DNA from: Parashewanella spongiae
Lineage (GTDB): Bacteria; Pseudomonadota; Gammaproteobacteria; Enterobacterales; Shewanellaceae
Length of the DNA stretch: 64,000 nucleotides
Reading direction: 5' to 3'
Assembly (NCBI RefSeq): GCF_004358345.1
Contig: NZ_CP037952.1
Span: forward strand, 620,001 to 684,000
A program made the position numbers and the translations under genes. A model generated the notes under the pieces. The model searched no databases and was not told the origin of the DNA. It worked only from the letters and a program-made list of their open reading frames with translations. This document shows, one piece after another, positions 1 to 64,000 of this stretch. Position 1 is the stretch's first letter. The number at the start of each line of letters is the position of its first letter.

Positions 1-138
1 GAAATCTTGTCCGAGCTTGATCAGCAGTTTGCCCGCTATGCAGTGGAACGCCATGCAGGAGAAAGCTTTGGTGACTTTGTGGTGAGGATCGGAACCGTAT
101 CAGCCGTGATTGATGCCGCTAATGATTTTCATGGGTGA
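1..138 (+). CDS. cysI: Sulfite reductase hemoprotein beta-component, C-terminal end
   Basis: The frame is open from the first base and stops with TGA at 136-138. The 45 visible residues include [18 protein letters not shown] and end in ANDFHG, which is how CysI proteins end. CysI carries the siroheme and 4Fe-4S centre that reduces sulfite to sulfide in cysteine synthesis. The catalytic cysteines lie outside the window, so the call rests on the tail and on cysH following four bases later, the usual cysJ-cysI-cysH order. Confidence 0.85.
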
Positions 139-142
139 AGAC

Positions 143-904
143 ATGCATGCTCAACGAGAAGCGCCATACACCAAAAATACCTTAATTGAATTACTCGATG
201 CCCCCGAACATGAACAAACGTTGTTACTGAAGTCGCTCAATAAGATGTTGGATGACTTAACCGCAGCAGAGCGGTTGAAATGGGCCTTTGAGTGTTTGCC
301 AGATACTCATGCTCTTTCATCAAGTTTTGGCATTCAAGCGGCTGTGATGTTGCACTTGGCGACACAAATACAACCTGATATCCCTGTTATTTTAACGGAT
401 ACGGGCTATTTATTTCCTGAAACTTATCGATTTATTGACACGTTAACAACGCAGTTGCAGCTCAATTTATCAACATTTCGAGCAGAGACCAGCTCAGTGT
501 GGCAAGAAGCACGATATGGACAGCTATGGTCGCAAGGGGAAGCTGGGTTGGCGCTGTATAACAAGATCAATAAAGTAGAGCCCATGCAACGTGCGCTCGC
601 GCAGCTTGGTGTCGGTACTTGGTTTGCAGGGTTACGGCGTGATCAAGCCAAAAGCCGAGAAAATTTGCCGATATTGGCCATTCATGGGAAACGCTATAAG
701 TTACTGCCCATTATTGATTGGAATAATAAGCAGGTTCATGATTATTTGCAATTACACCAGTTACCTTATCATCCTTTGTGGTATGACAACTATGTCTCCG
801 TGGGTGACAGTCACTCAAGCAAGCCGTTAGAGCCAGGCATGCTAGAAGAAGAAACGCGTTTTAACGGCATCAAACGAGAGTGTGGTTTGCATTACGAAAT
901 TTAA
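143..904 (+). CDS. cysH: Phosphoadenosine phosphosulfate (PAPS) reductase
   Basis: Cytoplasmic enzyme that reduces PAPS to sulfite with thioredoxin, the step before CysI. The protein has the P-loop-like [10 protein letters not shown] region, [12 protein letters not shown], the substrate-binding stretch [10 protein letters not shown], and a C-terminal ECGLH with the single catalytic cysteine of PAPS reductases. Met codons also occur at 110, 113, 122 and 131. ATG 143 is preferred because it lies just after the cysI stop, has GGTGAAG ahead of it, and gives 253 residues, close to the family norm. The gene is probably co-transcribed with cysI. Its stop codon (902-904) overlaps the stop codon of the convergent ankyrin gene. 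Confidence 0.93.
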
Positions 905-3174
905 GGAACAAATGACACCAACACATAGTTTGGTTCATCAGTTTTAGAGCTTGAATCTCTTTGAGGGTTGAGTGGTTCTAAGCTCTTCCCTTCTATTGAA
1001 GCTACAATAGTGTTATTGAGAATGAGTCGATTAATGTGTGGATTACTTTTAGCTAAATCGTAGCAGCTTTTCTGATGTAAATCTTTGAGTGACAGGTTTG
1101 GTCTTGGTTTGTTAGAGAGTAGTCTTCTAATAATATCAATGTGTTGATAGTAAATTGCCCAGTGCATAACGGTGAAACCATAGAGCCCTTTAATATTAAC
1201 ATCTACTCCGGCTTTAAGTAACATATCTAAGGCTTTTAGGTTGTGAAAAATAGCAGCCAAATGCAGAGGTTCGAGTCTACTGACAGTGAGCTGAGATGTC
1301 TTGAGCAGCTTTGGGTTTTCCTGTAATACAACGCGTAAGCAATGATTAGCATGTTTGATGACACAATATTGAATGATATTGACGTGAAGCCGAGTGGGTT
1401 TCCTTTGAATAATAGTATTGTAAGAAAAAGTTGCTTTAGCTAATTCGGGTATTGCTATGAGTACTGAACAGGCGTCACCATGATCCGTATCAACAGCAGC
1501 CTTTAAGCAACTGATTAACTCTTTGGTCAAAAAATTGTGATGTAAAAACGAGGCTGAAAGATACTGAATATGTTTGAGGACAAGCAGGAATGCTTTTAGC
1601 TTTACAGTCGGCGACATAAGATAAGAACGTTTGCTGAGAGCCACTAGTACGGGTGTAGGTGCTTCATGCTTAAGGTGTTTCATGATGAATGGATTGTCTT
1701 CTTTTAGGCTGTCATATAAATGCTGTTTATTGATCCATTCAGTGGTAGCGGCGATAACATCAGGCTCTTGAAGCTGATTTATCAGCACTTCTGTTAGTGC
1801 TTTGATCAGCCTTTGGCTGCCTAGTTGATTAAGTTGTTCACAATAAAAATGATTTAATGTTTTAAGATCTATGGTGTTGGTAATGGCTTCTGAGCATAAA
1901 TCAAATATTTTACTTTCCGAAAACCCATTCATATTAAATTGGATAAGATCGCTTAAAGTAAGTGGACGTGATACGCCATCTTCAAGGATATAAAAGTACA
2001 TCTGCTGTGCAAAACATAACTGTTTACTGGCGTGCATCTTGTCACCAGATAAAGTTCGAGATAAAACATGGAACTCAATATGTTCACCTTTGTCTGACTG
2101 ATTTTGTTTCGACTGAAAATAAGCTTCGATGTGTTGCATGAGCTTAAATCTAAGCGTAATTATGGAAAGACGATAGGTTGATTCAGTTTTAGAAACCTGA
2201 GTCTCTGTAAACAGCCAGTTAAAACTAACATCGAAATCTTTTACAAACTCTCTGATGCTGGCGGTATTGATTTCAAACTGTGTACTGATGTCGCCAGAAG
2301 GTACCTGTTCCAATAAATAGTCACGTCCTGCATAGGTATTGGTTGAAACTAATGCTTGTTTGTAACAATCTAGACAGCGAGAAATGAATGTACGATATAC
2401 ACCTGCTGGACTCATTTTTAACGCCATTTGATACTTAAATTCTTCGACTACTTCAGACGTAATAATGCTTGATACATATTGATATTTTATAAAATAATCT
2501 TCTGTAATTATGGGGAGTCCATATTCCTTTGCGACTCGATTGGTGAGATAACTAATAAGATGAATTTCCCAGATTTTGCTGTAGCTTATTTTCTTAATAA
2601 CTTGTAACGCCAGTTGTTTCGCTAAATTGATGCGATCTTTTTGAATGGAGCCTAAACACCCTTGTTTTGCCGCTTCTAATATTGCGTGGCAAGCTTGAAG
2701 ATCACCAAGTAAACTTCCGGTGCATTTTGTTATCCGGTAGGCGATATCGTCACAACTTTCTTTGCGTGTTTCAATGGGAATACTTGGGTCGTCTAATAGC
2801 CGTCTGATGGCCAAAAGATGGGATAAGGCGCTACCAAATATCGCCGTTCTAAAGGAAAGAACAGTCACATTTGAAAAACCAAATATTTTAGAGTGCAGTG
2901 AATCAAAATTTTTTGATAAATGAGCTGAAGAAGAGTTCTTATCAACTATCCACTGCTTGTAGCTGTTCAGGAGTGTTTTATAATTGCTTTTAAGATTTTC
3001 CATGCCCACTTCATCACAAAAAGCTTGTATCGTTTGCCCATCACGCAGAGGAAAAATAGGAAAGTGTACACCATCTAGCTCATCAATATTGTGAGCTATT
3101 GACGGTATTGGCTTTACTTGTTGGTATAGGTAATGATGTGAACATGAACCTGTTGTATGAGAGGAGTAAGCCAT
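901..3174 (-). CDS. Ankyrin-repeat protein of unknown function, 757 aa
   Basis: A long, AT-rich reading frame with no signal peptide or membrane segment. The first ~600 residues match nothing I recognise. Near the C-terminus (about residues 635-715) there are two or three ankyrin repeats: [20 protein letters not shown], then [18 protein letters not shown], then a weaker third that includes [15 protein letters not shown]. Ankyrin repeats bind proteins. In host-associated gammaproteobacteria such long proteins with short ankyrin blocks are often suspected effectors, but nothing here shows secretion. It is convergent with cysH and the two stop codons overlap. It stands alone among housekeeping genes, which suggests a later insertion. 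Confidence 0.8.
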
Positions 3175-3388
3175 AAAGTATGCTATATATTGTTTGAATT
3201 TGACTATACTCAGATTTTTTGAAGAAAGTTACAATAAACGGACTGTGAATAATTTTTCACCTAATAGCGCAAGCACTCCTTAAAAAGTTACCATTCCCCC
3301 TGTTTTCGCAAACATGAGTTTGATACTCTCATTAGCGCACCTCGTAAGAGGATAAAAATAAAAGTCAGCAAAAGCGCTAGGAAACAAG

Positions 3389-3565
3389 ATGTTAAACTCT
3401 GAAGAAAAACAGTACCCCCCTTTAGCTTTGATAAAAACTTGGGTTTGGATGATGGTAGAATCCAATGTGCCCGAAATCAATGAAAAAGGCCGACAAAACA
3501 TTATCGATTCATTCGGCAGCTTATCTAAAGCCAATGAGTACCTTACTGAGAAGTTGCAAGGCTAA
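3389..3565 (+). CDS. Small hypothetical protein, 58 aa
   Basis: A 59-codon frame starting MLNSEEKQYPPLALIKTWVW and ending YLTEKLQG. AGGAAAC lies 6-12 bases before the ATG, a plausible ribosome site. The stop falls 26 bases before the YajG-like lipoprotein gene, so it may be the first gene of that operon. The peptide looks like a small helical cytoplasmic protein with an aromatic patch (TWVWMM). I do not recognise the family. Support comes from the ribosome site, amphipathic composition and operon position. Confidence 0.6.
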   Translation: MLNSEEKQYPPLALIKTWVWMMVESNVPEINEKGRQNIIDSFGSLSKANEYLTEKLQG

Positions 3566-3591
3566 CGTGGCCGTCATCGTTTGGAGAAAAC

Positions 3592-4158
3592 ATGAAACTG
3601 ATCATTGTTACATTTTTTGCCTGGATAATACTAATTGGCTGCAGTTCAACACCGCCACAGCTTGTGATTTTATCTCCAGTTTCTCCAACGACGGCCCACG
3701 CTCAATCTAATAGTTCGAGTACTATTCATATCACTGTGCTTGACAGGCGTAAGGCAAACTATGTGGCCAGTATCAAAAATGGTGATGAAGTGCGGCGTTT
3801 ATTGGCACCCGCTACACCGCCTCGTGCTACTTTGCTTAAGGTCATTAAAGCAGGTTTTAGTAAAGCGGGTTATCGCGTCAATTCAGAGGCTGATCTCCAA
3901 TTGATCTTTTATATCGATGATCTATTAGCTCAAGTACAGCAAAATACCTTTGATTTTGATGTCAAAACTCGAATCCAATTATCATTAAAAGCAGAAAGCC
4001 CTCGTCAACATTTCAGTAAGCGTTATCGCGTCAAAGGAAGCATGCAAGGGCCCTTGTCTTTAGATCATAATAAATTAGAGCAACAATTAAATGATTTGAT
4101 TACTCAATTGACGACTGACATTATGAATGACGAACAACTGATTAAATTTATTCAATAA
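3592..4158 (+). CDS. YajG-like outer-membrane lipoprotein
   Basis: 188 residues beginning MKLIIVTFFAWIILIGCSS, a lipoprotein signal with the lipidated Cys at residue 17. The mature part has the pattern of the YajG family: ITVLDRRKANYVASI, a middle block ending SEADLQLIFYIDDLLA, then long polar helices. YajG proteins are outer-membrane-anchored lipoproteins with no settled function. The cyclophilin gene starts 12 bases after the stop, so both are probably translated from one message. ATG 3592 is supported by GGAGAA nine bases upstream and by the signal peptide. Confidence 0.8.
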   Translation: MKLIIVTFFAWIILIGCSSTPPQLVILSPVSPTTAHAQSNSSSTIHITVLDRRKANYVASIKNGDEVRRLLAPATPPRATLLKVIKAGFSKAGYRVNSEADLQLIFYIDDLLAQVQQNTFDFDVKTRIQLSLKAESPRQHFSKRYRVKGSMQGPLSLDHNKLEQQLNDLITQLTTDIMNDEQLIKFIQ

Positions 4159-4170
4159 GGATTTTTCATC

Positions 4171-4764
4171 ATGAAGTACATGTTGCGATCATTTAGCGGA
4201 ATGATGCTGTTGGTTGTTAGCCAGTTATCATTTGCCGCTGATATTCAAAAAGATACGCTTTACCCCAAAGTTCAATTTGACACTTCAATGGGTAAAATAG
4301 TGATGGAACTCGATCGTACAAGGGCTCCCATTACCGTCGATAATTTTTTAACTTACGTGGTAAAGGGCGAATACGATAATACGGTATTTCATCGGATCAT
4401 TCCTGAGTTTGTCGTTCAAGGAGGAGGGCTTGATCCCGATCTCAATGAAAAACCAGAAATGAAAACGATCGTCAATGAGTCTGGTAACGGATTATCTAAT
4501 ACATTTGGTACGATCGCGATGGCAAGAGAGAGTGAACCTCACACTGCTACGAGGCAATTTTATTTTAATGTCGCTGAAAACACACGATTGGATCCTTCAT
4601 CACGTCGATGGGGCTATGCAGTCTTTGGTGAAGTGATTGAAGGTGAAGCTGTTTTGCAAGCAATGTCAGTGGTACCAACGGAAGTGAATAAGAAGCTCGG
4701 TTGGCCGGATGTGCCTGTGACAACGATCATTTTGAAACAGGCGAAACTGTTGCCAAGAAAATAA
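4171..4764 (+). CDS. ppiA: Periplasmic peptidyl-prolyl cis-trans isomerase (cyclophilin)
   Basis: 197 residues with a cleavable signal peptide (MKYMLRSFSGMMLLVVSQLSFA) and then a full cyclophilin domain. Diagnostic segments are VKGEYDNTVFHRIIPEFVVQ, with the catalytic Arg in FHRII, then GTIAMARE, a FYFNVAEN block, and WGYAVFGEVIEG. It catalyses proline isomerisation during protein folding in the periplasm. The AAGGAT ribosome site overlaps the end of the upstream lipoprotein gene, which fits a two- or three-gene operon. Confidence 0.9.
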   Translation: MKYMLRSFSGMMLLVVSQLSFAADIQKDTLYPKVQFDTSMGKIVMELDRTRAPITVDNFLTYVVKGEYDNTVFHRIIPEFVVQGGGLDPDLNEKPEMKTIVNESGNGLSNTFGTIAMARESEPHTATRQFYFNVAENTRLDPSSRRWGYAVFGEVIEGEAVLQAMSVVPTEVNKKLGWPDVPVTTIILKQAKLLPRK

Positions 4765-4852
4765 ACAGTTTTCGTTTAAAAAAACAGCCGCGATCGCGAT
4801 CTAGTGTTTATACTGGATAAGCTGAAAAATAAAAATACCTTGAGGCGAACCG

Positions 4853-5200
4853 ATGACGACGAAAAACTTCATCGATGAAAAAGCGCCCCAACTTGCTCAT
4901 TACGGCAAGGCATTTCTTAGTCAACAGATTGATTACAATGAAGTTCAGATATATTTGTGGGACACCTTAGAAGAGTGGCAGCAGTTCGGTGTTCAAGCGG
5001 ATACACAATCAGACAAAGAGACCGTATTTTGGCATTTATTGCATAGTTTTAATAAATGGCCAGCCTGGGCAATCCGGGGAAATCACGTTTTACGTACGCA
5101 AATAAACGAATGTTGTGATTTTTTAAGTGGTAGTGGTGCTATTCCTAGTGGTGTTGTAGGGGTAAGACCGCAGACAGCGCAGTTACATCGTGTAAAATAA
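4853..5200 (+). CDS. Hypothetical protein, 115 aa
   Basis: A soluble acidic protein with no signal peptide, rich in Trp (DTLEEWQQF, FNKWPAWAI) and with two adjacent Cys (NECCDFL). GAGGCGA lies seven bases before ATG 4853. A strong terminator follows 12 bases after its stop, so this is the last gene of a transcription unit. It looks like a conserved single-copy gene of the Shewanella group rather than cargo, but I cannot name a family. The C-terminal Gly/Ser/Val stretch (SGSGAIPSGVVGVRP) is probably flexible. Confidence 0.7.
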   Translation: MTTKNFIDEKAPQLAHYGKAFLSQQIDYNEVQIYLWDTLEEWQQFGVQADTQSDKETVFWHLLHSFNKWPAWAIRGNHVLRTQINECCDFLSGSGAIPSGVVGVRPQTAQLHRVK

Positions 5201-5211
5201 GTAGAATAAAC

Positions 5212-5241
5212 AAAAAGCCTGCATAATGTGCAGGCTTTTTT
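5212..5241 (+). terminator. Rho-independent terminator
   Basis: A perfect 7-bp stem GCCTGCA/TGCAGGC with a five-base loop, flanked by A5 and T6 runs, directly after the 115-aa gene. Because of the flanking A and T runs it could work in both directions. Confidence 0.92.
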
Positions 5242-5255
5242 ATGGAAACAACTTA

Positions 5256-5615
5256 CACCATTTACAGTAATTAATCTCTCACTCAGCAAGAGCTAAAGGG
5301 TTTCAGTGCAAGGCACAAGCTCGAAGTACTATATTCCCTACGGCCGCCACACAAAGCTGGCGTACAACGCATTTAGTGCTTTTGTCGGGATAATTCAAGT
5401 GTTTGTAACGCAGTAATGGAACCCTTTAGCCTTGCCCTTCGGGAGCTTGTATGTACTCACTTTAGTTTATAAAGAGTACTTCTCAAAATTGTCTTGACGT
5501 AGCAATATAATAACGACAGTTTTGTATGTCGATAACAACTATGCCTTCATCAATTTCTATTGCACTTTGAGCACATACACAGCTCTGAGTTGAGCATTTA
5601 ATTACTGTAATTGGA
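5256..5615. repeat. Family A miniature element, copy 1
   Basis: About 360 bp, non-coding, with decayed ends resembling TACCAATTACAGTAATTA and its inverse. It carries the shared hairpin core at 5514-5531 (minus orientation). The target TTA is seen on the left; the right end has decayed. Its right end replaces the last codons of the PPR-Smr pseudogene, so it was inserted into the end of that gene. Confidence 0.8.
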
Positions 5616-6160
5616 AAATACTTCGATAAACTCAAGTCCAAATTCATCTTTGAGAAAACTGATCATTCGATTTTTTAAAGTATTATTGCCATGGTATCCA
5701 GTTATGATCGATGTTATGTTGGGTTCATTGTTTTTTTGTGGTAACAAAATAATAGTTTTGCGAAAGCTACTGGAGCAACTCGAATGTGTGTACCATTGCC
5801 TTAATGTCCTTCGAAAAATTTATCCATATGCAAATCGATACAATGGTTCACTAAGCCAACACTTTTTTTATATTCCTTGTGTTATCCCTTTATCAATCAA
5901 GCTTGCGAAATGATCTTTTTCAATTGGCGCAAGTTGAGCATGTATTTGTGAAAAAGTACACATGTTACATTTGTTCATTATTTTTTCTAAACACCATATT
6001 CCAGAGTCAAATCCCTTAGCCTTAATACATACTTTAATAAAGGCATTGTAAATGGCAACATCGGTCTTGATGCCCCATTGTTGCATTAAGCTGGTTGTAT
6101 TTGTATTTGTATCGCTATCGCCCAATACCAATCTTTTGCCGTCTGAAAAATTTAAATTTA

Positions 6161-6194
6161 ACTTAATTAATATCAGTACTTAATTAATATCAGT
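6161..6194. repeat. 17-bp tandem duplication inside the PPR pseudogene
   Basis: ACTTAATTAATATCAGT occurs twice head to tail (6161-6177 and 6178-6194). The intact homologue at 13118-13135 has a single, diverged copy. The extra 17 bp shifts the reading frame. Confidence 0.85.
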
Positions 6195-6206
6195 AATAGT
6201 ATGCAT

Positions 6207-6252
6207 GTTTTCGATTCATAGGACGATTTAAATCGTGTTATGAATCGAAAAC
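6207..6252. repeat. 46-bp near-perfect palindrome in the PPR pseudogene
   Basis: The arms GTTTTCGATTCATA and TATGAATCGAAAAC surround ACGATTTAAATCGT; only two positions per arm fail to pair. In the intact paralogue the right arm is a different sequence (TGTCACTAAAAATA). The right arm therefore appears to be a templated copy of the left one. On the coding strand it makes TTC GAT TCA TAA, a new stop. Confidence 0.85.
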
Positions 6253-6346
6253 GCCGTCGAAATTAGATGAGTGGCTGTCAGAAAACTCGGCTGCTTTGTA
6301 TAACAATTTATGGATTAAAGTTATGTCTCAATACCCTTCTATAATG

Positions 6347-7826
6347 CAATGGCACTAACTTAAGATTTAGCTGAAGGTTTACTAATTGAACAATAGAGAG
6401 TAAATCATACAGATTAAGGTTTTTCTAGTGTCACGCCATGAATACTACAACTCGCCAATTCTTCAATGATGCCCCAGAATTGTTACGTCGCTTTGCTCAA
6501 ACGGAAGAAGATGAACTTTCTTCAATTCTCACTCTGCAAGATTTAGAAGATTTTCAAAAAGATAATACTCAAAGAGTACGCAAGTATCCCGCCTGCCACA
6601 CACTTTCGCTTTTCATGAAGCAAGTTGCCAGTGAAAACAAATCTTGTCGTTGCACACTAATCAGTGACGCTAGAGATCAAATTGCTATAGGTCGAGAGAA
6701 AAACAGCACAATTACAGGTCCCTACTGCAAAGCAAGAAAACGGTTATCTCCAGAGTCAATTAAATCGCTATTGAAGAAATCAGGAAAAAACTTAGATGAA
6801 GCGATTCAAGGGAAATACTTATGGCATGGCCGTAGAGTGCTATTAACTGACGGCTCAACACTATCTATGCCTGATACGGACGAGAACCAAGCCCAATTCC
6901 CTCAACCTAAATCACAAAAAGAAGGGCTGGGCTTTCCTCAGCTGCGGATTTTAGTGTTAATTTCTTTGGGTAGCGGTGCAGTCATTGACTCGGCTGTTTC
7001 ACCTTGTAAAGGGAAAGGTACTGGCGAGCAGGCACTATTAAGAAGTATGCAGTCAGACTTGAAACAAGGTGACATTGTGCTGGGAGATGCTAATTTCGAA
7101 AACTACTTTGTTCTTGTAGGACTAATGGGGTTAGGCGTTGATGCTGTTTTCGAAAAAAACGGAGCCAGAAATGTCGATTTCAGAACCTGTGAAGAAAAGC
7201 TGGGTAAGCGAGATGGTTTATTTAAGCTAATTCGTCCATCCTGTCCAGAATGGATGACCCCAGAGGATTACGCTCAAGTGCCAGAAGAGCTTATCGTCAG
7301 AATGGTAGGAACAAAGAAACGTATCATTGTTACCACCCTCACGGTTAAAGAAGTCTATCCGAAGCAAGATATTATTGATTTATACGTTTCACGATGGCAT
7401 ATCGAGTTGGATTTTAGGTCAATCAAGACCATGATGAAAATGGATATTTTAAGGTGTGGTAGTCCAGATATGGTGCGTAAGGAAATTGATGTTCATTTGT
7501 TAGTTTACAACATGATAAGGGCACTTATGTGCCGAGCGGCAGAAAAAAAAAGGAATATCGCCTAGAGAGGCAAGTTTTAAAGCCGCACATGACGCATTAC
7601 AAGATTTTCAGATATTACTTTTGCAAGCCACCGAAGGGATCATTGACACTTTATTGGATGTGATAGCAGATATTATCGGAGAGCATATCGTTGGCAATCG
7701 CCCGGGGAGAAAAGAACCGAGAGCAAAGAAAAGGCGACCGAAACCGACACCAAGGTTACAACATTCAAGAAAACAAGCACGTAGGCTTAAGGTATATCAG
7801 AAGTAATTCTTAAGTTAGTGCCATTG
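6347..7826 (+). mobile_element. Complete IS4-family insertion sequence, 1480 bp
   Basis: Bounded by 19-bp inverted repeats CAATGGCACTAACTTAAGA. It is flanked by a 10-bp direct repeat TTCTATAATG (6337-6346 and 7827-7836), in the range reported for IS4-type elements. The ends, target duplication and transposase all agree, so the borders are known to the base. It lies within the PPR-Smr pseudogene, in the opposite orientation to that gene. Confidence 0.95.
6438..7806 (+). CDS. IS4-family DDE transposase, split by a frameshift at A9
   Basis: The first frame (6438-7565, 375 aa) holds the DDE catalytic parts: LLTDGSTLSMPDT with the first Asp, VLGDANFENYF with the second, and YVSRWHIELDFRSIK with the Glu and the Y-x2-R-x3-E-x6-K pattern of IS4. 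At 7551-7559 there is a run of nine A, after which the frame stops. Reading on in the +1 frame, starting GISPREASFKAAHDALQDFQ, restores the normal C-terminus through RPGRKEPRAKKRRPKP to a stop at 7804-7806. One A fewer would give a continuous protein of about 455 residues. This is either a recent inactivating slip or slippage-dependent expression. Confidence 0.9.
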
Positions 7827-8076
7827 TTCTATAATGAGCCTTTTGTGGGCTAGATTTAGAGCGAGTCCTCGATGATTCCTTGTTAAAAAAATCATGCAGC
7901 TTTTGTCTATCGGTTTTGCTTAATCTTTGATAACCCTGTTGTAAGTCTTCATCATAATCAAACATTGAAACCTCAAAGTTCAGATAGGATACGGCTTCGC
8001 TTGGGTATTTTTGAAGGCTTTTGAATACGGATTCATATATTGATTGTTGTTTAGCAGTAGTGTGCACTGTCGCCAT

Positions 8077-8274
8077 AACATTACTCTATAAGTGAATGAA
8101 TTAATTAATAAGCTAAAAAATAACGCACTGAAAAGATAAACACAAAAATATTCAGCTTTAAGGTATTCTATAAATCTATAACAGAAAACTATCAACTGCA
8201 CAGGGGAGTTGTTTCATAGCTCATAGTTGTATCTCAGACTCAAACAAAAAATAATTAAATTGAGCGTAAATTGG
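8077..8274 (-). promoter_or_regulatory. Conserved upstream module of the PPR-Smr family, pseudogene copy
   Basis: About 190 bp closely matching the regions upstream of both intact PPR-Smr genes (13796-13986 and 53273-53466). Conserved parts are CCAATTTACGCTCAATTT, a T-rich tract, and a promoter-like stretch near GTTATAGATTTATAGAAT. The small leader frame seen in the other copies has lost its stop here through indels next to the start codon. Confidence 0.65.
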
Positions 8275-8581
8275 TTTGTCCAAAGCCTTACCAGCTTGAT
8301 TGGCTGGCGCATTTTTGCCCCATTCCAAGCTAGCAACGCTTACACATAGCGATACTATTTATAATGAATAGTTGTTTAAAATCATGTTTTTTTGACTGAC
8401 CGTTTTGCGGCAAAGTAGTCTAACGATTAACATTATGGTGGTTCGTGCTATAAATTTGCTTCAAGTGCTGTTGTAGTGAAAACCACCATTTATTGACTGC
8501 CTTAATTCAGCCACTTTTCGCGAAATTAAGCTCGGCTTTCACGCTGTTCGACCCGCTTTCTGGTTGAGGTGGCTTTTCGTG
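8275..8581. other. Intergenic stretch, no gene seen
   Basis: AT-rich sequence with scattered stops in all frames. I see no repeat shared with the rest of the window and no convincing promoter. A structured GC-richer patch (about 8510-8580) runs into the left inverted repeat of the next two-gene block. Confidence 0.5.
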
Positions 8582-8611
8582 ATGCGCACAAGAAGGCGTT
8601 ATGGTAAATAG
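8582..8611 (+). repeat. Inverted repeat, left arm of a two-gene block
   Basis: ATGCGCACAA, a variable 6-bp spacer, then GTTATGGTAAATAG. The same two blocks occur in reverse at 9665-9693 with a 5-bp spacer, so 24 positions match. The pair encloses the two small envelope genes. Confidence 0.75.
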
Positions 8612-8788
8612 ATGGTTATTGGTAACTGGCCTTGGATAGCGCTCTAGTTTATTTACATAAACGCAACAATTGCTGTATCATTTCTTTTTAATCTTAAAAT
8701 AATAAATTATGCGTAATCAGGGCTGAATATCAAACTATATAAATTAGCTTGCGCATGGTAGAAACGTTATATATTACATGGAGTTCAT

Positions 8789-9166
8789 ATGAAGCATCTA
8801 GCATTAATACTACTTGGTTTTGCGTTAGTTGGTTGTAAATCGACACCAGAAAAATTTTTATCCACATCAGCAGTTAAAATTGAGCAGGCTGAATTATCAA
8901 AATATTGGTTACAAAAGGATGATGAGTTTTCTTTTGAAATTTCAACTCGTAAAACTCCGACAAAAAATGGAACGGTATTTTTAAACTATCTCATTGACTC
9001 AAATGGTGAAATATTTGATGCAAAAATAATGAACTCTACCCCTAATCATTCTTGGGATAAGTTTGCACTTAAGGCGTTAGAAAACACTAAATACATTAAT
9101 GCTGAAAGCAATCCAAATAAAACCCCCGTTATAGTTACTACGAAAATTGACTTCGAAGCCAAGTGA
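8789..9166 (+). CDS. Small lipoprotein with a TonB C-terminal-like domain
   Basis: 125 residues. MKHLALILLGFALVGCKS is a lipoprotein signal with the lipidated Cys at residue 16. The rest resembles the TonB C-terminal fold: GTVFLNYLIDSNGEIFDAKI, then WDKFALKALENTKY, then TPVIVTTKIDFE, matching the pattern 'V-x-V-x-F-x-I-D-x-x-G ... F-D-x-x-A-L-x-A'. It lacks the N-terminal helix and Pro-rich spacer of true TonB, so it is a stand-alone domain on a lipid anchor. GGAG lies nine bases before the ATG. It is followed by a second small gene inside the same pair of inverted repeats. Confidence 0.7.
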   Translation: MKHLALILLGFALVGCKSTPEKFLSTSAVKIEQAELSKYWLQKDDEFSFEISTRKTPTKNGTVFLNYLIDSNGEIFDAKIMNSTPNHSWDKFALKALENTKYINAESNPNKTPVIVTTKIDFEAK

Positions 9167-9223
9167 AATAGATCAAATAAAGCATTAAACAAGGATAGTA
9201 TCGATGAAATCTAAAATTTTTGC

Positions 9224-9637
9224 ATGGTTATAGGTGGGACATTTACTTTAATAGTTTTCTTTGGTGGCTTTATTTCTGCGTTCTATTTAAATTACTCATC
9301 ATTAGCTAGTACATATACTAAAGAACATATTGATAATGGTCGTTTCATGCTTTGGGCTTTAAAGTTATTGGAAGAAGGTGAAACTGAAAAAGCTAAAGAT
9401 TTTCTGCGCAGCCAAGTTACAACTAAAGTATTTATTGTTGAAACTGTTCATTTACCTCCAACGAGCAAAAGAGAGTTAGAGCTAATTGAAAGTTTTTATT
9501 CGGAAGTTATAGCTTATTTTGATTCTCAAGGTGGTTTTAATGAAACTTTTCAGGTTATGGAAAATGATGTTTGGGTAACAAAACCAACGCCCTCGATGAG
9601 TATTCTAGAGGAATTTAAAAGTGAACATAAAAAATAA
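9224..9637 (+). CDS. Small single-pass membrane protein, start probably frameshifted
   Basis: 137 residues with an N-terminal membrane helix (GGTFTLIVFFGGFISAFYL) and a soluble, helix-rich C-terminal part with charged residues (KLLEEGETEKAKDFL). ATG 9224 has no ribosome site. A better start, ATG 9204 after AAGGATA, reads MKSKIFAWL and stops at once. One added base near 9224 would join it to this frame as MKSKIFA-MVIGG. Most likely a one-base loss damaged the start of the gene. I recognise no family. It lies between the same inverted repeats as the TonB-like lipoprotein. Confidence 0.55.
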   Translation: MVIGGTFTLIVFFGGFISAFYLNYSSLASTYTKEHIDNGRFMLWALKLLEEGETEKAKDFLRSQVTTKVFIVETVHLPPTSKRELELIESFYSEVIAYFDSQGGFNETFQVMENDVWVTKPTPSMSILEEFKSEHKK

Positions 9638-9664
9638 GCGCTTTAAGCGAGCGTAATTCCAAAC

Positions 9665-9693
9665 CTATTTACCATAACCGCCGTTGTGCGCAT
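9665..9693 (-). repeat. Inverted repeat, right arm of a two-gene block
   Basis: Reverse complement of the repeat at 8582-8611: CTATTTACCATAAC, a 5-bp spacer, then TTGTGCGCAT. The distance between outer edges is about 1.1 kb. Confidence 0.75.
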
Positions 9694-9889
9694 TTCAGTT
9701 GCAAGCCCTAAGTTGAATTTTTAGGGCTAGTCGAGACTCACAGCGATTTGATGTTCATAATTTGATTTTAGAGATACTTTTTCTAATGCAATCTATTGAT
9801 TATGAACTGAAACCGAAACTCACTTTTGTCCAAAAACGAGCCAATCAGCTGATATTATTTAATTTGTAGCTCATTTAAATTGGTTTATT

Positions 9890-10033
9890 TATAGAATCAT
9901 TTAAAGTGAGCAACATAGCTTTATAAAATCACTTAATCTGAGCAACTAATTTGATAAAAGCAATTAATGTGAGCAAGCTCGTTTTTATAAAGTCATTTAT
10001 TGTGAGCAGAAAATGACGGATAAGTGCGAGCAA
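9890..10033. repeat. Phased GAGCAA repeat array
   Basis: Five degenerate units of the form TCATTTA-n-TGTGAGCAA. GAGCA starts at 9908, 9940, 9971, 10004 and 10028, so the first four are spaced 32, 31 and 33 bp, about three helical turns. It ends six bases before the stop codon of the PPR-Smr gene. Spaced repeats like this occur at the ends of IS21-type and Tn7-type elements, but no such transposase gene is nearby. Confidence 0.7.
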
Positions 10034-10039
10034 CTACAG

Positions 10040-13000
10040 TTAATGGGCAGACTTGCTTAATACTATCATTCCTGAGTTTAATTCATCCTCGATAAACTCA
10101 AGTTCAAATTCATCTTTGAGAAAACTTATCATTCCATTTTTTAACATATTATTGCCATGGTATCCAGTTATGATCGATGTTATGTTGGGTTCATTGTTTT
10201 GTTTGTGGTAACAAAATAATAGTTTTGCGAAAGCTAATGGAACACCTCGAATATGTGTACCATCGCCTGAATGTTCTTCGAAGATTTTATCCATATGCAA
10301 ATCGATACAATGATTCATTAAGCCAACATTTTTTTTATATATTCCTTGTGTTATTCCTTTATCAATCATGCTTGCGAAATTATCTTTTTCAAGCGGCGCA
10401 AGTTGAGCATATATTTGTGAAGGAGTACTCATGTTACATTCGTTCATAATTTTTTCTAAATACCATATTCCAATATCAAATTCTTTTGCCTTAATACATA
10501 CTTTAATAAAGGCATTGTAAATGGCTATATCAGGTTTGATACCCCATTGCTGCATTAAGCTGGATGTAACTGTATCGCCATCGCCCAACACCAATGATTT
10601 GGCTTCGGCATAACGTCCCGCTTCAGCGCAGGCCGTCAGCAAATTCATGCAGGTGATTGAATCTGCCTTTAGTGGTAGATGAGGTGCCATCACGGGCTTG
10701 TCACCACACACCAGTTGCCAAGCACTATCAAACTGGCCAGTTTTAGCGCATACCGTAATAAAGGCGCTGTAAATGGCAACATTAGGTTTGATGCCCCATT
10801 GTTGTATTAAGCTGACTGTAGCTGTATTGCCCAACACCAATGATTTGGCTTCTGCATAACGCCCCGCTTCAGCGCAGGCCGTCAGCAAATTTATGCAGGT
10901 GATTGAATCAGCCTTTAGTGGTAGATGAGGTGCCATCATGGGCTTATCATCACACACCAGTTGCCAAGCACTATCAAACTGGCTAGTTTTAGCACATACC
11001 GTGATAAAGGCATTGTAAATGGCAACATCAGGCTTGATGCTCCATAGTTGCATTAAGCTGGTTGTAGCTGTATCGCCATCGCCCAACACCAATGATTTGG
11101 CTTCGGCATAACGTCCCGTTTCAGCGCAGGCAGCCAGCAAATTCATGCAGGTGATTTTATTGGCTTTTAATGACAAGTGAGGTGCCATAACAGGCTTACC
11201 GCCACACACCAGTCGCCAAGCACTATCAAACTGCCTCGTTTTAGCGCATACCGTGATAAAGGCGTTGTAAATGGCAATATCAGGTCCGATGCCCCATTGT
11301 TGCATTAAGCTGGCTGTAGCTGTATCGCCATCGCCCAACACCAATGATTTGGCTTCTGCATGACGGCTCGTTTCAGCGCAGGCCGTTAGCAAATTCATGC
11401 AGGTGATTGAATCTGCCTTTAGTGGTAGATGAGGTGCCATCACGAGCTTATCACCACACACCAGTTGCCAAGCACTATCAAACTGGCCAGTTTTAGCGCA
11501 TACCGTGATAAAGGCACTGTAAATGGCAACGTTAGGCTTGATGCCCCATTGCTGCATTAAGCTTGTTGTACCTTTATCGCCTAACACCAATGATTTGGCT
11601 TCTGCATAACGCTTCATTTCGGCGCAGGCAATCAGTAAATTCATGCAGGTGATTTGATTGGCCTTTAATGGTAAATGAGGTGCCATCACGGGTTTGTCAC
11701 CACACACCAGTCGCCAAGCACTATCAAACTGGCCCGTTTTAGCGCATACCGTGATAAAGGCACTGTAAATGGCAACATCAGGCTTGACGTCCCACTGCTG
11801 CATTAAACTGGCTGTAGCTGCATCGCCCAACACCAATGATTTGGCTTCTGCATAACGCTCCATTTCAGCGCAGGCCGTCAGCAAGTTCAGGCAGGTGATT
11901 TTATTGGCCTTTAATGACCAATGAGGGGCCATAACGGGCTTATCACCACACACCAGTTGCCAAGCACTATCAAACTGGCCCGTTTTAGCGCATACCGTGA
12001 TAAAGGCGCTGTAAATGGAAACATCAGCCTTGATGCACCATTGTTGCATTAAGCTGGCTGTATCTGTATCGCCATCGCCCAATACCAATGATTTTGCTTC
12101 TGCATAACGCTCCATTTCAGCGCAGGCAATCAGCAAATTCGTGCAGGTGATTGAATCTGCCTTTAGTGGTAGATGAGGTGACATTACGGGCTTGTCACCG
12201 CACACCAGTTGCCAAGCACTATCAAACTGGCCCGTTTTAGCGCATACCGTAATAAAGGTGCTGTAAATGGCAACATTAGGCTTGATTCCCCATTGTTGCA
12301 TTAAGCTGGCTGTAACTGTATCGCCCAACACCAATAATTTGGCTTCAGTAAAACGCTTCGTTTCAGCGCAGGCCGTCAGCAAATTCAGGCAAGTGATTTG
12401 ATTAGCTTTTAATGGCAAATGAGGTGACATCACGGGCTTATCAGCACACACCAGTTGCCAAGCACTATCAAACTGACCCGTTTTAGCGCATACCGTGATG
12501 AAGGCATTGTAAATGGCAACATCAGGCTTGATGCCCCACTGCTGCATTAAGCTGGCTGTAGCTGTATCGCCCAACACCAATAATTTGGCTTCAGTAAAAC
12601 GCTCCATTACAGCGCAGGCAGCCAGCAAATTCATGCAAGTGATTTGATTGGCCTTTAATGACAAATGAGGTGCCATTACAGGCTTGCTACCACACACCAG
12701 TCGCCAAGCACTATCAAACTGGCCCGTTTTAGCGCATACCGTGATAAAGGCGCTGTAAATGGCTACATTAGGCTTGATGTCCCACTGCTGCATTAAGCTG
12801 GCTGTGGCTGTATCGCCATCGTCATCGCCCAACACCAATGATTTGGCTTCGGCATAACGCCCAGCTTCAGCGCAAGCCGTTAGCAAATTCAGGCAGGTGA
12901 TTGAATCTGCATTTAGCGATAGGTGAGATGCCATAACGGGGTTATCACCACAAACCAGTTGCCAAGCACTATCAAACTGGGCAGTTTTAGCGCATACCGT

Positions 13001-13795
13001 GATAAAAGCATTGTAAATGGCAACATCAGGCTTAATGCACCACTGATGCATTAAGCTGGCTACTGCTGCATTGCCTAGCACCAATCTTTTGCCATCTGAA
13101 AAATTTAAATTTAACTTAATTAGTTTCAGTAATAGAGTGCATGTTTTCGCTTCATAGGACGATTTAAATCGTATTATGTCACTAAAAATACCGTCGAAAT
13201 CAGATGAATGGCTGTCAGAAAACGCGGCCGCTTTGTGTAACAGTTTATGGATTAACCTTATGTCCCATGATGTTTCCATGACCTGTTTGTCGCTTTTTAT
13301 GCTGTGAATGATTTCAATAAGCTGCGAAAGTTTAGTGCAACCACCAATTAATACATTTAACTCAATACCCAGTTGATTTTTGCTTTTCTTTTTAAGTTTC
13401 CATGAGTGAATAAGCTCACTGGTCTGAGTAAAAAAGGAATCAGAGGAGGGTGGTTGCTGTATTTGCTTGGTATATCGAGTGCTCGATTTTGGAGTGATGG
13501 AGCGGGGCTCAGTTGCAAAGCGTCGGTAAGCATTACTTGACTTCTTACAATAATGAGTCTCTCGTGTGCGAGAGTTAGAGCGAGTCGCCGATGATTTATT
13601 GTTGAAAAAATCATATAGCTTTTGTCTATCGGTTTTGCTTAATCTTTGATAACCCTGTTGTAAGTTTTCATCACCATCAAACCTTGAAACCTCAAAGTTT
13701 AGATAGGATACGGCTTCGCTTGGGTGTTCTTGAAGACTTTTGAGCATGAATCTATATATTGATTGTTGCTCAGCAGGAGTGCGCGCTGTCGCCAT
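10040..13795 (-). CDS. Large PPR-Smr repeat protein, 1251 aa
   Basis: No signal peptide. Residues 1 to about 230 form a family-specific region starting MATARTPAEQQSIY. Next come tandem ~82-residue double repeats built from a first helical pair (for example DVAIYNAFITVCAKTGQFDS) and a second (ADSITCMNLLTACAEAGRYA), both with the pentatricopeptide pattern. There are eleven first halves and ten full units, joined by variable acidic linkers such as GDGDTATA. The last ~150 residues resemble an Smr domain: CIDLHMDK, a GVPLAFAKLLFCYH helix, ITSIITGYHGNN, and NSGMIVLSKS. PPR arrays bind RNA and Smr domains are often nucleases, so an RNA-directed role is likely by inference. TTG 13807 is an alternative start; ATG 13795 is also present in the other family members. 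Confidence 0.85.
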   Translation of the reverse strand: MATARTPAEQQSIYRFMLKSLQEHPSEAVSYLNFEVSRFDGDENLQQGYQRLSKTDRQKLYDFFNNKSSATRSNSRTRETHYCKKSSNAYRRFATEPRSITPKSSTRYTKQIQQPPSSDSFFTQTSELIHSWKLKKKSKNQLGIELNVLIGGCTKLSQLIEIIHSIKSDKQVMETSWDIRLIHKLLHKAAAFSDSHSSDFDGIFSDIIRFKSSYEAKTCTLLLKLIKLNLNFSDGKRLVLGNAAVASLMHQWCIKPDVAIYNAFITVCAKTAQFDSAWQLVCGDNPVMASHLSLNADSITCLNLLTACAEAGRYAEAKSLVLGDDDGDTATASLMQQWDIKPNVAIYSAFITVCAKTGQFDSAWRLVCGSKPVMAPHLSLKANQITCMNLLAACAVMERFTEAKLLVLGDTATASLMQQWGIKPDVAIYNAFITVCAKTGQFDSAWQLVCADKPVMSPHLPLKANQITCLNLLTACAETKRFTEAKLLVLGDTVTASLMQQWGIKPNVAIYSTFITVCAKTGQFDSAWQLVCGDKPVMSPHLPLKADSITCTNLLIACAEMERYAEAKSLVLGDGDTDTASLMQQWCIKADVSIYSAFITVCAKTGQFDSAWQLVCGDKPVMAPHWSLKANKITCLNLLTACAEMERYAEAKSLVLGDAATASLMQQWDVKPDVAIYSAFITVCAKTGQFDSAWRLVCGDKPVMAPHLPLKANQITCMNLLIACAEMKRYAEAKSLVLGDKGTTSLMQQWGIKPNVAIYSAFITVCAKTGQFDSAWQLVCGDKLVMAPHLPLKADSITCMNLLTACAETSRHAEAKSLVLGDGDTATASLMQQWGIGPDIAIYNAFITVCAKTRQFDSAWRLVCGGKPVMAPHLSLKANKITCMNLLAACAETGRYAEAKSLVLGDGDTATTSLMQLWSIKPDVAIYNAFITVCAKTSQFDSAWQLVCDDKPMMAPHLPLKADSITCINLLTACAEAGRYAEAKSLVLGNTATVSLIQQWGIKPNVAIYSAFITVCAKTGQFDSAWQLVCGDKPVMAPHLPLKADSITCMNLLTACAEAGRYAEAKSLVLGDGDTVTSSLMQQWGIKPDIAIYNAFIKVCIKAKEFDIGIWYLEKIMNECNMSTPSQIYAQLAPLEKDNFASMIDKGITQGIYKKNVGLMNHCIDLHMDKIFEEHSGDGTHIRGVPLAFAKLLFCYHKQNNEPNITSIITGYHGNNMLKNGMISFLKDEFELEFIEDELNSGMIVLSKSAH

Positions 13796-13986
13796 CACAT
13801 TACTCAATAAGTGAGTGAATTAACAAGCTAAGAAATAACGCACTGAAAAGATAAATACAAAAATATTCAGCTTTAAGGCATTCTATAAATGTATAACAGA
13901 AAATTATCCACCGCACAGGGGAGCCGTTTCATAGCTCATAGCTGTATCTCAGACTCAAAAAAATAATGAAATTGTGAGTAAATTGG
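13796..13986 (-). promoter_or_regulatory. Conserved upstream module of the PPR-Smr family
   Basis: Near-identical over ~190 bp to the regions before the other two family members. It includes CCAATTTACTCACAATTT, a run of T, and GTTATACATTTATAGAAT, which could supply a -10 element. The neighbouring DNA beyond it is unrelated, so gene and control region have been copied together. Confidence 0.65.
13800..13916 (-). CDS. Possible 38-aa leader peptide upstream of the PPR-Smr gene
   Basis: A GTG-started frame reading MRWIIFCYTFIECLKAEYFC and ending in a hydrophobic SLLIHSLIE. Its TAA lies four bases before the PPR-Smr ATG. The same frame of the same length sits before the gene at 53467. It is hydrophobic enough to be a small membrane peptide or a coupling leader. 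The DNA here is so conserved that an open frame by itself is weak proof of translation. Confidence 0.35.
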   Translation of the reverse strand: MRWIIFCYTFIECLKAEYFCIYLFSALFLSLLIHSLIE

Positions 13987-14299
13987 TTCTGTCAAAATCC
14001 GAGATAGATATTTTAATTTTCTATCTCATTTCCTAAGCATGTCGAGCTCTATAAAAAGTCGAACTTTTAGATCATTTCTTTATACCATAGAAATTATTGT
14101 AAGTGAGGTGAGCGTATCTTACACATATCACAGGGTTCTCCTGAAACATCAGAGTTGTAAACAACTTAATTTCAATCGGTTACAATTTATTACATTCCTA
14201 AACACACCTACGGGAAACTTTTTCCCATTTGGTGCGGTCAAATAATTCAGACGGAGAAAAACCACTATTCTGTTAGACATGAAGTCACGAGGTAATCCA
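13987..14299. other. Intergenic stretch before ytfK, no gene seen
   Basis: Short open frames only, without ribosome sites. GAGGT at 14290-14294 is the ribosome site of the ytfK-like gene. Confidence 0.5.
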
Positions 14300-14512
14300 A
14301 TGAGAAGATTCCCAATTTATGCCCCAAAAATCATCACGAAACACGTGCGCATTTTCGTTAATGGTGCGATATGGGTAAAAGACTTAGGCGTAATACACTT
14401 TAAACAAGGACGTTTTATTTTGCCCAAATGCAGCGTGCCGACGGTGAAACGTGCCATTACAGAAATGAATCATTTGATTATTGAAGAGAATCAACAGTTC
14501 AGAACTTGCTAG
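14300..14512 (+). CDS. ytfK: YtfK-like protein (DUF1107), 70 aa
   Basis: The protein begins MRRFPIYAPKIITKHVRIFV and continues NGAIWVKDLG ... FKQGRFILPK, closely following E. coli YtfK (MKIF-x-RY ... VKI ... G-x-x-x-x-KD-x-G-x-x-x-F-x-x-GK-x-x-x-PK). YtfK is reported to stimulate SpoT-dependent (p)ppGpp accumulation during stress in E. coli; here that role is by homology only. ATG 14300 is chosen over 14279 because it has GAGGT five bases ahead and starts where the family does. Its neighbour is zapB, in the convergent direction. Confidence 0.8.
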   Translation: MRRFPIYAPKIITKHVRIFVNGAIWVKDLGVIHFKQGRFILPKCSVPTVKRAITEMNHLIIEENQQFRTC

Positions 14513-14534
14513 AAAAATCCATTCTAGACTCAAG

Positions 14535-14553
14535 TTAATTACTGTAATTGGTA
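14535..14553. repeat. Single end of a family A element
   Basis: TTAATTACTGTAATTGGTA, one terminal repeat with no partner nearby. It is followed by TAA, as at the right end of copy 4. It is followed by an unrelated inverted repeat, GGTTTAAACC, at about 14562 and 14594. Confidence 0.7.
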
Positions 14554-14646
14554 TAACATAGGTTTAAACCTCAGTAGCCAATGGCTAAAGTAGGTTTAAA
14601 CCAAGCTTGGTTTTGTCTTAAGAATAAACTTAGGAAAGTTGCGGAA

Positions 14647-14796
14647 GAAAGTATACCGATGAGTTCTCGTCACTCCAGCGCAGGCTGGAAACGAAGTAAC
14701 GACAGTTTTGTATATCGGTAGTCTAGTGCCTTTGCTTTTTCCTATAAAAGTCACTGGATACCAGCCTTCGCTGGTATGACAAAAATTGGTACTTTC
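14647..14796. repeat. Family E miniature element carrying the shared hairpin core
   Basis: About 150 bp between GAAAGTA ends. It holds two hairpins of the CCAGCGCAGGCTGG type (one reads ACCAGCGAAGGCTGGT in reverse). The shared core lies at 14700-14717 (minus orientation, one mismatch), next to one of these hairpins. It sits between ytfK and zapB, two convergent genes, and might also terminate their transcripts. Confidence 0.75.
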
Positions 14797-14812
14797 TAAA
14801 GCGCTAGATCCC

Positions 14813-15022
14813 TTAAGACTCTGTAACTTCTTCGTTCAGTAGCCCTACTAGACCACTTACTTTATCACTCCATGAATTTAAATCTTGTTGCAATTGCTGA
14901 TTTTGCTCAACTAACTGAGCGTTCTTTTGCTTTTCGTCTTCAAGCTCCATTCTTTGAAGCTCAATAGTTTCAAGCGCAGCTTGGATTTTTGTTTCCAGTT
15001 TCGATAATAATTCTAGGCTCAT
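14813..15022 (-). CDS. zapB: Cell division protein ZapB
   Basis: 69 residues, almost wholly coiled coil, starting [20 protein letters not shown] and continuing with a heptad-rich stretch ([20 protein letters not shown]) to [14 protein letters not shown]. This is the size and sequence pattern of ZapB, which binds ZapA and links the FtsZ ring to the chromosome terminus through MatP. The second ATG (15022) is preferred over 15028 for spacing from the GAG ahead of it and for agreement with the family start. It is followed, in the convergent direction, by element E. Confidence 0.88.
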
Positions 15023-15247
15023 GAACATCTCTAATAGTTGCGGGGTAATGGGCTGATTTTATCAGTCGGGATGACATTTTAAATAGCATTTAATCGAATA
15101 GTGTAAAAAAAGTCTGTATAAAACGAATTCTTTTGTCAGTTAGTTCTCTTATATCAGGTTTATACACTATACACTGGCTTATTCATTGACGTAACGATCG
15201 GCTCAGAAAGCTCTTTTCGTTAATAATAATTATATGAAGTTGAATTT

Positions 15248-16750
15248 ATGATAGAAAACTTACTTATCTTGGCACCGCTGTTATTAACGCTGGTGTTAGC
15301 TTTGACGCTACGGAATACTTTAATCGCATTAGGCCTTGGTACTTTAGCGGGCGCGCTGATTTTAAGTCAGTTTGATTTATTCGAAACTGCTCAATATTTA
15401 TCTCAACTTACCATCAGCCAGTTTTATGCAGATCAACATTGGAAAAGTTGGCACATCGATGTACTACTCACTATGTTGCTACTTGGGATCATGACCAAAT
15501 TATTGTCCCGTAGTCATGCTGTTATCGAGTTTAGTCAATGGGTACACCATCGAATTCGGAGTCCTCGTCAGGCCAGAGTAGGCGTCATTTTACTTGGTTG
15601 GTTTGTGTTTATTGATGGCTTATTTAGCTGTTTAGCGGTCGGGAATGTCTGTCAGCCTTTAAGTGGTAAATACCATATTCGTCGTGATCAGCTGGCGTAT
15701 TTTGTTGACTCAAACGCCTCTCCTGTTTGTTCCCTGTTACCTTTCTCAAGCTGGGGTCCTTTTATTATCGCGCTGCTTGCCGGATTAAGCTTTTTACCGG
15801 GTTTAGCACTAAGCAATTTTATTGACATAGCTCAAACAAATTTTTATGCCATTATTGCTCTTGTGATTTCTTTCATTGTTGCGTGGTTTGGTATTGGTTT
15901 CGGGCAAGCTCAGAATCAAGAGATTCGACACAGTGATGGTAACGCCCAAGGTTCACCTTGGTTATTAGCGACACCGTTATTAACCTTATTGATTGGCTCA
16001 ACCATCCTAATGTTATGGTCTGGCGCTGTAGCCGCCAACAATTGGCAAATTAATGATTGGTTAACCCATGCTGATGTTGGAGCTACGATGCGAAATGCCA
16101 GTGCGCTGTCTGTAGTTGTGACGTTAATGATGCTGTTATTCAGTGGCCGAGAAATGTCATTGTTAGTGGCCGATGTATTTCACGGGATCAAAACCATGTG
16201 GTTTGCAATCACTATTTTGTTATTCACTTGGCTAATTGGCAGTATTGTTAAAGATCTTAAAGTGGCGGCTTTACTCGCAAGCTGGGCTGATTTGTATTTG
16301 TCTAATCATTTTTTATTAAGTGGAATGTTTATCTTGTGCGCGGTAATGGCATTTACGACCGGTTCCAGTTGGGGTACGTTTGCCATTATGATCCCTATCG
16401 GCGGGGAGATTGCTCATATCATCCATCCTGAACTGTTGATCCCTGCGCTCAGCGCCGTGATGGCAGGTTCAGTTTTTGGCGATCATTGCTCGCCGATCTC
16501 TGATACCAGCGTATTGAGTGCCACCAGCAGTGGTTGTCAACCTCATCAGCATGTCATCACTCAGCTTCCTTTTGCATTTATTGGCGCATTATCTGCGTTA
16601 GTCGGTTTTCAATCCATTAATTATGGCTTGCCTTACGCGGTGAGCATAGGGCTAGTATTTACTACTGCATTGTTGGTTTTGTGGATTCGATATGGATTAA
16701 TGAACAATCGACAATCTAAGCTTCAAAGCAATGAGTACAGAAGCCATTAA
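15248..16750 (+). CDS. Na+/H+ antiporter, NhaC type
   Basis: 500 residues with about 11-12 hydrophobic segments, so an inner-membrane transporter. The C-terminal half carries the NhaC-family signature FTTGSSWGTFAIMIPIGGE and GSVFGDHCSPISDTSVLSAT. The N-terminal half has the matching GLGTLAGALI and FIDGLFSCLAVGN motifs. NhaC-type proteins exchange Na+ for H+, but some relatives carry organic acids or amino acids, so the substrate is not settled. The ribosome site is weak (GAAG). The last 54 bases overlap the convergent MFS gene, an unusually long tail-to-tail overlap. Confidence 0.85.
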   Translation: MIENLLILAPLLLTLVLALTLRNTLIALGLGTLAGALILSQFDLFETAQYLSQLTISQFYADQHWKSWHIDVLLTMLLLGIMTKLLSRSHAVIEFSQWVHHRIRSPRQARVGVILLGWFVFIDGLFSCLAVGNVCQPLSGKYHIRRDQLAYFVDSNASPVCSLLPFSSWGPFIIALLAGLSFLPGLALSNFIDIAQTNFYAIIALVISFIVAWFGIGFGQAQNQEIRHSDGNAQGSPWLLATPLLTLLIGSTILMLWSGAVAANNWQINDWLTHADVGATMRNASALSVVVTLMMLLFSGREMSLLVADVFHGIKTMWFAITILLFTWLIGSIVKDLKVAALLASWADLYLSNHFLLSGMFILCAVMAFTTGSSWGTFAIMIPIGGEIAHIIHPELLIPALSAVMAGSVFGDHCSPISDTSVLSATSSGCQPHQHVITQLPFAFIGALSALVGFQSINYGLPYAVSIGLVFTTALLVLWIRYGLMNNRQSKLQSNEYRSH

Positions 16751-17896
16751 ACAACCACAGCCTATATAAAACAATAAACTGTAGTTCATTGTTTGGGTGA
16801 ATAAAAGTACGATGCCATACCCCATAATGGCTTGGGTTGTGGCAAAAGAAATCGTCATCCAGCCCCACACTTGCTTATGATGTTGCTTGCCTACAATCTC
16901 AAGTGTGGTGGCAGATACCAGTGAAACGACTCCCGAAGTCAAACCACCAACTAGCATCGATGAAGCCACTAATGACCAATAATTGGTGGAAAGATTTGGC
17001 AACAGTATCGCGAATGCTTTTAGAAAAAACGCCACCACCAATAAATTAGCTAAGCCGTATTTATCTGCAGCAACACCCATAATATGAGGACCTAAAATAG
17101 CGCCTACACCAAATAGTACCCAAAAATGCCCACCTTCGATAAAAGACAAATCTAAACCATGAACGAGGTAATGCACCCAGTAAATGGTGTGTGGTAAGTA
17201 TCCTATAGCATCCAACGCATAGGCACTCAGTAGCATAATCACTAATGTTTTTTTTGGGTTATCATTTAACTGATAAGACTCAGAAGTGTTACTTTGTCTT
17301 GTGACGTAGGGCAATTTTTTCAAGGGAACCCAAAATGACCATGAAACAAGAGTAAAAAGTCCCGATGCTGCGCCTAGGCCAAGCCATGCTGTAGATAAAC
17401 TGATGTCGAGTAAATTTGGAACAATATAACCTGAAATCACAACCCCCAAACCAATACCAGAAAAAATCATCCCGCTGATCCGAGCTTTATATTTGGGATC
17501 AGTTCGATGGAAAATATATCCTGGTGTGATGATGACGATCCACGCCCCTGCAATACCAGCAAATAAACGGCAAAATATCAGCCAAGGATAGCTAAAGGGC
17601 TGAAAGCAACCTAAATATACAAAAGTAACAATCACCATCGACAGCTTAATCGTATTGGCTGAACCGATTTTTTCTGACAACCTGTGAGCCGTTAAGCCGC
17701 CTAGTAAATACCCAAAAAGGGTCGTTGATCCTAAATATCCAGTCAGCGCTTCGCTATACCAATCATTACTTATCATTGCAGGAATTAAAGGCACAAATGA
17801 AAAACGTCCAATGCCCAACCCAATAACGGTTGCACAAAGGCCGCAAAAACTCGCCCAGAAAATGCCTTTAGATAAATTTCCCTCAGTTGTCGCCAT
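16697..17896 (-). CDS. MFS transporter, YbfB/YjiJ type
   Basis: 399 residues with twelve predicted membrane segments. The start GIFWASFCGLCATVIGLGIG with GRFSFVPLIPAM is the beginning of the YbfB/YjiJ (MFS_4) group: a glycine-rich helix 1 followed by an invariant Arg. Also seen are YLLGGLTAHRLSEKIG, the loop 2-3 region, and GVAADKYG in the second half. The substrate is unknown for the group. The gene has no obvious partners; it shares an overlapping tail with the antiporter and is divergent from the beta-propeller lipoprotein. Confidence 0.82.
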   Translation of the reverse strand: MATTEGNLSKGIFWASFCGLCATVIGLGIGRFSFVPLIPAMISNDWYSEALTGYLGSTTLFGYLLGGLTAHRLSEKIGSANTIKLSMVIVTFVYLGCFQPFSYPWLIFCRLFAGIAGAWIVIITPGYIFHRTDPKYKARISGMIFSGIGLGVVISGYIVPNLLDISLSTAWLGLGAASGLFTLVSWSFWVPLKKLPYVTRQSNTSESYQLNDNPKKTLVIMLLSAYALDAIGYLPHTIYWVHYLVHGLDLSFIEGGHFWVLFGVGAILGPHIMGVAADKYGLANLLVVAFFLKAFAILLPNLSTNYWSLVASSMLVGGLTSGVVSLVSATTLEIVGKQHHKQVWGWMTISFATTQAIMGYGIVLLFTQTMNYSLLFYIGCGCLMASVLIALKLRLSIVH

Positions 17897-18035
17897 CTAC
17901 GGATCCTTGCTATTTAAAACAACTTATAACAAGCATGGTGTGCAATGCTTAAAAATCAAGCACCGAGTTGATTGATGGCTATACTTTTTACTATTGGAAT
18001 GAAAATAGTTGTATTACCAATGGACGGACAGTTTT

Positions 18036-19484
18036 ATGAATAAGTGTTTCACATTAATCCTTACCGCGGTAGCTGGGCTATTGATTGCTGCTTGCGACAA
18101 TATCAAATTAGTATCCACACCGACACAACCTAACCAAGATACTCGATTTATTTATACTAGTAATAACGCTGTAGCGGGGAACCAAGTCATTGGTTTTCGT
18201 GTCAATACCGACGGTTCTCTCACTGAGTTTGGCGCGTTTAATACTGGTGGGGCGGGAGACTCCGATGATGGTGATTTTGATACCCAAGGTACGGTGCGCG
18301 TCTTCGGTAACACACTCATTGTGATGAACGCTGGCGAAGAAACGACAGATCCGTTAATCACAAATGGTAATGGCAGTTTGAGTACCTTTAACATCAATCC
18401 TGACACTGGTCGTTTGACTCGCATCGATCAACAGCCTTCGGTAGAAGGCGTTCAAAACATCGACTCTTTTGGCGTGAGGCCAGTAAGTGTTGATGTTGTT
18501 AACGCAGGTGGGACAACATGGGTTGTTGTCGCAAATCAACAAAATACGCCACACTGTTTAACTCCCACAGCAGAACGAACACTCGAAACTTGCCTTGATC
18601 AATCTAACAATCCTATCAGTGACTTTTTAAATGAAGGCAAAGATAATGAGCGCAATTTGCATCTGTTCACAATGGATGAAGGTGTTCTGACTCCGGTGAG
18701 GCAATTAACGACTTACACGGCAGAAATGAGCGGACCTGCACAAGTTCGTTTTAGTCCTGACGGCTCGACACTCGCCGTCACTACTGTGGGAATTGTGCAT
18801 GTGGCTTACCCTGCGGATGAAAGTTTGCAATCCCCTTCACATGTATTTCTATATGATGTCACGGCTAACAACAATAATTTCTCCATTGATAATCCACGTT
18901 TTTTTGCTAACTATGGTATTGCTGCTTCTGTCGGTTTCAGCTGGTCAAACAATAATGATTACCTCTATGTATCAAGCTCTTTATTGTCAGAAGCCATGAT
19001 CGACAACAGTATTACGGTACTTGATGTAAACAACACTGATACGGTATTTTCCAGTGATAGACAGTCACAACCTTCTGGCAATGGGGCAATTCCATCTACA
19101 GACCGCCCAGGCGCTTGCTGGACATGGTTATCTGCAGACAATAACAACCTTTACGCCGTTACTTTTGTTACTAACTCGATAGTTAATTTCAGTGTCGATG
19201 GCAATGTGTTGCAACAAGAGCAACAAATTTATCGACGCGAAGCGCCACAATTTGATTCCAAGGATATATTTGTGACCAATAATGGTCGCTACCTATACGT
19301 ATTAGGTAGCATCAGTTCACACGTGATTTCGATGTTTACTATTGAAAGTGATGGCCTGCTCATTGAGCAAGATGCTTCACCTCTTGAGGTGCAATCTTCA
19401 AGACCTGATGGCGTTAATACAACTGAACATGAGCAGTTTTATATTGGCATTGCGGGGTATCCTGCCGGTCACGTAGGCTCTTAA
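18036..19484 (+). CDS. Beta-propeller lipoprotein, 482 aa
   Basis: MNKCFTLILTAVAGLLIAACDN is a lipoprotein signal with the lipidated Cys at residue 20. The mature protein has repeated blade-like segments: FIYTSNNAVAGNQVIGFRVN, then a second with FNINPDTGRLTRID, then VRFSPDGSTLAVTTVG, FSWSNNNDYLYVSSS and FVTNNGRYLYVLGS. This pattern matches the YncE/6-phosphogluconolactonase-like propellers. Function is unknown; such lipoproteins usually bind partners or ligands at the outer membrane. The start at 18036 is set by the signal peptide; the frame itself is open from an ATG at 18009. Confidence 0.78.
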   Translation: MNKCFTLILTAVAGLLIAACDNIKLVSTPTQPNQDTRFIYTSNNAVAGNQVIGFRVNTDGSLTEFGAFNTGGAGDSDDGDFDTQGTVRVFGNTLIVMNAGEETTDPLITNGNGSLSTFNINPDTGRLTRIDQQPSVEGVQNIDSFGVRPVSVDVVNAGGTTWVVVANQQNTPHCLTPTAERTLETCLDQSNNPISDFLNEGKDNERNLHLFTMDEGVLTPVRQLTTYTAEMSGPAQVRFSPDGSTLAVTTVGIVHVAYPADESLQSPSHVFLYDVTANNNNFSIDNPRFFANYGIAASVGFSWSNNNDYLYVSSSLLSEAMIDNSITVLDVNNTDTVFSSDRQSQPSGNGAIPSTDRPGACWTWLSADNNNLYAVTFVTNSIVNFSVDGNVLQQEQQIYRREAPQFDSKDIFVTNNGRYLYVLGSISSHVISMFTIESDGLLIEQDASPLEVQSSRPDGVNTTEHEQFYIGIAGYPAGHVGS

Positions 19485-19624
19485 CCATGACTATAACTTC
19501 TGTTTTTATCACAGCAAAAATCACATAATTGGTATAACCCCAAACGCCTTAACCATGGTTTAATGAAAATAATGTTTGAAAACACCATTCATATCACGTC
19601 TATCCAATTGGATTATTGATTAAA

Positions 19625-19858
19625 CCTAAAAACATCAGTTGAACGCAGAGTATATGAGTAACTGTTTGAGTCAATAAGATGACTTTATCATCATGGCTTT
19701 CACCTAATGAGTGAAATGCTCTACGCTCACAAGCTTGCTAAAATGGCTGCTATCTGCGTTGTAACTTTTGCAAGTAGAATAACTACTTGCTGCAAGCTAC
19801 GCCTTAATATCAGCCATTTTTTCTACGCTTGAGAACGTAGTCAACTGATGTTTCTAGG
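19625..19858. repeat. Family C miniature element, copy 1
   Basis: 234 bp bounded by CCTAAAAACATCAGTTGA and its inverse. A TTAAA target lies on the left; on the right the matching TTAAA is missing because the group II intron begins there. The second copy (31054-31286) is in the opposite orientation. Family C lacks the shared hairpin core: AAGTAGAATAACTACTT stands where the related family B carries it. Confidence 0.85.
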
Positions 19859-20467
19859 GAGCGCCACGAAGCGCTTTATTCTGTTGCGGGATTTGTCTCA
19901 ACGTATACGCAGCCAAGCGATTACATGGCCATAAACCAGAGACAGCAACGTTATTATTTATAATAAGTCCATCAGGTTGAAACGTACCTGACGGGATAAT
20001 TACCAGTTCATCCCGAAATCTGACGGGCATGCATAATGGGTAACCGCTATGACATGAAGCCCTGTGACAAAGGCCTTGAATAAAGGTTGAGATGCAATGT
20101 AGGCCGCAGCATCAAGCGAATTCAGTTAAGCGTCGTAAATCAAAAAATGAAGATGGGGAGTCTTTCCTAGTTGACGAACCCTGACACAAACAGAGAAGCA
20201 ACTGGTAAATGCATCTGTTTGATCTTCCGGCGTAATATGAAGTGGCATGTATTGAAGGAAATAAAGTGAACGTGGGAGAGCCTGAGTGTTGGAAGGTAGT
20301 GACTTCCACTATCCGAATATAAGGTAAACCGAAATTTCAGATAGGGCGCTCAGGCAGTCGGATGAGCCCATAGTACCGTTAACCGTGAAGACAACATAAC
20401 TTCACATCAGGGAAGGGACTCAGTGTTACACCCGTTTTTAACGTAACTTTTGAGGTGAAATTGCCAT

Positions 20468-21748
20468 ATGGCTAACACTCCAGTAAATATCAGAATATTA
20501 CAGCGAAAACTTTACTTACGCTCAAAGCTTAACTCGGAGCTACGATTTTACAGCTTGTACGATAAACTCAGTCGCCTAGATATACTCGAAGAAGCCTATC
20601 GACGATGCAAAGCCAATAAAGGCGGAGCAGGAATTGATGGCATCACATTCAGTTATCTAGAGCAGCAAAAGAAAGTCGTTGCGCTGTTAAAAGAAATTCA
20701 AACTCAATTACAACAGAAAAACTATCGACCTAGCCCAGTCAAACGAGTAGAAATACTCAAAGACAACGGCAAAACGCGGAAACTTGGGTTCCCGATAATC
20801 AGTGACAGAATTGTGCAAATGGCGATGACAATAGTGATGCAACCCGTCTACGAACCTCATTTACATGAACACAGTTATGGCTACCGTCCATGTCGAAGCG
20901 CCCAGCAAGCGGTAAAAGTCATTGAAATGAGCCTAAAACAAGGCTATCAGCACGTACTCGATGCTGACTTGAGCGCCTATTTCGATACCATCCCGCACGC
21001 TAAGTTGATGGCAAAAGTAGAAAGGCGAATAAGCGACAGCAGCTTTCTGAGTTTGCTGAAAAGCTTTATCAAAGCGCCCATCAGCATAGAGACGGTCAAC
21101 GGGAAATGGCGAATAGAAGCAAGCCGATGTGGCACTCCGCAAGGCGGAGTTATCTCTCCACTACTGGCTAACATCTATCTCAACGATTTCTGTTTGAAAA
21201 TACACGAAAAAACACCGTGTAAAATCGTTACCTATGCAGATGATTTTGTTGTACTTCATAAGCAAACCTACACACAAGAGCAACTGGACTGGATAGCACA
21301 GCAATTAAGTGATGAAGGTCTGAAGCTAAATCAAAGTAAAACCCACTGTGTGGATATGGGAAAGCTGATGAATGAGTTTGATTTCCTCGGTTTTAACTTT
21401 CAACGGATCACAGGCCTCATCAAAGGCACCAGTTACATTAAGATACAGGCGTCTAAGAAGAGCCAAACAAAGCTGAAAAATAAACTCAGAGACATAGTGA
21501 AGCATCGAACCTCAAATACACTTGGCGTACTGATAAATAAAGTTAATCAAGTTCTGAGTGGATGGAAACACTATTTTGCTGGGATAGGATATCCCAGAGG
21601 AGTATTTTTCAGAATAAATGGATTTGTAGTAAACCGATTCTATCGATGGCATCGTCGCTTAAGTCAACGTCGAAGCAAGTATCTATCACGAGGTGCTTAC
21701 GAAAAATTACGCCAAGCTGGTCTTGAGTATTTACCCACGACAAGATGA
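20468..21748 (+). CDS. ltrA: Group II intron reverse transcriptase/maturase
   Basis: 426 residues. The RT fingers and palm are seen in order: KANKGGAGIDGITF, GKTRKLGFPIISDRIVQMAM, HSYGYRPCRSAQQAV, DADLSAYFDTIPH, GTPQGGVISPLLANIYLND and the catalytic YADDFVVL. A maturase (X) domain follows, with INKVNQVLSGWKHYFAGIG. No HNH endonuclease is present. It reverse-transcribes the intron during retrohoming and helps it splice. ATG 20468 has GAGGTGA upstream. No frameshift or stop interrupts it, so it may be active. Confidence 0.93.
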   Translation: MANTPVNIRILQRKLYLRSKLNSELRFYSLYDKLSRLDILEEAYRRCKANKGGAGIDGITFSYLEQQKKVVALLKEIQTQLQQKNYRPSPVKRVEILKDNGKTRKLGFPIISDRIVQMAMTIVMQPVYEPHLHEHSYGYRPCRSAQQAVKVIEMSLKQGYQHVLDADLSAYFDTIPHAKLMAKVERRISDSSFLSLLKSFIKAPISIETVNGKWRIEASRCGTPQGGVISPLLANIYLNDFCLKIHEKTPCKIVTYADDFVVLHKQTYTQEQLDWIAQQLSDEGLKLNQSKTHCVDMGKLMNEFDFLGFNFQRITGLIKGTSYIKIQASKKSQTKLKNKLRDIVKHRTSNTLGVLINKVNQVLSGWKHYFAGIGYPRGVFFRINGFVVNRFYRWHRRLSQRRSKYLSRGAYEKLRQAGLEYLPTTR

Positions 21749-21785
21749 TAAGCAAAGTGAAGGAGCTGAGAGAAGTGTAACAACA

Positions 21786-21819
21786 GAGCCGTGTGAGGGA
21801 AAACCTCATGCACGGAATC
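21786..21819 (+). ncRNA. Group II intron domain V
   Basis: A 34-nt hairpin beginning GAGCCGTGTGAGG and closing with CCTCATGCACGG, with a GAAA loop. This is the length and pattern of domain V, the catalytic heart of group II introns. The AGC triad is AGC at 21787-21789. Confidence 0.85.
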
Positions 21820-21868
21820 GAAGAGGGGCTGCTGGATAAGCGATAGCGAAGCCAGTAGCCTACTCTAC

Positions 21869-21900
21869 TTAAACAAGCCGCTAGTAGTAACGGCTTGTTC
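21869..21900 (-). terminator. Hairpin downstream of the efflux genes
   Basis: Perfect 8-bp stem ACAAGCCG/CGGCTTGT with a 10-base loop, 16 bases past the czcA stop, followed on the minus strand by a short T-rich stretch. It is a probable terminator for the efflux operon and a possible landmark for the intron insertion. Confidence 0.5.
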
Positions 21901-21916
21901 ATAGCAATTATACCAA

Positions 21917-24900
21917 TTACAACGAGTTATTGTGGTACACCCAGCGATACAAAGTTGGAAGTACTAATAAGGTCAATGGGGTTGAAGTAAATAAACCACC
22001 AATAATCACGATGGCTAGTGGCTGCTGAATTTCACTCCCGACTCCTGATGAAAGTAAAATTGGGATCAAACCTAGCCCTGACGTTAAAGCGGTCATCAAC
22101 ACAGGACGTAGACGTCCAACCGTGCCTTCATAAACGGATACATAGAGAGATTCACCACTGCGACGCCGCTGGTTAATAGAATCAACGAGCACGACCCCAT
22201 TTAATACCGCAACGCCAAATAAGGTGATAAAGCCAATCGAGCTCGGTACCGATAAATAAGTCCCGCTGGCATAAAGCGCGACCACACCACCAATTAAGGC
22301 GAGCGGCACATTCACCATAATCAGCAACACTTGTTTTACGCTACCAAACGAGAAAAATAACAGCATGGCAATCAACAAAATTGACACTGGCACAACCAAC
22401 ATCAATTTTTGTTGGGCGCGCTGTTGGTTTTCATATTGACCACCAACAACGACAGTATAGCCCGCCGGTAATTCGGCTTTCGGCACCACGGTATAGATAT
22501 CATTAACCACCGATCCCATATCTCGTTCAGAGACATTGGCCTGCACGACTACTCGGCGCTGAACGTCATCACGGCGAATATTCGGCGGCGCCATTTCAAC
22601 TCCAACATTGGCCACTTCACCTAAACGTACTACCGCGCCATTTGCCCCTGTCAGCAGTAAATTTTTAATCGCATCCGGTGATGATCGGTATTCCCCTGCC
22701 AGTCTTAAGTAGATGTCATAGCGGGCATTACCATCGATAACCTGACCTGCACTGTCACCACCGATGCCTCGGCTCACTAATGTCATGATTTGATCAACAC
22801 TGATGCCATATCGAGCCAGCTTGGCACGGTTAGGACGAACCACTAACTGCGATTCACCACTGACTTGCTCCAGTGACACATCGACAGCACCCGGTATTTT
22901 CGATACCAAGTCACTCAGTACTTGCCCTTTTTCAGATAAAACCGTTAAGTCTGGGCCAAATATTTTGATGGCTAATTGTGCTTTCACACCAGACAAGAGT
23001 TCATCAACACGCGTCGCAATCGGTTGGGAGAAGGTATAAAGCAAGCCCGGATAAACACTCAGTTTTGCTTCCATCAAGCGCTGTAAATCGAAACGGTTTT
23101 TCGCTGACGTCCATTTCTCCACTGGCTTTAAACCAACGTAAATTTCGATATTACTCACAGGCTCAGGATCGCCACCTAATTCAGGTGCACCCACACGACT
23201 TAAGGCATAGTCGACTTCAGGAAAATCCAGCAATAGCTTTTCCAGTTCAGGTGCCACATTTAATGCCGATGCCAAACTGGCCGTAGGCGCTAAGGTTACA
23301 CGAATATTAATGGTGCCTTCTTCGAGTTCAGGGACGAATTCAGTACCGAGTTTGGGTAATAAACTCATACTGCCAACAAAGCACAAGACCGCAAACAACA
23401 TGACCGTTTTCGGCGCTGACATCGCTAGAGCCAGTACTTTTCGGTACAATTTATCTAGCGGTATTAACAATGCACTTTGTTTTAGTGTTACCCCTGACTT
23501 AAACAGATAAACCGCCACCGCGGGCACGATAAATAATGCCACAATCAGCGCGGCAACCATGGCTAATATGATACTGGTCGCCATCGGTTGAAACAGCTTA
23601 CCCTCAACACCTTCAAGCGCGAACAGCGGCGCAAAGACCACGATAATAATTGCGGTAGCGAAAAAAATTGGTGAACACACTTCTTTAGCCGCCAATAGCA
23701 CTTGGGTGGCAACTTTACCCATTGTAGTGTTTTGTTTTTCGATATGATGTGGATCGTGCTCGACATCAGCTTGTGCTTGCGCATCACCTTTTACATTCAG
23801 TACGTGACATCTATCCTGCTGAGTAAGATGCTTGAAGATATTTTCAACCATCACTACTGAACCATCTACCAGCATACCAATCGCAACCGCTAATCCTCCT
23901 AATGACATGAGGTTGGCAGACAAACCATAATAGGACATCACCATTAAAGCCAAACCTATGGATACAGGAATAGAAAGCAATACCAACAAAGTCGCACGGA
24001 TATTCACTAAAAACAGTACTAAAATAACCACGATAAAAACAAAGGCCAGCAGCAAAGCATCTTGCACTGTTGTTACCGCTTTATTCACCAGATCAGCTTG
24101 ATCATAAAACGTTTCAAAGGTCACGCCTTTCGGCAAGGCTTGTTGGACTAACGCTATTCGGTTATTAATATCATCAATGGTCGCTTTGGTATTGGCACCC
24201 ATGCGCTTAAGTACAACACCAGCAACTACTTCTCCTAATGGTTTAGCGCGGCCAGCTTGATCTCGCTTTGTCATGCTCACCGCACCCACGCGGATTTCAC
24301 TACCAAACGCTACAGTCGCAATATCCGATACCAGCACAGGTGTACCTTGGCGCTCAATGAGTGGTATTTGAGCAATAGCATCTAGACCAGCTTGCCCAGA
24401 TGGAAGAAAACCATATCCTCGAACAACTAATTGCTCTTGGCCTTGCTCCATAAACCAACCGCCAGCATTGCGGTTATTGTTCTCCAATGCGGTGCTGACG
24501 TCCTCCATTGTTAGGCCATAAGCGCGTATTTTATTAGGATCGACTTGCACTTGATATTGCAAGACTTCTCCACCGAAAGACAACACTTCCGTCACGCCAC
24601 TGACTGGCATCAAGATCAATTTGACTAAATAATCGTTAAGGCTTCGAAGCTCAGCGGCTGAGATGTTGGATTCTGGTTCAGCACGCAAAATATATTGATA
24701 TATTTGACCGAGTCCTGACGTGTTTGGGCCGATTTCCGGTGTCCCAACACCTTGTGGTATTGTCTCTTTAGCCGCTTGTAGCTGTTCAAACACTTGCTGG
24801 CGAGCAAAATAAACATCCGTACTATCTTCGAATACAACAGTCACCACGGACAATCCGGTACGAGAAAGAGAACGTACTTCCGTGACATCTGGCAGTGAAT

Positions 24901-25120
24901 ACATCGCTGACTCAACAGGATAACTGATGAGTTTTTCCACTTCTTCAGCTGCCATCCCCTCTGCTTGGGTATTGACGGTTACCTGAACATTGGTGACATC
25001 TGGAAATGCATCTAAGTTCAGTTTTGGCAACATCGCAATACTGCCGCCTAATGCAAACAGTAACCCAATCACCACCAATAAACGTTTCTCAATGGCGGTT
25101 TCAATTAATTTTTGAAGCAT
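21917..25120 (-). CDS. czcA: Heavy-metal efflux RND pump, CzcA/CusA family
   Basis: 1067 residues, the normal size of HME-RND pumps, with twelve membrane helices and two large periplasmic loops. The fourth helix region GMLVDGSVVMVEN holds the acidic residues typical of this family. Other landmarks are LNLDAFPDVTNVQVTVNTQA near the N-terminus, GTEFVPELEEGTINIR, and TLFGVAVLNGVVLVD. The pump uses proton flow to drive metal ions out of the cell envelope. Which metal (Co/Zn/Cd or Cu/Ag) cannot be read with confidence. An insertion in the cytosolic loop (around HDPHHIEKQ) is His-rich. It is 19 bases after czcB, in one operon. Confidence 0.93.
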   Translation of the reverse strand: MLQKLIETAIEKRLLVVIGLLFALGGSIAMLPKLNLDAFPDVTNVQVTVNTQAEGMAAEEVEKLISYPVESAMYSLPDVTEVRSLSRTGLSVVTVVFEDSTDVYFARQQVFEQLQAAKETIPQGVGTPEIGPNTSGLGQIYQYILRAEPESNISAAELRSLNDYLVKLILMPVSGVTEVLSFGGEVLQYQVQVDPNKIRAYGLTMEDVSTALENNNRNAGGWFMEQGQEQLVVRGYGFLPSGQAGLDAIAQIPLIERQGTPVLVSDIATVAFGSEIRVGAVSMTKRDQAGRAKPLGEVVAGVVLKRMGANTKATIDDINNRIALVQQALPKGVTFETFYDQADLVNKAVTTVQDALLLAFVFIVVILVLFLVNIRATLLVLLSIPVSIGLALMVMSYYGLSANLMSLGGLAVAIGMLVDGSVVMVENIFKHLTQQDRCHVLNVKGDAQAQADVEHDPHHIEKQNTTMGKVATQVLLAAKEVCSPIFFATAIIIVVFAPLFALEGVEGKLFQPMATSIILAMVAALIVALFIVPAVAVYLFKSGVTLKQSALLIPLDKLYRKVLALAMSAPKTVMLFAVLCFVGSMSLLPKLGTEFVPELEEGTINIRVTLAPTASLASALNVAPELEKLLLDFPEVDYALSRVGAPELGGDPEPVSNIEIYVGLKPVEKWTSAKNRFDLQRLMEAKLSVYPGLLYTFSQPIATRVDELLSGVKAQLAIKIFGPDLTVLSEKGQVLSDLVSKIPGAVDVSLEQVSGESQLVVRPNRAKLARYGISVDQIMTLVSRGIGGDSAGQVIDGNARYDIYLRLAGEYRSSPDAIKNLLLTGANGAVVRLGEVANVGVEMAPPNIRRDDVQRRVVVQANVSERDMGSVVNDIYTVVPKAELPAGYTVVVGGQYENQQRAQQKLMLVVPVSILLIAMLLFFSFGSVKQVLLIMVNVPLALIGGVVALYASGTYLSVPSSIGFITLFGVAVLNGVVLVDSINQRRRSGESLYVSVYEGTVGRLRPVLMTALTSGLGLIPILLSSGVGSEIQQPLAIVIIGGLFTSTPLTLLVLPTLYRWVYHNNSL

Positions 25121-25139
25121 AATTTTATCCTACCGCGGC

Positions 25140-26360
25140 TTAATGAGCGTGTATGTCAAAACCAGATTTTGCTTGTTCAGACGCTAAGAAAAATGCCCCT
25201 GAAACCACAATGTCAGCATTCTCTTGTCGTGCATACGCGAGCTTAGAGCTGCGGATCAAGTTTAATCCTCGCTGGCTTTCAACGACTTCGACTTCTATGG
25301 CTTCAAATCCGTCAGCGTCTTTCAAAAACACTTGCCAATCACCGTCACTGCTTCGAGTCAGTGCTGCATCAGGCACCACAATACCGTCTAAGTCTCCGCC
25401 TTGATCTGCTGAAAAATACAACTCTGCAAATTGGCCGGCATGTAGTTTATGCTCAACATTGTTAATACTCAGCAACACCTTTTCAGTACGAGTAATTTTA
25501 TCCAATTCATGGGAACGCCCAATAATGGTGCCAGCAAGTAGGTTTTCTCCAACTCTGACTAAGGCTTTCCCATCAATTTTAAGATCTTTTGATTGGGCAG
25601 GAGTTAATTCTGCTTCAACCCACAAACTGGACTCGTCAGTGAGCTGCAATAAGGGCTCAGTCGCTTTATTTATTTGCCCCAACATGCTGGTATCTTGCTG
25701 AATACGGCCATTAATTGGAGCGAGCAGTTTGAAACTTCCCACGAGTTTAGGAGAGGTTTTAAGCTGAGCAATTTGAAAAGGCGTCATGTTAATCGAGAGC
25801 AAAATGGCTTTCTTCAGCTGTGCATCGACCTCCGTCTGTTGACGCTGACTTTCACTGATGGAACTTTTAGTCAAGCGTTTAACTCTGTCCCACTCTTTCG
25901 CAGCGTTGATGTAATCCGCTTGCGCCCTAGCGACTTCTGTTCCGTCCAAGGTTAACAACACACTGCCTTTTTTGACTTCTTGACCCGGCACTATGTGTCT
26001 TTCGAGCACTCTGACATCAAGCTGAGGATCAATAATCGCGGTTTGATTGCGATTGACCACCAAGTTAGCAATCGCCATGTGCTGAATATCAAGCTTGTTT
26101 AGATTTAAGGTATCACTGTTGAGAGATTGAACGCTTATGCCAGCTACTTTCATTTGCTGCTCTGTGAGTTGCAATGATTCGTCATGAGACTCTGCATCAT
26201 GAGGCGCTTCATCAGCATGATCCTCATGTGTCTCATGTGTCTCTGAGTGTTTATTGTTGCCTGCTGTGGCATAAGCACTCACTCCCAAGCTTAGGCTCAA
26301 TAAAATGGCTAGCGTAATATTGGAAACTTTCCAAGGCGATGTCGATGTTATTTGTTTCAT
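25140..26360 (-). CDS. czcB: Efflux RND periplasmic adaptor, CzcB family
   Basis: 406 residues. An N-terminal signal or anchor (WKVSNITLAILLSLSLGVSA) is followed by a His/Glu/Asp-rich segment (HSETHETHEDHADEAPHDAE) likely to bind metal. Then comes the usual adaptor order: a barrel-sandwich half (IDPQLDVRVLERHIVPGQEV), the helical hairpin (DYINAAKEWDRVKRLT), the second half (FKLLAPINGRIQ) and a beta-barrel. It bridges the CzcA pump to an outer-membrane channel. The expected CzcC channel gene is not in this locus. Confidence 0.92.
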   Translation of the reverse strand: MKQITSTSPWKVSNITLAILLSLSLGVSAYATAGNNKHSETHETHEDHADEAPHDAESHDESLQLTEQQMKVAGISVQSLNSDTLNLNKLDIQHMAIANLVVNRNQTAIIDPQLDVRVLERHIVPGQEVKKGSVLLTLDGTEVARAQADYINAAKEWDRVKRLTKSSISESQRQQTEVDAQLKKAILLSINMTPFQIAQLKTSPKLVGSFKLLAPINGRIQQDTSMLGQINKATEPLLQLTDESSLWVEAELTPAQSKDLKIDGKALVRVGENLLAGTIIGRSHELDKITRTEKVLLSINNVEHKLHAGQFAELYFSADQGGDLDGIVVPDAALTRSSDGDWQVFLKDADGFEAIEVEVVESQRGLNLIRSSKLAYARQENADIVVSGAFFLASEQAKSGFDIHAH

Positions 26361-26418
26361 ATACTTACCTCACGTCAGCAATGGCTTAATTTCGCCAATT
26401 GCTACCCGTAACCTTGAA

Positions 26419-26681
26419 CCTAAATAAATCGGTTGAATGCACAATTTAACTTTAATATATTGAAATTAAGTACAAAATTAAATAACCCGAATTCACCCAT
26501 CAGGTGAGTGCTGAACATTCATATACTTGACAAAATCACCGCTAGCTGCGTGATAAATTTTGCAAGTAAAAACGAAGTAACGACAGTTTTGTTTGTCGGT
26601 AACCACTACTTGCTGCTATTCATGCCTTGCTATCAGAAATTTTTTCTGCGTATATGAACGCTCCCAACCGATTTATTTAGG
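26419..26681. repeat. Family B miniature element, copy 1
   Basis: 263 bp bounded by CCTAAATAAATCGGTTG and its inverse, with a TTGAA target duplication on both sides (26414-26418 and 26682-26686). Core at 26581-26598 (minus orientation, one mismatch). It lies in the 500-bp gap between the small His-rich gene and czcB. Confidence 0.92.
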
Positions 26682-26860
26682 TTGAATCACAGATCCTGCT
26701 GTGACTTGTATAGCACAGATAAATGAGTCGAATTTTTATATATCAAAAATCTAGATCAGCAAGCATTAGACAGATCTCTTCGACTCATTCTATTTTATAA
26801 TCCCATCTACTCGACTCGCTTAAAAATCAAACGGCCCAAAGGGATGTTTAATAAATGGTA

Positions 26861-27283
26861 TTAGACAATAGGAGGGCGGTAAGTTGGTGCGTTTTCGGGA
26901 GGGAAATACAAAGTAGCAAAGATAGGTTTATTCAGTGTGCCAAAAAATACCGAATCACTGTCAGTCAAAGAACGTAAGGTGACATACATACCATGACACT
27001 GGCAATCCAAACACAGATCAAAAGTATTTTCTGGCTCAGTAGGATGAGCTTCAGCATCATCATGTGAATCAGACATTAAGACAAGTTGCCAAGATTCAAT
27101 CTCATTAAGGCACTGATGTGCATTTGGATTCCAATCATTGACATCCAATAGTAAATGAACATGGCTGTCGTTTTCTTGTTGATGAACACTTTCATGCAAC
27201 TGATGTGCGCCAACGTTTGCCGCAACAAATTGCAGCAACAATACGAATATCATCATCAATGTGGGAAAACGAATTTGTGTCAT
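26861..27283 (-). CDS. Exported His/Cys-rich protein of the metal efflux locus
   Basis: 140 residues with a signal peptide (FPTLMMIFVLLLQFVAANVG) and many His residues (HQLHESVHQQENDSHVH, SDSHDDAEAH), plus CLDCQCHG, a likely metal-binding cluster. I do not recognise a named family. Its composition and position just upstream of czcBA, in the same direction, suggest a periplasmic metal-binding accessory to the pump. Element B now separates it from czcB, so co-transcription may have been altered. ATG 27286 is an equally possible start. Confidence 0.7.
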   Translation of the reverse strand: MTQIRFPTLMMIFVLLLQFVAANVGAHQLHESVHQQENDSHVHLLLDVNDWNPNAHQCLNEIESWQLVLMSDSHDDAEAHPTEPENTFDLCLDCQCHGMYVTLRSLTDSDSVFFGTLNKPIFATLYFPPENAPTYRPPIV

Positions 27284-27408
27284 CAAACCTAACGTCTGTC
27301 GAGGAAAAAAGGTATAATTGTGAGGATACTTTACCTATCGCAATTTTAATAGCAACTGTTTTTAGCTGGCACTGTGACACAATTCAGCACAAGGGAATGG
27401 ATCGTTTT

Positions 27409-27822
27409 ATGCTCGAAATATCTAACAATGTGACTTTAGATGCTTGGGAAATCGAGCTGAGCGCGATTCGTTCGCAAGGTAGTGGTGGTCAGCGTGTTAA
27501 TAAGGTGGCTACCGCAATTCATTTACGATTTGATATCAATAACTCATCTTTGCCAGCATTCTACAAAGAACGACTATTAGAATTATCAGACAGTCGTATT
27601 ACCGCTGATGGCGTGATCATCATTAAGTCACAATCTCACCGCACACAAGAAATGAATAAAGAAGATGCATTGCGTCGCCTTAAGGAAATTATTATTTCGG
27701 CGACTACAATCCAAAAAGCACGACGTCCAACCAAACCGACAAAAAGCTCACAACGTAAAAGAATGGACAACAAGACGATGAAAAGCAGCACAAAAAAATT
27801 GCGTGGCAAAGTTTCGTATTGA
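27409..27822 (+). CDS. arfB: Alternative ribosome-rescue factor ArfB
   Basis: 137 residues starting MLEISNNVTL, aligning with the E. coli start MIVIS. The catalytic loop IRSQGSGGQRVNKVATAIHL holds the GGQ motif that releases peptide from stalled ribosomes. The basic tail RRPTKPTKSSQRKRM with KSSTKKLRGKV is the part that enters the empty mRNA channel. The frame is open further upstream, but that region has no family match. AAGGGA 12 bases ahead and the E. coli alignment favour 27409 over 27397. Confidence 0.93.
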   Translation: MLEISNNVTLDAWEIELSAIRSQGSGGQRVNKVATAIHLRFDINNSSLPAFYKERLLELSDSRITADGVIIIKSQSHRTQEMNKEDALRRLKEIIISATTIQKARRPTKPTKSSQRKRMDNKTMKSSTKKLRGKVSY

Positions 27823-27922
27823 TGTTCGAAACACGCCCTCATTTAAATATAAATACAGCACTTGAAAAGCTTTTATATCCGAGTAAGCTATTAATTTAAT
27901 CAACTGTATTATCAGGTAATGT

Positions 27923-28363
27923 ATGACTCAGCGAAGCAAAATTCTGCTCTTAAATGGCCCTAACCTCAACTTATTAGGCCGCAGAGAACCACAACATTAC
28001 GGCCAGCAAACCTTAGGCGAGATTGTAAGCAATTTGCTGATTCAAGCTGAGCAAAATGAAGTCGTTCTTGAGCACTTACAATCTAACGCTGAACATGAGC
28101 TGGTAGATGCTATTCATAACTCGGATGCTGAGTTTATTATCATTAATCCGGCAGCATATACTCACACCAGCGTAGCTATTCGAGATGCCTTGGTTGGTGT
28201 TGATATTCCATTCATTGAAGTACATCTATCAAATGTTCATGCAAGAGAGCCTTTCCGGCAGCATTCTTATTTTTCTGATAAAGCACAAGGTGTTATCTGC
28301 GGCTTGGGGGCACAAGGTTATGAATTTGCGTTAACGGCAGCCGTTTCTTACCTAAACAAATAA
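27923..28363 (+). CDS. aroQ: Type II 3-dehydroquinate dehydratase
   Basis: 146 residues, the usual length. Seen are [19 protein letters not shown] with the catalytic Arg and Tyr, [37 protein letters not shown] with the active-site His, and [15 protein letters not shown]. It converts 3-dehydroquinate to 3-dehydroshikimate in aromatic amino-acid synthesis. In many gammaproteobacteria accB and accC follow it; here a pentapeptide-repeat gene follows instead. AGGT precedes the ATG. Confidence 0.95.
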
Positions 28364-28527
28364 TAACGGCTAGGTTAATTCATCTTCACTTTACTTTACA
28401 TTAACGCCACGCTTACATAGCCTCACATATTCTTATTTACGCTCTAAATCCGAGAACATATTTGGCATTAGCTGAATAAGTACTATCCGTTGAGGATTAA
28501 GATCAAACTGTAGAGTAAGGCCAAAAT

Positions 28528-29967
28528 ATGCTGACAGTCATACACTCACGTGGTACTCAAATTTGCTCACATGAGTTTAGAGTCTCTGACAACAATTCAA
28601 CTGATTCGACGACACAAATCGTCAAAAAATTAAGCAGAAAGTTAAGTTGCTCTTCGTTTGAAAATCAACAACAAGCATTAATTGAAAAAATAGTTAAACA
28701 TGATGAACTGTCTAGTGGCAACGACACCTTTATTGCTTTTGTTTCCCTCCGAGCTTCTTGTTGTAATTCTCAACAGCATCTATTTACGATATCTTCAAGC
28801 GAATACGATTTAAATTACGTTAGACTTGAGGTTTGCTCTGCATCCCATAGACACCCTCCTATCATTAAACCTGTATACATCAATGTTGGTGGTGCCACAT
28901 TTCATGGGTTAAATCTTGATCATTGTATTTTGGCTGGCATTCAAATGAAAGCATGCACTTGGACTGGTAACCAGATGTATAAAGCGAATTGTGACAGAGC
29001 AAATATAGACGATAGTGTAGTCACATCGATGAAAGCTGGTTACAGCAGCTTTAAAAGCGTATCAGCGCAACGCACAATTTTTACAAACAGTGATTTGCAA
29101 CGTTCAAACTGGTTGGAATCACAATGTGAATTAAGCAAATTTAATGACAATATAATGACTTCGGTTGTATTTTCTGATGCCACCTTACATTACGCTGAAT
29201 TTATTAAATGCAAAATAATGTATGGCAACTTTTCGTATATTAACGCTCACTACATTCATTTTAATAGTTGCTTGCTAAATTCTTGCAGTTTTAAGCAGGC
29301 ACAGCTTGAAGGCGCCAGATTTCATCAGTCTCATATACTTGACGCTGACTTCTCAAGAGCTTTAGCACCAAAAAGTACATTTACTTGTGCAGTTTTAGAT
29401 GGTGCTTTATTCGTAAAAGCATCTTTGAAACTTGCTGATTTCACAGGTGCTCAGCTTAAAAAGGGAAATTTTCGAAACGCATTATTAATGAGTGCTATCT
29501 TCAAATCAGCAAATTGCAGTAAAACATTTTTTGCAGGCGCTGATCTCAGCTTTGCTGATTTCAGTGACGCTAAGCTAAATGAAACTGATTTTAGCGATTG
29601 TGTAATTAAAGGGGCCACGCTGAAAGGAGCTGATCTGTCTTATGCAAACTTGCAAGGGCTGGACTTGAGATGTGTGGATTTTTCGGGTGCAATACTCGTT
29701 GGAACAGACTTTAGTCACTGCAATTTAACTGGCGCAAACTTATCAGGTTTAAACTTGCACCAAGCCAAACTTGTGGGCGCTAATTTAACTAAAGCAAACC
29801 TAGCTAATACCAACCTACAACAAGCTGATTTAACCGGTGCTCATTTTGATAATAGCAACTTGAGTAATGCTGATGTCAACCAAGCAAAACTTCCCTTAAA
29901 TTTATCTAAATGTAATTTTGATAATATCAAAAACATAACTACAGCGACGTTAATCAAAATCGAATAA
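28528..29967 (+). CDS. Pentapeptide-repeat protein, 479 aa
   Basis: The first ~120 residues are non-repetitive. From about residue 125 to 470 the chain is almost all A(D/N)LXX pentapeptides, clearest near the end: DFSHCNLTGANLSGLNLHQA and TKANLANTNLQQADLTGAHF. Such repeats fold into a right-handed quadrilateral beta-helix. No signal peptide is seen. Some family members mimic DNA and protect gyrase, but most are uncharacterised and this one is much longer than the Qnr proteins. Its stop is one base from the end of the convergent glycosyltransferase gene. Confidence 0.85.
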   Translation: MLTVIHSRGTQICSHEFRVSDNNSTDSTTQIVKKLSRKLSCSSFENQQQALIEKIVKHDELSSGNDTFIAFVSLRASCCNSQQHLFTISSSEYDLNYVRLEVCSASHRHPPIIKPVYINVGGATFHGLNLDHCILAGIQMKACTWTGNQMYKANCDRANIDDSVVTSMKAGYSSFKSVSAQRTIFTNSDLQRSNWLESQCELSKFNDNIMTSVVFSDATLHYAEFIKCKIMYGNFSYINAHYIHFNSCLLNSCSFKQAQLEGARFHQSHILDADFSRALAPKSTFTCAVLDGALFVKASLKLADFTGAQLKKGNFRNALLMSAIFKSANCSKTFFAGADLSFADFSDAKLNETDFSDCVIKGATLKGADLSYANLQGLDLRCVDFSGAILVGTDFSHCNLTGANLSGLNLHQAKLVGANLTKANLANTNLQQADLTGAHFDNSNLSNADVNQAKLPLNLSKCNFDNIKNITTATLIKIE

Positions 29968-29968
29968 T

Positions 29969-31012
29969 TTATTTTTTCCAGCTATCAGGCAGTTTGACCT
30001 GATCCCAAAGCTGATTACACAACTGTTCTTGTTGCTCCCAATCACCTTTTTGCAACCACTCTACCAAAGAATCAGCCACTTCAGGGTAATGAATAGGTTC
30101 GGGTGACGGCGCTTTAAGCCATCGCTCTAACACCAAATTATCGAGTGTCATCATGGAAGTGGCGGCAGCCAATAACTCCAGCGCTGCAACATTCGACAAC
30201 TGCTCAAACTGCCCTAATAAGGGTTTAACCAATATTTTTTTGCCAAGCGTAAGTGCTTCACTCACCAATTCAAAGCCAGCATTACACATAACGCCACCAC
30301 ACTGTGCGAGGTTTTGTTTAAACCCTTCTCTATCGAAACCACTCCAAATAATGTGTTCAGGAACCGTTCGTGGTGCTTCACCACTGTGATATACCAGAAA
30401 CTGATAATTTTGGTAGGGAGATAAGTAATCCACAATATCTTCAGGCGCTTCGAAAGGAAGGTAAACCACAATTTGATGCGCAAATTCAACATCCTGATGT
30501 TTAACATCAACAAACGGAGGCAAAATAGGAAAACCAAAGTGATGCCAATGACAACCGAGAGCGTTATCGACAGGCGCAAAATATTTGAGTAAAGATTCGT
30601 TAAACCAATTATTACCCGTTTTAGGTACGGGGTAATTAAGGGAAGCTTGATGGCTGACACCAAACGAAGGAATGCCTTGTTTTCTCGCTGCCCATGCCGT
30701 TACTGGCTCAAAGTCATTCAAAACTAAATCATAGTCACTCACATCAAGTGCTGAAATATCTTTAAATATTGAAGTGGACAAATTTTCCATGATTGTGCGA
30801 GGAATATTGATTTTTCCAGCGCGGCTCACGAAGGTCAATCCACGCATAACTTGATAGTTACCAAATGCTTCCATATCAAAAAAATCGTTGGCATTACGCC
30901 CGCTAAACAAATAGTCAACATGAATGTCGGTTTTTTTCAGCGCCTCAGCCATCACTCTGGCTCTGCTAAGGTGTCCATTACCTGTACCTTGCACACCATA
31001 AAGTATTCTCAT
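29969..31012 (-). CDS. Glycosyltransferase of the MJ1255/VC2487 type
   Basis: 347 residues from MRILYGVQGTGNGHLSRARV, the nucleotide-sugar side of a GT-B fold; the GxGxGH-like start matches the MJ1255 family. Further landmarks are DYDLVLNDFEPVTAWAARKQ and the C-terminal donor-binding GGVMCNAGFELVSEALTLGK. These enzymes probably transfer a sugar to a lipid or envelope polymer; the substrate is unknown. ATG 31012 has AAGGTT upstream and fits the family start better than 31033. The PAP2 phosphatase gene lies upstream in the same direction, a pairing that suggests joint work on a lipid-linked sugar. Confidence 0.85.
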   Translation of the reverse strand: MRILYGVQGTGNGHLSRARVMAEALKKTDIHVDYLFSGRNANDFFDMEAFGNYQVMRGLTFVSRAGKINIPRTIMENLSTSIFKDISALDVSDYDLVLNDFEPVTAWAARKQGIPSFGVSHQASLNYPVPKTGNNWFNESLLKYFAPVDNALGCHWHHFGFPILPPFVDVKHQDVEFAHQIVVYLPFEAPEDIVDYLSPYQNYQFLVYHSGEAPRTVPEHIIWSGFDREGFKQNLAQCGGVMCNAGFELVSEALTLGKKILVKPLLGQFEQLSNVAALELLAAATSMMTLDNLVLERWLKAPSPEPIHYPEVADSLVEWLQKGDWEQQEQLCNQLWDQVKLPDSWKK

Positions 31013-31053
31013 AAGTAACCTTGTTGAACTCAATAGACGGGTATAACTTTAAA

Positions 31054-31286
31054 CCTAGAAACATCAGTTGACTGCGTTCTCAAGCGTAGAGAAAATGGCT
31101 GATATTAAGGCGTAGCTTGCAGCAAGCAGTTATTCTACTTGCAAAAGTTACAACGCAGATAGCAGTCATTTTAGCAAGCTTGCGAGCGTAGAGCGCTTCA
31201 CTCATTGGGTGAAAGCCATGATGATAAAATCATCGTATTGCTCAAACAGTTACTCGTATACTCAGCGTTCAACTGATGTTTTTAGG
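31054..31286. repeat. Family C miniature element, copy 2
   Basis: 233 bp between CCTAGAAACATCAGTTGA and its inverse, with a TTAAA target duplication on both sides. It lies between the PAP2 and glycosyltransferase genes, directly after the PAP2 stop, and is inverted relative to copy 1 at 19625-19858. Confidence 0.92.
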
Positions 31287-31294
31287 TTAAATAT

Positions 31295-31840
31295 CTATAA
31301 AACTACAAACACCGAGCTGACACCAAGCGCGGCACCAGCAATAATGTCAGTTGGATAGTGAACCGTTAATGCCACTCGTGATACACCAATCATGACGGCC
31401 CAAATAAAACAAAAAATTCCAATAATAGGAAAAATAATATACACCGATGTAGCCATTACGAAGGCCGCAGCAGTGTGTCCAGAAGGTAAACTAAACTTAT
31501 CCGACGGCTCAAAATCCAATTGAACATGAGTAAATGAATGACAAGGCCGTACACGTCTGACACTGTTTTTAAGCAAAAAATACAAGGGTAATTCAAGCAA
31601 AAAACTTGTTATTATGAGATCAAAAAGTTGCTGGCCTTTCGAACTAAAAAGCAAAAAAAACACCGCGACTAACAAATACAGTGGTCCATCACCGCTTGAT
31701 GATATAAGCTTTGCTTTACGGCTTAATTGCTGTTGATGAACAACACGTCCAATCGCTAAAAAGCTTCGCTTATCAAACTCACTAATCATATTCAGCATTA
31801 GTAACGCTCCTAGCTCATACCAACACGTTTCGTATTTCAC
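31295..31840 (-). CDS. PAP2-family membrane phosphatase
   Basis: Up to 181 residues with about five membrane segments and all three phosphatase motifs: KNSVRRVRP, PSGHTAAAF and SRVALTVHYPTDIIAG. This family removes phosphate from lipid phosphates such as phosphatidic acid, phosphatidylglycerol phosphate or undecaprenyl pyrophosphate; the motifs do not decide which. The active site faces the periplasm in known members. In-frame starts at 31798 and 31789 are also possible. Element C separates it from the glycosyltransferase gene. Confidence 0.87.
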   Translation of the reverse strand: MKYETCWYELGALLMLNMISEFDKRSFLAIGRVVHQQQLSRKAKLISSSGDGPLYLLVAVFFLLFSSKGQQLFDLIITSFLLELPLYFLLKNSVRRVRPCHSFTHVQLDFEPSDKFSLPSGHTAAAFVMATSVYIIFPIIGIFCFIWAVMIGVSRVALTVHYPTDIIAGAALGVSSVFVVL

Positions 31841-31948
31841 CTTTTTAAAGGTAGTAGTGAGATATGACGGATCAGTTACCGTGCAAAGAAAGTTTTGTGA
31901 CAGGAAAGTAGATGCAGAAAATTGAAGAGGATTTGACGCAGGAATAAT

Positions 31949-31974
31949 TTAGAGTCCCAACAATGGGACTCTAA
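31949..31974 (-). terminator. Terminator of the small membrane protein gene
   Basis: Perfect 9-bp stem AGAGTCCCA/TGGGACTCT with a four-base loop, 10 bases after the stop at 31985 on the minus strand, followed by AAATTATTCC, a poor T-tract. Confidence 0.7.
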
Positions 31975-31984
31975 GCAAATAATA

Positions 31985-32233
31985 CTAAGCTTCAGCTGGT
32001 GCCAGCGTTTTAGCACGGTACATTTTTACCAAATAATAAACATTAATGCATGCGATAAAAGCATTCATACCAGCCACAGGCCACGCTTCGATGGCAACGC
32101 CATATGCAGAAAAAAGTGCACAACCAATGAAATTAAGGCTTCTTAATTTAACAATATCTTTCATCATTAATGAAATGGCCACCATAACTGATGCTGAATA
32201 ACCAATAAGTTCTACTATATTTAACGCTTCCAT
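31985..32233 (-). CDS. Small inner-membrane protein, YgjV-like
   Basis: 82 residues with three hydrophobic segments: LIGYSASVMVAISLMM, LNFIGCALFSAYGVAI, and VAGMNAFIACINVYYLV. The size and three-helix layout resemble YgjV-like and half-SWEET-like proteins, which may dimerise into small carriers. The family match is by pattern only. A terminator follows the gene, and it appears to be transcribed alone. Confidence 0.6.
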   Translation of the reverse strand: MEALNIVELIGYSASVMVAISLMMKDIVKLRSLNFIGCALFSAYGVAIEAWPVAGMNAFIACINVYYLVKMYRAKTLAPAEA

Positions 32234-32533
32234 CTAACACCTCTGCTCGCCCATTATCTTCCGAGAGCTGTACGGGGGATCCGTGCCCCTAGAGCTTGTT
32301 TATTATTAAATTAATGACTAACTGCGGACATGATAGCAACGCCCTTCAATAGTTCGTAATAAAAAAACGTAAATTAATGACGCACGTCATATTTAATCAA
32401 TTTCATGTGCTCAACTTAACAAATTTTAAGCAATAAAAGTTGCAATTCAGTTAAAAAAAGCGTTGACTGATGACGCTTAAAGCAAATTTATTGAGTTACA
32501 TCAATTCAATACATAGATCTCAAATTAGGTATC
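32234..32533. other. Intergenic stretch before rraA
   Basis: No gene. A short GC-rich patch at about 32255-32295 (with GGGG and CCCC blocks) may fold, but it lacks the form of a known riboswitch. The rest is AT-rich. Confidence 0.5.
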
Positions 32534-32562
32534 TGCAATTTGTGTAAAATTAGAGTTATACT
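32534..32562 (+). promoter_or_regulatory. Possible promoter of rraA
   Basis: TATACT at 32557-32562 is a good -10 hexamer. The matching -35 (TGCAAT, 17 bases earlier) is poor, so the promoter may depend on an activator or be wrongly placed. Confidence 0.35.
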
Positions 32563-32629
32563 GCAGTGATTCACCACACCATCCCACAATCAACAGCTTG
32601 TTTAGCTGGGACTCTTCAGGAGTAGGAAT

Positions 32630-33115
32630 ATGGAATACAACACATCAGAACTTTGTGACATGTATTTAGATGTTATCGATGTTGTCGAACCTATGTTTAG
32701 TAATTATGGAAGCTGCAGCTCATTTGGCGGCTCTATCGTTACTGTTAAGTGTTTTGAAGATAATGGACTCTTAGCGAAAGCATTGAGTGAGGATGGTACC
32801 GGTCAGGTCTTATTAGTTGATGGCGGTGGTTCATTAAGACGTGCATTAATTGACGTTAACGTGGGAGAGCTGGCGGTAAACAACAATTGGGAAGGTATTA
32901 TTGTTTATGGTTCAGTACGCGATGTTGATGCACTAGAAGAGTTAGATATTGGTATCCAAGCTCTCGCCTCAATTCCGATTGGTGCTGATGATCATGGAAT
33001 AGGTGAAATTGATGTGCCAGTAAACTTCGGCGGTGTTAGTTTCTTGCCTGGCGATCATGTTTATGCTGATAATACCGGAATGATTTTATCTCCCGAGCCC
33101 CTCGATATTGAATAA
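32630..33115 (+). CDS. rraA: Regulator of ribonuclease E activity A
   Basis: 161 residues, starting [20 protein letters not shown], with [35 protein letters not shown], and [20 protein letters not shown]. This matches RraA over its full length, including the acidic tail. RraA binds RNase E and dampens its action on mRNA. AGGAG lies eight bases before the ATG. Confidence 0.95.
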
Positions 33116-33190
33116 TCGATAATACTTATCAGCGAAATTGCTTGCTGTGAAATTAGTATCACAAAACAATGGTAGTAAAGCGGTATATTC

Positions 33191-33468
33191 AGATCATTAG
33201 GCATTCCCTGTATGGTAGGTAGAGCGCAACAAGCGTTACATCTACTTACACTGGAGCCAATATTTGAAACCGTTGCCGATGCAAACAACTACAAGTTTCG
33301 CCCTAACCGCAACACCGCTGATGCTATTTCACAATGCTTTAAATGCCTATGTAAAAGTGGTTCAGCACATTGGACTCTTGAAGGTGATATCTTATCTTAT
33401 TTCGATAAGATTGTTCATCAATGTCTAATCGACAACATTAATTTAGTAATTCCTATATGGAACTTTGG
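33191..33468 (+). pseudogene. Fragment of a second group II intron reverse transcriptase
   Basis: About 90 codons read SLGIPCMVGRAQQALHLLTL, then YKFRPNRNTADAI, then WTLEGDILSYFDKI. These are the consecutive RT motifs before the catalytic YADD, which is missing. The fragment ends where a family B end begins. It differs from the intact enzyme at 20468-21748, so it comes from another intron lineage. Confidence 0.85.
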
Positions 33469-33505
33469 CCTAAATAAATCGGCTGAACGTACAGCCTGGT
33501 AATTG
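33469..33505. repeat. End fragment of a family B element
   Basis: CCTAAATAAATCGGCTGAAC and a few more bases match a family B end. It cuts off the RT fragment on its left and is itself cut by the IS66 element on its right. Confidence 0.8.
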
Positions 33506-35226
33506 CTCAATAAGTTGTGGTAAGCCGACAATTTGTAAGACTTTGTAACGATCGTGCGATCAATTTGACTGCTTATTTTAAGGCTTCATACTTTCATCAA
33601 GTTTAATTCTTTCACTTGATTTTGAAGCTAAAAATTCCTGATTTATCTGATTCAGTTGCCCTGAATGTCGTCCTGCTGTCGAAACTCTACAACAAACTAT
33701 TGTAGAGCTTTCTGAGCGTGTTCAAATTTTAGAAGATGAAATCAAAGAGCTTAAAAATCAGAAAAAGAAACCCAAGTTCAAACCCAGTGGTATGGACGAT
33801 AATACTGACCCTGATAACGATGAAAACGGCTCTAACAAAGGGAAGTTTAGCAAGCGAAAAGGAAAGCGCAGTAAAACGGCCAACCTACAAATTCATAATG
33901 AAAAAGTCATAGAGCCTGAAGCTCATATTCCATCAAACGCTCAATTCATCGGCTATAAAACATTTGTTGTTCAAAACATCGAAATTAACAACATCAACAC
34001 TTGTTACAAGATGGCTCGCTATCGTCTTGCGGATGGCTCCATAGTGTCAGGTCAACTCCCTGCAGAGCTCAAAGGCTCGCACTTTGGTACAACATTAAGA
34101 ACTTATGTGCTGTATCAACACCATCATTGCCAAGTGACTCAGTCACTACTGCTTGAGCAACTCAGAGAATGGGGCGTTGATATTTCAGCAGGCCAACTTA
34201 ACCGTTTGTTATCAGAAAAATATGATGACTTTCATCAAGAAAAGGATGATTTACTGAACAAAGGGCTAGGCAGTACCGGTTACATCACGACTGACGATAC
34301 AGGTGGACGCCATCAAGGCAAAAATGGCTTTGTCACTCATATAGGTAATGAGCTTTTTGCTTGGTTTCAAAGTTCAAGAAGTAAAAGTCGAGTAAATTTC
34401 TTGTCCTTGCTGTGCGCAGACCAACTCGGATATCGCATTAATACGGCTGCGCTGAATTACATGAAACAAAAAAAATTACCCATTGCACAGCGGAAAAGTC
34501 TTGCCAATCATCCATGTCAATTTTTTAATAACGAAGCACTATGACAAGAGCATTTACAACAGCTAGGCTTTTCCTCTGACTGTCATATGCGATGGGCGAC
34601 CGAAGGGGCGTTATTTGCTCAGGCTCTTGAAGTGCAACCTATCGAATCCTTGGTTGTTGTCAGTGATGGTGCAGGACAATTTAAAGTACTCATTCATGCG
34701 TTGTGCTAGGTTCATGCAGAAAGGCTCATTCACAACCTAATTCCACTTTGCCCTGAGCATCGGAGCGATATCAAAAAAGTGAGAAATGAGATTTGGGATT
34801 TTTACCGTGAGCTTAAATGTTATAAAGTTTAGCCTTGTGCCAAAAAAGCAGAACAACTCTCTAAAAGATTTGATGATATTTTTACGCAAAAGACCAGCTA
34901 TCAAACCTTGAATCAACAACTAAAACGACTGCACAAACATAAATCATCTCTACTTCGAGTGCTGGAACGGCCTGAAATTCCGATACATACCAACGGCAGT
35001 GAAAACGATTTGCGAGAACATGTCAAAAGGCGAAAAGTAAGTGGTGGAACAAGAAGTGATTTAGGACGCCAATGTCGAGACACCTTTTCGAGTTTGCGCA
35101 AAACCTGCCAAAAACAAAACTTGTCATTTTGGGCGTTTTTAAATGACAGGCTTTCTCTTAAAAATACCATCCCTTTACTGGGAGACTTGGTGCTGCAAGG
35201 TGCTCGAACTACCACAACTTATTGAG
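33506..35226 (+). mobile_element. IS66-type insertion sequence, decayed, 1721 bp
   Basis: Bounded by perfect 17-bp inverted repeats CTCAATAAGTTGTGGTA. It holds one transposase frame and no tnpA or tnpB, as in the single-gene IS66 branch. I see no matching 8-bp target repeat on its flanks. It sits inside a broken family B element. Confidence 0.88.
33678..35225 (+). pseudogene. IS66-family transposase with three in-frame stops
   Basis: One frame runs throughout, with stops at 34542-34544 (TGA), 34707-34709 (TAG) and 34830-34832 (TAG). The N-terminus is a leucine-zipper-like coil (VELSERVQILEDEIKELKN) that lacks a start in frame before 33792. The middle has the DDE region ITTDDTGGRHQGKNGFVTHI, and the end holds GSENDLREHVKRRKVSGGTR and FSSLRKTC, typical of IS66. 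The single frame with only point stops shows recent loss of function. Confidence 0.9.
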
Positions 35227-35356
35227 TAGCTACCATTTTAGTGACTGTAAGCTAAGGTATAACCTTAGATTATGGGGTATTTCATGAGTAGAATAAGCTA
35301 TTGCTTTATTGGTTAATTACAATAGACCATTAAAGAAACTATTGTTAGGAATTGGC

Positions 35357-37438
35357 ATGAGATTTTTTTTTGGTACTATTTTGTTTTTTATCAGTTTTAT
35401 CAGCTCTGCTGAAAAAAACATGACGATAAGTGGCAAAGTTATAGATGAATACGGGAGCCCGATATCTGACGTAGTAATTGCAGTTTCAGATGATAGTATA
35501 AAAAGCACCACTGATGGCTTATTTACAATAAACACTTCACAGTCAAGAAGTTACGAAATTCAATTATCACACCCCAACTACTTTTCTAGTATTCAAACGT
35601 TTAGTCATTATGAACTTGCCAAAGAGCAGCAACAAACAGCAACTATTTTTGATATTAGCTTAGTAATAAAAGTTAAAAAACGGGTCATGTTGGCATTTGC
35701 TGGTGATGTGATGATGGGACGTCGATTTTACAAGCCTTATTTTGGCGATGAAGTATTAATAAACTCAAACAATAAACTCGCTGACAGCAAAGCCATTGTT
35801 CAACATATTAAACCCTATATGAGTTTAGCTGACTATGCTGCGGTTAATTTAGAAACACAGGTAGCGGATAAAAAACCAGAGAAGCGCGCCCAAAAATCTG
35901 TCACCTTTTATTCTCAGCCAGAAGTGCTGGATGCCTTAATATGGGCTGGTGTCGATTATGTTTCTTTGGGTAATAATCATACTTACGACTATTTAGAGTC
36001 AGGCTTGCAGTCGACCCTGACCTTCTTAGATAATAGTCTCTTAGGGTATTCTGGTGCTGGCATTAATGAGCAGTCAGCATTACAAGCCCACACAGAAACA
36101 ATTAATGATATTAATTTTGCGATGCTGGGTTATGTCGGTTGGGAAGGCAGTAAAAAACCAAGCCAAACGGCTACTCATCAACATGGTGGTGCAGCTTATG
36201 GCACAATGAAAAATATATTGCAGTCAGTAAGGAAGCAAGTTTCTCAAGAAAGAACCACCATAGTACAATACCATGGCAGCCAAGAATATGCAGATAACCC
36301 AACAGGCGTCACCGAACAGCGCTTAAAATCAGCGTTAGATGCAGGTGCCGCCTTAGCCATTGCGCATCACCCCCATGTAACTCAGGGAATAGAGCTTTAC
36401 AATAATAAGTTGATTGCTTATTCAATGGGGAACTTTATTTTTGATCAAAATTTCAGTGCCACACAGCACAGTTTTATTTTATATGTATGGCTTGACGAAG
36501 GTGAGTTTCATCGTGCAGAAATCGTTCCTATTTATGTAAAAGGTTATAAACCAACCCCGGCTACGGGTATGCACCGTTACACTGTAATGAAGCGTCTGAC
36601 AGAGCTTTCAAAGCAAAGAAACACTAATATACTAATGTCGGGCGGCCATGGGATAATCAAACGTCAACTGGCAAGCAAAAATCAAACTGAGCCCTATATT
36701 CAATCCGAGCCTGCAAATAGTCGTTTCGCCGTACATTTGGCGCAGGATGAAAAAAATACTCCGCTGTATCAATTACCATGGAATAAAACCATCAAACAAG
36801 TAACCTTACCCAGTTCTGACGTCATGTACCGTTTAGGTACAAACTTAATTAACGGTAGCGATTTTGAAAGTTTTGCTCTGTTTGACAGTCCTGAAAGGGG
36901 GTGGTTATTTGATCGTCAAGCAACATCATTAAACAACTTTGGTGCCAGCGGTAGCCGAAGCTTAAAGGTAAAACTGAAGCCAAAATCGATCACTACTTTC
37001 GGAATGCAAAGCTTTAGACGGGTATACACTCCGAGTAGTGCAATGACGATAAAGGCTAAACTTAATGTGCAAGCACCTGTGAGAGTTAGATTTTATTGGC
37101 AGGGTCGTAAAACTCGACAAAAGCTATTTGATGCCTTTAACAACAGCCCGAAACATCTGATTGATACTGTTGAGTTTACACATGCATCAGACTGGAAAAA
37201 TATTGAGCTTGATTTTAATTCCCCTCGAATTGGCTATAAAAGTTTTCGAGTGTTGGCTGAATTCGAGTCAGTGAATGGTGGCACAGTAGAAGTTAATATT
37301 GATGATTTCGCTCTTATAGAATGGAATAGTGCTTTTAGTAAAAAAACAAAACCTAACTTTTATAATACATTGAGTCATCAAGCTGCCTACTTGGGCGTAA
37401 GTGAAACCATTTCAGCGCCTATTATTGTAAATTTTTGA
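35357..37438 (+). CDS. Exported CapA-family protein, 693 aa
   Basis: A signal peptide (MRFFFGTILFFISFISSA) is followed by a small carboxypeptidase-regulatory-like beta domain (ISGKVIDEYGSPISDVVIAV). About residues 110-400 form a CapA/PgsA-type metallophosphatase-like domain with LAFAGDVMMGR, YAAVNLETQV, VSLGNNHTYDY, IAHHPHVTQG and SMGNFIFDQ. The C-terminal ~200 residues look like a carbohydrate- or partner-binding beta domain. CapA-type proteins belong to poly-gamma-glutamate systems, but here there is no capB/capC synthetase. The neighbouring D-glutamate genes suggest a role in polymer recognition or degradation. ATG 35357 is chosen for its AGGA ribosome site and the signal peptide. Confidence 0.82.
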   Translation: MRFFFGTILFFISFISSAEKNMTISGKVIDEYGSPISDVVIAVSDDSIKSTTDGLFTINTSQSRSYEIQLSHPNYFSSIQTFSHYELAKEQQQTATIFDISLVIKVKKRVMLAFAGDVMMGRRFYKPYFGDEVLINSNNKLADSKAIVQHIKPYMSLADYAAVNLETQVADKKPEKRAQKSVTFYSQPEVLDALIWAGVDYVSLGNNHTYDYLESGLQSTLTFLDNSLLGYSGAGINEQSALQAHTETINDINFAMLGYVGWEGSKKPSQTATHQHGGAAYGTMKNILQSVRKQVSQERTTIVQYHGSQEYADNPTGVTEQRLKSALDAGAALAIAHHPHVTQGIELYNNKLIAYSMGNFIFDQNFSATQHSFILYVWLDEGEFHRAEIVPIYVKGYKPTPATGMHRYTVMKRLTELSKQRNTNILMSGGHGIIKRQLASKNQTEPYIQSEPANSRFAVHLAQDEKNTPLYQLPWNKTIKQVTLPSSDVMYRLGTNLINGSDFESFALFDSPERGWLFDRQATSLNNFGASGSRSLKVKLKPKSITTFGMQSFRRVYTPSSAMTIKAKLNVQAPVRVRFYWQGRKTRQKLFDAFNNSPKHLIDTVEFTHASDWKNIELDFNSPRIGYKSFRVLAEFESVNGGTVEVNIDDFALIEWNSAFSKKTKPNFYNTLSHQAAYLGVSETISAPIIVNF

Positions 37439-37459
37439 GTTGATTTCCTAAATTGACAT

Positions 37460-37505
37460 AATGATCCCCAAAACACTTATGGAGGTGTTTTAGGGATTAT
37501 TTTTC
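37460..37505 (+). terminator. Terminator after the CapA-family gene
   Basis: Long hairpin with ATCCCCAAAACAC and GTGTTTTAGGGAT arms and a loop of about nine bases, followed by a T-rich tail. It lies between convergent genes. Confidence 0.88.
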
Positions 37506-37521
37506 TATCGCAGAAGATTCT

Positions 37522-38586
37522 TTAATCATTGGTATTATTTATTTCATTGTTGCATGTTGTTCCACCCCAAAGTGTTGTTGAAAGTGGCTGCATGACACCT
37601 TGATCAAATTCAAAACCGTTGAGACGATCTTCTTTAATAAGAAGCGGGCCATCTAAGTCTACAAACCGAGCTTCGTTCACTAAAAGCGCAGCGGGCGCCA
37701 TAGCAAGTGAGCTACCCACCATACAACCAAGCATTAATTCAAACCCCTGCTTTTTTGCTTCATGAGCTAACAACACAGCTTCAGTTAATCCACCAGTTTT
37801 ATCCAATTTAATATTGACTACTTGATAACGGTTTTGGAGATAGTTAAGATCTGCTCGAGTATGACACGATTCATCGGCACACAGAGGAATGAGGCAGTTA
37901 AAATGAAGCAACTCATCATCTTCACCAGCCGGCAAAGGTTGCTCAATTAGTACGACGTTTAATGCATGTAACTGTTCGTGACATTCTGTTAAATCTTTAA
38001 TTGTCCAACCTTCATTAGCGTCAATAATAAATTCACTATTGGGTGCAGCCTGCCGAATTGCAATCATTTTTTCTACAATATTTTGGCTGTCTAGCTTAAC
38101 TTTTACTAAAGGCGGATTATTGAGTTTGGATACGGTCTGCGCCATAGCTTCAGGTGTATCAATACTTAATGTTTGTGCTGTTATGCACGGCTGTGCAGGA
38201 CTCAGGTTTAGCATGCTACAAACTGAAATTTTATTGAGTTTTGCTTGTAAGTCCCACCACGCACAATCCAAAGCATTTTTAGCTGCACCTGCTGGAAATG
38301 CAGCAAGTAATTCATTGATATTATGACTCGTTACGGTTTGTTCATTGTCTGTTAATGACAAAATTTGTGCCGTTACACTTTCCACTGTCTCCTGATAGCG
38401 CGCATAGGGCACTGCTTCTGCCCAACCAGTAAATTCATCACTATGCAGAGTGACAACAATAACATCGGCTTGGGTTTTAGCTCCTCTAGCAATACGGAAG
38501 ATATTTTTAAGCGGCAATGATTGCTGCACAAGGCTAATAAATATGTTTTTTGGGTTTGCTATTGTTGGAGAATATAACTTGGTCAT
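37522..38586 (-). CDS. dgcA: Enolase-superfamily epimerase, probable N-acetyl-D-glutamate racemase
   Basis: 354 residues of the dipeptide-epimerase type: KVKLDS (first catalytic Lys), FIDANEGWTI, VLIEQPLPAGED, CADESCH and KLDKTGGLTEA (second Lys), with the Asp/Glu metal ligands at the strand ends. By sequence alone it could be an L-Ala-D/L-Glu epimerase. Beside DgcN, the better call is DgcA, which racemises N-acetyl-D-glutamate in the marine D-glutamate pathway. dgcN ends 11 bases upstream, so the two form an operon. Confidence 0.82.
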   Translation of the reverse strand: MTKLYSPTIANPKNIFISLVQQSLPLKNIFRIARGAKTQADVIVVTLHSDEFTGWAEAVPYARYQETVESVTAQILSLTDNEQTVTSHNINELLAAFPAGAAKNALDCAWWDLQAKLNKISVCSMLNLSPAQPCITAQTLSIDTPEAMAQTVSKLNNPPLVKVKLDSQNIVEKMIAIRQAAPNSEFIIDANEGWTIKDLTECHEQLHALNVVLIEQPLPAGEDDELLHFNCLIPLCADESCHTRADLNYLQNRYQVVNIKLDKTGGLTEAVLLAHEAKKQGFELMLGCMVGSSLAMAPAALLVNEARFVDLDGPLLIKEDRLNGFEFDQGVMQPLSTTLWGGTTCNNEINNTND

Positions 38587-38597
38587 AGTTCAACTCC

Positions 38598-39596
38598 TCA
38601 AACCAACGTTGCAGCAATACTGTCAGCTGTATCTCGAAGTGGATCAACGCAAGGCAAGGAAAATTGCTCATTTAATTGAGCGCAGATACGCTGACCTTCT
38701 TCAATGCTCACACTTGATGTATTTACGGCTATACCAACGACTTTTACATTTGGGTTGGTTAATTTTGCCGCCTGCAAATTCAATGCAATGGTGGTTTCAA
38801 TGCTCGGAAATTGGCTGTCAGGTAAGCCACGCATGTGAGTTCGATTTAAATCATGACAAATGACTAATGCATCAGGTTGAGAGCCGTGCAGCAAACCTAA
38901 ACTTACTCCAGCAAAAGCTGGATGCGATAATGAACCTTGTCCTTCAATAATATCCCAGTGTTCAGGACTATTATTTGGTGAAAGTGACTCAGACGCTCCT
39001 GAAAGAAAGTCTGAAATTACACAGTCGATTGCTACCCCTTGACCCGCGATTAAAATTCCGCATTGTCCTGTTGCTCGAAAATCAACATTAAGACCAAACT
39101 TTTTCATCGACTTTTCGATAGCTAACGATGTATACATTTTACCGACAGAGCAATCTGTCCCAACTGTCAGTAAACGCTTTCCAGTCCGCTTTACTCCAGT
39201 ACCTGTAACAAACTCTAATTTCGGTTGACGAATGTCTAATAGTTTTTGTTGGGTTTGTTCAGCTTTTGCTACGAGTTCAGGAAAGTCAGTTAACTTATCG
39301 TGCAGCCCAGAAACAATATCCATTCCTTGTTCCATGGCTTCTAGGATATAAGGAAACCACTTTTTATCAAGGACACCACCGCTGTTTGCGAAGCCAAGAA
39401 TAAAAGATTTAGCACCTTCCGCTACCGCTTGTCGAATGTCTAATTTTTTAATCCCCGTACTCACGGTGCAACCATCAATACGGTATTCACCCACACAAAG
39501 TTCTGGTCGCCAATCTGCTGCACTACATGCCATTTTTATAGAAAGTTGATTGGTTGTATCACCGATAAATAAAAGATACGGGGAAGCAATTTGCAT
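38598..39596 (-). CDS. dgcN: DUF1611 protein, probable D-glutamate N-acetyltransferase
   Basis: 332 residues with both DUF1611 halves: an N-terminal Rossmann-like part (SPYLLFIGDTTNQLSIKMA) and a C-terminal part with a P-loop, TVGTDCSVGKMYTSLAIEKS, then VICHDLNRTHMRG. DgcN is known to acetylate D-glutamate as the first step of D-glutamate use in marine Proteobacteria; the product goes to DgcA. Adjacent dgcA and a LysR-type gene on the same strand reproduce that arrangement. The start ATG 39596 is weakly supported by GGAAC upstream. Confidence 0.82.
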   Translation of the reverse strand: MQIASPYLLFIGDTTNQLSIKMACSAADWRPELCVGEYRIDGCTVSTGIKKLDIRQAVAEGAKSFILGFANSGGVLDKKWFPYILEAMEQGMDIVSGLHDKLTDFPELVAKAEQTQQKLLDIRQPKLEFVTGTGVKRTGKRLLTVGTDCSVGKMYTSLAIEKSMKKFGLNVDFRATGQCGILIAGQGVAIDCVISDFLSGASESLSPNNSPEHWDIIEGQGSLSHPAFAGVSLGLLHGSQPDALVICHDLNRTHMRGLPDSQFPSIETTIALNLQAAKLTNPNVKVVGIAVNTSSVSIEEGQRICAQLNEQFSLPCVDPLRDTADSIAATLV

Positions 39597-39718
39597 AATG
39601 AAGTTCCTAAAATATAAAGCTGGAATAGGCGAAGTTTTATTATTCGAGATTAACCTAGCGAACTTGCATTAAAAGAATCAAGATTTTCATCGATCATAAC
39701 CGATGGTTATGTTTGCAT

Positions 39719-40603
39719 TTAACTTATTGAAACACCATGGGTTAAATATGGTATGAATTCTTCGATTACTTTTGATTTACTGCGATTTTCTAAATGGACT
39801 GCACTGATACTAAAAGTGAGTGCAGGTTCAAATGACGCAATGGCAATATCATTTGATAAATTTCCCTCTGCGGTATATCTATCCACTACACAAACCCCTA
39901 ATCCACTTGCAACCAGACGTACCGCAATAAAATAAGTTTGTACTTTAATTAGTGATTGAAAACTAATATCTTCCTCCATAACCCGAGTCCACAACATATC
40001 ACCTAAAGGACCACTGTCACTTATATCAATAAACTTACAGTCGCTTATCTTACTAAGGGTTAATGTGGCTGGACTGTCAGGAAACATCTCTTTAGGGTAT
40101 ACAATGACAAGCTCTGATTCTGCTAGAGGGGTTTGCGTAATACCTTGCATCTCTCTTGGTGAGAATAAAACAGCCAAGTCACACTTGTGCTCAAGCAACG
40201 ATTGCATCATTTCATCATTGTGAATGGTATGAACATCAAACGTAACATTGGGATAATCATGATGGTAATTAGCAATAACATTCGGAATAGCGTCAAAACC
40301 GAGAGCTGGTGTAACGCCAAGTTTAATACACCCAAATTCAGATTTTTTGATATTTTGCACGGTATTTTTTATTGAGCACATTTGCTGATAAATTTTATCA
40401 ACTTCCTCAAATAACATTTTTGCCTCATCAGTTGGAATAAGTCGGCCTTTGATGCGATCAAAAAGATTAAAGCCGAGTTGTAGCTCGGCATGGGACAGCA
40501 CTTTACTGGCAGAAGGTTGTGAAACATGCAGCAGTTTCGCCGCATTCGTAATTGAGCCAGTAGTGTAAATAGCGTGAAATATTTCAATGTGTCTTAATCT
40601 CAT
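39719..40603 (-). CDS. LysR-type regulator, probably of dgcN-dgcA
   Basis: 294 residues. The N-terminal winged helix-turn-helix reads MRLRHIEIFHAIYTTGSITN with AAKLLHVSQPSASKVLSHAE, and the rest is a periplasmic-binding-like effector domain (GCIKLGVTPALGFDAIPNVI). It lies 122 bases upstream of dgcN on the same strand, so it probably controls that operon and itself. D-glutamate or its acetyl derivative would be the obvious effector, as in the known DgcR, but that is inferred from position. Confidence 0.85.
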   Translation of the reverse strand: MRLRHIEIFHAIYTTGSITNAAKLLHVSQPSASKVLSHAELQLGFNLFDRIKGRLIPTDEAKMLFEEVDKIYQQMCSIKNTVQNIKKSEFGCIKLGVTPALGFDAIPNVIANYHHDYPNVTFDVHTIHNDEMMQSLLEHKCDLAVLFSPREMQGITQTPLAESELVIVYPKEMFPDSPATLTLSKISDCKFIDISDSGPLGDMLWTRVMEEDISFQSLIKVQTYFIAVRLVASGLGVCVVDRYTAEGNLSNDIAIASFEPALTFSISAVHLENRSKSKVIEEFIPYLTHGVSIS

Positions 40604-40633
40604 CGAACGTCCCGTTTCGGTTTTATTGAATAA

Positions 40634-40659
40634 TAAAAACCACGCCCTGTGGGCGTGGT
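40634..40659 (-). terminator. Orphan terminator upstream of the LysR gene
   Basis: Perfect 9-bp stem ACCACGCCC/GGGCGTGGT with a three-base loop and a T5 tail on the minus strand. It lies 31 bases before the LysR start and points the same way, yet no gene ends before it now. It may be an attenuator of the LysR gene or all that remains of a lost neighbour. Confidence 0.8.
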
Positions 40660-41023
40660 GATCAGCGTCAAGCTATGCCTGTACTATCTGCCCATATTAA
40701 GACTTTTTTCGTTGTCTCCACAACAGATCAAAGTTCTATAACATGATAAATTTGAAAAATTATCGCACGTTTTATGGTATTGCCAATACCATATTGTTTG
40801 GGTTCAGAAATATCGTTTTAGGATACTTAAGGGACAAGTTGCGAATGAAGCGTTCAATTGTATTCAGATACACTGTGGTAGGTTATCAACAAGTAGCAGA
40901 GCTAAATGCACAAAAAACTAATGTTCACCTTTTTGGTAAAGTGCCGCCCAAATGCTAAATATCAAATTCACTAGAAACCGCAAAAGATAGAGAACAATAA
41001 TATTAAGAAAGTTCAACCACTTA
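40660..41023. other. Intergenic stretch, no clear gene
   Basis: A 71-codon frame at 40743-40958 has no ribosome site and no recognisable family; I do not annotate it. The rest is AT-rich. Confidence 0.45.
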
Positions 41024-41391
41024 CACCAATTACAGTAATTATTCTCTCACTCAGCAAGAGTTAAAGGGTTTCAGTGCAAGGCACAAGCTCGAAGTACTAT
41101 ATTCCCTACGGCCGCCATACAAAACTGGCCTTCAACGCATTTAGTGCTTTTGTCAGGATAATTTAAGTGCTTGTAACGCGGTAATGGAACCCTTTAGCCT
41201 TGCCCTTTGGGAGCTTGTATGTGCTCACTTTGGTTTATAAAGAATACTTCTCAAAATTGTCTTGACGTAGCAATGTAATAACGACAGTTTTGTATGTAGG
41301 AAACAATCGGCAACTATGTCTTCATCAATCTCGATTGCACCTTGAGCACATACATAGCTATGAGTTGAGCATTTAATTACTGTAATTGGTA
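41024..41391. repeat. Family A miniature element, copy 2
   Basis: 368 bp between CACCAATTACAGTAATTA and TAATTACTGTAATTGGTA, with a TTA target repeat on each side (41021-41023 and 41392-41394). Core at 41282-41299 (minus orientation, its far end altered to TGTAG). Confidence 0.9.
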
Positions 41392-41569
41392 TTACTGAAG
41401 AAACTTTATTAGGTTAATCATTTTGGGGATAAAGGTTACTGTGTAAATGCTGTAGGTATCGATGAAGAAATGATACGAAATTCCATCAAATATCAGGAAA
41501 ATTTGAAAAGCGGCAAGCAGATTTTGATTTTTAATTCGTAAATTCAGGGACAACAGCTTCGTGGCGCTC

Positions 41570-41832
41570 CCTAAATAAATCGATTGAGAGCGTTCATATA
41601 CGCAGAAAAAATTACTGATAGCAAGGCATGAATAGCAGCAAGTAGTGGTTACCGACAAACAAAACTGTCGTTACTTCGTTTCTACTTGCAAAATTTATAT
41701 CGCAGCTAGCGGTGATTTTGGCAAGTATATGAATGTTCAGCACTCACCTGATGGGCGTATCCGGGTTATTTAACTTTGTATTTAATTTCAATATATTAAA
41801 GGTAAATTGTGCGTTCAACCAATTTATTTAGG
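41570..41832. repeat. Family B miniature element, copy 2
   Basis: 263 bp, the same length as copy 1 and inverted relative to it. Ends CCTAAATAAATCGATTG and CAACCAATTTATTTAGG. Core at 41654-41671. No target repeat is visible. The outer flank on the left is CTTCGTGGCGCTC, the reverse complement of the sequence beside element C and the intron at 19859. Confidence 0.9.
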
Positions 41833-41922
41833 TTCATAAAGGGTAAGCATCAGCCCTTTTGAAGGGGCTAAACGCAAAGCATCCTTCTCAAAAAGTGGCT
41901 CCTTTTACTTTTATTTAAGTAA

Positions 41923-43137
41923 TCAACCACTCACAAATGGCAGACTTAAATACAACTGTATAATCAAAGCATTAGTAATATCAATGAAAAAAGCACCGAC
42001 TAAGGGGACGACGAGAAAAGCTTGTGGAGATGATCCATACCGTGAAACTAAAGTCTCCATATTAGCCACCGCCGTTGGCGTAGCACCTAAGCCAAATCCG
42101 CAATGCCCACCTGCCATAATAGCAGCGTTGTAATCTTTCCCCATCACTTTGAAGGTAATAAAATAGGCAAAAATCATTAGCATTATTGCTTGCACCAAAA
42201 CCATAAAAATCATTGGGCCAGCTAGACTGACTAACTCCCATATTTTTAATGACATCAATGCCATCGCAAGAAAAATAGATAACGCCATGGTTCCCCACAA
42301 ATCAATACAAGCACGGCTCACTTTATATATTTTGGTGAATTCGGTTAGATTGGTAATCACTACGCCAAACAACAGTGGGATAAGAAATGCGGGAAATACG
42401 ATATCAATAGACTTGAGCGCTTCGTAACCTAAGCGTCCCAAACACATGCATAGTAGAATAACAAATAATGTTTCCATCATTTTTTTGGGATTAACAAAGT
42501 CATGGTCTTCAGGAACAAAGGTAACGGTATCATCTAGCTCTTTATGATATGAGGTGTCAGCTTTTAGATTATGCTTTTTAATTAATCGCTTACTGACAGG
42601 CCCGCCCACTAACCCGCCCAGAATTAGCCCTAATGTTGCAACTGCCATCGCCAACTCAAAGACATTTTCATGCATACCAAACTCGCTGATAAATAAATCT
42701 GCATAGGTTGCGCCATTACCATGTCCACCAGAAAGAGTGACCGAACCACCAATTAATCCCATTAATGGGTCCATACCTGTAGCGGCAGCGATAGAGACTC
42801 CAACGGCATTTTGAATGAAGACGTAAAAAGTGGCGACACTGAGAAATAAAGCTACTTTAGGCCCACCCTTGCTGAGTAAACTGAAACTGGCACCTAAGCC
42901 AATTGTAGTAAAAAACACTGTCATTAGCGGTACTTTTAGCGCCATATCAAATTGCAAGTTAATTCCAAAATTTACATGTATCACAGCGGATAAGAAGGCA
43001 AAAACAATGCCACCAACTACAGGTTCTGGAATATTGTTATTACGAAGAAAAGCAATTTTACTGTTCAGGTAATATCCTGAAAAAAGAATGATGAGTGAAA
43101 TTAACAGAGTTTCTAATATAGGTATTTCAATATTCAT
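41923..43137 (-). CDS. gltS: Sodium/glutamate symporter
   Basis: 404 residues with about ten membrane segments, and the two GltS signatures: GGSVTLSGGHGNGATYADLF with AMAVATLGLILGGLVGGPVS in the first half, and AAIMAGGHCGFGLGATPTAV in the second. GltS carries glutamate into the cell with sodium. E. coli GltS takes D-glutamate as well as L-glutamate, so it fits the nearby dgc genes. It has its own upstream region, separate from that of the dgc operon. Confidence 0.95.
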   Translation of the reverse strand: MNIEIPILETLLISLIILFSGYYLNSKIAFLRNNNIPEPVVGGIVFAFLSAVIHVNFGINLQFDMALKVPLMTVFFTTIGLGASFSLLSKGGPKVALFLSVATFYVFIQNAVGVSIAAATGMDPLMGLIGGSVTLSGGHGNGATYADLFISEFGMHENVFELAMAVATLGLILGGLVGGPVSKRLIKKHNLKADTSYHKELDDTVTFVPEDHDFVNPKKMMETLFVILLCMCLGRLGYEALKSIDIVFPAFLIPLLFGVVITNLTEFTKIYKVSRACIDLWGTMALSIFLAMALMSLKIWELVSLAGPMIFMVLVQAIMLMIFAYFITFKVMGKDYNAAIMAGGHCGFGLGATPTAVANMETLVSRYGSSPQAFLVVPLVGAFFIDITNALIIQLYLSLPFVSG

Positions 43138-43341
43138 TTAACAATCAACCTTTTCTGATTTGTTTTTGTCGTTATCGAATGATTCTTTTACGGTTAATGC
43201 ATCGAAATTCAAGCGTAAAGAATTTAACGCAAAATCAGCAATTCAAAAAATTCAGTAAGCCATAACCCAAAGCTCTACTTCTTTCAAATCGCTCTCGATA
43301 TTTCAATGGATACATAATGATTATTTATTTTGCAGAAGGCT

Positions 43342-43606
43342 AGGGGCTGTTTATCTTTCGTGATTATTTTTGCAGCGATAAATTGGTCGTTTTATGCAAG
43401 ACAGAGCTTGTGCGGTTTGGTATTCCAAATAAGCAAGCGATAACGCAGTAGAAATGACCAGTTTACGCTGTCTTAGATGATTTTTAGCGTTCACTATTCT
43501 GTGTTGTAACCCGTTTACTTAGATGACTAAGCTTCACGGCTTACGCCTTGAACAGATAAACGCTCAAATAGCACAAAATTTAATCCTGAAAGATAAACAG
43601 CCCCTA
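43342..43606. repeat. Family D miniature element, copy 1 (without core)
   Basis: 265 bp from TAGGGGCTGTTTATCTTTC to GAAAGATAAACAGCCCCTA. The site where copy 2 carries the core reads TTTGGTATTCCAAA here. A further TTAGGGGCTGT at 43625 can pair with the right end and form a hairpin. Confidence 0.88.
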
Positions 43607-43804
43607 ACACAGAAGTTAGATAGATTAGGGGCTGTGATAATATAACGACTGAATTTATAGCCCTACTATAACTTTAGGTTATGGGTTGTAAATGAACTAT
43701 CAATAGTATTGCATTTAGCAATTCGGCATTGTGAATTTAATAATAAATAAAAGATAACATTCGACTTATAAGTATAACAATTACAACACATGGTGGTGAG
43801 CGAT
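43607..43804. other. Upstream region of the TonB receptor gene
   Basis: AT-rich control region. GGTGAG at 43794-43799 is the ribosome site of the receptor gene. I see no clear Fur box or other operator. Confidence 0.5.
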
Positions 43805-46759
43805 ATGAAACAACAACCCAGATTTAAATATAAATTAAATCGATTGAGCCTTTGTATACTTACAGCTTTAACAACCCAAGCAACCTTTCTTCAACATGCT
43901 AATGCTGAAGAATCATCAGTAAAAGATAAAGAGATTGAACGTATCAGTGTGATTGGTTCACACATTAAGGTTAATCATGATAATGGTGAGTTACCAGTTA
44001 CCACCATTTCCGCTGAAGACATTGAGAATAGTGGTGCTGTTTCAGGTGCCGAATTACTTGCTGAAATACCTCAGCAAGGTGAAGTTTCTTTCAATAGTTC
44101 ACGCTCTGTAGGGGGGGTAAATGATGCTCGTGGTGATGTTTCATCATTTAACCTAAGAGGCTTAGGTACGGGTAACACTCTTGTTTTGCTCAACGGCCGC
44201 CGTTTAGTGCTTCATCCCGGCACGCAGTCGGAAAACTTTGTCCCTGTAACCACAGCTAACGCCAACACCTTACCAGTACGAGGTTTGAAGCGTGTAGAAG
44301 TGTTGCGTGATGGCGCTGCTGCGATTTATGGTTCAGACGCAGTTGCGGGTGTTGTTAACTACGCTTTAAAAGATAATTATGAGGGTTCAGAATTCAACCT
44401 CAACTACGGCAATGAGCAAGGGACTGAGCGAGATGTGATCAACTTGACGGGTGCAACTGGTTTCTTTTTGAATGAAGAAAAAACCCACGTTTCAATGTCC
44501 GCAGGTTATTACAATCGCAATATTATTATGGCGAGTGAAAAGCCATACGCTAAAAGTTCTGATTTACGCGAAAATAATCGATTCCCTGATGAAGTGATCG
44601 TTACCGGAACCGATGATGACGGCAATCCAATATACAGCAATTCAGATTTGCATAACTTAAATTCATCAACACCTTGGGGGGAGTTCCGTACTAAAACATT
44701 AGGAACGTTTCATTTACAACCCGATACATTATCGGGTTGCGAAAACTCAGACTCGCGTGGCAATCCAACCACTGCACTTGATGTTGAAGGTGTTTGTGTT
44801 GATCGAGGCAGCCAACCATCGAGCGATGGTTACGACCGTAACAGCGAACGTTCCTTAAGCTCAGGTGTCGAGCGAGCTAACTTTTATGGTATGTTGACTC
44901 ACGAGTTAACCGATGATACTGAACTCTATGGTGAAGCTTTATATTACTTCGCAAAGGCTGACCGTATTCGCGAGCAAACATCAAATCTTACCTCTCAGCG
45001 ATTCACCATATCCGCTGATGCTTACTATAACCCTTTTGGTGAAGAGGTAAGCTTAAGGAAGTATCGTCCAGTAGATACTGGTCCTCGAAATATTGAAGTC
45101 ACAGATACAAGCTATCGTTTACTTACTGGCTTACGTGGCTATTATTCAAACTGGGACTGGGACAGCGGGCTTTTATATTCTAAGGCCAATACTCAAGATA
45201 AAGCCAACCGCATTCACACTCAGCGATTCCAAGAAGCCATTAACAGTACCGATCAAGCCACCGCTTATGATGTATTCAACGGGGCTGATATCAATAATAA
45301 TAATGTTGGTGATCCTACCAGAAACGACCAATCCGTCATCGACAACTTTATGATTGATGTTGTGCGTGAAAGCGAAACGGAACTTGCTCTTTTTGACTTT
45401 AAAGTATCCCGAGAAGATATTTTTGAATTACCAGCTGGAGAAGTTGGTTTTGCCGCTGGTATCGAATATCGCTATGAAAGTTTTTTCGATGTTCGTTCAG
45501 ATGAGTTAAATACTACCGAACAATTTCTAGATACAGTTGGTGGCAGTAAAGATGTTGACCAGTTTGCCAGTGTTGTTTTAGGTAGTAGCCCAACACCTGA
45601 TGCAGCAGGCAGTCGTAATGTTTTTTCAGCTTATGGTGAGTTTGCTATTCCACTTCTAAATGATCTGCCATTAGTTGAAAGCCTCAATATGCAACTGGCC
45701 GCTCGTTACGAACGTTTTTCGGATGTAGGTGATATTTTAAAGCCGAAAGTTGCATTATCTTGGGTAATGAATGATTACGTTCAGTTGCGTGCCGCATATT
45801 CTGAGGGCTTTAAAGCACCGGGATTGCCTCAAGTGGTAGCCGTTGATATTTCACGAGTCAACAGCCGAAACGATCCTCTCGTTGATTCTCGCTATGGAGT
45901 ATTAGAAATCCGAAGTGGTAGTGACAGCTTAAGACCAGAAGAAAGCGAGAGCCGCAGTTGGGGAGTGGTCATTCAACCAACAGATAATTTAACTTTTACT
46001 GCAGATTGGTGGTATCTAGATCAAACGGACACCGTGGGTCTAATCCATTCACAAACTCAGTTACTTTATGATGCTATGTTGCATTATGAAAACCCAACAG
46101 GAAATGGTAACCCTTTAGTCACTCGAGGCGGTGAAGATAATGAAGTTATCGCTGTGAAAAATGATTATATCAATTTACAAGATAGAGAGTCATCAGGTGT
46201 TGATTTAGGGGTTACTTATGACTTAGAAACAAGCTTCGGTAAATTCAAGTTTAAGACTAATGCAGCGAAATTAACTAAGTTTTATCAATTGGCTGACGAC
46301 GTGACAGCGCAAGTTATTGCAGCACAGCAATCCAGCGATCAGGGTTTGGTTGATGCATTAAAGTATAAAGGTAAAGAAGTTACCATTACTGGCAGTGGCG
46401 ACTTAATTGGTCAAAATGGACGACCTGAATGGCGTGTGGTTTCATCTTTAGATTGGAGAAAAGATGCTTGGGGTGCAGGACTGCGATATAAATACATAAG
46501 TGGTTTCGAAGATACCAGCTTAGACTATACCGTTGATGAAGAAAACTTAAAGTACCAAGTAAAAAGTTTCTCGAAAGTTGATGCTTATGTAAATTATCGT
46601 CTGCCTGGCAGTCTCATCGAAAATGCAAAAATTACGTTTGGTGTTAGAAATCTAGCAGGTAAGAAACCTCCGATTGCTGATGAAACCTTTGGCTATAACA
46701 GCAGCGTGCATTCGAGTTTAGGTCGTTACTTTTACATGAACATAAACAAAAAGTTTTAA
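43805..46759 (+). CDS. TonB-dependent outer-membrane receptor, 984 aa
   Basis: A signal peptide at the N-terminus (LSLCILTALTTQATFLQHANA) is followed by a TonB-box-like segment (IERISVIGS), a plug domain with SSFNLRGLGTGNTLVLLNGR and VLRDGAAAIYGSDAVAGVVN, and a ~22-strand beta-barrel ending GRYFYMNINKKF. The form resembles large receptors of Alteromonadales for peptides or oligosaccharides more than siderophore receptors. It is followed by a secreted carboxypeptidase and a D-aminoacylase-like lipoprotein, which suggests a peptide or N-acyl amino acid as cargo. ATG 43805 is preferred over 43790 for its ribosome site. Confidence 0.9.
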   Translation: MKQQPRFKYKLNRLSLCILTALTTQATFLQHANAEESSVKDKEIERISVIGSHIKVNHDNGELPVTTISAEDIENSGAVSGAELLAEIPQQGEVSFNSSRSVGGVNDARGDVSSFNLRGLGTGNTLVLLNGRRLVLHPGTQSENFVPVTTANANTLPVRGLKRVEVLRDGAAAIYGSDAVAGVVNYALKDNYEGSEFNLNYGNEQGTERDVINLTGATGFFLNEEKTHVSMSAGYYNRNIIMASEKPYAKSSDLRENNRFPDEVIVTGTDDDGNPIYSNSDLHNLNSSTPWGEFRTKTLGTFHLQPDTLSGCENSDSRGNPTTALDVEGVCVDRGSQPSSDGYDRNSERSLSSGVERANFYGMLTHELTDDTELYGEALYYFAKADRIREQTSNLTSQRFTISADAYYNPFGEEVSLRKYRPVDTGPRNIEVTDTSYRLLTGLRGYYSNWDWDSGLLYSKANTQDKANRIHTQRFQEAINSTDQATAYDVFNGADINNNNVGDPTRNDQSVIDNFMIDVVRESETELALFDFKVSREDIFELPAGEVGFAAGIEYRYESFFDVRSDELNTTEQFLDTVGGSKDVDQFASVVLGSSPTPDAAGSRNVFSAYGEFAIPLLNDLPLVESLNMQLAARYERFSDVGDILKPKVALSWVMNDYVQLRAAYSEGFKAPGLPQVVAVDISRVNSRNDPLVDSRYGVLEIRSGSDSLRPEESESRSWGVVIQPTDNLTFTADWWYLDQTDTVGLIHSQTQLLYDAMLHYENPTGNGNPLVTRGGEDNEVIAVKNDYINLQDRESSGVDLGVTYDLETSFGKFKFKTNAAKLTKFYQLADDVTAQVIAAQQSSDQGLVDALKYKGKEVTITGSGDLIGQNGRPEWRVVSSLDWRKDAWGAGLRYKYISGFEDTSLDYTVDEENLKYQVKSFSKVDAYVNYRLPGSLIENAKITFGVRNLAGKKPPIADETFGYNSSVHSSLGRYFYMNINKKF

Positions 46760-46782
46760 GTCTATCTCTATCGTTAACACAA

Positions 46783-46822
46783 AAAACATGACTCAATCAA
46801 TGAAATGTTGAGTCATGTTTTT
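46783..46822 (+). terminator. Terminator after the TonB receptor gene
   Basis: Perfect stem AAACATGACTCAA/TTGAGTCATGTTT with an 11-base loop and a T5 tail. It separates the receptor gene from the carboxypeptidase gene. Confidence 0.9.
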
Positions 46823-46853
46823 ATCCTCTTATATCAACTTTTAAGCCGTTAAT

Positions 46854-48038
46854 ATGAAAAAAACATTTCTTCTTTGCTTGTTCATAATTTGTGCTAACTT
46901 CCATTCTTACGCGGATAACCCTATTGCTCCATCTGAAAGTAATCATCAGCAAGCGTGCGACACCGGCTCAGTTCGGTTATTGGCTGACTTTGAGGCAAGC
47001 CGAATGGATGAGTGTAAAAATTTAGGAGATAATCGTTTCCATATCATTATTAAACCAGAAAATACCCCCATTAATCCTAGCCCTTGGTATGCATTTAAAG
47101 TCATTGCAGATCAAGCTACTGATGTGAATGTTACAATTAAAATCGCAGATAAAAGAAAGAACCGATATTTGCCTAAAATCAGTCAAGATATGCAAACTTG
47201 GTCCCCCCAAGCGCATCGAGTTCGTGGAAAAAGACTGACTTTTACAATCAAAGCTACTGAGCAACCGCAGTATGTTGCGGCACAAGAAGTCATCAATAAT
47301 CAGTACTATGTCGATTGGGCAAATAAGCTACAAGCAGTAAGCCAAGTGAGTCACAGTAGATTAGGCGAGTCGGCACAAAAGCGACCCATTTATAAAATAG
47401 AGAGTAAAGCCAACACTAATGAGTGGTTAGTTATCTTAGGTCGACTACATCCCCCAGAAATCACTGGAGCACTGGCTTTATTCCCATTTGTCGAAACGTT
47501 ACTGGCTAAAAATAAACTAGCAGATCATTTCCGTCAAAAATTTAACATTTTAATTATTCCAAACTTAAATCCAGATGGCGTCGCCATGGGTAACTGGCGT
47601 CACAATGCTCATGGTGCAGATTTAAACCGAGATTGGGTCAGCTTTAAACAGCCCGAAACGATTCAAGTGCATCAATATTTACAAGGCTTGGTTGCACAAG
47701 GTCAAAAGATTAAATTTGCCATTGATTTTCATTCCACTAATCAAGATGTTTTTTATACCATGCCAACAAATTATGATGTCGAAGACCGTTATTTTGTTAA
47801 ACACTGGCTAAACTCATTAGATCAGGCTATGCCAAACTTTAATGTTATACAGAAACCCGGAAATCGACCCAATAATGGTGTATCAAAGCAATATTTTGCT
47901 GATAATTACCAAATCCATGCAATCACTTATGAAATGGGTGACGAAACGAAACGTGATAACATAATAGCCATTGCAAATAATGCGGCAATCACGTTAATGC
48001 AAACCATGATGTCAGATGCCAACCACAACAAAGAGTAA
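46854..48038 (+). CDS. Secreted M14-family zinc carboxypeptidase
   Basis: 394 residues. MKKTFLLCLFIICANFHSYA is a signal peptide. A beta-sandwich of about 110 residues precedes the catalytic domain, as in the cytosolic-carboxypeptidase-like group. Zinc ligands are seen in GRLHPPEITG (His and Glu) and DFHST (His); NLNPDGVAMGNWRHNAHGAD and LNRDW hold substrate contacts; TYEMGDE supplies the catalytic Glu. M14 enzymes remove C-terminal residues, and some of this group cut glutamate side chains or gamma-glutamyl bonds, which would suit a D-glutamate locus. Eight bases separate it from the likely start of the next gene. Confidence 0.87.
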   Translation: MKKTFLLCLFIICANFHSYADNPIAPSESNHQQACDTGSVRLLADFEASRMDECKNLGDNRFHIIIKPENTPINPSPWYAFKVIADQATDVNVTIKIADKRKNRYLPKISQDMQTWSPQAHRVRGKRLTFTIKATEQPQYVAAQEVINNQYYVDWANKLQAVSQVSHSRLGESAQKRPIYKIESKANTNEWLVILGRLHPPEITGALALFPFVETLLAKNKLADHFRQKFNILIIPNLNPDGVAMGNWRHNAHGADLNRDWVSFKQPETIQVHQYLQGLVAQGQKIKFAIDFHSTNQDVFYTMPTNYDVEDRYFVKHWLNSLDQAMPNFNVIQKPGNRPNNGVSKQYFADNYQIHAITYEMGDETKRDNIIAIANNAAITLMQTMMSDANHNKE

Positions 48039-48045
48039 ATATTTA

Positions 48046-49602
48046 ATGGCTGTTTTTAATCGTATTTTTTTTGTTTTTTTGTGTGTGTCTACCATTACTG
48101 CGTGCAATGATAATCAACAGCCCAAAGTTGATACTTTAATTACGAAAGGCAAGGTATTTACTGGTTCAAGTACACAAGCACAGGCGCTTGATGTCGCTAT
48201 TTGTGGCAATATGATTTGCGGGCTTTACCCGACAGGTCAACATGATGTAACCGCAAAAACCGTTGTAGATGCCAGCAATAAAGTTGTCAGTCCGGGCTTT
48301 ATTGATCCTCATACTCATACACTTGATGAACTGTACAGCCAAGATAAAAATCACAATCTCAACTATTTAACTCAGGGTGTGACCACAGTCGTTAATGGCA
48401 ATGATGGCGAAGGCTTTTTTGATATAGCAAAAACCGCAAGAGAATTAGAAGCCAACGGCATTGGTACTAACGTAGCACTGTTTGTAGGGCATGGCAGTAT
48501 ACGAGAGCAAGTTATGGGGCGAGCACAACGCTTTGCGACTGCTAAAGAATTACAACAGATGTCTAACCTATTAGAACAAGCCATGAAAGATGGTGCTCTT
48601 GGGTTATCAACTGGCTTATATTATGTTCCGGGCAGTTTTGCGAATACGGAAGAAGTCATCACTCTAGCCAAAATAGCTAGCCAATATCAAGGAATATATG
48701 ATACCCATCTGCGTGACGAAAGCACGTTTAATATTGGTTTGATTTCCGCACTGGATGAAGCCATTAATATTGCTGAGAAAGCAGACATACACTTACATCT
48801 TGCTCATATAAAAGCACTTGGAGTTGACGTATGGGGGCAAAGTAAAGCAGCGATTTCCATGATAGAGCAGGCACAAGCGAGAGGGGTCGGTATTTCAGCA
48901 GATCAATACCCTTGGCTCGCATCTGGCACAAAACTTCATAGTGCTGTTATGCCAAAATGGGTAATGGCAGATTCACGGCAAGCCTTTCATCAACGTTTAA
49001 GCGATAAGAATTTAACTGAACGCTTACGTTTCGAAATTAATGAAAACATTCGTCGTAGAGGCGGCGATTCATCACTTCTAATCACAGCATTTAAAGATTC
49101 AAAACTGGTTGGGTTAACTTTAGCAGAGGTCGCTGAACTTCGTAAAAGTGATGCCGTCACTACTGCGATTCAACTCGTAAAGGAAGGTGAAGTAAGAGTT
49201 GCTTCATTTAATATGTCACCCAATGATGTAGAAGCGTTCATGACAAAACCTTGGGTTGTGACATCTTCAGACGGTACTAATGGTCACCCCCGTAAATTCG
49301 CTAGTTTCCCAAAAAAATATCAAAAATACGTAACAGAAAAAGGGCTGCTCAGTCTCGCTGAGTTTATAAATCAAAGCTCCAGTCAAACAGCCAAGCTGCT
49401 AGGTCTTAGCAATCGAGGACAATTAACAGTTGGCTATCAAGCAGATATTATTGTGTTTGACGCTAATAAATACAAAGCAAATGCTGATTTTTCAACATGG
49501 AATAAATATTCATCAGGCATTGAACAAGTATGGCTAAACGGTCACAGAGTCATTCAAGATGGGATTTTTCAACATAAATTGGAAGGTCAGTTTGTTCGCT
49601 GA
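48046..49602 (+). CDS. N-acyl-D-amino-acid deacylase-like amidohydrolase, lipoprotein
   Basis: 518 residues. MAVFNRIFFVFLCVSTITAC is a lipoprotein signal. The metal-dependent amidohydrolase fold shows GFIDPHTHTLDELY (HxH), GVTTVVNGNDGEG, GALGLSTGLYYVPG, HLAHIKALG, and VTSSDGTNGHPRKF near the end. D-aminoacylases release D-amino acids from N-acyl-D-amino acids. ATG 48046 lies after the carboxypeptidase stop and fits the signal peptide; an upstream start at 48016 would overlap the previous gene. It is probably co-transcribed with the M14 gene. Confidence 0.87.
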   Translation: MAVFNRIFFVFLCVSTITACNDNQQPKVDTLITKGKVFTGSSTQAQALDVAICGNMICGLYPTGQHDVTAKTVVDASNKVVSPGFIDPHTHTLDELYSQDKNHNLNYLTQGVTTVVNGNDGEGFFDIAKTARELEANGIGTNVALFVGHGSIREQVMGRAQRFATAKELQQMSNLLEQAMKDGALGLSTGLYYVPGSFANTEEVITLAKIASQYQGIYDTHLRDESTFNIGLISALDEAINIAEKADIHLHLAHIKALGVDVWGQSKAAISMIEQAQARGVGISADQYPWLASGTKLHSAVMPKWVMADSRQAFHQRLSDKNLTERLRFEINENIRRRGGDSSLLITAFKDSKLVGLTLAEVAELRKSDAVTTAIQLVKEGEVRVASFNMSPNDVEAFMTKPWVVTSSDGTNGHPRKFASFPKKYQKYVTEKGLLSLAEFINQSSSQTAKLLGLSNRGQLTVGYQADIIVFDANKYKANADFSTWNKYSSGIEQVWLNGHRVIQDGIFQHKLEGQFVR

Positions 49603-49735
49603 ATTTTTTTGGATGCGGATTGGTATAACATACTGATAGAAGTTGTGCGGAAGCACTGACAAAGATGTCTAATCTGACAAAACTATTTGTTTTTAGTCAG
49701 TCATTTTTCACTATTTTCAGAAGTGCTGTTTTATC

Positions 49736-50059
49736 CTAAAGCAGAAAAAAATACTGATAGCAAGGCATGAATAGCAGCAAGTAGTGGTTACCGACATACA
49801 AAACTGTCGTTACTTCGTTTCTACTTGCAAAATTTATAATGCAGTTAGCGGTGATTTTGGCAAGTATATGAATGCTCAGCACCCATCTGAAGAGTGAATT
49901 CGGGTTGTTTAATCTCAGTAGGGTAAATTCCTCGCCGCTTGCGGCGGACTAACGTCTTTATCTAACTAATTGATACCTCGCCCCTTGGGGCGGGGTGATT
50001 CATTCTTGTATTTAACTTCAATAGATTAAAGTTAAATTGTGCGTTCAACCGATTTATTA
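49736..50059. repeat. Family B miniature element, copy 3, with a 90-bp insert
   Basis: The left end is shortened to CCTAA-GCAGAAAA and the right end stops within CCGATTTATT. Core at 49792-49809. Between about 49915 and 50006 it holds an insert absent from the other copies, with two small hairpins (CGCCGCTTGCGGCG and CGCCCCTTGGGGCG). Confidence 0.85.
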
Positions 50060-50240
50060 CCGTGAAAATAGCCGCTAACACCTATTCCCAAGCCTGTTAG
50101 TGAAAGCATAAAAGCTAAAAATCACTTCGCCTTTAGCTTACCGTGAAAATTAATAGTATTAGACGCAACATAGTCCTCCCCGCAATTATTGAAGGGATAA
50201 AAATAAGTCTGGCTGTCTGTTAAGCTTTTTGCTTAACTGT

Positions 50241-51440
50241 TTATACCATATTGTATTTAACCATCATTTGAAGCCATCGGGGACTATTTCTCCTGACCAT
50301 TAACTCCTCGTAGTTAATATCTGGGTCAAAATAGGCTTTCCTTCGGCTTAATACTGTGTAGATAATACGTAAAAGTTTGTGGGCGATAGCAATGATACTT
50401 CTCTTGTGTCCTCGACGGATGACCAAACCTTGGTACTTGCCTTTGAATTGGCTTTTCGTCTTAACGGCAGCATTAGCTACTTCACACAAGAGTGTTTTGA
50501 CCATTTTGTTTCCTTTACGCATTCGCCCACTTTTTCTTTTTCCTGCACTTTCATTATTTCCCGGACATAAACCTGCCCATGAGCTGATACCCTTTATTCC
50601 ATCGAAGCAACTCATGTCGTCACCGATTTCACCAATAAGACAAGCTGCACTGATAACACTAGTGCCCGGTATCGTTTGCAAAAGTTCCAGAGCCTCATTC
50701 CACGGTTTTATCGTTTCAATAATTAAGGTTTCTAGCTCAGCAAGCTGCTTCTCTAGAAACTCAATGTGATTTTTGATATTACGCAAGATATAAAAGTGTG
50801 ACGGAGTAAGAGTTTCGTCCATACTCGCCATAAGTTCACTTCTATCGGCTTTCAGTCTTGGGTCGACCATTTTTATCAAGTCACACAATGGCTTTCCTTC
50901 AATCAGACCGTTCACGAGTATTTGCCCTGATTTCCCGTTAATGTCGCTAATAAACCCGCCCAGACGAATACCAGCATCATCTAAGGTTTTATGTAATCGA
51001 TTTTTCTCATTACTCAATTCCTTTTTTTGTTTGTCTCTTCTGCGAGTCAGTAATCTGAGTTGCTTCTGCTGTGGCGCTGGAACGAAACTTGACCGAACGA
51101 GTCCATAGTGACCGAGTGAAGCGAGCCATTGATTGTTAATGACATCTGTCTTTCGACCGGGAACATTCTTGACATGTCTTGCATTAACGACCTGCGTTTT
51201 TATGCCAGCTGTAACAAGTGAAAGATAGATGCTTTTCCAGTAAACACCTGTACTTTCCATTACAGCTAGCTCAATATGATGCTGCTTGAGAAAATGGCAT
51301 AATTTCAAGCGTTCTTTTTTTAAAGTACCAAAGGATTGGGTGATTTCTTCAATTCCCTGCTCTGTCTCCTTGCGGATAGTGACCATGACCATCATCTTGT
51401 GGACATCTAATCCTGCACAACTTTTTACAATAGGCTCCAT
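50241..51440 (-). CDS. IS110-family transposase
   Basis: 399 residues. The N-terminal DEDD domain has GLDVHKMMVMVTI, AVMESTGVYWKSIY and GRKTDVINNQWLASLG. The C-terminal domain has LLQTIPGTSVISAACLIGEI and ISSWAGLCPGNNESAGKRKS with its conserved Ser. IS110 elements have no clear inverted repeats and use a structured bridge RNA from their non-coding ends, so the border cannot be set by eye. The reading frame is intact. The 180 bp downstream of its stop (50060-50240) and the 100 bp upstream of its start probably belong to the element. Confidence 0.92.
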   Translation of the reverse strand: MEPIVKSCAGLDVHKMMVMVTIRKETEQGIEEITQSFGTLKKERLKLCHFLKQHHIELAVMESTGVYWKSIYLSLVTAGIKTQVVNARHVKNVPGRKTDVINNQWLASLGHYGLVRSSFVPAPQQKQLRLLTRRRDKQKKELSNEKNRLHKTLDDAGIRLGGFISDINGKSGQILVNGLIEGKPLCDLIKMVDPRLKADRSELMASMDETLTPSHFYILRNIKNHIEFLEKQLAELETLIIETIKPWNEALELLQTIPGTSVISAACLIGEIGDDMSCFDGIKGISSWAGLCPGNNESAGKRKSGRMRKGNKMVKTLLCEVANAAVKTKSQFKGKYQGLVIRRGHKRSIIAIAHKLLRIIYTVLSRRKAYFDPDINYEELMVRRNSPRWLQMMVKYNMV

Positions 51441-51670
51441 AAAATACTACTCCACTGAATTAAAGTGAGTAGCAGAGCCTAGTGGATAGATTGGATTGCC
51501 AAGAACTCTAACGAGAACTGGTCATTTTACCGTTCATTCAATGCGTAAAAGCTGAAATAGCCGAGGGTACGAGCAACCATATCCAGATCAGTTTAGGTTC
51601 AGTTATGAAAACTAAAAAAAATGCGACCACGATTTAAGCTCTGCTAATAGTTAGAATAAAACAGAAAGAA

Positions 51671-51863
51671 TTTTCATGGTGTAGGGTGATAGAAAAATCG
51701 AAATTAAAGTAAACGCTCATGACATCTATGCCTATCATGAATGTTTAGGTTGGAAATAATCTTCAAATCTCAGCGAATACAATTTTCATGGTGTAGGGTG
51801 ATAGAAAAATAATAGTCAAAGTAAACGCATATGACATCTATGCCTATCATGAACGTTTAGGTT
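51671..51863. repeat. Direct repeat of 81 bp, period 112
   Basis: Two copies (51671-51751 and 51783-51863) both start TTTTCATGGTGTAGGGTGAT and end GTTTAGGTT, with scattered changes. The repeat is non-coding. It lies beyond the IS110 gene, in a region without other features. Confidence 0.85.
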
Positions 51864-52303
51864 TATATGATTTTCGATAATTTCAACCATAGCTTTTACA
51901 TTAATCAGGAGGTGTAAGCCCAAACCCCAGACCTTTTCCTTAATCATGTGAGTTTGCCGTATTGTATTGATATATAAGTAATTTGTGTATAACCAGTTCA
52001 CTTTTGGATAGAAGTAAGCTAATACTAATTACAGGTGTTCACCAACAAACACATATTTCGCCCATTTATTTAAAAGGTATTGAAAAATTGAAGATAGTAA
52101 TGGTGAATCCTTTATTGGGGCAGTCCGACCGCTGCAAAAATTACACAGTTTTGATAGTCTTCTGAGTCAACATATTCTTTCCAGAATATAAGGGCGTCTA
52201 TAACGATGTATCTTTCGCTCACGAGCATCACTCAGTAAGTGGTGCTTGATGCCGCACTGTTTATTGTTCTAGCCATGCTCAATTCTTCTATTTTTGCCAT
52301 TTA
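51864..52303. other. Intergenic stretch, no gene seen
   Basis: AT-rich debris region between the direct repeat and element A copy 3. No frame longer than about 60 codons has a ribosome site. The last bases before element A may continue the IS630 remnant frame (SSIFAIYKDAE when the element is removed). Confidence 0.45.
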
Positions 52304-52650
52304 TACCAATTACAGTAATTAAATTCCCAGCTCAGAGCTATGTATGTGTTCAAAGTACAAGTGAAATTGATGAAGACATAGTTATTACCGACATACAAAA
52401 CTGTCGTTATTACATTGCTACGTTGAGACAGTTTTGCGTAGTAATTTGGACACATACAAGCTCCCGAAGGGCGAGGCTAAAGGATTCCATTACTACGTTA
52501 CAAGTTTTTGAATTATCCCGACAAAAGCACTAAGTGCGTTGAACGCCAGTTTTGTATGGCGGCCGTAGGGAATATAGTACTTCAAACTTGCGCCTTGTAC
52601 TGAAATCCTTTAGCTCTTACTGAGTGGGAAGTTAATTACTGTAATTGGTA
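52304..52650. repeat. Family A miniature element, copy 3
   Basis: 347 bp between TACCAATTACAGTAATTAA and TTAATTACTGTAATTGGTA, with TTA on each side (52301-52303 and 52651-52653). Core at 52389-52406. Inserted in a decayed IS630 transposase gene. Confidence 0.93.
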
Positions 52651-52654
52651 TTAT

Positions 52655-52999
52655 AAGGACGCTGAGACAATTGTATTAGTTGAGGATAACTTGAATACTC
52701 ATACCCCGACTTCATTTTATAAGGCCTTCGAACCAGAAGAAGCTCGTAGGTTGATCAATAAAATAGAATTTCATTACACGCCAAAGCACGGAAGTTGGTT
52801 GGATGTGGCTGAAATTGAATTAAGTATCTTGAGCAGGCAATGCTTAAACCGAAGAATACCCGCTCAGGAAACACTAAATACTGAAGTCGAAGCCTGGGTT
52901 ACCGAGCGTAATGAGTCCAAGGCTAAGATGAGCTGGCAGTTCACGACTGAGGAGACACGTATAAAATTAAAGAAACTTTACCCCGTACTCCCAGAGTAA
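52655..52999 (+). pseudogene. IS630-family transposase, C-terminal remnant
   Basis: About 115 codons: KDAETIVLVEDNLNTHTP with the second Asp of the DDE triad, then FHYTPKHGSWLDVAEIELSI with the final Glu, then QCLNRRIPAQETLNTEVEAW. The N-terminal domain and the first catalytic Asp are missing. It begins at the right edge of element A copy 3. Confidence 0.88.
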
Positions 53000-53272
53000 A
53001 GTGAGCCTTTTAACAGAAGTTCACTGATTAACGAAATCCAGTTACACTTTCGTTAATCAAAGCATGAAAAGCTAGAATCCTACTGACTTGCCAAGGGGTG
53101 GGAGGAGGTGTTTTGTTCAGACATCACTTATTTGTCAATTGATTGTGAGCAAAAGTTAAGTAAGAGTTTAAAACAATAAATATCGATACATGATTCTTAG
53201 CTCTCCTATGACTATGGTTTACCAGAACAGCTTCAACTGTAGAATTCATATGAATGGACTACTAGGCATGAG
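53000..53272. other. Intergenic stretch between the IS630 remnant and the PPR-Smr module
   Basis: No gene. About 53027-53057 a short inverted repeat (GATTAACGAAA/CTTTCGTTAATC) could be an old IS end or a terminator. Confidence 0.45.
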
Positions 53273-53466
53273 CCAATTTACGCTCAATTTCATTATTTTT
53301 TGTTTGAGTTTGAGGCACAACGATGAGCTACGAAACGGCTTCTCTATGCGGTGGGTAATCTTCTGTTATACATTTATAGAATACCTTAAAGCTGAATATT
53401 TTTGTATTTATCTTTTCAGTGCGTTATATCTTAGCTTATTAATTCACTCACTTATTGAGTAATGCG
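53273..53466 (+). promoter_or_regulatory. Conserved upstream module of the PPR-Smr family
   Basis: The third copy of the ~190-bp region before each PPR-Smr gene. It contains CCAATTTACGCTCAATTTC, a T-rich tract, and a GTTATACATTTATAGAAT promoter-like stretch. Homology to the other copies stops abruptly at about 53273. Confidence 0.65.
53346..53462 (+). CDS. Possible 38-aa leader peptide before the PPR-Smr gene
   Basis: An ATG-started frame reading MRWVIFCYTFIEYLKAEYFC to a hydrophobic end (SLLIHSLIE), stopping four bases before the PPR-Smr ATG. It matches the frame at 13800-13916 in length. It may couple translation to the main gene. No clear ribosome site is seen. Confidence 0.35.
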   Translation: MRWVIFCYTFIEYLKAEYFCIYLFSALYLSLLIHSLIE

Positions 53467-55737
53467 ATGGCGACAGTGCGCACTCCTGCTGAACAACAAT
53501 CAATATATGAATCCGTACTCAAAAGCCTCCAAGAATACCCAAGCGAAGCCGTATCCTATCTAAACTTTAAGGTTTCAAAATTTGATGATAATGAAGACTT
53601 ACAACAGAGTTATCAAGTATTAAGCGAAACCAATAAACAAAAGCTGTATGATTTTTTCAACACTGAATCATCGCCGACTCACTCCAACTCTCACAAACGA
53701 GAAGTTCATAATTGTGAGAAGCCAAGTAATGTTTGCCCATATTTTGCAACTGAGCCCTTCTCCAATGCTCCACAATCAAGCACTCAATATGCTAAGCAAA
53801 TACACCAACCATCTTCCTCCCCTAATTCCTTTGATACTCAGACCCGTGCGCTCATTCACTCTTGGAAACTTGAACAGAAAAGCAAAAATCAACTGGGTAT
53901 TGAGTTAAATGCATTAATTGGTGGTTGCACTAAACTTTCGAAGCTTATTGAAATCATTCACACCCTAAAAAACGACAAACGGGTCATGGAAACATCATGG
54001 AACATAAGGTTAGTCCATGAATTGTTGCACAAAGCGGCCGAGTTTTCTGACAGCCATTCATCTGATTTCGACGGCGTTTTTAGTGACATAGTACTATTTA
54101 AATCTGCCTATGAAGCGAAAACATGCATCCTATTACTGAAATTAATTAAGTTAAATTTAAATTTTTCAGATGCCAAAAGGTTGGTACTAGGCAATGCAGC
54201 TGAAGCCAGCTTAATGCAACAATGGGGCATCAAGCCTGATGTTGCCATTTACAATGCCTTTATCACGGCATGCGTTAGAACTGACCACTTTAATAGTGCT
54301 TGGCAACTGGTGTGTGGTGACGAGCCTGTGATGGCACCTCATTTGCCACTAAAGGCAAATTCAATCATCTGCTTGAATTTGCTGACGGCCTGCGCTGAAG
54401 CGGGGCGTTATGCAGAAGCCAAATCATTGGCGTTGGGCGATGGCGATACAGCTACAGCCAGCTTAATGCAACAATGGGACATCAAGCCTAATATTGTCAT
54501 TTACAATTCCTTTATCATGGTATGCGCTAAAACGGGCCAATTTGATAGTGCTTGGCAACTGGTGTGTGGTGATAAGCCCGTGATGGCACCTCATTTGTCA
54601 CTAAAAGCAGATTCAATTACCTGCATAAATTTGCTGACGGCCTGCGCTGAAGCAGGGCGTTATGTAGAAGCCAGATCGTTGGTGTTGGGCGATGGCAATG
54701 CAGCTACAGCCAGCTTAATGCAACAATGGGACATCAAGCCTAATGTTGCCATTTACAGCGCCTTTATCACGGTATGCGCTAAAACGAGCCAGTTTGATAG
54801 TGCTTGGCAACTGGTGTGTGGTGATAAGCCCGTGATGGCACCTCATTTGTCATTAAAAGCCAATCAAATCACCTGCATGAATTTGCTGGCTGCCTGCGCT
54901 GAAGCGGGGCGTTTTGCAGAAGCCAAATCATTGGTGTTGGGCGATGGCGATACAGCCAGCTTAATGCAACAGTGGGGCATCAAGCCTAACGTTGCCATTT
55001 ACAATGCTTTTATCACGGTATGCGCTAAAACGGGCCAATTTGATAGTGCTTGGCAACTGGTGCGTGGTGATAACCCCTTGATGGCACCTCAACTACCACT
55101 AAAGGCAGATTCAATCACCTGCCTGAATTTATTGACTGCCTGCGCCGAAATGGAGCGTTTTACAGAAGCCAAATCATTGGTGTTGGGCGATGACGATACA
55201 AACACAGCTACAGACAGTTTAATGCAACAATGGGGCATCAAGCCTGATGTTGCCATTTACAATGCCTTTATTAAAGTATGTATTAAGGCTAAGGAATTTG
55301 ACGCTGAAATATGGTATTTAGAAAAAATTATGAACGAATGTAACATGAGTACTCCTTCACAAATACATGCTCAACTTGCGCCGCTTGACAAAGATAATTT
55401 CGCAAGCATGATTGATAAAGGGATAACACAAGGAATATATAAAAAAAGTCTTGGCTTAATGAATCATTGTTTAGATTTACATATAGATAAAATCTTCGAA
55501 GGACAATCAAGCAATGGTACACATATTCGAGGTGTTCCATTAGCTTTCGCAAAACTATTATTTTGTTATCACAAAAAAAATAATGAACCCAACATAGTGT
55601 CGATCATAACTGGATACCATGGCAATAATACGGTAAAAAATGGAATGATAAGTTTTCTCAATGATGTATTTGGACTTGAGTTTATCGAGGATAAATTCAA
55701 CTTAGGAAAGATAGTATTGAGCGAGTCTACCCATTAA
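53467..55737 (+). CDS. PPR-Smr repeat protein, 756 aa
   Basis: A shorter sister of the 1251-residue protein at 10040-13795 with the same order: an N-terminal region (~230 residues, starting MATVRTPAEQQSIYESVLKS), PPR-like double repeats, and an Smr-like C-terminal domain (CLDLHIDK, GVPLAFAKLLFCYH, IITGYHGNN). It has five first halves and four full ~82-residue units against eleven and ten in the sister. Individual units are near-identical in DNA as well as protein, so unit number has changed recently. A TTG at 53455 could also start it. Its stop TAA is the target of element A copy 4. Confidence 0.85.
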   Translation: MATVRTPAEQQSIYESVLKSLQEYPSEAVSYLNFKVSKFDDNEDLQQSYQVLSETNKQKLYDFFNTESSPTHSNSHKREVHNCEKPSNVCPYFATEPFSNAPQSSTQYAKQIHQPSSSPNSFDTQTRALIHSWKLEQKSKNQLGIELNALIGGCTKLSKLIEIIHTLKNDKRVMETSWNIRLVHELLHKAAEFSDSHSSDFDGVFSDIVLFKSAYEAKTCILLLKLIKLNLNFSDAKRLVLGNAAEASLMQQWGIKPDVAIYNAFITACVRTDHFNSAWQLVCGDEPVMAPHLPLKANSIICLNLLTACAEAGRYAEAKSLALGDGDTATASLMQQWDIKPNIVIYNSFIMVCAKTGQFDSAWQLVCGDKPVMAPHLSLKADSITCINLLTACAEAGRYVEARSLVLGDGNAATASLMQQWDIKPNVAIYSAFITVCAKTSQFDSAWQLVCGDKPVMAPHLSLKANQITCMNLLAACAEAGRFAEAKSLVLGDGDTASLMQQWGIKPNVAIYNAFITVCAKTGQFDSAWQLVRGDNPLMAPQLPLKADSITCLNLLTACAEMERFTEAKSLVLGDDDTNTATDSLMQQWGIKPDVAIYNAFIKVCIKAKEFDAEIWYLEKIMNECNMSTPSQIHAQLAPLDKDNFASMIDKGITQGIYKKSLGLMNHCLDLHIDKIFEGQSSNGTHIRGVPLAFAKLLFCYHKKNNEPNIVSIITGYHGNNTVKNGMISFLNDVFGLEFIEDKFNLGKIVLSESTH

Positions 55738-56052
55738 TACCAATTACAGTAATTAAATGCTCAACTCAGAGCTATGTATGCGCACAAAGTACAAACGAAA
55801 TTGATGAAAACATAGTTATCTACGTTGAGATAATTTTGTGAAGTAATTTTTGCGCATACAAGCTCCCGAAGGGCAAGTCTAAAGGTTTCCATTACTGCGT
55901 TGCACGTTCTTGAATTATCCCGACAAAAGCACTAAGTGCGTTGAACGCCAGTTTTGTATGGCGGCCGTAGGGAATATAGTACTTCGAACATGCGCCTTGT
56001 ACTGAAAACCTTTATCTCTTGCTGAGTGAGAGATTAATTACTGTAATTGGTA
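55738..56052. repeat. Family A miniature element, copy 4 (without core)
   Basis: 315 bp, bounded by TACCAATTACAGTAATTAA and its inverse, with TAA on each side (55735-55737 and 56053-56055). The left TAA is the stop codon of the PPR-Smr gene. It lacks the ~32-bp block with the hairpin core found in copies 1-3: the sequence reads AGTTATCTACGTTGAG. Confidence 0.95.
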
Positions 56053-56478
56053 TAACTTGATACTAGCGAGCACACTTCTCAATTGAAACTTCAAAGTCGT
56101 GATGCGAAGTATCATGCGACCTAAAGGGAGGTTCCGCAGTAAACTTCCCTCTTGAAAGTATCGTGTATCCCCAATGAAATTAATGGTCCTTCGCTCATAT
56201 CGGTTAATGATTAACAGCTTTTAAGTCGAAACTGTGCTTCAGCGAAAGTGAGTTTCGATGAGTCATAAGCTGTCATCACATTGATAAATACCAATTACTG
56301 TAATTGGTATAATATTGAATTGGCTTTACTAAAAATCATCTTATGACATTTGTCACCTTGTTTTGGTGATCTTTGTGTCTAACTAAATTTATTCCCTTCC
56401 ACAATAATTGGTTTCGAAAGCAAAAGGCTCGACCTCAACCGAATTGAAACATAATTTATTTAAGCAAGGAAATGCGAC
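56053..56478. other. Intergenic stretch before the TPR gene
   Basis: No gene seen apart from a joined pair of family A ends at 56289-56309. AAGGAAA at 56465-56471 is the ribosome site of the TPR gene. Confidence 0.5.
56289..56309. repeat. Two family A ends fused without an interior
   Basis: TACCAATTAC-TG-TAATTGGTA: left and right ends joined directly, 21 bp. It looks like the product of a deletion of the whole interior. Confidence 0.8.
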
Positions 56479-57138
56479 ATGAAAACTTTATTATTACTGA
56501 CAAGTATTTTTGCCTCACAATCAGTGTTAGCACTCACTACAGAAGACGCGATTACTCAAACCGATGCCGCGATGAATACAATGAACATGGCTCAGTTACA
56601 ACAGCTGGCAAGCGAAACAATGGATTATGCGAACGCTTATGCAAACTATCGCTTAGGTGTAGGGGCTAGTCTTGTTGGCAATGGTGCGCTCGCAAAGGAA
56701 GCGTTAACCCAAGCTGCTTCGGTCCTTGAAACATTAAACCAGCAACAAGATGATGCTGAAAACTATGCGTTATTGTCGGCCGTATACGGCATGCATATTT
56801 TCGTTGACCGTACGACTTATCAAGAGTTAGGTCCTAAATCAAACCATGCTTTACAGCAAGCAGAGGAGCTTGAGCCGAATAACCCACGAGTACAATTGGT
56901 TAAAGCGATTGCCAATTACTATAAACCCAATAAAAGTATCGAATACATTAATCAAGCACTCAATGATTTTGAACTGCCTTGTGAAATCATTTGCTGGGGT
57001 AAATCTGAGTCTTTTGTTTGGCGCGGTTTGGCTCAACAACAAAAAGGCGACTTAACCGCAGCAAAACAAGATTGGCAACAAGCTCTTGTGGTAAACCCTA
57101 CCAATGGGTGGGCTAAGTCCTTACTTCAACAGTTTTAA
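56479..57138 (+). CDS. Secreted TPR-like protein, 219 aa
   Basis: A signal peptide (MKTLLLLTSIFASQSVLA) is followed by helical pairs of TPR type: LAKEALTQAASVLETLNQ, HALQQAEELEPNNPRVQLVK and GDLTAAKQDWQQALVVNPTN. It is likely a periplasmic protein-binding scaffold. I do not know its partner. The histidine kinase gene begins 137 bases downstream on the same strand; the two may be linked, but the gap allows a separate promoter. AAGGAAA supports the start. Confidence 0.8.
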   Translation: MKTLLLLTSIFASQSVLALTTEDAITQTDAAMNTMNMAQLQQLASETMDYANAYANYRLGVGASLVGNGALAKEALTQAASVLETLNQQQDDAENYALLSAVYGMHIFVDRTTYQELGPKSNHALQQAEELEPNNPRVQLVKAIANYYKPNKSIEYINQALNDFELPCEIICWGKSESFVWRGLAQQQKGDLTAAKQDWQQALVVNPTNGWAKSLLQQF

Positions 57139-57275
57139 TAGTGAAAAAATGACGGCTCTAATTAGGGAGCCGCTCTGTACATCAATTCAGCAACGTGTTA
57201 AAAACAAAGCATTAAACCTACAGACCAATTGAAAGCTTGCCAAACTAGTGTTTTTAGGTAAAAGGGAAGAACACC

Positions 57276-58424
57276 ATGACCGCCAGTCAGCTCAATTCAG
57301 CGCAATCATGCGTAAAAACGCCTAGTTCGAGAAAAAAATTAGAAGATCGTTTTGCTTGGGTTTATCTGTGTAATCTGGTTTTTTATTTTATCCCGATGTT
57401 TATTGCGTCTATGGCGGCATGGGAGATAATTACCAGCTTAGTAGTGTTAGCAGCCTTCCTTCCCTTATATTTTTGGGCGCATCGCTGCACCAGCATTCAA
57501 GCTAAATACCCAATTGCACTGATATTTATACTTTCGGTTGGTGTCACACCCCTCAACAGTGGCTCGTTAGCTTTATTCACTTATGTAGCTTTTTATTGTG
57601 GCTTTCATTATCGAATCCCAAAAACCTTGTGGTTATGGGCAGGCCAAATCGCCACATTAATTGCCCTCAATTTACTATTAGGATTTCCGAACCCATACTT
57701 TGCGCTTTGGGGGGCAGGCTTAACTATCGGTATTGGCCTTATTGGTTTAGCCGCGCGTAAACGTGAAGAGCACTTTAGAGCAGAGCAACAAAGCCGTGCT
57801 GAAATCAAGACCCTCGCGACTATGGTTGAACGTGAGCGCATCGCAAGGGATCTTCATGACGTCATGGGGCACAGCCTATCGTCGATATCACTCAAAGCCG
57901 AATTAGCCAGCAAACTGATAGAAAGTAATCAATTAGAAACAGCTAAACAACATCTTGATGAATTAGCACAAATATCCAGAGAAAGTTTGTCTCAATTAAG
58001 GCAAACGGTGTCGAATTATAAGCACAAAGGGTTATCGTCAACTGTGACTGAATTATGTCAGAGCTTACGTGATAAATCACTCAGTGTTACTTTAGTTGGA
58101 GAACTCCCCAAGACATTGAATGCCATGCAAGAAAGTCATTTAACGTTAATACTCACTGAGCTGTGCAACAATATATTGCGCCATAGTAAGGCTGAGGAAT
58201 GTGAATTTAACTTTATTGAACACTCAGATAATTTTGTGATTACCTTAACTGAAAATGTGAGTTATTCAGACAAGGCAACCGAAAGTTTTAATGAGGGAAA
58301 TGGACTCACCGGAATACGTGAGCGCTTGCAAGATATTGATGGTCAGTTCTATTATCAACTCCACCCACAATTAATGTTTACCATTGAGTTACCTAAGCAA
58401 GACAAGGATGTGAATCATGATTAA
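57276..58424 (+). CDS. Sensor histidine kinase, DesK-like
   Basis: 382 residues. About five membrane segments (residues 25-165) are followed by a dimerisation domain of the HisKA_3 type: ERERIARDLHDVMGHSLSSI, with the phosphorylated His in DLHD. The ATP domain has ILTELCNNILRHSKAEE (N box) and NGLTGIRERL (G box). DesK-like kinases sense membrane state or other envelope signals. The next gene overlaps by eight bases and encodes its response regulator. Confidence 0.92.
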   Translation: MTASQLNSAQSCVKTPSSRKKLEDRFAWVYLCNLVFYFIPMFIASMAAWEIITSLVVLAAFLPLYFWAHRCTSIQAKYPIALIFILSVGVTPLNSGSLALFTYVAFYCGFHYRIPKTLWLWAGQIATLIALNLLLGFPNPYFALWGAGLTIGIGLIGLAARKREEHFRAEQQSRAEIKTLATMVERERIARDLHDVMGHSLSSISLKAELASKLIESNQLETAKQHLDELAQISRESLSQLRQTVSNYKHKGLSSTVTELCQSLRDKSLSVTLVGELPKTLNAMQESHLTLILTELCNNILRHSKAEECEFNFIEHSDNFVITLTENVSYSDKATESFNEGNGLTGIRERLQDIDGQFYYQLHPQLMFTIELPKQDKDVNHD

Positions 58425-59016
58425 AATTTTATTGGCGGAAGATCAAGCTATGGTGCGCGGCGCGCTGTCGGCCTTGCTATCACTCTGCGGCCAATATCAA
58501 GTGACTGAAGCCAAAGACGGCGAGCAGGCATTGCAATTACTCAAAAATGATTCCTTTGATTTGTTGTTAAGCGATATTGAAATGCCCGGCCGCACCGGTA
58601 TCGAATTGGCACAATGGGTAGCGGAAAACCAACCAAAGATTAAAGTCGTTATCGTCACGACGTTTAGCCGCGCAGGTTACATTAAACGTGCAATCGAATG
58701 TGGAGTAGGAGGTTTTTTATTAAAAGACGCGCCTTCAGAAGAATTGGTCGCAGCGATTAATTCAGTGTTAAACGGCAGGCGAGTGATTGATCCTGAACTT
58801 GCCATGATGGCCATTGGTGATAAAGATCCATTAAATGATAAAGAACGCCGTTCACTGCGCCTTGCTGCCGAAGGGAAGTCGACCGCTGACATTGCCACAA
58901 GCTTGTTTATTGCAGAAGGTACGGTTCGGAATTACTTGTCTGAAGCCATCAACAAACTTAATGCCAGTAATCGAATCGATGCAGCGAGAATTGCTCAACA
59001 AAAAGGCTGGTTGTGA
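58417..59016 (+). CDS. Response regulator, NarL/DesR family
   Basis: 199 residues. The receiver domain has AEDQAMVRGALSALL with the acidic pocket, LLLSDIEMPGRTGIELA with the phosphorylated Asp, and LLKDAPSEELV with the conserved Lys. The LuxR-type DNA-binding domain reads LAAEGKSTADIATSLFIAEG and TVRNYLSEAINKL. It is translationally coupled to the kinase (8-bp overlap). Targets cannot be read from the sequence; the pair resembles DesK/DesR, which controls lipid desaturation in Bacillus. Confidence 0.93.
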   Translation: MIKILLAEDQAMVRGALSALLSLCGQYQVTEAKDGEQALQLLKNDSFDLLLSDIEMPGRTGIELAQWVAENQPKIKVVIVTTFSRAGYIKRAIECGVGGFLLKDAPSEELVAAINSVLNGRRVIDPELAMMAIGDKDPLNDKERRSLRLAAEGKSTADIATSLFIAEGTVRNYLSEAINKLNASNRIDAARIAQQKGWL

Positions 59017-59082
59017 AGGTCTGAAAATTCAATAGTGCAAAAATTCTACATGTATTGAAAAGAGGGGAAGTTGGGGTATTGA

Positions 59083-60711
59083 TTAAAATTTAAGTTTTGG
59101 CTCAATAATAAATCCAATATATTGCTTCCACCCAGAACGAGACTTTTCTAGGCACAAATCAATATCTTTTTCATCCTTAATGACCCTTTTTAAGATTAGA
59201 TCTTCACGCCTCCATAAGTATTGTGTGACAACAACTTTCACAATGTGCCCTTTCTGTAAATATTGTTTTGCTCGTGCGCACACCGCGGCATCCATTCCTT
59301 TTGTTCCAAGATTAAAATTCGTTAAACTTATTTTTTCAAGCGGTAAGTGCTGGTGGCCAGCTTTATGTCGCCCTTTATAAGCAGAATTAATCATGCAGGC
59401 TTCCATGACGGTTGCATAGACACACATGTCTTTGAGGAAAACATCAAGCTGTTCGGTAGAGTTTGAAGCAATACCACAAATACTTAAAAATTCAGTTTTT
59501 CTTTTTGGGTCATTTGAACATAGAATGTTATAGGCCGCCCGAGAAAAGTCTTTTTCTAGAATCATACGCTGAATGGTATCTGGACACAGGCCAGTTAGAC
59601 AGTCAGCAACACCATGAAAAATAGTTATGCTTTTTTGTCCATTCACTGATGAATTAATTTCAACTTGCGAGGTGTCATCTGATGCTACCTCGTTGTCAAA
59701 TAAGTGATTCCATAAGTCATTTGTAACAATTTGCTCTAATTTTAATTTATCCAGCTTATCGGATAAACTTAACCCTAATACTTGGATAAGATGGCTAAAT
59801 TTTCCATGTAAAAATGGAGACGTTTGCGGGTCTTCAATGAACAGCCAAGTTTTTGCGATTTCGTTCGCTACAATAGATGGAAGTCCATTTAGAAAAACCC
59901 TGGGGTTTGCATCTTTTATTCCAGACTCTCTGAGCAAGATAGTTAGTGTTTTCAATATGGAGTGATGACATTTTATAGTGTCTCCTTTCATCCATTCTTC
60001 CAAAGATGGCATTACAAAGCTCTGTTGCTCCAGTATATAGGCATTGATCAACTTTGATTTATTATTAAGCAGTTGTTCCTCAGGATGTTCACAATAACGA
60101 TGATCATGAAATCGCACCAACTCACAAGTTTGATGCTTGTTTATCAGAGTTTTTAGAATGTTAGGCTCAAGAGTCAAGCAAAGTTGTTGCCCTAATAGCA
60201 TAATGGCTGGAAAATATGTGCGAATGTCTGTTGCGCGACAGGTCAATTTTTGAAGTTCATCACTCAGTTGTGGAAATCTTAACTTCATCGATGCATTTGT
60301 TGCATCACATATAGATTGGCGTACTTGAGGTAATAAGCTCGTACAATACAAGTGTGCTTTTTCTCTTGAAGGGACAATAATTTCATCAAATGGAACTTTC
60401 GTAAGGTCGACAACATAATATGTATTATCATCCGAATAATCACTTTCATTTTTAAAGTGAGGAAACAATGTGCTAAATGTTGCTTCTGATCCTCTATATG
60501 GAAAGCGTCGGTCTCCTTTAAAACAAGTTTGATGAAATTGACTGACAATACCAAGTTTGTTTTCGAAACCAGCGTTCTTATCCTGAACGGTATATTCATG
60601 ATCTGCACGTTTTATCGTTGAAGAAAAAAATTCAAGTCTTAGCTCGTTTACAACCGGTGATTCTGTCGTTAGCTTTGTGCTTGAAAAGTCAATATTTGCC
60701 AGAAAGCTCAT
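59083..60711 (-). CDS. Orphan protein, 542 aa, unknown function
   Basis: A cytoplasmic-looking protein with no signal peptide, membrane helix or repeat that I recognise. It begins MSFLANIDFSSTKLTTESPV and ends KQYIGFIIEPKLKF. It has scattered Cys and His (FHDHRYCEHPEE, HKAGHQHLPLEK) and is AT-rich. It stands alone between the two-component system and miniature elements. Its size, composition and isolation recall the ankyrin protein at 901-3174, which raises the idea of an effector-like gene, but no domain supports that. A ribosome-like AGGAA lies 7-11 bases before the ATG. Confidence 0.7.
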   Translation of the reverse strand: MSFLANIDFSSTKLTTESPVVNELRLEFFSSTIKRADHEYTVQDKNAGFENKLGIVSQFHQTCFKGDRRFPYRGSEATFSTLFPHFKNESDYSDDNTYYVVDLTKVPFDEIIVPSREKAHLYCTSLLPQVRQSICDATNASMKLRFPQLSDELQKLTCRATDIRTYFPAIMLLGQQLCLTLEPNILKTLINKHQTCELVRFHDHRYCEHPEEQLLNNKSKLINAYILEQQSFVMPSLEEWMKGDTIKCHHSILKTLTILLRESGIKDANPRVFLNGLPSIVANEIAKTWLFIEDPQTSPFLHGKFSHLIQVLGLSLSDKLDKLKLEQIVTNDLWNHLFDNEVASDDTSQVEINSSVNGQKSITIFHGVADCLTGLCPDTIQRMILEKDFSRAAYNILCSNDPKRKTEFLSICGIASNSTEQLDVFLKDMCVYATVMEACMINSAYKGRHKAGHQHLPLEKISLTNFNLGTKGMDAAVCARAKQYLQKGHIVKVVVTQYLWRREDLILKRVIKDEKDIDLCLEKSRSGWKQYIGFIIEPKLKF

Positions 60712-60839
60712 TGAAATTCCTAAAAAAAGAACGAAAACAAATGTTAAAGCTTGATTAACTATTTCCCCAATGAATAATAGTTAATTTTTAGTGCGAGTTT
60801 AATCACTCTGGGTTTAATTCCTCGTCCCTTGGGGCGAAC

Positions 60840-61157
60840 TAGGGTCTGTTGATCTTTCGTGATTGTTTTTGCAGCGATAAATTGGTTATTTTATGCAAGG
60901 CAGAGTTTGTGAGGTTTGGTTATTATCGACATACAAAACTGTCGTTACTTCGTTTCCAAATAAGAAAACGGTAACGCAGCACCTTTTATTTAGAAAGAGC
61001 GACCAATTTACGCTCTCTCTTTTTTCGATGCTTTTGAGCATTCACTGTTCTGTGTTGTGACCAGCTCACTTAGATGGCTAAGCATCACTGCTCACGCCTT
61101 GAACAGATAAATACTCAAATAGCACAAAATTTAATCCTGAAAGATCAACAGACCCTA
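60840..61157. repeat. Family D miniature element, copy 2 (with core)
   Basis: 318 bp between TAGGGTCTGTTGATCTTTC and GAAAGATCAACAGACCCTA. Core at 60927-60944, set between TTTGGTTAT and TTCCAAATAAG, where copy 1 has only TTTGGTATTCCAAATAAG. Just before it lies a small hairpin (CGTCCCTTGGGGCG) like those inserted in family B copy 3. Confidence 0.88.
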
Positions 61158-61165
61158 ACATAAAA

Positions 61166-61508
61166 GGTTTGTGTCTTGTCATACCTGCGTAGGCTGGTAT
61201 CCAGCGACTTTCACTAAACAAGAACGAACGTTAGACTACCGACATACAAAACTGTCGTTATTACATTGCTACGTCAAGACAATTTTGAGAAGTATTCTTT
61301 ATAAACCAAAGTGAGCACATACAAGCTCCCAAAGGGCAAGGCTAAAGGGTTCCATTACTGCGTTACAAGCACTTAAATTACCCCGACAAAAGCACAAAGT
61401 GCGTTGAGCGCCAGCGTTGTATGGCGGCCGTAGGGAATATAGTACTTCGAGCTTGCACTGTAACCCTTTAGCTCTTGTTAAGTGAGAGATTAATTACTGT
61501 AATTGGTA
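61166..61508. repeat. Chimeric element: left arm of E, right arm of A
   Basis: From 61166 to about 61235 it follows family E (TTGTCATACC, GGCTGGTATCCAG, then TTAGACTACC). The shared core lies at 61240-61257. From there to 61508 it follows family A, ending TTAATTACTGTAATTGGTA. The change of family falls within the core. Confidence 0.82.
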
Positions 61509-61725
61509 TAATACGGGTATAGGATGAAGCTTGGTGCCTACAAATTAATATTCTTTAATTAAATGAAATACTATGAATCGGAATATGCTAGCTAACACGG
61601 GTAAGCGTCATATTCGAGTACCACTCCGATATTTGAATTCAAAACCGTGTTTTCTTTAAAGCATTGTGTTCAAAAAATTCTCTGTTAATATATGTATAAA
61701 TTCACAGTACTTGGGTGCGAATAGT

Positions 61726-63801
61726 TTGCAGCGATTGGATCTTATCCCCATCACCGAATTGAAAGGTGTGGCGAAAAAAGTTGCCGAAAAACTCGAAAAA
61801 CTGAGCATTCGCACAGTTCAAGATTTGTTGTTTCATTTACCAATGCGGTATGAAGATCGTACCCAAATATTCCCGATAGATAGCATTTCCGCGGGCGAAC
61901 ATTGCACCATAGTCGGCGAAATAACCTCAAGCCAAATTCTTCATGGACGTAAGCGCATGCTGACGTGTAATGTACGCGACGACAGTGGCTCAATTACTCT
62001 CAGGTTCTTTAATTTTTCAGCCGCTCAGCATAATTCTATGCAAACGGGTAAACGTATTCGTGCGTTTGGCGAAATCCGACTTGGGAAATATCAAGCTGAA
62101 ATCGTGCATCCAGATTATAAAATACTTGATGACGAACAAACTGTGGTGCTTGAAAACACCCTGACACCCATCTACCCATCGACTGAAGGCTTAAAACAGC
62201 CAAGTTGGATGAGGTTGACTGAGCAGGCTTTGGAACTACTGCAAAGCGGTGGGCTAACTGAATTACTGCCTGAGTCATTGAGGCCGAATCAAGTCTCATT
62301 AGCTGATGCTATACGCACGTTACATCGTCCCGATAATCAAGTGCCATTAACGTTATTAGAAACAGGGACACACCCAGCTCAACAACGTTTAGCGCAAGAA
62401 GAATTGTTGGCGCATAACTTGAGCATGCTCAAACTTCGTCAACGAAGTAATCAAGATCCTGCTATCAGCATGGCATCGACAGGACAATTAATCGCTTCAT
62501 TTTTAAAACAATTGCCTTTTGAGCCTACAGGGGCACAAACACGTGTAACAGCTGAAATTGCAGCAGACTTAACTAAAAATGCGCCTATGATGCGTTTAGT
62601 ACAAGGTGATGTTGGTTCAGGTAAAACCCTTGTTGCGGCATTAGCTGCATTGCAAGTGATTGAAAACGGTTATCAAGTGGCGCTTATGGCACCCACGGAG
62701 TTACTTGCTGAGCAACATGCGATTAATTTTACAGAATGGTTTGAGCCTTTAGGCTTAAAAGTCGGCTGGTTAGCAGGTAAATTAAAAGGTAAAGCACGGC
62801 AACAATCATTAGAAGACATTGTTTCAGGTGCAGCTCACATTATCGTGGGAACTCATGCTGTATTTCAAGAGCAGGTTAAATATAAAAAGTTGGCGCTTAC
62901 TATCATTGATGAGCAGCATAGGTTTGGTGTTCATCAGCGACTAGGGCTTAGAGAAAAAGGCATCAGTCAAGGTTATTATCCACATCAGTTGATCATGACG
63001 GCGACGCCTATTCCACGTACTTTATCGATGACCGCTTATGCCGATTTAGATACTTCGATAATCGATGAGTTACCACCGGGTCGAACTCCTGTAACAACGG
63101 TTGCCGTATCCGATCAACGCCGTGGTGATGTTATTGAACGAGTGCGTATCGCAGCAACAGAAGGAAAACGCCAAGCTTATTGGGTTTGTACCTTAATTGA
63201 TGAATCTGAAGTGCTCGAATGTCAGGCGGCCGAAGATACCGCAGAGGAACTAAAGTCGCTTTTACCTGCACTAACGATAGGATTAGTTCATGGTCGCCTA
63301 AAAAGTGCTGAAAAACAACAGATCATGGAGCAGTTTAGTCAAGGTAAAATTGATCTGCTGGTGGCGACCACAGTGATTGAAGTTGGGGTAAATGTCCCTA
63401 ATGCCAGTTTGATGATAATAGATAATCCTGAGCGTTTGGGACTAGCACAACTTCACCAGCTTAGAGGGCGAGTAGGGCGTGGTGCTACTGTCAGTCATTG
63501 TGTAATGCTATATAAATCACCCTTATCTTATACCGCTAAGCAGCGGCTTGGTGTACTGCGCCAAAGTAATGATGGTTTTGTTATTGCGCAAAAAGATTTA
63601 GAGATACGAGGTCCCGGAGAAGTGTTAGGTACAAAACAAACGGGTCTTGCGGATATGAAAGTTGCTGATTTGAGCCGCGATCAAGCGTTAATACCACAAG
63701 TGCAAATGTTAGCTCAGCATATTTTGGAACAAGTACCAGAAAATGTGGATTCGATTATCCAGCGCTGGTTAGGCGATAAAGATAAATATGTACAAGCGTA
63801 A
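61726..63801 (+). CDS. recG: ATP-dependent DNA helicase RecG
   Basis: 691 residues from TTG 61726, close to the 693 of E. coli. The N-terminal wedge domain reads LKGVAKKVAEKLEKL and DLLFHLPMRYEDRTQ. Helicase motifs follow in order: RLVQGDVGSGKTLVAALAAL (Walker A), TIIDEQHRFGVHQR (DEQH), MTATPIPRTL, VATTVIEVGVNVPNASLMII and HQLRGRVGRG. RecG reverses stalled replication forks and processes R-loops and branched DNA. The frame is open back to a GTG at 61666, but that adds residues with no family match. Confidence 0.93.
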   Translation: MQRLDLIPITELKGVAKKVAEKLEKLSIRTVQDLLFHLPMRYEDRTQIFPIDSISAGEHCTIVGEITSSQILHGRKRMLTCNVRDDSGSITLRFFNFSAAQHNSMQTGKRIRAFGEIRLGKYQAEIVHPDYKILDDEQTVVLENTLTPIYPSTEGLKQPSWMRLTEQALELLQSGGLTELLPESLRPNQVSLADAIRTLHRPDNQVPLTLLETGTHPAQQRLAQEELLAHNLSMLKLRQRSNQDPAISMASTGQLIASFLKQLPFEPTGAQTRVTAEIAADLTKNAPMMRLVQGDVGSGKTLVAALAALQVIENGYQVALMAPTELLAEQHAINFTEWFEPLGLKVGWLAGKLKGKARQQSLEDIVSGAAHIIVGTHAVFQEQVKYKKLALTIIDEQHRFGVHQRLGLREKGISQGYYPHQLIMTATPIPRTLSMTAYADLDTSIIDELPPGRTPVTTVAVSDQRRGDVIERVRIAATEGKRQAYWVCTLIDESEVLECQAAEDTAEELKSLLPALTIGLVHGRLKSAEKQQIMEQFSQGKIDLLVATTVIEVGVNVPNASLMIIDNPERLGLAQLHQLRGRVGRGATVSHCVMLYKSPLSYTAKQRLGVLRQSNDGFVIAQKDLEIRGPGEVLGTKQTGLADMKVADLSRDQALIPQVQMLAQHILEQVPENVDSIIQRWLGDKDKYVQA

Positions 63802-63886
63802 ATATGATTACAATTAAAAACAATTTTAGTGACTGCAATTACCAATGTTTTTAGGATAATATAAAATCTCAATGAGATTGAGCATT

Positions 63887-63910
63887 GAATGTAAGGCTTA
63901 AGCCTTATTC
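63887..63910 (+). terminator. Palindrome after recG, possible terminator
   Basis: AAGGCTTAAGCCTT is fully self-complementary, with GAAT and ATTC flanks. A short T-rich stretch (ATTTAGTTTT) follows. It lies between recG and the next gene. Confidence 0.45.
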
Positions 63911-63952
63911 ATTTAGTTTTATGTTTAGTTTGATGATAGCGAAGGACGTAAT

Positions 63953-64000
63953 ATGCAAGCCGATCAACAAGATAAAAGTACCTTAAGAGCAACAGAAAGC
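63953..64000 (+). CDS. Start of an unidentified gene, cut by the window end
   Basis: Sixteen codons are visible, MQADQQDKSTLRATES, after AAGGA with good spacing. Too short to identify. Confidence 0.6.
   Translation, partial: MQADQQDKSTLRATES

What the first reader, a model, noticed from the sequence alone, without database searches (positions are those of the whole stretch)
5514..61257. One 18-bp hairpin core occurs in five unrelated miniature-element families
CGACATACAAAACTGTCG (a 5-bp stem, CGACA/TGTCG, with an 8-base loop), or a form with at most two changes, is found nine times: 5514, 14700, 26581, 41282, 41654, 49792, 52389, 60927 and 61240. It sits inside families A, B, D, E and a chimera, and nowhere in the genes. 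Outside the core the sequence falls into two types: TTATTACATTGCTACG in A-type copies and TTACTTCGTTT in B, D and E. The families have different ends and different target sizes, so common descent does not explain the shared block. It may be a tiny insertion that uses other elements as carriers, a recombination site, or a protein-binding site gained by each family. I know of no description of such a shared module.
Basis: seen in the sequence. Interest (0 to 1): 0.85.

Follow-up and report, generated by a model that had tools for sequence, protein, structure and literature searches.

The report
Tiny DNA insert in hairpin tips
A 31-letter DNA piece that can itself fold into a small hairpin has been inserted, with the same ends each time, into several kinds of short repeated elements of Parashewanella bacteria, often at the tip of a hairpin, so it behaves like an extremely small mobile element riding on larger ones.

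Summary
The 18-bp core is real (12 window hits at <=3 mismatches, 0.03 expected; 711 in the genome, 1 in the control). It is the centre of a discrete insert X: ACCGACATACAAAACTGTCGTTAYTNCRTTK, 31 bp. Carriers without X give matched empty sites: net 31 bp in B, B'', E, D, F, G1, G2 and H, 31-32 in A. Of 117 X in a 1.264-Mb sample 108 have T before and C after; several sites are the 3' end of a hairpin loop. X was found only in Parashewanella. Carriers B, E, F and G are partly related: they share a covarying 52-nt hairpin, Y, found in 69 of 274 class genomes, so the carrier hairpin is older than X. One ancestral element already holding the core is thus contradicted. A 53-bp variant (X3) sits in family A. 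Chimeras swap arms at the core (6 of 98). X lacks REP tags, terminal inverted repeats and target duplications; no REP transposase passes its cut-off in five genomes. Best reading: a minimal non-autonomous mobile hairpin moved in trans; enzyme and single-strand route are inferred.

The parts
5503..5533 (-). X (tail TTATTATATTG) in family A, core 1
14689..14719 (-). X (tail TTACTTCGTTT) in family D (palindromic pair resembling CGTC-type REPs)
26570..26600 (-). X in the apex of the Y hairpin of family B
26546..26628 (-). Y hairpin with X (83 nt instead of about 52)
41271..41301 (-). X (decayed, TCCTACATAC..) in family A, core 1
41651..41681 (+). X in the apex of the Y hairpin of family B
41623..41705 (+). 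Y hairpin with X
49790..49820 (+). X in the apex of the Y hairpin of family B
49762..49844 (+). Y hairpin with X
52387..52417 (+). X in family A, core 1
60925..60955 (+). X in the apex of the Y hairpin of family E
60897..60979 (+). Y hairpin with X (left half of family E)
61238..61268 (+). X at the junction of a chimera: D-type left arm, A-type right arm
5333..5385 (+). X3, 53-bp variant (core CGCCACACAAAGCTGGCG) in the Y hairpin of family A (Y 5310-5413)
41101..41153 (+). X3 variant in family A, core 2 (CGCCATACAAAACTGGCC)
52521..52573 (-). X3 variant in family A, core 2 (Y 52493-52596)
55923..55975 (-). X3 variant in family A, core 2 (Y 55895-55998)
61386..61438 (-). X3 variant in family A, core 2 (core CGCCATACAACGCTGGCG at 61409)
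55819..55820 (+). empty site of X (family A, core 1): ...CATAGTTAT^CTACGTTGAG...
19754..19805 (-). Y hairpin without X (family B')
31107..31158 (+). Y hairpin without X (family B')
43398..43448 (+). Y hairpin without X (left half of an E-type copy, GGTTTGGTATT^CCAAATAAG)
43499..43549 (-). Y hairpin without X, right half of the same E-type copy
61050..61100 (-). Y hairpin without X, right half of the E copy that carries X in its left half

Best explanation
The core is the middle of a discrete, non-autonomous insertion module X of 31 bp (ACCGACATACAAAACTGTCGTTAYTNCRTTK; a 5-bp stem with an 8-nt loop, 2 nt on one side and 11 on the other), with a 53-bp relative X3. SHOWN: X is present or absent at single points of several carrier types, adding 31 bp (31-32 in A), with no duplication of target bases beyond the one or two Ts that leave the ends ambiguous; the point is mostly T^C; in B, E, F, G1 and H it is the junction between the 3' end of a hairpin loop and the 3' arm, and in each of these the ..TTT end of X abuts the 3' arm; in the collections searched X occurs only in Parashewanella, while the carrier hairpin Y is class-wide. 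INFERRED: X entered the carrier types by separate events and was then multiplied as a passenger of the carriers. It was probably inserted as single-stranded DNA into hairpins exposed in single-stranded DNA, by a nuclease/strand-transferase supplied in trans (an HUH-type enzyme such as a resident IS200/IS605 TnpA is the leading guess, not demonstrated). My odds: discrete mobile insert 0.9; single-strand hairpin-tip insertion 0.45; HUH enzyme 0.3.
For: Net lengths taken straight from the loci: 31 bp in B, B'', E, D, F (two loop alleles), G1, G2, H; 31 and 32 in two A comparisons (contexts). Of 117 X found in the 1.264-Mb sample, 108 have T before and C after, 39 lie in the Y skeleton. F copies with X carry different loop alleles that match different X-less copies (CTGGT: L054 vs L187, L196, L207; CCAGT: L074, L160 vs L192, L193), which suggests more than one insertion at the same point. 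5 of 8 empty sites have a perfect >=4-bp stem whose 3' arm starts at the insertion point, against 3.3% of 6,799 T^C sites in the window. Carrier hairpin Y: 87.9% of cells paired vs 55.1% shuffled, covariation 0.850 vs 0.233; in 69 of 274 class genomes, the own one included; an example with E-like ends and no X lies in another family (L213). X itself: 421 exact cores in the genome, 9, 12, 5 and 19 in four congeners, 0 in the 55 other genomes; all 19 stretches of the scan of 84,980 species genomes are in records of this genus.
Against: The hairpin rule is not universal: D and G2 have no perfect stem at the point and A only 3 bp, 7 bp with one mismatch; among 32 distinct 3' arms in relatives only 7 have a >=4-bp stem (one of them an X3 copy to which a 31-bp cut does not apply) and 17 are T^C; these arms are not independent. 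H rests on short homology between L059 and L068. No autonomous version and no transposase beside X as a flanking pair, no REP transposase over cut-off. Few X clearly stand in unique DNA; for the one tested (L162) no orthologous site at all was matched in the four other genomes. One empty E copy lies among filled ones on a weakly resolved tree, so some absences may be losses or conversions. X3 has two empty copies in the sample.
Confidence: 0.6

Rival explanations
1. Template switching or recombination at hairpins, not an enzyme of its own: replication stalls at palindromes and copies the 31-bp block from another copy, joining by 1-3 bases of T/TTC microhomology.
For: Junctions have T or TT microhomology; chimeras that swap arms at X exist (6 of 98); X is itself a small palindrome; damaged copies exist (L078, L085, L124, L133).
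Against: The same two ends recur in unlike carriers and in five species. The few damaged copies look like later decay of full insertions, since in L078, L085 and L133 the D arms and one end of X are in place; a copying accident would be expected to leave more variable lengths.
Confidence: 0.2
2. X was an ancestral tip of the carrier hairpin and has been lost repeatedly by precise deletion.
For: B, E, F and G share the Y skeleton and X sits at the same point in it, 17 nt before AACRCAG; one empty E copy lies among filled ones.
Against: Y is spread over the class while X was found in one genus only; X also sits in carriers without Y (D, A core 1, H, G2); I see no flanking repeats that would give exact 31-bp deletion.
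Confidence: 0.07
3. X is a binding site or RNA hairpin gained and kept by selection because it helps the carrier spread or protects transcripts.
For: Stem kept through an A:T/C:G double change in different backgrounds; loop TACAAAAC nearly constant; copies with X outnumber X-less ones in E (22 to 15) and A (24 to 5).
Against: Explains persistence, not arrival with the same ends; X-less copies outnumber X copies in B-like elements (34 to 13) and in F of G003 and G004.
Confidence: 0.15

Closest known systems
REP elements (GTAG- and CGTC-tagged; PMC3733652: abstract, passages, sections 7 and 16 read)
   Same: 20-40 bp palindromic, high copy, extragenic; that paper reports some REPs lying inside palindromes (A. 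variabilis GTAG-15, T. roseum GTAG-23, H. neapolitanus CGTC-1).
   Different: X has neither tag, there is no RAYT over cut-off in five genomes, it sits as a monomer inside other mobile elements, and it has matched empty sites in several carriers.
MITEs (the carriers A, B, E look like such; review PMC10969869, passages read)
   Same: Non-autonomous, small, mostly intergenic, spread with the carriers.
   Different: X has no terminal inverted repeats and no target duplication, and is far smaller.
IS200/IS605 single-strand transposition and TnpA-REP (PMC8266576, passages read)
   Same: Hairpin-borne element, one-strand polarity, no target duplication (these family features are recalled).
   Different: X has one hairpin, no paired left and right ends, no fixed 5' target tetranucleotide; no resident IS200 gene seen is flanked by an X pair.
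Insertion sequences that target REPs (PMC1525189, abstract read) and the 50-bp internal block of Correia elements (PMC2229807, passages read)
   Same: Insertion into palindromic repeats; small elements that exist with and without an internal block.
   Different: Those are IS elements, or one block in one family; here one block occurs in several families.

Membership tests
REP (GTAG/CGTC) | unpaired GTAG or CGTC tag beside the stem | tested here: not met
   bases beside the stem on the complementary strand are mostly GTAA, ATAA or TGAA, rarely others such as GCAA
REP (GTAG/CGTC) | dedicated RAYT transposase in the genome | tested here: not met
   NF047646 over cut-off in 0 of 5 genus genomes (weak matches in all 5), over it in 1 of 14 control genomes; the 4 TnpA tested are IS200 type
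REP (GTAG/CGTC) | 20-40 bp palindrome in high copy, extragenic | tested here: met
   31 bp; 421 exact cores with free stem pair; 1 of 161 in a long ORF
MITE | terminal inverted repeats | tested here: not met
   ends ACC.. and ..TTT/TTG are not inverted repeats
MITE | target-site duplication | tested here: not met
   filled minus empty is 31 bp with at most T/TT ambiguity
IS200/IS605-derived element | distinct left-end and right-end hairpins | tested here: not met
   one hairpin per X; no X halves standing apart as element ends: the one separated pair (L100) is a B copy split by another element inside X
IS200/IS605-derived element | X beside a TnpA gene | tested here: not met
   in 18 loci with Y1 matches, cores only in L035, L036, L041, L045, L046, L047, not as a flanking pair
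IS200/IS605-derived element | cleavage by TnpA on single-stranded DNA | not testable with these tools
   needs protein
known RNA family | match in Rfam 15 | tested here: not met
   only group II intron parts in the window; one match at E 3.8 over 60800-61700, taken as chance

The most novel reading that the evidence does not exclude
X is a new class of minimal mobile DNA: a single 31-nt hairpin that is inserted as one strand at the tips of hairpins, directly before the 3' arm, and so parasitises the palindromes of other mobile elements; X3 shows that the class holds more than one size.
Probability: 0.35. Interest if true: 0.85.

Novelty: new variant of a known kind. Interest (0 to 1): 0.68.

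Why it matters
If X moves on its own it would be among the smallest mobile DNA units known (from memory), and its empty sites would give a clean natural assay for an activity that joins DNA at hairpin tips. It would also show how unlike MITE families can come to share a block without common descent, and give chimeras a preferred crossover point. The carrier hairpin Y, class-wide, strongly covarying and without an Rfam match in the window, is a finding of its own.

Tried and rejected
REP/RAYT reading: no tag, no RAYT over cut-off. X as two fused transposon ends: X halves standing apart were sought; the true ones are L100 2100943, the right half of a B copy whose left half is at 2103705, split inside X by an element with inverted ends TAGGGCAAACGGGTC, transposase-like ORFs and a 10-bp direct repeat GTCGTTACTT, and L124 4289209, a truncated X before a D-type arm; neither is an X-ended autonomous element. 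Phage or plasmid source: no exact match in IMG/VR, matches only at E about 4 in phages and plasmids. X as ancestral tip of Y: contradicted. Other modules in Y tips of other genera: the pattern with a 55-85 nt gap was too noisy (no clear case seen in the capped listing, inconclusive). Autonomous parent of the carriers: pairs of ends 1-4 kb apart in the sample were not followed up, L100 excepted. A first tree script returned nothing, apparently because of a BLAST setting, and was repeated. The L138 core in another genus has no X flanks and is taken as chance. Of 10 D copies counted without X (L078, L085, L133) hold a damaged X.
Full report
Observation. The core occurs 12 times in the window at <=3 mismatches (0.03 expected). 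The genome (5,468,749 bp, window at 620001-684000) has 711 hits at <=3 mismatches (control 1) and 421 exact CGNCATACAAAACTGNCG (control 0).

Sample. I took 60 stretches of 20 kb spaced over the genome plus the window (1.264 Mb): 183 cores at <=4 mismatches, most of them in family A (two cores), E, D, B, some in rarer contexts, and a few that are chance matches in coding DNA. Of 161 cores at <=2 mismatches, 1 is in an ORF >=150 aa; such ORFs cover 72% of the sample.

Empty sites. Family B reads GCAAGTAGTGGTT^CTACTTGC without the module and GCAAGTAGTGGTT-ACCGACATACAAAACTGTCGTTACTTCGTTT-CTACTTGC with it; the sister family B'' shows the same. E: TTTGGTTATT^CCAAA; D: CTAGACT^CCAG. A core 1: CATAGTTAT^CTACG, with the tail TTATTACATTG. 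In congeners: G1, G2 and H by comparing copies, and F, where the X-less query gave 13 match rows in G003 and 41 in G004, mostly unbroken, i.e. without X; the filled copies I had (L054, L070, L073, L074, L160) carry loop alleles found among X-less copies, except CCGTT of L070 and L073, which I did not see without X. Read straight from the loci, the net difference is 31 bp in B, B'', E, D, F, G1, G2 and H, and 31 or 32 in A. Across the sample the gap between the arms was 31 in 21 of 22 E, 12 of 13 B and 12 of 14 D copies with X, 32 or 34 in A; without X it was 0-5, except three D copies at 7, 19 and 32, the last two with a damaged X. Of 117 X in the sample 108 have T before and C after and 39 lie in the Y skeleton.

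Where it goes. In 5 of 8 empty sites (B, E, F, G1, H) a perfect stem of 4 bp or more has its 3' arm starting at the insertion point; 3.3% of 6,799 T^C sites in the window do. A core 1 has the stem with one mismatch; D and G2 have none. Among 32 distinct 3' arms in congeners (not independent) 17 are T^C and 7 have such a stem. So the rule is a strong tendency, not a law.

The carriers are partly related. B, B', B'', E, F and G share AAGGC-N39/40-AACRCAG; in the sample matches peak at gaps 39 and 40 (38 each) and 71 (29, i.e. with X), 155 in all for gaps 10-110 against 21 in one shuffle. An alignment of 27 such hairpins from 12 genomes gives 13 pairs, 87.9% of cells paired against 55.1% shuffled, 120 double changes against 39.9, covariation 0.850 against 0.233 and 0.09-0.17 for slid versions; two measures that count pairs or types are not beyond the shuffles (44 and 194 of 500 reach them). 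The first version with 29 rows gave the same. The model built from it finds 176 matches in the sample at E<=0.01: by my count of the listing 37 are 82-83 nt (X inside), 11 are 103-106 nt (X3 inside), the other 128 are 45-56 nt. It matches 69 of 274 class genomes at E<=1e-4, the own one included (at most 21 candidates scored per genome); some sequences that built it are among the matches. L213, from another family, has E-like ends (CTAGGGCCTGTTGA..) and no X.

Distribution of X. Congeners have 9, 12, 5 and 19 exact cores; the other 55 genomes have none. Of 369 class genomes only the own one and one with a lone core without X flanks match. The genus is Gammaproteobacteria, Shewanellaceae; the window's species was not identified. 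No exact match in IMG/VR; matches only at E about 4 in phages and plasmids.

X3. Core 2 of family A is a 53-bp relative (ATTCCCTACGGC-core-TTCAACGCACTTAGTGCTTTTGT) in the tip of a Y hairpin; two A copies lack it, at T^C (gaps 39 and 41). Similar forms in congeners: L071, L171, L166, L076, L172.

Chimeras. Among copies with both arms in the four main arm classes, 6 of 98 combine arms of two families at the core; contexts. Homology of 31 bp may suffice.

Mechanism. No RAYT passes its cut-off in five genomes; the 4 resident Y1 proteins tested are IS200 type and Y1 genes are not flanked by X pairs. A strand-specific, duplication-free insert at hairpin tips would fit single-strand chemistry, but nothing here shows it.

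Literature. The rows listed by the searches show no paper on a shared module of this sort; most subscription papers are not held. PMC3733652 section 7 is the nearest precedent I read: REPs lying inside palindromes.

Noticed in passing
window 19754-19805, 31107-31158, 43398-43549, 61050-61100; L209-L230, L249-L274: Y hairpin: a roughly 52-nt, strongly covarying structure AAGGC-stem-inner stem-loop-AACRCAG, in many loci in inverted pairs inside MITE-like elements whose ends begin CTAG.., matched in 69 of 274 class genomes searched; no Rfam match in the window.
   Followed up: partly
window 10040-13807 and 53455-55737: Two long ORFs, in opposite orientation, with similar internal repeats of 246-258 bp (10 and about 5 units, roughly 65-92% identical).
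   Followed up: no
window 19970-21868: Group II intron parts (Rfam RF02003 and RF00029) on either side of an ORF at 20468-21748.
   Followed up: no
window 40775-40879 (L047): Fragment of a Y1 (IS200-like) transposase gene near an A and a B element.
   Followed up: no
L241, L244, L245, L247, L248: Y1-like proteins with open frames of 332-359 aa in the four congeners but not among the matches of the window's genome, below the RAYT cut-off and without X in the fetched loci.
   Followed up: no
L100 (genome 2100791-2103789): A family B copy whose X is split by an element of about 2.7 kb with transposase-like ORFs and a 10-bp direct repeat, an insertion into X.
   Followed up: partly
L071, L166, L171: X3 forms carry a second hairpin followed by a T-rich stretch, resembling an intrinsic terminator.
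   Followed up: no
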